Of a stretch of 21,982 bases of DNA, positions 1 through 21,982 are shown piece by piece (position 1 is the stretch's first letter; the number at the start of each line of letters is the position of its first letter). Origin of the DNA: a virus. The notes under the pieces are model-generated. The model did no database searches. It was not told the origin of the DNA and worked only from the letters and a program-made list of their open reading frames with translations. Position numbers and translations under genes: made by a program. The stretch lies in the IMG/VR virus record IMGVR_UViG_3300047171_000137, positions 1 through 21,982 of that record. One strand, given 5' to 3'.

Positions 1-2271
1 TCAGGCGATACTCAAAACGCCATTATTGTTCCAAATCTGCGACGATCCCGTCGCTGGCTTGGTTGTGGGCAGTCCAGGCGCAAAAATGCCGCCAGTTGGC
101 GACAGCACAAGAGAACCGCTGGGCACCAGGCTCAGCCCGCCCGCATTTGTCCCGATCGTGCAGGGATTGGATCCCTTTGCGTTCTGCATCACCAACCAGT
201 TCGTCGATCCGGCAATATTCAGAAAGCTCGCCAGATTGCCGCTCTGGCTTGTTCCACCGGCGGCATTGAGATACAGATTTCCGCCCTTTGTTTGGATGAT
301 GCCATTCACCTCGGTGTCAGACCCGTCAAAGCATAAGGTTGGCGGGTTTGTCGTCGCGGCCGGCTGATGGCGAATATAGTTGCTGGCGGAAAGCACATTG
401 TTCACGTAGAAGAGAATCTGACCGGCCTGTCCGGACCAGACCCAATCCTTCGTGTTGCCAATGCCCGAGGGCACATTCCCCAATACTGGCGTGGAGAAGG
501 AAATGAAATTGCCGGACGTGTTGCCGGACCCATCAATGATCGCGGTCGAGAGCGGTATGTTGCTGAAGCGCAGGCCGTACGCCGTCAACCCGACAGTGCC
601 ACTGGCACCATTGATCTGAATGGCCGTCGCCATATCCTCGAAAAAGCAGCCTTCGATGATGTTGTCCGAGGAATCCCAGGTGGCGTTGAAATTGAAGGCG
701 ATATCCTGCGATACGCCGCCGGACGGACCGCCGACGAAATTGCATTGGCTCACCTGAAGATTGGAGACATTGGTCAAATTGAAAAACGACTGCGCGGTGC
801 TCGGTCCGCTATCTCGCGAAATGTCCAGGTTGGAAAAGAAGCCCCCGGTCACGTTGTTCAGAAGAACCGTGCCGAGATTTGTGTTCACCTCACCATTTGC
901 AACCCAAAGTCCCAGCAGCAATGCCTGATTGGGCTTATAGCCAGCCCACTCGGTCTCATTCGTCTGACTCACCAGGTAGTCGGCCCCCACAACCACCGGG
1001 GCATGAATGTAAATGCCCTCGCAATAGCCGGTCTGCAATACCACCGCATTGCCGAAATAGGCCTGAATGCCGTCGATCCGCGTGTCGATCGAACCGTTCA
1101 CCTCGATCACCGCGGAAGTGGTGGTGCCGGCGGCGGCCGGCGGCCCAAACCAGGAGATGTTCCTTACCTGGGTGCTCCAGCAATTGTTCAGAACAATGCC
1201 GCGAAGAAACGTCTGCGGAAATGGCGAAGTTCCATTGGCGGCATTCGGATAGCTGAATATCTCGACTTCGTCGATGCTGGCCGTCACATAGCCGAAGCTG
1301 GAGCTCGACGGGTAGGTGATGCGGATCGCCGCCGCGGTCTGGCCGGTCGTGCTCTCCGCATAAAACGAGATGTCCTTGACGATGATCTTGCTGAACAGAT
1401 TATTCGGGACGAAATCAAACCCGATCCCGGTATGCTGAAAATGCAGTCTCGTCTGCCCGCGGCCGGTACCCTGAAGCGTCACCGGCTTTCCGGTAAAAAC
1501 CAGTGGCGTGCTGACCCAATAGTCTCCGCCGGGAAAAAAAATTTCGCCGCCGCCGGAAGGTAGCTCGTTGAAAGCAGCGGTGAAGGCCGCGGTGCAGTCG
1601 GCGCCGCCTGTCACAGCGCCGAAATCCAGGACATTGACCACGTCAACGGCGCGCGTCGCCAAACTGCGCGCGGTACCGACACTGGCAGCCTTCACGGTCC
1701 CCAAAGTCACATCACCAGCCACCGGCGCCGTCACCTGGCCGCTCGCATTGAGGCCTGCGACTCCGCCAGGCGGGATGAGCGCGCTCAACGTGGTGATCGA
1801 TGTGTCGGCGCTCGCGAGCCCCTGGGTCAGCGTCTGGAGTTCCGACGTCACGCCTGGATCGGTGGTGGCGCCAATCACGCCATTCTGGTCGATCGTCACA
1901 TTCGTGCCCGCGCTGAACAGAGCACGCAAAGCGGGAATTGGCAGCTGTTTCGGCGTCCCGCTCGAATTGATGATGGCCTCATCCGTCGTCAGAAAGCTCG
2001 GCGCCTGAATGAAAGAGGCGTGGTCGCCGCCATTGGCCGCGATGCCGGCGTTCTGCACCACCAGGCCCAACCCGACAGAGAGTGATTCGGGTCCGCCCGG
2101 TCCCAGCGATGCGCGGCCCAGCACGCTCGGGCTCGGCAATTCGATAGCCGCCTGCGTCCCGCTCAACAGCTCCGCGACGCTGACGGACCGGGTGACGCCA
2201 CTCTGGTCGATGGGCAGCACATCCTGCGGGCTGGTCGAGGTCGCGCTGGGAAGCTCGTCAATAGTCGGCAT
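1..2271 (-). CDS. Tail spike with pectate-lyase-like beta-helix domain
   Basis: Complete 756-residue protein. The TGA stop is at the window edge, and AAGGAG lies 9 nt before the ATG. The first 60 residues (MPTIDELPSATS, then LLSG and VLGRAS) look like the particle-attachment region of phage spike/fibre proteins. A linker of about 150 residues follows. From about residue 211 (VVNVLDFGAV, then PGGDYWVS near 247-254) the sequence has the entry motif of Pectate_lyase_3-type right-handed beta helices. Ser/Asn/Gly-rich strands run to about residue 600. The C-terminal part, ending WNNNGVLSIA, is probably a trimerisation or tip region. Such spikes bind and often cleave surface polysaccharide; the enzymatic activity is inferred and I cannot assign catalytic residues. 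It is the last gene of the tail block, after the fibre and adaptor genes. A 271-nt gap with a large inverted repeat separates it from the adaptor gene, so it may be separately regulated. Confidence 0.85.
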   Translation of the reverse strand: MPTIDELPSATSTSPQDVLPIDQSGVTRSVSVAELLSGTQAAIELPSPSVLGRASLGPGGPESLSVGLGLVVQNAGIAANGGDHASFIQAPSFLTTDEAIINSSGTPKQLPIPALRALFSAGTNVTIDQNGVIGATTDPGVTSELQTLTQGLASADTSITTLSALIPPGGVAGLNASGQVTAPVAGDVTLGTVKAASVGTARSLATRAVDVVNVLDFGAVTGGADCTAAFTAAFNELPSGGGEIFFPGGDYWVSTPLVFTGKPVTLQGTGRGQTRLHFQHTGIGFDFVPNNLFSKIIVKDISFYAESTTGQTAAAIRITYPSSSSFGYVTASIDEVEIFSYPNAANGTSPFPQTFLRGIVLNNCWSTQVRNISWFGPPAAAGTTTSAVIEVNGSIDTRIDGIQAYFGNAVVLQTGYCEGIYIHAPVVVGADYLVSQTNETEWAGYKPNQALLLGLWVANGEVNTNLGTVLLNNVTGGFFSNLDISRDSGPSTAQSFFNLTNVSNLQVSQCNFVGGPSGGVSQDIAFNFNATWDSSDNIIEGCFFEDMATAIQINGASGTVGLTAYGLRFSNIPLSTAIIDGSGNTSGNFISFSTPVLGNVPSGIGNTKDWVWSGQAGQILFYVNNVLSASNYIRHQPAATTNPPTLCFDGSDTEVNGIIQTKGGNLYLNAAGGTSQSGNLASFLNIAGSTNWLVMQNAKGSNPCTIGTNAGGLSLVPSGSLVLSPTGGIFAPGLPTTKPATGSSQIWNNNGVLSIA

Positions 2272-2299
2272 TTACACCTGCTCCTTGAAAGCCAGGATA

Positions 2300-2544
2300 A
2301 GAGCATTTTCCGACCGATTGGGGTCACCCGTCGGGTTACTAACCAGGCGGTCAAAACGTAACATAAGAGGCAAGGCTGTTCTTTTTTGAAAAAAAGAACC
2401 AAAAAACTTTTGTTCTTTGGGGTGCGCCTGTTCAAACACAGACCTAAGGAAACAAAAGTTTTTTGGTTCTTTTTTTCAAAAAAGAAATCCTTTCTTTGAT
2501 TTAGAGATGAAACGTATTTGCGCGCCGGGTTAGTAAAATGCTCT
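2300..2544. repeat. Outer imperfect inverted repeat enclosing element A
   Basis: AGAGCATTTT at 2300-2309 is the exact reverse complement of 2535-2544. TTACTAACC at 2336-2344 matches the complement of 2528-2536, and the match continues imperfectly through GGCG..CAAA.ACGT. The left side has about 26 extra nt between these two blocks, with its own CCGAC/GTCGG stem. Element A is therefore nested inside a second, more diverged palindrome. The right arm touches the stop codon of the adaptor gene (2543-2545). Confidence 0.7.
2372..2492. repeat. Inverted repeat element A (perfect 36-bp arms)
   Basis: The arms at 2379-2414 and 2451-2486 are exact reverse complements (36/36), separated by a 36-nt spacer. 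Each arm also folds on itself: TTCTTTTTT, then GA, then AAAAAAGAA. AAGG/CCTT at the outer edges (2372-2375, 2489-2492) extends the symmetry imperfectly. A close relative lies at 18771-18910. The arms are very A/T-rich in a GC-rich genome. The element lies in the gap between the spike gene and the adaptor gene, both minus strand. I see no target-site duplication and no ORF inside. It may be a REP/MITE-like element, a transcription terminator or an RNA-processing site; the sequence does not decide between these. Confidence 0.9.
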
Positions 2545-3028
2545 AGCTTGTCGTGATGGGGGCTCCGGTCTGGTCCGTCAGAGGTGCACCTGTCTGATCG
2601 GTGATATCCGTCGTGTTGACGGTGGAAGGCGTCGCCAAGGCTTCGACAGGCAGCGAAACGGTTCGCGAGAAGATACGGCCGCTATTTGTCCCGACCACCA
2701 CCGTCACAGCGTAGGTCGTGCCCGCAATGCCGCCGGCCAGCCATAATATGGCTATATCGCCGTCCGCACTGGAAGATTGCAGTGTGAGATCGCCCGTATT
2801 GTTCGGGTAGATGCTGACATCAAGCGTTGCGATTGCATCGCCCTGATTCCCGGCCAGGGCGTCGGACAGGTCGAACACATAGTCAAGCACATCGCCGGGA
2901 TCCTTGATCGGCCAAATCAGAGGCGGCGGCTGCATCTGCAGCACACCGCGCGGAAACGGTCCGAACCCTTCGACGACGACCACGCGGCCGGTTGTCGGTT
3001 GCCAGGTATAGGTTGCACGCGTAGCCAT
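2543..3028 (-). CDS. Phage fiber-tail adaptor-like protein
   Basis: 161 residues. GGGGA lies 6 nt before the ATG. The core (LIWPIKDPGDVLDYVFDLSD near 38-57, then strands ending GTNSGRIFSRTVSLPV) matches my memory of the phage fiber-tail adaptor family. That family has an immunoglobulin-like beta fold thought to join a fibre or spike to the tail. The C-terminus carries a short tandem repeat: TDQTGAPL followed by TDQTGAPI. It lies between the Gly-rich fibre gene and the beta-helix spike gene, which fits a joining role. The family name is from pattern memory; the adaptor function is inferred. Confidence 0.7.
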   Translation of the reverse strand: MATRATYTWQPTTGRVVVVEGFGPFPRGVLQMQPPPLIWPIKDPGDVLDYVFDLSDALAGNQGDAIATLDVSIYPNNTGDLTLQSSSADGDIAILWLAGGIAGTTYAVTVVVGTNSGRIFSRTVSLPVEALATPSTVNTTDITDQTGAPLTDQTGAPITTS

Positions 3029-3107
3029 GCCATGTCCCCTCAGCTACTTGGCCATATCACCGCATTCCTGCAGGCCGCAGGGGAATGACTGGCGCACTCA
3101 ACGCGCC

Positions 3108-4355
3108 CTACCACTCCACAAGCACCAGGCCGGGCCCGCCAATCCCGCCCAGTCCGGTGCCGATCCCGCCCGATCCTCCGGCGCCCGGCGAGGTACCGTT
3201 CACCCCGGCGAGCACGGCACCGCTCGCGGCCGCGACCGCGGAAACCGCGCCCGCGCCGCCAAACGCGCCGCCCCCGGCGCCGCTCATCACGTTGGGCGAG
3301 GCAATGAAGGCCGCCCCGCCCGCGCCGCCGCTCACCACAAAACCTGAACCGCTCGCAGTGCCGCCCGCAGCACCCCCCAGGCCAGTGCCGGAAGGCGAAC
3401 CTTCCGCGCCGGCCTGGCCGCCCAACGCAGACGCAAGGGCCCCGAAGCTCGATGTGCCCCCGGGCGTGCCGGATCCTGCACCACCATTGCCGACCGTGAT
3501 CGTGATCGTTTCCCCCGGCGTGACGTCATAATACCCTTCGCAATAGCCTCCCCCCGCGCCCCCGCCTCCCGGCCCGGTAAACCCCGTGCCGCCTGCGCCT
3601 CCCCCGCCCCAGATACGCACTTTTACGGAACTGATGCCCGCTGGAACCAGCCAACCGCCTTCCGTTGTCGGGCCGAAAGCCGCGAGATTATGCGTCCCCG
3701 GCGTCAGTTGCGGCAGCTTCCAGTTGACGAACGGCGCGGTCGGATACACGGCGATATTGGCTGCCGTGACAGCGGCTTGTCCGTAGGCGACCGTGACCAC
3801 ATAAAGCCCCGCCCAACCCGAATCGACCGCTGGTGTAGCTTGCGAACCGGTTGCCGCGGGCGCACCCGCCTTCACCTGCAGCTGCACGCTTTGCAAACGC
3901 TGCGTATTCTGCGCCTCCCCATCATTGTTTGGCCCGCTATACGGCTGCGAGGGCATTGCCGCATTGTAATAGGGCAGCACAACCGGCGTGGCATCCTGTT
4001 CCAGGAAGCTTGCCTCAACCAGATAATTGATGGCCTGGCCAGGCACAGTTGGGGCCGCCACGGTAAAAGCTGTGCTGGACCGATTGACAGCCATCCGAAC
4101 CAGCGGGTCGCTCAGCGCCGGCAGCGAACCAAACGCCGTCGTGTCCACAAGGCCGAATTGGGTAATGCTCCCCGGACCCACGGAAAAACCAAGTGACGCC
4201 GGAGACGTGGGCGTGCATGCTAGGCCGTCCACCACTGTCGTGCTGCCCAAGGTTACCTGAGCCAGGTAGCCAAGTGCCACCATGACATTGCGCTCAACGT
4301 TCAGTATATCGGTATCGAGCGGAATACTGCCAGGATAGACGATTTGTCGGTCCAT
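3108..4355 (-). CDS. Tail fibre with C-terminal glycine-rich receptor-binding domain
   Basis: 415 residues from the ATG at 4355, which has GGGG 8 nt upstream (AAAGGGG). The open frame runs on to 4523, but the extra N-terminal stretch is Arg/Ser/Cys-rich and unlikely to be coding. The N-terminal part (MDRQIVYPGSIPLDTDIL) is a tail-attachment-like region. The middle (about 40-240) is beta-rich. The last about 172 residues (from VKVRIWGGGGAGG, about 244, to LVLVEW) are dominated by Gly, Ala and Ser. This kind of Gly-rich domain occurs in many phage fibres. In phage S16 gp38 such repeats form a polyglycine-II sandwich that binds the receptor; the same fold here is inference. Gene order places it after the baseplate wedge proteins and before the adaptor. 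Confidence 0.8.
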   Translation of the reverse strand: MDRQIVYPGSIPLDTDILNVERNVMVALGYLAQVTLGSTTVVDGLACTPTSPASLGFSVGPGSITQFGLVDTTAFGSLPALSDPLVRMAVNRSSTAFTVAAPTVPGQAINYLVEASFLEQDATPVVLPYYNAAMPSQPYSGPNNDGEAQNTQRLQSVQLQVKAGAPAATGSQATPAVDSGWAGLYVVTVAYGQAAVTAANIAVYPTAPFVNWKLPQLTPGTHNLAAFGPTTEGGWLVPAGISSVKVRIWGGGGAGGTGFTGPGGGGAGGGYCEGYYDVTPGETITITVGNGGAGSGTPGGTSSFGALASALGGQAGAEGSPSGTGLGGAAGGTASGSGFVVSGGAGGAAFIASPNVMSGAGGGAFGGAGAVSAVAAASGAVLAGVNGTSPGAGGSGGIGTGLGGIGGPGLVLVEW

Positions 4356-4461
4356 AAAGCAAACCCCTTTATTTCCGACCTGCCTTGTCGAGGACAGTAT
4401 CGAAGGCAGAGTCAGGCAGATGTTGAACGTTGAAGGTCGCAGTGCAGCCAGACTGCAGTAC

Positions 4462-5121
4462 CTAAGTCTCGATGCGCGTCCAGGCGATATATCCCGCCGG
4501 CAGAATACCCGCGACGGCCGCATAGATGTCAGAGTCGGTCACCTGCGTCGCGACCATCGTGATATCCCCGTAATAGGAATAGCCGCCGGTGCCATACCCG
4601 GCGAAATTTGCGATACCGCTGCCCAGCGGGCGGAATGCCGTCACAAAGCTGGCATAGTTCAGGGCGAGATTACCCCATCCGCCGGCCACCGAATATCCAA
4701 TGCCGCCGGATGCGTAACCCCCCGTATCGGCAGGACGCGCTGGTTCGAAGATCACCGGCGGCGTGCCAGTCAACTCGGTCAACGCTAAAGCCAGCGCCGA
4801 CCGTGTCCCCCGTGGCCGCAGCAGCTCATCCTTGATGCGACTGCGATAGTCGGTATCTGACTCCTGCGGTCTTCGCGGCAGGCCAGCCCCGAAATAATCG
4901 ACACTCGCCAGATCAAGGAACGGGCCAAATACCGTGGCCAGCCGGGTGAGAAGCCGCACGTTGGCGATCAGGTTGAAAATGGCCGCCCAGGCGGTGCCAA
5001 ACCCGGTTAGCACGGCCTGGAGGAATGTCGCCGGTTGCGGCGGCACGCTCGGCTCGGAAAACCACCCGCGCGGCAAAACGGCGATCATGCGCCGGACGAA
5101 ATCGGCGGCATCACCCAGCAT
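4462..5121 (-). CDS. Baseplate wedge / tail protein I-like
   Basis: 219 residues. The start overlaps the end of the J-like gene by 11 nt, typical of the P2 J-I pair. The N-terminus (LPRGWFSEP near 16-24, FLQAVLTGFGTAWAAIFNLI near 33-52) and the central segment (RPQESDTDYRSRIKDELLRPRGTRSAL, split by PRGTR) fit tail protein I / phage-tail DUF families that sit between gpJ and the fibre in the baseplate wedge. The C-terminal third is Gly/Tyr-rich (GGYASGGIGYS, GYGTGGYSYYGD), probably where the fibre binds. The assignment rests on motif style plus position. A 106-nt gap with no visible gene separates it from the fibre start. Confidence 0.7.
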   Translation of the reverse strand: MLGDAADFVRRMIAVLPRGWFSEPSVPPQPATFLQAVLTGFGTAWAAIFNLIANVRLLTRLATVFGPFLDLASVDYFGAGLPRRPQESDTDYRSRIKDELLRPRGTRSALALALTELTGTPPVIFEPARPADTGGYASGGIGYSVAGGWGNLALNYASFVTAFRPLGSGIANFAGYGTGGYSYYGDITMVATQVTDSDIYAAVAGILPAGYIAWTRIET

Positions 5122-6244
5122 TGGCGTTCACCGTTACCGAAAGCGCAAGCAGAACACCATTATAGGGGGCCACGACATCCAAATTGGCGCCATTGATCGT
5201 TGTTCCGTTCACGCTGACAACCGACGCATCGGTATTATGGGCAATCGCCTCTATCTTCGATACCGCCAAGGTACCGGCGATCGGCAGGCCCGCTACCCAT
5301 GCAAGAACATTTTGCTGTATGGAAGCACCCACCTGCGCGGCGGTCAGCGCATTCGACGTCACCACGTTCATGAAAATGGTCACGTCCACAACCGCCGGCG
5401 CATTCACCGAATACGTCGCCCCGATCGGCCTGACCGCCTCGATGGCGAGGCTGGCCTCCGTTATCAGGGTCGAAGGTGGAAAACCTGTGCCGTCGTCAAC
5501 GACAACACAGAAATGCCCCGGCAGGAAGGCGCCCGTCGTGTCGATGTTTTCCAGGACGACATAGCGCAACCCCTGTTGCAGGGAAGCCAGCACGAATTCG
5601 ATCGCCCCACCGGTCGCCAGGGATCGGCTGTTGATATAGAGCTGGAACCGGATGCGAAATGCAGCATCGGATTCAGGATCGACGCCGCCGGCAAAAGCCT
5701 GGGCATTTGTAACCGTATCGATCCCGGGAATTGGCATCTTGAGCAATTGGATGGTGTTCGGTTGGACATTGCCGGCGCTCCCAGGAGCCACCGCCTGCGC
5801 AGCCACCGTCACGCTTGCCACGGAGGCGCCGAGCACATAGCCATTGCTCCCGTTCCAGGCGGGATTGCTCGAATCCGCCACAACGGTAAAACTTTGTGTG
5901 CCGTCGGTCGTACTCGCCACGGCACCAACCGGAATGGTCGTCGTTATCCCGACGGTATAGCGCGAAAATGTCAGGCTCCCGGCGGCATCCGATCCCGGCA
6001 GCCTGGTCAGCGAAAAATCCGCCATCCAGCTATCGAGATCGCTGCCTGTGCTGGTTGCGGCTCTCGTCATCGATAGAACCTGCAGGATCAGCCACTGCAT
6101 CCACAGCGCCACGGAGGCGCAGGCTTCCAACAATGCCCGCAACACGCTGCCGACGGTGAGGTCAATCAACTGTGCGGCGCTGCCTTGCACGCCAGCAGCC
6201 ATATTCTGGACAAGCGTCGTAAATGTCTGCAACGGCAGGATCAT
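5111..6244 (-). CDS. Baseplate J-like protein (gpJ family)
   Basis: 377 residues from the ATG at 6244, which has GGTGAG 8 nt upstream. A GTG at 6253, overlapping the upstream stop, is the alternative and gives 380 residues. It has the gpJ/Mu gp47 layout. The N-terminus (LPLQTFTTLVQNMAAGVQGS) is followed by the helical LTVGSVLRALLEACASVALWMQWLI segment and by TSTGSDLDSWMADFSLTRLPGS. Next come a beta domain with AVAPGSAGNVQPN (near 155-167) and GGVDPESDAAFRIRFQLYI, a hallmark of the family. The C-terminal part resembles the usual repeat of the wedge-interaction domain. gpJ forms the baseplate wedge around the hub of contractile tails. It is coupled by overlap to the W-like gene upstream and the I-like gene downstream. 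Confidence 0.93.
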   Translation of the reverse strand: MILPLQTFTTLVQNMAAGVQGSAAQLIDLTVGSVLRALLEACASVALWMQWLILQVLSMTRAATSTGSDLDSWMADFSLTRLPGSDAAGSLTFSRYTVGITTTIPVGAVASTTDGTQSFTVVADSSNPAWNGSNGYVLGASVASVTVAAQAVAPGSAGNVQPNTIQLLKMPIPGIDTVTNAQAFAGGVDPESDAAFRIRFQLYINSRSLATGGAIEFVLASLQQGLRYVVLENIDTTGAFLPGHFCVVVDDGTGFPPSTLITEASLAIEAVRPIGATYSVNAPAVVDVTIFMNVVTSNALTAAQVGASIQQNVLAWVAGLPIAGTLAVSKIEAIAHNTDASVVSVNGTTINGANLDVVAPYNGVLLALSVTVNANAG

Positions 6245-6245
6245 C

Positions 6246-6614
6246 TCAGGCACTCACCGGGAATGACAGAATCTGTGTCGCTCCGGTCGTCGAATCGACA
6301 TACCGCAGATAGACGTAAACCGTGCCGTCGGGCAAACTCTGCACGTCGATCGTCGGTTCCGGTATTCTTGCCACCGCCTGCTCCATGAAAATCTGACTTC
6401 TGATCGCCGATCGGATCGCCGCCACATTGGCAGGTGTGCCGACAAATTGGGCGAGACCGGCGCCGTATCGCAGGTGCCATATATAGTCGCCGGGATTTGT
6501 CAGCAGACGGCGCAGAACCCTCTGCTGCCCAAGCATCGTCCCCGCAACCAGCGCGATATCACCGGTCGGGCCGATGGAGAGATCGCCGCCCCAAAGCAAT
6601 GCTGCATCCGGCAT
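6246..6614 (-). CDS. Baseplate protein W / gp25-like
   Basis: 122 residues, in the size range of GPW_gp25 proteins. The sequence GGDLSIGPTGDIALVAGTMLGQQRVLRRLLTNPGDYIWH, taken in parts around residues 9-46, has the family's order: a beta strand, a turn, then Q..L..LLT.PGDY. The next part, YGAGLAQFVGTPAN, carries the conserved YG-G motif. The C-terminus is beta-rich with TQILSFPVSA. Members are lysozyme-like-fold wedge proteins that start sheath assembly in contractile tails. GGAAGGTG precedes the ATG. The gene lies directly before the J-like gene, as in P2 (V-W-J-I). The 170-nt gap upstream holds a palindromic repeat. Confidence 0.9.
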   Translation of the reverse strand: MPDAALLWGGDLSIGPTGDIALVAGTMLGQQRVLRRLLTNPGDYIWHLRYGAGLAQFVGTPANVAAIRSAIRSQIFMEQAVARIPEPTIDVQSLPDGTVYVYLRYVDSTTGATQILSFPVSA

Positions 6615-6674
6615 ATGGCACCTTCCGAAACATGCGGCTTGCAGATGTCTGTCGCTCTAGGCCTTTGCTTTGGC

Positions 6675-6720
6675 GAGCATGTTAATCCGGCGGCTGATCG
6701 CATATGGCCGGATCATGCTC
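6675..6720. repeat. GAGCATG-type imperfect palindrome
   Basis: The plus-strand block 6675-6691 (GAGCATGTTAATCCGGC) pairs with 6707-6720 (GCCGGATCATGCTC), leaving a 3-nt bulge. The loop contains CATATG. It fills most of the 170-nt gap between the V-like and W-like genes, where I see no gene. The minus-strand reading AGAGCATGATCCGG resembles a dispersed intergenic palindrome I remember from alphaproteobacterial chromosomes; this was not checked. Confidence 0.65.
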
Positions 6721-6784
6721 TAAGCCCAAGGGCGTGCGGCCCGACCCCTGCCGATCAGTCCCGTCCGCAGCTCAAGGATCTTCG

Positions 6785-7309
6785 TCAATCTGTGGGCGTC
6801 GGTGGTGTCGTGCTGGGCGGATGGACATGCTCGTTGTAATGCGTGCGCAGATCGGCAAGGGAATTGTGGGAGTCGTAGACATTGCCTGTCACATGCAAGT
6901 CCCCTGAATGCGTCCATGTGGGCGCCTTGCTTTCGATCGACCCGTCGTTGTGGAGTTTGATAAAACTCCCACTTTGGTGGATCAGCCAGAACTCGCCGAC
7001 GGGAGCGCCCGGGGTGGCCGTTGTGTTCGACCAGATGCGGCCCACGATGATCCCGTGCTCGGACTCGCCCTCCTGGCACAAAACCAGCACCTGGTCTCCC
7101 AGCATAGGCGGGCAAGCGAGGCCCCATCCGGCGCCAATCCAGGGCGTTGCAATAGGCAACCAGCCGGATAGCACGCCCTCAGGCTGAATGGTCACGCGCG
7201 CCGTATAGGTTGCCGGATCAACGCTGCTCACCACCGCCAGCCGCGGCTGTCCCCAGCCTTGATCGATTTGGCTGGCGCGTGCCTTAAACAGGTTCAGAAA
7301 ATCGTCCAT
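6785..7309 (-). CDS. Baseplate spike / assembly protein V-like
   Basis: 174 residues. AAGGA lies 8 nt before the ATG, and the start overlaps the hub gene by 16 nt. The OB-fold-like N-terminal part (RLAVVSSVDPATYTARVTIQ, LSGWLPIATPWIGAGWG, then MLGDQVLVLCQEGE with GIIVGRIWS) matches phage baseplate assembly protein V / gp5-type spikes. The tail (residues about 115-155) has the short repeating strands of a beta-helical needle: SGSFIKLHNDGSIESKA. The C-terminal NEHVHP (His161-Val-His163) is the His-x-His motif. In P2 gpV-type spikes this motif binds a metal ion at the membrane-piercing tip. Function: the central spike beneath the hub. The VHP is followed by a Pro/Thr-rich end. Confidence 0.92.
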   Translation of the reverse strand: MDDFLNLFKARASQIDQGWGQPRLAVVSSVDPATYTARVTIQPEGVLSGWLPIATPWIGAGWGLACPPMLGDQVLVLCQEGESEHGIIVGRIWSNTTATPGAPVGEFWLIHQSGSFIKLHNDGSIESKAPTWTHSGDLHVTGNVYDSHNSLADLRTHYNEHVHPPSTTPPTPTD

Positions 7310-8304
7310 GGCGGCATCCTTGCCTCGACCGTCTGGTAGAAGCCGTGTTCGAAGGACATCCGCCGTTCGACCGACGTGATCATATAAACGCCGTCAAAAT
7401 CTGTGTCCGTATCGGCAATGGCCAAAGTCCCGCGCGGAGCTGTCGTCAAATCGCCTGGCATTTCGATGATCACCACCCGCCCTTGTTGCGCCATTAGGGC
7501 AACTAGGCGATTCGCCAGGCCCTGGGCCGCATCGGATGTCATATTTGGTCGCACCACCACGTAACCCGCCGCGCCGTCCGCAAAGCCGCCGGTCGAGGCG
7601 GTTTGTGAAATGGCCTGGCTGCCCCGGCAATCCCAGCTCTTCACCGAGACACTCAATCCCGCGCTCAGCGCAGTCGAGCGGTCCAACCGCATCGAAATGC
7701 AATCCTGCGGTGTCAGCAGAAGCGGCTGCGGATCAGCTGCGAGCGGCGCAAAATACAGCGCCTGGCCATCCACCCAAACATCAAAACCTTCCAGCTCCGC
7801 CAATCGTACGAGCAGATCCCATTCGGTCGTCGAGCGTGCATGCTGGTCCAGCGTGGAGCGCACATGATCGTTCTGGAAATTGCGGCCGACAAATGTCGTG
7901 GTAGGCGTCACCACGGGCAGCAGCCCGTGCCGGGCCGCCAATATGGTCGCGATGTCGCTCGATGTCTGGTTTTCGAAACTCTCTTGCGTCCTCGCTTCAA
8001 TCAGGCTTGCCGTCAAGTCGCGCCCTTCCGCCATCACCTCGTTCAACGCAGGGTCAACCGAAATCCGATCGACTGGCCCGAGAATCATGCTTGTCCAGGC
8101 GCCGTCCAATCCAAGCCTGATCTCGATCTGCACCTCGTCGGATGACCAGATCGTATAGCCGGTGGCGGCCAGCGACGCCCGTACCCGATATCTGTTGGCC
8201 GATTGATATGAGTTGCTGGCAATCTCCGCATCCAATATCCCCGGCACCAGCGAACCGTTCACAAAAACCGCGAGTGCCGGCGAACGCACATTATTGCTGC
8301 CCAA
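7294..8304 (-). CDS. Baseplate hub protein, late control D / gp27-like
   Basis: 336 residues from a TTG at 8304, chosen because a full AGGAGG lies 5 nt upstream. The frame stays open to 8415, but that extension overlaps the LysM gene almost completely. Early sequence LAVFVNGSLVPGILDAEI, then SYQSANRYRVRASL and VEIRLG-like text, is typical of gpD/gp27 hubs. DLTASLIEARTQESF (about 90-105), a HARSTTEWDLLVRLAELEGFDVWVD segment split near TEWDL, and the C-terminal GVYMITSVERRMSFEHGFYQTVEARM are also family features. The hub trimer links the tube and the spike. It is flanked by the X-like LysM gene and the V-like spike gene, the standard order. Confidence 0.88.
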   Translation of the reverse strand: MGSNNVRSPALAVFVNGSLVPGILDAEIASNSYQSANRYRVRASLAATGYTIWSSDEVQIEIRLGLDGAWTSMILGPVDRISVDPALNEVMAEGRDLTASLIEARTQESFENQTSSDIATILAARHGLLPVVTPTTTFVGRNFQNDHVRSTLDQHARSTTEWDLLVRLAELEGFDVWVDGQALYFAPLAADPQPLLLTPQDCISMRLDRSTALSAGLSVSVKSWDCRGSQAISQTASTGGFADGAAGYVVVRPNMTSDAAQGLANRLVALMAQQGRVVIIEMPGDLTTAPRGTLAIADTDTDFDGVYMITSVERRMSFEHGFYQTVEARMPPWTIF

Positions 8305-8476
8305 CACCGCCTCCTGCCGCGGCATCGATATCAGGCAGGGTAAGGGTTGTGATGCCGGATAACCACGGGTCGCTGATCGCATTGAGCTGCGCGATGCGTA
8401 TCCATTGCGTCGCATCTTGCAGATACTGCGCGGCGATCTGGAACAGGTTGCCGCCTGCCACCGTCACGATCTCCAT
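8291..8476 (-). CDS. LysM-like small tail protein (gpX-like)
   Basis: 61 residues. The ATG at 8476 overlaps the stop of the U-like gene (TGATG), and GGGGA lies 4 nt upstream. The sequence VTVAGGNLFQIAAQYLQDAT followed by WIRIAQLNAISDPWL and TLTLPD is a single LysM-type fold: beta, helix, helix, beta. Tail protein X of P2-like phages has the same domain and size and joins tube, hub and peptidoglycan-contacting parts. The frame could be opened upstream to 8509, but that would overlap the previous gene without a better ribosome site. The downstream hub gene begins inside its last codons. Confidence 0.85.
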   Translation of the reverse strand: MEIVTVAGGNLFQIAAQYLQDATQWIRIAQLNAISDPWLSGITTLTLPDIDAAAGGGVGQQ

Positions 8477-9186
8477 CAGGTCCCCGCGCCACTCAGGTTG
8501 TTTGCGCATCGTTCAACATAGCCGCGTGCGGCGCAAAGTTGTGCGAGCGTGCCGGATGAACGGACAAGGCTCGTCAAGTCCGAGGCATCAAAGCCGGTCT
8601 CGGTCGCGCCCACAGATGTCAAGTTCGTCTCAGTGTCATCAATATCCGTCGTGATATCATCCGACGTGCTCGCGAGGGTGGTCGCGGCAGCCGCATAATC
8701 CGCATTGCCCTGCGTCAATGCATCCGGCACCGAAATCGCCGACAAAGCCGAGGAGACATCGAAATAGGCGGAGGCGGATGTCAGATCATCGAGAATCGCG
8801 TCAGCCAGGTCAGGCGTATACGCGGCGACGCTTTCCCCCAGATCCACCACCACGACGCACGATATTTGATAGGGGATCCACCACGGATTACGGTAGTCCA
8901 TGATCAGCGATTCGATCACAACGTTGTAGCTGAACGCATCCCATGAAACTCCGAGCGTTGCACCCGCCCCCCGCATTGCATCGAACATCCTGGCCCTGTC
9001 GCCCGCATAGGGTCCGGAGAAAACCCCGGCCCATCTCAGGGAAGCATCATCCGGCCCCATGACATCGACCACGCGCATGCCGCCGATCAGCGTGTGAACC
9101 GCCAGTCGCTGCGCACCGCCGAATATCACGTCGGACGGTATTTCGAAGTCGATAAGCTCAACCCCTCCAAGTGTTAGAAGCGCCAT
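8476..9186 (-). CDS. Tail protein U-like, with C-terminal helical extension
   Basis: 236 residues. Two adjacent ATG codons (9189 and 9186) follow a G-run, and the stop of the upstream gene lies inside them. The N-terminal half (LLTLGGVELIDFEIPSDV, FGGAQRLAVHTLIGGMRVVD, then DASLRWAGVFSG and DRARMFDAMRGAG) reads like gpU / baseplate-adjacent tail terminators: a first strand, FGG.Q..., and W.G.F. NPWWIPYQISCVVVVD ends the beta part near residue 115. The last about 120 residues are low-complexity, helical and rich in Ala, Thr, Ser and Asp, as is common in DNA-circularisation-type and gp53-like tail proteins. It lies between the tape-measure-like gene and the LysM gene. The exact family is uncertain. 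Confidence 0.65.
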   Translation of the reverse strand: MALLTLGGVELIDFEIPSDVIFGGAQRLAVHTLIGGMRVVDVMGPDDASLRWAGVFSGPYAGDRARMFDAMRGAGATLGVSWDAFSYNVVIESLIMDYRNPWWIPYQISCVVVVDLGESVAAYTPDLADAILDDLTSASAYFDVSSALSAISVPDALTQGNADYAAAATTLASTSDDITTDIDDTETNLTSVGATETGFDASDLTSLVRSSGTLAQLCAARGYVERCANNLSGAGT

Positions 9187-10316
9187 CATCCCCCCACCGT
9201 CACGCCGGGCAGCAACCGGCTGCGCTTCGCATCAAACCCGGTTGGTCCGGAATCGGCCCGCTCCGCCTCGCGCCGCAAATATTTCGACATCCACCGTCCC
9301 ACCAGCATTCCGTCCAGATAGACATCGCCCTTGAAAGGTTCAGACTGCCGCGGCTGCCCCTGCGGCGCCGCGGATGGTTGTGCGGCCGTCATGCGCGGCG
9401 ACGCGGTTCTCATCGTCGTGCGCACTATCGTATCCGGCGTGCGGTTTGCGCCGGCGTCGTCGCCTGGCGCCAGGCTCGGCCAACCGGCGGCGTCGTCCTC
9501 AAATGGACCAGGCTGATCAAGATTTGGAGCACCAGGCATAATCGGCCAGACGCCCCCCGATCTCATGCCGGCGGGCTGTGCAGGCGGCGCGTCGTTCGGG
9601 AAAACCACTGTCGACAGCGAAATTCGGTCTTGGCTTCCTGGGGCCGACCCACCCCGCATATCCAGATGAGCCGCTCGATCGGGCAGGGAGATCGCCGCGT
9701 CTCCCGGCGCGCCCGGCGCGCCAAGGCTCACCGTATCCTGCTGAGCCACATATCCGGATAGCGCAGATGACGGCGCGCGATCGAGACCTGGCGACAACTC
9801 CGTTGCGCCAAGCCCCGCCTCGGAAAGGCTTGGCGGCGCTTCAGGAAGTTGAGGCCCACCCATGTCCATCCGGCTCGCGCCGGCGGCGTCATCCGCGGTC
9901 GAAATGAAAATGCGCGCGGGCTCGCCATATGCGCGCTCGTCATCCCCCGATTGAGGCCGATCTTGCGTTTCCGCATCACCCGCCACATTCTGATAAGCCG
10001 GATACAAAAGGCCAGGGCTCGTCAGCCCGCCTTCCTGCGCCGTCTTGGCCGCAGGGGTTTCGCCGGCAGAGGAGGCGGCGCTCGGCAGGGCCTGGTTGGC
10101 CTCGCCTGCATCGGTTTTCCGACTCTGGGTCTGGTCTCGCTCGCCACCGGTGATAGAGGCAGCCTTGCTTCCCGCCTCACGGAGCGCCTGGATTGATACC
10201 CCTGACGACGCAATGGCCGCCTGCAAGGCGACCACGCTTTGTTGAGCGCTCGCAATACTCTCGGAAATGCCATCTTGCAGGGCAAGAGAAACACCGATTT
10301 CGAAAGCTTCGATCAA
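9186..10316 (-). CDS. Short tape-measure-like tail protein
   Basis: 376 residues from a TTG at 10316 that overlaps the previous stop (TTGA), with AAGGG 9 nt before it. It occupies the tape-measure position, after the chaperone. The N-terminus (FEIGVSLALQDGISESIASA, then QSVVALQAAI) is like the start of many tape measure proteins. The C-terminus (GDVYLDGMLVGRWMSKYLRREAER) carries the short structured end often seen there. About residues 55-320 are Pro/Ala/Ser/Gly/Asp-rich and look disordered. I see no membrane segment and no clear long coiled coil, both usual in tape measures. By the usual ratio of about 0.15 nm per residue, 376 residues would specify a tail of roughly 55 nm if it acts as the ruler. 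It could instead be a tail-assembly protein that replaced a longer one. Confidence 0.55.
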   Translation of the reverse strand: MIEAFEIGVSLALQDGISESIASAQQSVVALQAAIASSGVSIQALREAGSKAASITGGERDQTQSRKTDAGEANQALPSAASSAGETPAAKTAQEGGLTSPGLLYPAYQNVAGDAETQDRPQSGDDERAYGEPARIFISTADDAAGASRMDMGGPQLPEAPPSLSEAGLGATELSPGLDRAPSSALSGYVAQQDTVSLGAPGAPGDAAISLPDRAAHLDMRGGSAPGSQDRISLSTVVFPNDAPPAQPAGMRSGGVWPIMPGAPNLDQPGPFEDDAAGWPSLAPGDDAGANRTPDTIVRTTMRTASPRMTAAQPSAAPQGQPRQSEPFKGDVYLDGMLVGRWMSKYLRREAERADSGPTGFDAKRSRLLPGVTVGG

Positions 10317-10603
10317 CCCCTGAAACCCTTCAACCGCGTGGCCAGCAAGTCCACCACCATTGGCGCCGAGTCCCGCGCTATACTTTCCATGAGCGCCGTT
10401 GGCGGCATGCCTGCTCTACCAAGTTCCCACTCCCGTACTTGTGCCGAACGACTTGCAATAATAACTTTCTTGCCATCACGGCGAAGGAAGAGATCGTTCG
10501 GCAAACCCTGCTCGCTCAGGCCCGCCCGAAGCGCTTCCGCCAGCAGCTCAGCAGCGGCCAGCAGCGAGTCGGTCAGCCGCTCTTCCAACGCCGCGTTGTC
10601 CAA
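10313..10603 (-). CDS. Small tail protein between chaperone and tape-measure-like gene
   Basis: I do not recognise a firm family. It has 96 residues from the TTG at 10603 (LDNAALEERL), with TGGA 6 nt upstream. The frame stays open to a GTG at 10645, inside the chaperone extension. The first 35 residues form an Ala/Leu-rich helix (DSLLAAAELLAEALRAGL). The middle (DLFLRRDGKKVIIASRSAQV) is beta-like. REWELGRAGMPPTALMESI is reminiscent of the E-G-pocket of HK97 gp10-like tail proteins, a weak resemblance. Its start lies 30 nt inside the frameshifted chaperone ORF (stop at 10573) and its stop overlaps the next start, so it is coupled on both sides. Confidence 0.65.
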   Translation of the reverse strand: MDNAALEERLTDSLLAAAELLAEALRAGLSEQGLPNDLFLRRDGKKVIIASRSAQVREWELGRAGMPPTALMESIARDSAPMVVDLLATRLKGFRG

Positions 10604-11084
10604 TCGAATTCCATTCCGTCCAAGCGCCCGATTGCGACAAGCCACGCCAGCCGCTCGTCAGGTGGTAGCGAAAAGGCCACATCAAAAGGCACCCCGTTCT
10701 TGACCAGATAAAGACAGTCAACCAGATCGGGGTGCCGGCTCAGTTTCCCTGTGCCGCACTCCCCATGCTCGGGGGCGACTCGGCCGCCAGCGCCGCCGCC
10801 ACTGCGGCAATTCCGGCGTCGCCCAGCCGCGCCACCAACGCCTCCACCTGGCCTTCTGTGACCGGCGCGGGTATTGGGATCGAGTCAATGGCAGTTACCG
10901 AAACGGCCAGAGTCGCCATGCCCAGATAGAGCGTGTTCTGCGACAGCAGCGGGCCGATGGCTTTGAAAAGCCGCAACCGATCCAACGCGGTCAGCCGCCG
11001 CAAGGCCAATTCTCTACCTTCACTGTCGCGTGCTACCATCTTCATCGTGGCTGCGGCGACAATAGCTGAGCTTGGTGTGGGCAT
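10573..11084 (-). CDS. Tail assembly chaperone, long (-1 frameshift) product
   Basis: Predicted 170-residue fusion made by a -1 shift at GGGAAAC (10743-10749). The first 114 residues are those of the short product. The following 56 codons, in the -1 frame from CTG at 10743 to TGA at 10573, encode LSRHPDLVDCLYLVKNGVPF and then AFSLPPDERLAWLVAIGRLD, GMEFDWTTRRW. The pattern of a short helix, ..FSL....AW....G.L.G..FDW....W, resembles the C-terminal part of G-T type and other frameshifted chaperone extensions. No start codon with a ribosome site exists for it on its own. Both products are expected to bind the tape measure and bring tube subunits to it, the short one in excess. Confidence 0.8.
10740..11084 (-). 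CDS. Tail assembly chaperone, short product
   Basis: 114 residues. The ATG overlaps the tube gene's stop (TGATG), so translation is probably coupled. The layout is a short N-terminal strand (MKMVARDSEGRELALRRLTA), then helices with LRLFKAIGPLL and QNTLYLGMATLAVSV, and then the Pro-rich IDSIPIPAPVTEGQVEALVARLG. This helical protein after the tube gene is the usual chaperone position. Known in lambda (G), P2 (E) and many others, these chaperones coat the tape measure before tube polymerisation. The gene ends GGA AAC TGA, directly on a slippery heptamer. Few recognisable residues are shared across the family, so the call rests on position, size and the frameshift. Confidence 0.8.
   Translation of the reverse strand: MPTPSSAIVAAATMKMVARDSEGRELALRRLTALDRLRLFKAIGPLLSQNTLYLGMATLAVSVTAIDSIPIPAPVTEGQVEALVARLGDAGIAAVAAALAAESPPSMGSAAQGN
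10743..10749 (-). promoter_or_regulatory. Programmed -1 frameshift site GGGAAAC
   Basis: In the zero frame the heptamer reads G GGA AAC, matching X XXY YYZ exactly, and the TGA stop at 10740-10742 follows immediately. After slipping, both tRNAs re-pair (GGG AAA) and the frame continues for 56 codons. Within the next 25 nt GGTGCCGGC is followed later by a complementary GCACCCC stretch, but I did not find a convincing long pseudoknot by eye. Confidence 0.8.
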
Positions 11085-11512
11085 CAGATTCGCTGCCGCT
11101 GGGTGGCATAGAATTCCAGTTTCTGTTTCACGCTGGCATCTCCCCGCCAGTCGCCGGCATTCACCAGCTTGAACACAACCCCGCTATATTGGTAGGTCGA
11201 GGTCGAACCATCAACTTCCGCTACGTACTGATAAATGGTACCAGCCGGCAACGAACCCACGCTGAAGTAAATCTGCTCTGCCTGGGCAATGAAATCATCA
11301 AGGTCGCTGTTGCCGCGTTCAACCTCAAAACTCCCTTCCCAGCCCTTTGGCAATTCGGCGCCCATTGGCACACCGTCCAGCCGATCAAGGCGAACCGATT
11401 GCGTCATCTGTCGGCTCTCGAAGCCACTTACATAGGTCAGGTCCACGCGCCCCTGCGGTCCGATCACCACAAGCTGGCAGTCGCGCCCGATCGAAAAGGA
11501 ATTGATCGGCAT
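11084..11512 (-). CDS. Tail tube protein
   Basis: 142 residues. AGGAG lies 12 nt before the ATG, embedded in AGGAGAGAGCC. It starts MPINSFSIGRDCQLVVIGPQ and continues GRVDLTYVSGFESRQMTQSV, then LPKGWEGSFEVERGNSDLDD and a GTIYQYVAEVDGSTSTYQYS strand pair. It ends with VNAGDWRGDASVKQKLEFYA. The size and the beta-rich order match contractile-tail tube proteins that lie next to the sheath gene. The tube polymerises on the tape measure and conducts DNA. It directly follows the sheath gene and overlaps the chaperone gene's start. Expression is probably high: it has the best Shine-Dalgarno of the tail genes. Confidence 0.85.
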   Translation of the reverse strand: MPINSFSIGRDCQLVVIGPQGRVDLTYVSGFESRQMTQSVRLDRLDGVPMGAELPKGWEGSFEVERGNSDLDDFIAQAEQIYFSVGSLPAGTIYQYVAEVDGSTSTYQYSGVVFKLVNAGDWRGDASVKQKLEFYATQRQRI

Positions 11513-11525
11513 CGTTGGCTCTCTC

Positions 11526-11651
11526 CTAAAGCTGTTCCAGCAGGCGCATGAACATGCTGGGAAAGGTCTCGGTCAGTGGCAGTGCGTCTATGTCACCGAA
11601 GGTGTTCCACCGGGCAGTGTTTGTCGCTGCACGATAACGGTCTGCCCCCCC
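11526..11651 (-). other. Possible -1 frame extension of the sheath from a G7 tract
   Basis: The sheath zero frame reads GAG GGG GGG CAG at 11653-11642. A -1 slip on the seven Gs (11645-11651) would skip the zero-frame stop at 11588. It would read 39 codons (beginning ADRYRAATNTARWN, with TETFPSMFMRLLEQL at the end) to TAG at 11526. That TAG overlaps the AGGAG of the tube gene. There is no ATG, GTG or TTG start in this frame before the final nine codons, so it cannot be an independent gene of any size. The codons beyond the sheath stop look coding (five CTG, ACC, GAG, CGC). Confidence 0.35.
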
Positions 11652-13168
11652 TCGACATTCACGATGAACATCTCATTGATGCTCTGGAACTGCACCTGCG
11701 CATTGCTTTGGACGAAGCCCAGGTTGGTCATGCTCTGCGGGTTATTGCTGGCATCGCAAATCACTGAAAATGGCAACGACCCATCGAGGCTTCCCAAAAC
11801 ACCCTGAGCATAGAGGTTGAACAGAAAACTCAGCTGCGTCGCCCTGATCTGCTGAAACAGCGTCGTGTTGATAACCTGACCAATAAACTGCCCCATGCCC
11901 GCGGCAAGAGTAGCAGCAATATAATTCGTCAGCCGGGTATAATTGTCGCCGTGAATGGCTGCATTCGATGAACTATTATGCCCGCAACGCACGCCCCAAT
12001 AGGCGCCACCTGGCTGCGGATTGGCGATCACATCTATCCCATTCAGGAATAATGTCTGAAGCTCCGCGTCGCTATAGGTCGAAACCTGTCCCGAATTCGG
12101 TGTGCCCGACCATTGTGTCCCGATAACGCTGTAGAGCGGCTTGTTCAGGCTCGATTGCTCCGGCGACAAATTGCCCAGCCGTCCCGCCACGAATCCCTGA
12201 GGGGAGACGACGCGCGTGACAGCATTCGCCTGATCGTACCAATACACCCAATCGCCGAACATCAGTTTCGCCGCGTAGGAATCCAACCCCGCGATCTGCT
12301 TCGTTGTCACGGCGCCCGTAATGGTCTGTCCTTGCGGACCGGTCAGGATCATATAGATGCCTTCCGAAAGACCAAAGGCGGCCTGTGTCGTCCATTGCGT
12401 CGAGTCATCGGAATCGGCAAGCACCCCAATGCCGCAACCCTGAGACCGCAAGGCGTACATCCCTGTCCGCGGCAAACTATCCTGCCCGATCAGGCTTGCT
12501 GACGTCACTCCCGTGGCGCCATCCGTCCCGCCCGAGAGAAGCTGCGGGCCAAAGGCATAGGGCGACTCGCTCGTCAAAGTGCCAAGCGTGGCAACGACAA
12601 GCTGGGAGGGCCCGCGCAAGGCCCCGGTCCCGTTATTGACGGCATTGACCAGGTTCTGCCAGAAAACCGCCGCCGAAGGCGCCGCTATATTGGCATAAAC
12701 CTCCGGCACAAGGCCTGGCAAGCCGACAACAAGTTGCCACGCCCCCGCCATCGCGGCTTGCGACAAGGTAAGCGTTATGTTGTTTCCGAGCGAGCCGGTG
12801 TGAAGGGCGGTAAACATCGCATGGAAAGCGCCGCTCGTAAGTCCAACCGCATAGCTCGCGGCCGTATCGCTCCCGTCTGTCACGCGCACGCATCGAAAAT
12901 CCGTCGCACCCTGCTGAATCGCCGTCGCAACCGATGTTCCCATATCGTATTTCCGGGCGACGATAGGCCCGAAATTCTGCGCATAGTCGGCCATCGTGCC
13001 GACCACGACTGGTTGGTTGGAAGGGCCCCAGCTGGCGGTTCCGACAACGCCTATGAGATTTGTCGGAACGCCGTTGAGCACGAGATTTTGCGGCGGAACA
13101 ATTTGCACATACAGGTCCGGCACGACCAGAGCCGTCGTGTTCAGCGTTCCTTGTTGTACGATCGGCAT
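11588..13168 (-). CDS. Tail sheath protein
   Basis: 526 residues from the ATG at 13168, which has AAAGGGG 8 nt upstream. The frame opens to 13195, but that would add a basic nine-residue stretch with no ribosome site. MPIVQQGTLNTTALVVPDLY and NLIGVVGTASWGPSNQPVVV are the start of contractile sheath proteins. GATDFRCVRVTDGSDTAASY and GYWGVRCGHNSSS-type text in the C-terminal half (AYWGVRCGHNSSSNAAIHG, near 410) are typical of the conserved sheath core. The C-terminal strand INEMFIVNVEGGQTVIV ends the core. Function: a contractile cylinder around the tube. It is followed by the tube gene after a 75-nt gap, and preceded by 100 nt without a visible gene. Confidence 0.93.
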   Translation of the reverse strand: MPIVQQGTLNTTALVVPDLYVQIVPPQNLVLNGVPTNLIGVVGTASWGPSNQPVVVGTMADYAQNFGPIVARKYDMGTSVATAIQQGATDFRCVRVTDGSDTAASYAVGLTSGAFHAMFTALHTGSLGNNITLTLSQAAMAGAWQLVVGLPGLVPEVYANIAAPSAAVFWQNLVNAVNNGTGALRGPSQLVVATLGTLTSESPYAFGPQLLSGGTDGATGVTSASLIGQDSLPRTGMYALRSQGCGIGVLADSDDSTQWTTQAAFGLSEGIYMILTGPQGQTITGAVTTKQIAGLDSYAAKLMFGDWVYWYDQANAVTRVVSPQGFVAGRLGNLSPEQSSLNKPLYSVIGTQWSGTPNSGQVSTYSDAELQTLFLNGIDVIANPQPGGAYWGVRCGHNSSSNAAIHGDNYTRLTNYIAATLAAGMGQFIGQVINTTLFQQIRATQLSFLFNLYAQGVLGSLDGSLPFSVICDASNNPQSMTNLGFVQSNAQVQFQSINEMFIVNVEGGQTVIVQRQTLPGGTPSVT

Positions 13169-13268
13169 GCCTAAACCCCTTTTCTCTGTGGGCAAGCAAG
13201 CAGGCCAGAAGCCGGCACAATGGCTGCCGTCTCAGGCCGTGGCCCAAACTAGGACATTTATTTATTGA

Positions 13269-14078
13269 TCAGGCGTAGATTGAAGCGCCATTGCAGATCA
13301 GGTCGCCGAACAGCAAGGATGGCGCATCGGCCAATACGGTCGTCCCGTATTCCACCTCATAAACAAGATCGCGGCGATATTGCTGGGCATCCTGGTCGTC
13401 ATCGAAGCTGGCCGTCGATCGGTATCGAATCCGCCCCCCCGTCCCGTCCGAAAGTGTCAGAAAGGCGATCGATGAGAAAGCACTGCCAATGGCGCTGCAA
13501 AGCACATCCCGCGTTGCAGGATCTGGGCACCACGCGGAAATCCGAAATCCCTGCCTCTGGCGAGACCATTCCGTCAGGGATGTCCCGTCCGCGACGACAC
13601 GCGCGATAATGGATGCAAGTCCCGGGACAGTCACGGTTGCCCCAGACAGCCAGCACGCTCTCACCTTTCTCACAAGCTGGGCCAGCATTGCCGCGACCAG
13701 CGCCGGTGTGTCCCCGCTCGTCACACGATAGACAAAAGGCTGATTCGAAATCAGCAATCCGGCCAGTTGTCCCGCGCCACTGGCGCCGGAGAATGTCGCC
13801 GAGTTGGCGCTTACGGAAACTGAAAGCGTCGGCACGCCGGATGCGGTGACAGCGCGTGGTGCCCACCTCGTCGTATTGCGGGTAGAGTTGGCCACGGAAA
13901 ATACGCTGATATTGGCGACGCCCCCCGCAAGGTCATTGGCAAGTGGTCCGATCAACGGCCAACCGCGGTAAATTCTTAATGGATTGCCTGTAATACTGGG
14001 CGCAGTCAAACCTGCCGGATAGACCGCCGCGGTGACCGCCGTCACCAGAGCAGCCTCCACGTCCGACAGATCTGCCAA
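13269..14078 (-). CDS. Neck / tail-completion-type structural protein
   Basis: 269 residues from a TTG at 14078. It was chosen because AAGAGG lies about 9 nt upstream and the protein then starts LADLSDVEAALVTAV, which resembles the start I remember for phage proteins of this group. The frame opens to 14192, but the added sequence is Ala/His/Cys-rich and overlaps the upstream gene. Later parts include PLRIYRGWPLIGPLANDLAG, VANISVFSV, then TRNTTRWAPR. R-x-YRGWP plus NISVF and RNTTR are recurring motifs in unnamed neck or tail-terminator proteins of myophages. The role at the head-tail junction is inferred from position before the sheath. Confidence 0.65.
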   Translation of the reverse strand: MADLSDVEAALVTAVTAAVYPAGLTAPSITGNPLRIYRGWPLIGPLANDLAGGVANISVFSVANSTRNTTRWAPRAVTASGVPTLSVSVSANSATFSGASGAGQLAGLLISNQPFVYRVTSGDTPALVAAMLAQLVRKVRACWLSGATVTVPGLASIIARVVADGTSLTEWSRQRQGFRISAWCPDPATRDVLCSAIGSAFSSIAFLTLSDGTGGRIRYRSTASFDDDQDAQQYRRDLVYEVEYGTTVLADAPSLLFGDLICNGASIYA

Positions 14079-14158
14079 GGCGATTGACCTCTTGAGTGAG
14101 AAATGAGTCGCAGCGTGATCGCAAGCAGCAGCAGCTTTATCCGCAAACGCCGCTCGTC

Positions 14159-14785
14159 TCAGGCACCAAGCTGCCGCACCAGCAGGCGCCATCCGAGCGA
14201 AGTTTGTTCGGCGGCGCCGACCACATAATTCGCCCCCAGATCGTCTGTCACCACGTCGGCCACGGCCAGGCCCACCGGCAAGCTCGGCAACAGCAGGTCC
14301 CAGCTCCCAAGCCGCGTGTCTGTCGGCCGAAGGGGCACACTATGCCCGCCACTTTCGAGCAGGCTCGCAGGCCATCCAGCAATCACCAGCTGTCCTGGTG
14401 ATGCAAAGAAGCCGCTATAGCTTCCTTGGCTGGCCGGCAGGGGTCTCACGATCGTCACGGTACGATTGGTCAAAACGCACTGGACAGGTAGACCAGGCCA
14501 TTGCCGGGCGATGAAATAGGTGGCGCTTGCCCCCGCCAAATAATCCCCCGATTGCGTATAGCCGGCATCGAAGGTTCCCCACCACAGGGCGACGCCATAA
14601 TCCGGGCCATGCGGCGCACCCCCGCCTTCTGCTGAAAATGCCGCATACAGATCAAGTCGTCTGTTTTGCGGTTGGAGGGGTTCGTTTACGCCCTTCGGTC
14701 GATATACCGAATACAGCGCGCCAAGCTTCCGCCCGGCGACGCCCATGCCTTTTGCGATCCGGTCCTGTAATGTCGAAGCATCCAT
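14159..14785 (-). CDS. Conserved phage structural protein near the neck
   Basis: 208 residues. The ATG at 14785 overlaps the previous stop (TGATG). The frame opens to 14866, but that would add a basic stretch with no ribosome site. It begins MDASTLQDRIAKGMGVAGRK, a helical start, then YSVYRPKGVNEPLQPQNR and LDLYAAFSAE. VYRP.G...PL...NR is a motif of unnamed proteins in myophage neck regions. The remainder is beta-rich with W-x-P-G and PLPASQGSYSGFFASPGQLV. I cannot give a function. It is translationally coupled to the 124-residue gene upstream and followed by 80 nt before the next start. Confidence 0.65.
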   Translation of the reverse strand: MDASTLQDRIAKGMGVAGRKLGALYSVYRPKGVNEPLQPQNRRLDLYAAFSAEGGGAPHGPDYGVALWWGTFDAGYTQSGDYLAGASATYFIARQWPGLPVQCVLTNRTVTIVRPLPASQGSYSGFFASPGQLVIAGWPASLLESGGHSVPLRPTDTRLGSWDLLLPSLPVGLAVADVVTDDLGANYVVGAAEQTSLGWRLLVRQLGA

Positions 14786-15159
14786 CAAACAACCCAATGC
14801 AAACCGGCAGTGTCCAGCCCTTCGCCGGGCGGCACGCCAAAAAAGCTGCATAACCGTCGACGCCACTCATCGAGCAGTCTGAGGCGATCACCAATCTCCG
14901 AGCGATTATGTTTCCAGCTGGCCGCCGCGTCGCTGTCAAGATTATCGCTGGCAGTCGGCACCGCCGCCTCCAGTTGATTGAGTGTCAGCAAGTAGTTCAA
15001 GACCACCGCGATCTCGGCCGGCGACAGGTTGTTCATGCGGTATTCAAGCAGCCCATAGGCGACATAGAAGCGCCACCCAATATTTCCTGCCGGTGACGCG
15101 CCATAGGCGGGATAGCCGCAGAAACGCCTTATATCTGTCTTCTGCTGGTCGGTCAGCAT
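14785..15159 (-). CDS. Head completion / connector-type small protein
   Basis: 124 residues from the ATG at 15159, preceded by GGGGGA 5 nt upstream. The frame opens to 15264, but the added part overlaps a strong hairpin region. It starts MLTDQQKTDIRRFCGYPAYG, a start I associate with small head-completion proteins after the capsid gene. It is almost all helical: GWRFYVAYGLLEYRMNNLSP, LNYLLTLNQLEAAVP, then DRLRLLDEWRRRLCSFFGVP. It lies between the capsid gene and the 208-residue neck protein. The function at the portal-neck interface is inferred, not shown. Confidence 0.7.
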   Translation of the reverse strand: MLTDQQKTDIRRFCGYPAYGASPAGNIGWRFYVAYGLLEYRMNNLSPAEIAVVLNYLLTLNQLEAAVPTASDNLDSDAAASWKHNRSEIGDRLRLLDEWRRRLCSFFGVPPGEGLDTAGLHWVV

Positions 15160-15250
15160 GGAGTCCCCCGTCCGAACGCACGCAAGCGTAAAATACACTG
15201 CGGAGATCAGGGCAAGTTTCAACTGTATCGGCTTGAGCACCGCACCAAAA

Positions 15251-15278
15251 TCCCTCTCCCGCACTCGCGGGAGAGGGA
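15251..15278 (-). terminator. Strong hairpin, REP-like / candidate terminator
   Basis: A 12-bp perfect stem (TCCCTCTCCCGC with GCGGGAGAGGGA) has a 4-nt loop. On the minus strand it is followed by ATTTTGG, only a short T-run, so it could end the portal-scaffold-capsid transcript weakly. The CCCTCTCCCGC...GCGGGAGAGGG core resembles a dispersed repeat I remember from many proteobacterial chromosomes. Confidence 0.55.
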
Positions 15279-15365
15279 GGGGGCGGCCGCGCAGCGTTGG
15301 GTGGGTGACGGGGCTCAGTCGGGCTAATCAATGCCCAGGCCGCCTGGACTAAACCTGCCGTAGGA

Positions 15366-15384
15366 TGGGCTGCCGTGCAGCCCA
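15366..15384. repeat. TAGGATGGGCTGC-type hairpin repeat
   Basis: TGGGCTGC and GCAGCCCA form an 8-bp perfect stem with a 3-nt loop, preceded by GTAGGA. The GTAGGATGGG start recalls a widespread proteobacterial intergenic repeat; the match is from memory. Confidence 0.5.
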
Positions 15385-15510
15385 CCAACTCCGGGCGGCA
15401 CGAACCGGCAAAATGAACGGCTCGTGTCACTGGATTTCCCGTACATAAATCACCCGCTTAAGGTAATCCATGCACGCAGGCTTACGGCTGGTATGCCGCA
15501 CTCATCTCGA

Positions 15511-16839
15511 TCAACCGAGATGTTCAAGCATCACGGCGCGCTTGAAATTCGCGTTCGTCGCCGTGGGCACCGTCAATGCATTTGTCGTCGTATCAGACGG
15601 TGCGCAAAACCCACCAATCCAATACCACGATTGCGCAATAATCTGCTGCAGCCTGTCGATCGGCTCGCGTGTCACCATGCACACGCCGTCGACCAAAGAG
15701 ACGATGGACTCTTTTGGCGCAACATCGTCCGACGCCATGCCAGCGAAATCACCCTCAATCAGCGCCCCCTTCCCAACAACGATCGGCCGTCGCACCACCG
15801 CACCCACAACATTGGGCGAAGACTGGACAAAGGACTCAGTGGTCAGAACGAATCGCAGTCCGAGGAACTCGTTCACAACCCCCTGGCCTGGTTTGAAAAC
15901 CTCATTCGCCGAAAGTGCACCGATAAACAGGCGTTGAAAGTCAGGGTCGGCAAATAATTGCCTGGCACTGATCGGATCGAGGTAGCAATTATAGGCCCCA
16001 TCGATATCCGGCACCGCATTCAGGCGCAATCCGGCCACCGCATCCAACACATTGCTCATGGAAAGCGTGTCGCCCGCCTGCAACTGCGATGTATTCGTCC
16101 GCCCATTCGGCCGAAGAATAAGCGAGCCCGTCGCGGCCTGCACCGTGTTGCCGGCCGTCCCGTCGCTCACCGAAACATTGCCGGAACAGGTCAGCACGCC
16201 GCTGATCCCGCCTGGCGTTGTCGACACATTGGTCGCGTCCGCGCTGGCACCGGTCACCGTGTAGGTATCGGCGCCGATGGTCACCGCCAACGCATTCGAT
16301 CCAGCGACTGGCTGCTGAACCCCGTTGAGATATGCGGTCATGAAGCCGCGAATGTCATCAACCGAGACGGTGGGCCCTGCGGCTGTCAGAGTTGTACGAA
16401 CCCGCGTGTTGCCGGCAAAATACGCACTGAACAAAGCATTCCGCGCCAGGTCGTCCAGGCTCCGACCCGCCTGTTCGCCATTGATGTAGGCATTCTGCAG
16501 GAATTGGCTGGCAATCCCAACCCGGCTTGTCACCATGTTGAGATCCATGGTCGCCGCATAGTGGTTCAGCGTCAGCGTATACTGCTCCACGCTCCAGGAA
16601 CCGGGGCTCAGCCCGTTATCAAGATTCGTGTTCGTATTGGCAGCGAGCGGTAATGTGACCGCGGGCAGCAATCCTGCGCGCGTCTTGGTCAGCGTCTCGC
16701 CGATACCAACCGCAAATTCTTCTCGGTCTGCGCAAGCACGATAACCGAGCTTCGATCTCAACGCCTGCTCGAATTCGCGCTCCAGAAAACCCTGCTGGAT
16801 GATCGGCTGCAGTGCCGCGGGAAAATTCGCAATGCTCAT
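15511..16839 (-). CDS. Major capsid protein
   Basis: 442 residues. GGGGG lies 5 nt before the ATG. The N-terminal arm (FPAALQPIIQQGFLEREFEQ) and early core (LPLAANTNTNLDNGLSPGSW, VEQYTLTLNHYAATMDLNMV, then LQNAYINGEQAGRSLDDLAR) fit HK97-fold capsid proteins of the group without an internal protease. AYNCYLDPISARQLFADPDF (about 282-301) is the conserved P-domain segment, and the C-terminus from KGALIEGDF closes the core. Residues about 183-258 are a Thr/Ser/Gly-rich beta insertion, probably an exposed Ig-like insertion domain. It lies after the scaffold gene. No protease gene is visible, consistent with scaffold-driven assembly. Confidence 0.88.
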   Translation of the reverse strand: MSIANFPAALQPIIQQGFLEREFEQALRSKLGYRACADREEFAVGIGETLTKTRAGLLPAVTLPLAANTNTNLDNGLSPGSWSVEQYTLTLNHYAATMDLNMVTSRVGIASQFLQNAYINGEQAGRSLDDLARNALFSAYFAGNTRVRTTLTAAGPTVSVDDIRGFMTAYLNGVQQPVAGSNALAVTIGADTYTVTGASADATNVSTTPGGISGVLTCSGNVSVSDGTAGNTVQAATGSLILRPNGRTNTSQLQAGDTLSMSNVLDAVAGLRLNAVPDIDGAYNCYLDPISARQLFADPDFQRLFIGALSANEVFKPGQGVVNEFLGLRFVLTTESFVQSSPNVVGAVVRRPIVVGKGALIEGDFAGMASDDVAPKESIVSLVDGVCMVTREPIDRLQQIIAQSWYWIGGFCAPSDTTTNALTVPTATNANFKRAVMLEHLG

Positions 16840-16848
16840 TCATGCCCC

Positions 16849-16875
16849 CAGAAAAAGAGAAAGGGGCTGCGCCCC
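16849..16875 (-). terminator. Hairpin plus T-rich tail before the capsid gene
   Basis: On the minus strand GGGGC, GCA, GCCCC (16863-16875) is followed by TTTCTCTTTTTC (16851-16862). This is the shape of a weak intrinsic terminator or attenuator. It lies in the 65-nt scaffold-capsid gap, directly upstream of the capsid ribosome site, and might act as an RNA-stabilising element instead. Confidence 0.35.
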
Positions 16876-16904
16876 CGGTTCCACCTCAGTCGTCTCCGGC
16901 CGAC

Positions 16905-17309
16905 TCACCGTCGCCGGAGCAGCTCCGCCCGTGCGGCCCGCCACTCCTCAACGCTCATTTCCGTCGCCAATTTTCGCTTCATTGGTGCGGCATGAGGCGC
17001 GGCTGCGGTACTGCTCGAGTTTGCGCTGACAAACAGCCAGGGCTTGTCCCGCCTCAATTTGGCGATAATCTCAGGAACATCGTCGTGGCTGGCGCCGGCG
17101 GGCTTGGCCAGAACGGCTGCATCCAGCAATTTCAAGCCATCCAGATCCACGATGCCGGCTCGTATGGCTTCCGCCTTCAACTCGGCCTTGCGCAGCATCA
17201 GCGCCGAGTTGAGCTCAGCATCATGCAGCTGTCGCTCCAAAGCTTCCGCATGTGCCTTCAGTGTAGCAAATGCGCCTGCATCTCCCTTGTCCGGGTCTGC
17301 CTCGCTCAT
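16905..17309 (-). CDS. Scaffold / capsid assembly-type protein
   Basis: 134 residues. The ATG overlaps the portal stop (ATGA). It is charged and mostly helical: ATLKAHAEALERQLHDAELN, then LRKAELKAEAIRAGIVDLDG and LKLLDAAVL. EIIAKLRRDKPWLFVSA near 80-96 is the K-x-KPWLF segment common in GP20-like and other phage scaffolding proteins. A disordered linker (SANSSSTAAAPHAAP) leads to a short C-terminal helix, MSVEEWRAARAELLRRR. Such a C-terminal helix binds the capsid subunit in known scaffolds. The order portal, scaffold, capsid supports the role. It is shorter than classical scaffolds but not abnormal. Confidence 0.75.
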   Translation of the reverse strand: MSEADPDKGDAGAFATLKAHAEALERQLHDAELNSALMLRKAELKAEAIRAGIVDLDGLKLLDAAVLAKPAGASHDDVPEIIAKLRRDKPWLFVSANSSSTAAAPHAAPMKRKLATEMSVEEWRAARAELLRRR

Positions 17310-18700
17310 CCTGCATGCTCCGCTCTTATTCTCTGGAGTTCGATTGCCACATCTTCAATGTCGTAATCCGAGGCAAGTATCCTCAGCGCCGTTTCTCGCG
17401 ACATTTGGGCAGCACCTACAAGTGAGATCAGCGTCTCGGCTTTCCTCTGGCCGTCCAGTGCATCGTCCGGATACCAATCCGGCCAGCGGAGACTCACCTG
17501 TGCGTTCGCGTTCAAGGCGGGCACACTGCGCCCTTCGATCCGCAGCGGGAAAACATGGCTGGCGCGGAGCACCATGCGCGCCACGCTCAACAAAGCGCCT
17601 TGGCCATAACTCACCCGCAAATTATCCGCGAGCCAAAGCAATCCCTGTTGCATCAACTCCATGGCGCGCCCACTCGCAGGCGCCGCCAAACGCTGCGCGT
17701 CCGCCCTGTTTCCATGCAGGCTTTCCAAAGCGAGGTCGCGCAAGACGCGGACATACTCAATCACCGCCTGGCTCGCCGTGCCGCCGATCTCCAACAGTTT
17801 GGCGTCACCTTTCTCGCTCACCACAAGCGCGTTGGCGGCGCCGCGTACCATGGTTCCATCCAAACCGGCCGGCTCTCGAATCAGCAATGTCGGATCGCTG
17901 CTGTATTTAAGTCCGCGCCCGGCCTGGCTGAGCTGATAGTCGATCTCGATGCCCGTATCGATGGCACTGCGGAACGTACAGGCGCCGTCCACGCCCTGCC
18001 CGCCGGGCAGATTGCGTATCCACACCAGCGGCACAAAGCCCAACCCATGCCGGATGGAACGCCCAGAATCCTCCTCCGCCTCGCCTGCGCTTCCCACCGG
18101 CATCGGCTGATACCAACGCTCGAACTCATCGTCCCAGACGCGTTGGAACCAGTAGATCTCGCTCGGGTCCGCGATCGGAAAACCCTGTGCCGCAAGGCTC
18201 GCGCCACTCGCCTTGTAACGCTCAGTGATGCGCATGAGCGTGTCGGGCGCTTGCCGATCCCATTCGGGAGTCAGATAAAGCGCATCCAGCACATCAACAA
18301 AAACGCGTCCTCGCAGAACGCGCAGCAGCAAGGCCACTGAACCCACACTACCACGCAGACCGGCCTCCACCATCACGGCATTTAGCCGTGCATCGCGGAC
18401 AAACGCGGCAAGCGCGTCGCGGACGGTGGCGTCAGACGACTCGAATGAAGGGAAATGTCCCTCGCTGAACAGCAAAGCGACACTGTCTTCCACCACAAGT
18501 CGCGCCAGCCCGTAGCGAACCGAAGGCCGCCTCTGGCGCAGCGGCACGTATTCTCCGCTCAAGGATCGCTCTTCGTGGAATTCGTAGGGCAGCACGTCAT
18601 AAATCGTGCCGTCCAATATGCGCTGATAAATGGTCAGCACGCGCGTACGTTCCGGATAATCGGCATCCAGCGGAACGAGATCGGAGATCGCACGGAACAA
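17306..18700 (-). CDS. Portal protein (SPP1 gp6-like)
   Basis: 464 residues from a TTG at 18700, chosen because AAGGGA lies 8 nt upstream. The frame stays open to a TTG at 18766 (486 residues) without a ribosome site, and there is no ATG nearby. Family text includes VLTIYQRILDGTIYDVLPYE, YGLARLVVEDSVALLFSEGH, then EFERWYQP and LGFVPLVWIRNL. FRSAIDTGIEIDYQLSQAGR and LKYSSDPTLLIREPA are the conserved core of gp6-type portals, including the DP.L. motif. The C-terminal helices (ALRILASDYDIEDVAIELQR) form the crown region. It forms the dodecameric DNA entry ring at the capsid vertex. It is coupled to the scaffold gene by ATGA. Confidence 0.88.
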   Translation of the reverse strand: MFRAISDLVPLDADYPERTRVLTIYQRILDGTIYDVLPYEFHEERSLSGEYVPLRQRRPSVRYGLARLVVEDSVALLFSEGHFPSFESSDATVRDALAAFVRDARLNAVMVEAGLRGSVGSVALLLRVLRGRVFVDVLDALYLTPEWDRQAPDTLMRITERYKASGASLAAQGFPIADPSEIYWFQRVWDDEFERWYQPMPVGSAGEAEEDSGRSIRHGLGFVPLVWIRNLPGGQGVDGACTFRSAIDTGIEIDYQLSQAGRGLKYSSDPTLLIREPAGLDGTMVRGAANALVVSEKGDAKLLEIGGTASQAVIEYVRVLRDLALESLHGNRADAQRLAAPASGRAMELMQQGLLWLADNLRVSYGQGALLSVARMVLRASHVFPLRIEGRSVPALNANAQVSLRWPDWYPDDALDGQRKAETLISLVGAAQMSRETALRILASDYDIEDVAIELQRIRAEHAG

Positions 18701-18770
18701 CCTGAGTATCCCTTGCTTGGCTTCAAGATAAAAGACGGCGCTTGCAGCCACACGAGGCAAGTGCAAGCTT

Positions 18771-18910
18771 AAGGATGTTCTTTTCTGAAGAAAAGAACCA
18801 AAAGACTTTTATGTCTGCGCCAGCGCAAGCATACAGGCCATGGCCTGATAATTGGGAAGCGGCGGAGAAGTAAAAGTCTTTTGGTTCTTTTCTTCAGAAA
18901 AGAAGGCCTT
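18771..18910. repeat. Inverted repeat element B (perfect 34-bp arms)
   Basis: The arms at 18778-18811 and 18871-18904 are exact reverse complements (34/34), with a 59-nt spacer. Each arm folds on itself: TTCTTTTCT, then GA, then AGAAAAGAA. AAGG/CCTT at the edges extends the symmetry. The spacer holds a 14-bp palindrome, CAGGCCATGGCCTG (18835-18848), and a TGCGC/GCGCA stem (18816-18827). The arms differ from element A at only three of the first 33 positions, but the spacers are unrelated. It lies in the 241-nt gap between terL and portal, about 70 nt upstream of the portal start, where I see no gene. Confidence 0.92.
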
Positions 18911-18941
18911 TTTCTCTGTCTGTTCAGCCGTATCTAACAGG

Positions 18942-20345
18942 TCAACGCGCAAGGAGCGGAACGCGCTTAAACTGTGCTGGCGGATGCTGGCATATCAACA
19001 AGGCAAAGGCGCGCGCCAGCGCATCCACCTGATCGTCTTTCCGCCCATGCGGAAAGCTCGCGAGCTCATCCATGAAGGCAGCGTTCCAGTTGGCGCGTCG
19101 CATGCACACTGTTCCACCGGAAACCTGTGAGGCAACCGGCACAGCCCGCGTGGTTTTCGTGCCCGTCTCCGGCGTGGCCACGATACGAAATCCCGCAAGT
19201 ATCTGGGTCAGGAACATGATTTGGGATTTTCCGGCTTGGCCAGGGTCCTGTGGCAGGCCCACTGTCACCGCCGTGCCGTCCATCATCGCCACCGACCTTA
19301 TACGCTCGGCCACGCCCCCGGGCATTTCCCGGAAACGAATGACATCGTCCACATATACGGTGCCGCTGGCGTCGCGCACCAGTTTTACCCCAACCGTCCA
19401 GTCCGGATCACCACTTCCACCTGAACTTGCAGCCAGGTCCCAGGCGCGAACCGCGACACCATCGGGCACGTCATTGACCACACGCAGCTTGCGCGGATCA
19501 AATACTTGTCCAGCTTCGCCCAACGGCGATTGCTGGAACAAGGCTGCGAAATGGCGTTCGCCGAGCATGCCACGCTTTTCCAGCAGCGCCTCCCGCCCCT
19601 CCCATTCCGGCCAAAGTGCGCCGCCGATCTCGCGTCCCAACGGGTCGCCCTCTTCCGCCAGTGCCGGCAGCCGCATCACATCCCAGCCACCTTGTTCGAT
19701 AAGCCGTCCGGCCAGATCGTCACAATGCCAGCGCGTCATCACCAGCACGATCCGCCCGCACGGCTTCAGCCGAGTCACCAGTTCAGATCGAAACCATTCC
19801 CAAAGATGCTCGCGCGCGGTAAAGCTTTCTGCGTCGGCAAAGGAGCGTACAGGGTCGTCAACCAGAGCCAGGTCAGCGCGCCGCCCGGTCACCGCCCCAT
19901 GCACGCCGATGGCGAAATACTCGCCGCCAAGATCTGTCACAAACCGCCCGGCAGCACGTGCATCCGGTTCAAGTTGCAGTCCCAGTCTCGATGAATGTTC
20001 CGTGACTAGCCCTTTTATCCCGCGGCCGAAATCCTCGGCCAATCGTGCCGTATGACACGCGGCGATCACCGCACTTTTCGGGTGCTGCACGAACCACCAG
20101 GCTGGAAATAGCCGGCTCGTATAGGTGCTCTTCGCCGAACCTGGCGGAAGCAGCAAGATCAGCCGCTTCGTCTCTCCATCAGAAATGCGTTCCAGCGCCT
20201 TGATGATCTCTCTGTGATGCTGGGCAGGTTCCTGGCCCAGTGCCGAGAGTGCGAGGCGGGACCAGGCTTCAAGGCTATTTTGAACCGATTCGCGGAGTTG
20301 CTCTTCTGTCAGGGATAAAGGCGGAGCGCTTGGCGCGGATTTCAT
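18942..20345 (-). CDS. terL: Terminase large subunit
   Basis: 467 residues from the ATG at 20345; a TTG at 20348 (with GAGGGA 8 nt upstream) is possible. The ATPase domain has Walker A LLPPGSAKST (near 66-74), Walker B LALVDDP (near 160-165) and coupling-type VMTRWH (near 203). The nuclease domain has three acidic clusters: RAWDLAAS (near 301-307), GLPQDPGQAGK (near 363-373) and GRKDDQVDALA (near 435-444). This is the order of TIGR01630-type phage terminases. It packages and cuts concatemeric DNA at the portal. It is followed by the portal gene after the repeat element. No small terminase gene is visible next to it. Confidence 0.95.
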   Translation of the reverse strand: MKSAPSAPPLSLTEEQLRESVQNSLEAWSRLALSALGQEPAQHHREIIKALERISDGETKRLILLLPPGSAKSTYTSRLFPAWWFVQHPKSAVIAACHTARLAEDFGRGIKGLVTEHSSRLGLQLEPDARAAGRFVTDLGGEYFAIGVHGAVTGRRADLALVDDPVRSFADAESFTAREHLWEWFRSELVTRLKPCGRIVLVMTRWHCDDLAGRLIEQGGWDVMRLPALAEEGDPLGREIGGALWPEWEGREALLEKRGMLGERHFAALFQQSPLGEAGQVFDPRKLRVVNDVPDGVAVRAWDLAASSGGSGDPDWTVGVKLVRDASGTVYVDDVIRFREMPGGVAERIRSVAMMDGTAVTVGLPQDPGQAGKSQIMFLTQILAGFRIVATPETGTKTTRAVPVASQVSGGTVCMRRANWNAAFMDELASFPHGRKDDQVDALARAFALLICQHPPAQFKRVPLLAR

Positions 20346-20518
20346 CAAGCTGCCGGTCCCTCAGCGACCTTATTCCCATTATCTTCCATCCAGCGGAGTA
20401 CGCGGCTCGGCCGCCGATCTCGCCTCCCAATTCGCGATGTCAGAAAATGTTGGCCATATCCGGCCTGGTGCGCCGCACAGTGCCTGTCATGTCCGCACAG
20501 GCCGCCAGCGTTGAAGGA

Positions 20519-20548
20519 AATATACCCAAAGTTGGGTTTGCTGGGCAA
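20519..20548 (-). promoter_or_regulatory. Candidate sigma70-type promoter for the late operon
   Basis: On the minus strand TTGCCC (20543-20548), an 18-nt spacer, then TATATT (20519-20524). The spacer overlaps the palindrome ACCCAA-AG-TTGGGT (20524-20537), an operator-like feature. A start near 20512 would give a leader of about 165 nt before terL. It lies in a locally A/T-richer patch. Confidence 0.35.
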
Positions 20549-20677
20549 TGCAAATCGACTAGTGAACGAGTTTTTTCGGTGCGAAGGCAAACTAAGCCGC
20601 TTATGCATCGAATTATGCGCCACGCCGCCGCATCAGGTCGCCTGGACGGGCCTGTGTGGCAGCATAGGCAATACCGG

Positions 20678-20707
20678 TTGCCGGCGATCGCCCTGGCTTC
20701 CTATGAT
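20678..20707 (+). promoter_or_regulatory. Candidate sigma70-type promoter for the plus-strand gene
   Basis: TTGCCG (20678-20683), an 18-nt spacer and TATGAT (20702-20707), 35 nt before the ATG at 20743. The perfect palindrome GGCGATCGCC (20683-20692) starts the spacer. The ribosome site before the gene is weak. Confidence 0.45.
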
Positions 20708-20742
20708 GCCGCAGGTTTCCGCACTAATGGGTATCCGGACAT

Positions 20743-21126
20743 ATGCGAAAATCGTTGTCCTGTGTAAGTCGGCTCATGAGTCCAGTCAGCTTGGCAATCG
20801 TCCCGCTGGCAGCCTGCGCCATCGCAGCCGATACGCTCAATTACGCAGGCACGATGCGTCCTCTTGCCGGCACCTGCGATCCGCCATCCCAGGCCCTTCT
20901 CACCCTCCGCCGAACCGACATCGTCTTTGCCCCGTCCAGCGGCACGCTCTACCTCCAGGGCCAGTTGATCGGCCAGTCAGCCACCGCGCAGCTCGATCTG
21001 ACCGACCCCAACAAGCATCGCTACCACCTGCAGTTTCAGGCTATGCGCACCGGCAAGAACATCACCGGCACCTACACCACGCCAGCCTGCCGCTACAGCG
21101 TCACCTTGCATCTCACTGGCGACTGA
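20743..21126 (+). CDS. Predicted secreted protein or lipoprotein, probable moron
   Basis: 127 residues, the only convincing plus-strand gene. The N-terminus has basic residues (MRKSLSCVSR), then a hydrophobic stretch (SLAIVPLAACAIA). LAAC fits a lipobox, giving Cys near 25; a signal-peptidase I site after AIAA is the alternative. The mature part is beta-rich: TLNYAGTMRPLAGTCDPPSQ, LLTLRRTDIVFAPSSGTLYL, then QLDLTDPNKHRYHLQF and ITGTYTTPACRYSVTLHL. The cysteines in GTCDPP and PACRYS could form a disulfide. I do not recognise the family. It opposes its neighbours, has its own candidate promoter, and ends 33 nt from the convergent gene. This is the usual picture of a lysogeny-expressed moron inserted in a late operon. 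Confidence 0.75.
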   Translation: MRKSLSCVSRLMSPVSLAIVPLAACAIAADTLNYAGTMRPLAGTCDPPSQALLTLRRTDIVFAPSSGTLYLQGQLIGQSATAQLDLTDPNKHRYHLQFQAMRTGKNITGTYTTPACRYSVTLHLTGD

Positions 21127-21159
21127 GGGATCAAGCGCCGCGTCTCGTATCCCCATCTT

Positions 21160-21681
21160 TCACCCGACTCCGCGGCCGCCTGGTCGCACCGAAAGGTCTC
21201 CGCGCGCCCGGTGCAAGGCACCCACGGCGGCGACAAGCATGTCGATGCCCTGCGCATGCCAACGCTGCACCGCCTTGTGGTCCGCCCCCATCACGCTGCC
21301 GAGCCGCCGCCACGAGAATAGATGGCGCTCGGTCACCGGGCTGACCAGGCTGCGTGCCCCAACGATCCGTCGCAGCATGAAGCGCTCCTTGGGGATCAGC
21401 ACGATCCAGCCCAGGGCCTCATCCATCCGCGTGATGCGCGAGGCGGAAGGCACCGGCGGCCTGATCTTCCCCGCCTCCCATCCATAGGCTGCCTGGGCAT
21501 CGTGCAAAACGTCCAGATGGCTCACCCGAAGCCGCGTCGAGTAGCCGGAAGCCGGCAGCGCCAGCAGCGTGGCACCTGCTTCCTCCAGCCGATACACAAT
21601 GAAGGCGGAGTCGATCTCGCGTGCCGCGTCTTGTGCGCTGCTGGCCCCGCCGGTGCTTACGCCTGCTTCGCAAATGTTCAT
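21160..21681 (-). CDS. DUF6362-like HTH-type phage protein
   Basis: 173 residues from the ATG at 21681, with AAGGAA 6 nt upstream. The frame opens to 21729, but that would overlap the upstream gene by 38 nt without a ribosome site. The N-terminal half (REIDSAFIVYRLEEAGATLL, LRVSHLDVLHDAQAAYGWEA) is helical. The C-terminal half (ITRMDEALGWIVLIPKERFM, RRIVGARSLVSPVTERHLFS, WRRLGSVMGADHKAVQRWHA) ends with an HTH-like pair of helices: WRRLGSVMG...AVQRWH. I remember DUF6362 proteins with this layout near terminase genes in alphaproteobacterial prophages. The assignment is from memory. A role in DNA recognition, perhaps replacing a small terminase, is speculation. Confidence 0.65.
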   Translation of the reverse strand: MNICEAGVSTGGASSAQDAAREIDSAFIVYRLEEAGATLLALPASGYSTRLRVSHLDVLHDAQAAYGWEAGKIRPPVPSASRITRMDEALGWIVLIPKERFMLRRIVGARSLVSPVTERHLFSWRRLGSVMGADHKAVQRWHAQGIDMLVAAVGALHRARGDLSVRPGGRGVG

Positions 21682-21691
21682 GATATGTTCC

Positions 21692-21982
21692 TTATAAAAA
21701 CACCGGATAGGGATACGCCTCGCCTTCAAGCACCGTCCCGTGATTGATCAGCTCCCAGGTCAGGGGGTGGCCCGCCTGCCGTGGCGGCCGGTCTCTCGGT
21801 TCCTCGAGGGTGCTCGTGCGCGGCTGCACCATGCGTCGCGCGCCGATGCGCCGCCCACGTTCCAGCACCGTGTTCCGCCCAAGCCCCATCTCTGCAGCAA
21901 TGCCATCCCATGTCAGTCCGGCGCCGCGCAATTCTTTCAGCCGCGCGTCCAATTCCGGGGTCCATCTCACCTGTGAGCGCAT
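21692..21982 (-). CDS. GcrA-like / SANT-type DNA-binding protein
   Basis: 96 residues. The ATG lies on the last base of the window, so a longer upstream start cannot be excluded. Residues 1-50 (VRWTPELDARLKELRGAGLT, WDGIAAEMGLGRNTVLERGR, RIGARR) have the WT.E....L..L...G.....IA..MG..RN.V..R..R.G pattern. This is seen in GcrA-family cell-cycle regulators and short phage HTH proteins of alphaproteobacteria. The C-terminal half (PPRQAGHPLTWELINHGTVL) is a Pro-rich tail I associate with phage-borne relatives. It probably regulates phage or host genes; the target is unknown. Its stop overlaps the ribosome site of the downstream HTH-type gene. Confidence 0.8.
   Translation of the reverse strand: MRSQVRWTPELDARLKELRGAGLTWDGIAAEMGLGRNTVLERGRRIGARRMVQPRTSTLEEPRDRPPRQAGHPLTWELINHGTVLEGEAYPYPVFL

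Follow-up and report, generated by a model that had tools for sequence, protein, structure and literature searches.

The window analysed here, the whole 21,982-base stretch of a virus record (IMGVR_UViG_3300047171_000137), carries two matching inverted repeats on either side of about 16 kb of structural genes, which raises the question of what these repeats are and whether they act on the block between them. The main genes all lie on the − strand. Element 2 is placed between the terminase and portal genes, with the terminase stop codon 37 nt before it, and element 1 lies between the tail adaptor gene and an uncharacterised ORF. The nearest named phages are Komagataeibacter phages phiKX1 and phiKX2 (capsid protein 51.7% identical), whose host is an acetic acid bacterium (Acetobacteraceae); their terminase–portal order is the same as in the window, but the gap between the two genes is only 15 nt and holds no element. 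The features are as follows.

1-2271, − strand: uncharacterised ORF, after element 1 (no PHROG or Pfam match)
2300-2544, unstranded: 245-bp imperfect palindrome enclosing element 1, with ends AGAGCATTTT / AAAATGCTCT
~2368-2497, unstranded: element 1, the family-shared repeat unit, T/T arms, 42-nt loop (extent from host matches to query positions ~68-198 of 2300-2544)
2379-2411, + strand: element 1 arm, outer hairpin TTCTTTTTTGAAAAAAAGAA plus CCAAAAAACTTTT
2454-2486, − strand: element 1 inverted arm; outer flank lacks the closing-pair C (T at −1 vs C at 21)
2543-3028, − strand: gp77-type tail adaptor, directly before element 1 (Pfam PF23148, E=1.1e-24)
11588-13195, − strand: tail sheath
15511-16839, − strand: major head
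17306-18766, − strand: portal protein, directly after element 2 (PHROG 145)
18771-18910, unstranded: element 2, C/C arms, 61-nt loop, GCCATGGCC centre
18778-18810, + strand: element 2 arm
18872-18904, − strand: element 2 inverted arm; C at −1 vs C at 21, closing pair unformed
18942-20348, − strand: terminase large subunit (TerL; PHROG 38, E=2.9e-86; Pfam Terminase_6C)

An earlier note on this DNA had described two inverted repeats whose 33-nt arms differ at positions 8, 13 and 27. We recovered the same coordinates and found these three positions to be the only differences (element 1, TTCTTTTTTGAAAAAAAGAACCAAAAAACTTTT; element 2, TTCTTTTCTGAAGAAAAGAACCAAAAGACTTTT); it also holds that each change is present in both arms of its own element and that the two elements have unrelated spacers (42 and 61 nt). 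The perfect arms of element 1 are 36 nt long, and a 44-nt arm of element 2 is 93% complementary. A degenerate arm pattern, TTCTTTTNTGAANAAAAGAACCAAAANACTTTT, matched the window at exactly four places, whereas 100 dinucleotide-preserving shuffles contained no match, and Rfam covariance models gave no matches in the window at gathering thresholds.

These repeats are not phage-specific, and a confinement of the arms to this phage lineage, which would have spoken against a host origin, is excluded; they are copies of a dispersed palindromic repeat family of Acetobacteraceae genomes. The arm pattern matched 33 viral-contig stretches and, among the matches listed, more than 120 stretches of genome contigs, the records of which were mostly Acetobacteraceae or Rhodospirillales, while a few MAG records bear the names Asaia, Oscillospiraceae, Acidobacteria or Proteobacteria, in some cases perhaps wrongly. 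Ten genomes contained 24 to 1,156 arms each at up to three mismatches (reversed-pattern controls: zero). When 150 genomes of the family Acetobacteraceae, that of Gluconacetobacter liquefaciens, were sampled, 44 were positive with 1 to 1,228 arms each, and an even sample of the class Alphaproteobacteria gave arms in 0 of 288 others, G. liquefaciens itself being the sole positive. Within the genomes tested, the family is restricted to Acetobacteraceae and their viruses. Its highest density, in the sampled part of one genome, was one arm per ~2.4 kb. Cultured strains rich in the element include Acidiphilium sp. PA, Roseomonas sp. GC11 and Gluconacetobacter liquefaciens. Arms outside pairs were frequent (24 singles vs 8 pairs in 400 kb of G358, 43 vs 32 in 255 kb of G009). 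A literature search, which was not exhaustive, found the arm sequences in no paper, nor did the literature covered describe such a repeat family in Acetobacteraceae; this is a real repeat family, built like a REPIN and apparently undescribed so far.

Comparison of the copies indicated which part of the repeat is kept. The conserved unit is a single ~33-nt arm, in which a hairpin (9-10 bp, TGAA loop) precedes CAAAARACTTTT, and it occurs either singly or, as a full element, in an inverted pair around a variable spacer of 27-62 nt. Spacers fell into classes of about 27-29, 36-46 and 56-62 nt (164 pairs in fetched loci), and by eye those of one genome resemble diverged copies of each other. The common host element is asymmetric, with gTTCTTTTTTGAAAAAAAGAACCAAAAAACTTTT as the left arm and cTTCTTTTTCTGAAGAAAAAGAAGCAAAAAGACTTT as the right arm read inward; variants of the right arm, with G-C or T-A replacing C-G beside the loop, are frequent. 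The window copies are atypical, in that their arms match perfectly and the right-arm closing pair is lost in both; element 2 belongs by eye to a subfamily with C/C arms, a ~60-nt loop and the GCCATGGCC centre (loop sizes were computed).

The earlier note had proposed a search of Acetobacteraceae genomes and phages for the arms, and the many copies so found did show covariation among 483 distinct arms, which are related by descent, so that the counts are of copies and not of independent events. The closing pair −1:21 was standard in 475 of the 483 and the inner pair 8:13 in 482, against 246 and 371 expected if the two sides were independent; 8:13 was T-A, C-G or G-C in 481 and −1:21 was G-C, C-G or T-A in 473, and the loop was TGAA in 453. 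The occurrence of three pair types per position with almost no G-T intermediates indicates that the palindromy of the arm is kept. On the other hand, the two arms of one element are usually unlike (base 21 differs between them in 125/144 elements, and a T-type arm is joined to a C-type arm in 77/139 typed elements), so the long stem is not the maintained feature, and long-stem covariation was ruled out on this ground. Of the maintained structure suggested in the earlier note, the short arm hairpin therefore stands and the long stem falls. Since both window copies belong to one dispersed host family (T/T with a ~42-nt loop, C/C with a ~60-nt loop), their apparent covariation is partly common descent. 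Position 27 (A/G) is nearly fully linked to the 8:13 type (T-A/A, C-G/G, G-C/A); neither hairpin pairs it with 8 or 13, and the only explanation we can offer is subfamily descent. In L042, L058 and L059, another hairpin of a different size (TTCTTTTTTCAAAAAGAAG...) stands ahead of some single arms, which suggests tandem or composite arm arrays.

Element 1 sits within a larger insertion, the 245-bp palindrome, which is missing from the nearest relatives L253 and L254 (adaptor 94 and 92% identical). There the adaptor stop directly joins the next gene, reading ACAAGCTGATCC in both. The insertion site lies inside the adaptor stop codon, TGA having become T+AG, in which the AG of TAG is the insertion's own first bases. 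Host matches stop at the inner ~130 bp, which alone belongs to the dispersed family, and a pattern scan for the outer part as a dispersed repeat of its own gave unrelated chance matches only. The outer palindrome is a separate and rarer thing than the repeat family.

In the host genomes, the arms are seated on the ends of genes. With genes called by a simple codon-composition ORF caller, 96 of the 117 genes' stop codons facing an arm at host loci lay 0-20 nt from it (median 10), compared with 71.2 ± 3.4 under random placement in the same gaps. Convergent gaps were enriched over divergent gaps (odds ratio 4.6, p=2.7e-5); in G009, for instance, an arm was held by 16/33 convergent, 38/127 tandem and 8/34 divergent gaps. 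Of 122 host elements, 93 could be placed between genes, and 11 of these 93 lay in divergent gaps, to which a role at 3' ends is inapplicable. TAA was the stop codon in 53 of the 96 element-adjacent cases vs about 21% of all called genes, an excess due to the purine-rich outer flank (TAAGGAAG, TAAGCAAG), which extends into the stop codon. The TAA itself is often part of this flank, which thus appears to provide the stop codon. The window copies, 37 and 56 nt from the stops, lie farther away than most host copies.

The seat on stop codons, the enrichment in convergent gaps, the T-rich tracts on both strands and the strong predicted folding (−104.5 kcal/mol, z −12.2; −73.6, z −11.3) point to a putative 3'-end hairpin. 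We consider it probable that the repeat is a host-origin dispersed sequence serving as a portable hairpin for gene 3' ends, which is copied around and carried into phage junctions, and that it is no switch for the 16-kb block. Such a hairpin would terminate transcripts on one or both strands, would form stop-proximal structure in the mRNA, or would do both. REPs are reported to terminate transcripts or to change how long an mRNA persists (PMC12306157; PMC8049555), and REPs no more than 15 nt from a stop codon are reported to stall ribosomes and to reduce translation (PMC12306157). The present family resembles stop-proximal REPs in the closeness of hairpin and stop codon, about 15 nt at most (PMC12306157); of the REPs predicted in E. 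coli, however, just ~11% lie so near (PMC12306157), against the 96 of 117 stops at up to 20 nt here. It is also like Rho-independent (bidirectional) terminators in the hairpin just after the stop, the convergent-gap enrichment and the T-rich tracts on both strands, but a terminator would require nothing like the near-identity that the 33-nt arm shows between genera, and the arms themselves are AT-rich hairpins. In a simple terminator scan, element 1 came out as terminator-like, on the − strand alone, and element 2 did not; the window-wide yield was barely above that of shuffles. A single arm lacks a U-tract when read from outer to inner side, and would thus be no classical intrinsic terminator on that strand. 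In the phage, termination at the TerL-portal junction would split the late operon if there were neither antitermination nor a local promoter; the phage copies are passengers, possibly with a local 3'-end effect.

Considering their abundance, conservation and tie to stop codons, the repeats should strongly shape gene 3' ends in the affected members of the Acetobacteraceae, to which producers of vinegar and of cellulose belong. A wider reading, which we put forward only tentatively, is that they form a RAYT-independent, family-specific REPIN-like population that spreads onto gene ends and supplies both a stop codon and a bidirectional 3'-end hairpin, reaching close to half of the convergent junctions in some species, and that is shared with phages, which gain and lose copies between structural genes. 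The family is a test of whether REPIN-like populations can exist without a RAYT.

As for how the copies spread, the closest known system is the REPIN, which has conserved inverted ends, a variable spacer and compensatory changes (PMC3116915, Bertels & Rainey 2011). A REPIN proper would be driven by a RAYT, a REP-associated tyrosine (Y1) transposase, the doublet being a non-autonomous transposon and the seat after stop codons reflecting only tolerated insertion sites. The architecture agrees well with this (PMC3116915): conserved inverted arm pairs, a spacer that varies around fairly fixed lengths, singlets beside doublets, an extragenic location, up to hundreds of copies and compensatory hairpin changes. 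However, PF01797, the RAYT family, had no match in the copy-richest genomes G009, G375 and G422; of 26 genomes, some of them MAGs and possibly incomplete, only 4 gave weak matches. No recurrent protein lay between the arms in the fetched loci. The arms are AT-rich and purine/pyrimidine-biased, and neither their consensus nor the flank table contains GTAG or CGTC, the tetranucleotide tags that mark one end of the repeat in the superfamilies of REPs described by Di Nocera et al.; CGTC repeats are reported missing in Acetobacteraceae (PMC3733652). Further differences from REPINs are the asymmetric arm types within an element, the strong overlap with stop codons and the presence in phages. The build is REPIN-like, but the defining feature tested, the RAYT, was not found where copies are richest, several of the genomes being MAGs; we rejected a RAYT-dependent REPIN on this basis and regard this origin as unlikely.

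A classical MITE, with terminal inverted repeats, mobilisation by a DDE transposase and target-site duplication, is more doubtful still. Its inverted termini, dispersed copies and presence or absence at orthologous junctions would suit the data, as would the TIR-like ends (AGAGCATTTT) of the 245-bp insertion, and bacterial repeats of this type (NEMIS, ERIC, RUP) are likewise short, dispersed and extragenic with inverted termini. Unlike these, the present family showed neither a target duplication nor an autonomous partner: flanking direct repeats were not above expectation in 152 elements (offsets 0-25, lengths 3-10), which led us to reject a MITE that makes such duplications, and no recurrent transposase was flanked by the arms among the fetched loci. 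In addition, the arms are selected individually as hairpins.

Uptake signals are arranged as inverted pairs in some bacteria, and by analogy the arms might be a conserved protein-binding or DNA-uptake-type signal, termination being a by-product. An arm so extremely conserved between genera, next to a variable spacer, would fit such a signal, as would the linked change at position 27, which neither hairpin explains. Nevertheless, the compensatory changes indicate that at several positions it is palindromy and not the exact sequence that is kept, and we consider this explanation very improbable.

Related phages, and host genomes too, differ in which junctions hold an element. The TerL-portal junction holds no element in L158-L162 (portal 80-90% identical) and single arms of other subtypes in L163, L165 and L166, while L158 and L161 have elements before TerL and L167 and L168 after the portal gene. 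The closest relatives thus lack both window copies at these junctions and have copies elsewhere. Likewise, in a minority of host genomes the 3' ends of hemB and dnaB bear elements of different types. Presence and absence at orthologous junctions are observed directly and show that phages acquire and lose terminator-like repeats of host type where their genes adjoin; some copying process would account for the spread of the repeat and its entry into phage intergenic junctions. In L162 a different palindrome (AGAGCGGGATG...CATCCCGCTCT) stands right at the TerL stop codon, some 90 nt ahead of the portal start, indicating that the TerL-portal junction collects several kinds of palindromic insert.

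The bracketing of the structural genes pointed out in the earlier note is real geometry, but that the two copies, alike in their arms and 16 kb apart, would be recombination sites inverting or deleting the portal-to-adaptor block, as that note had also thought possible, can be dismissed as extremely improbable, since the arms share merely ~33 nt with 3 mismatches, relatives carry their elements at other junctions, and gene order and orientation are unchanged in G469, G470 and G471 (capsid 92, 86 and 83% identical) whatever elements these carry. An invertible or deletable cassette was rejected on this collinearity, which leaves such a function of the pair unsupported and suggests that the pair is no switch. 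Such matching inverted repeats in phages should accordingly not be read as invertible switches or packaging signals.

Finally, an exact host arm, GTTCTTTTTTGAAAAAAAGAACCAAAAAACTTTT, is present at positions 670-703 of L403 (MG945182.1, Microviridae sp., from cattle blood, an unverified record). This is a circular Microviridae genome in which the arm copy is intergenic, and to judge from the arm, its presence hints that the phage may have an Acetobacteraceae host.
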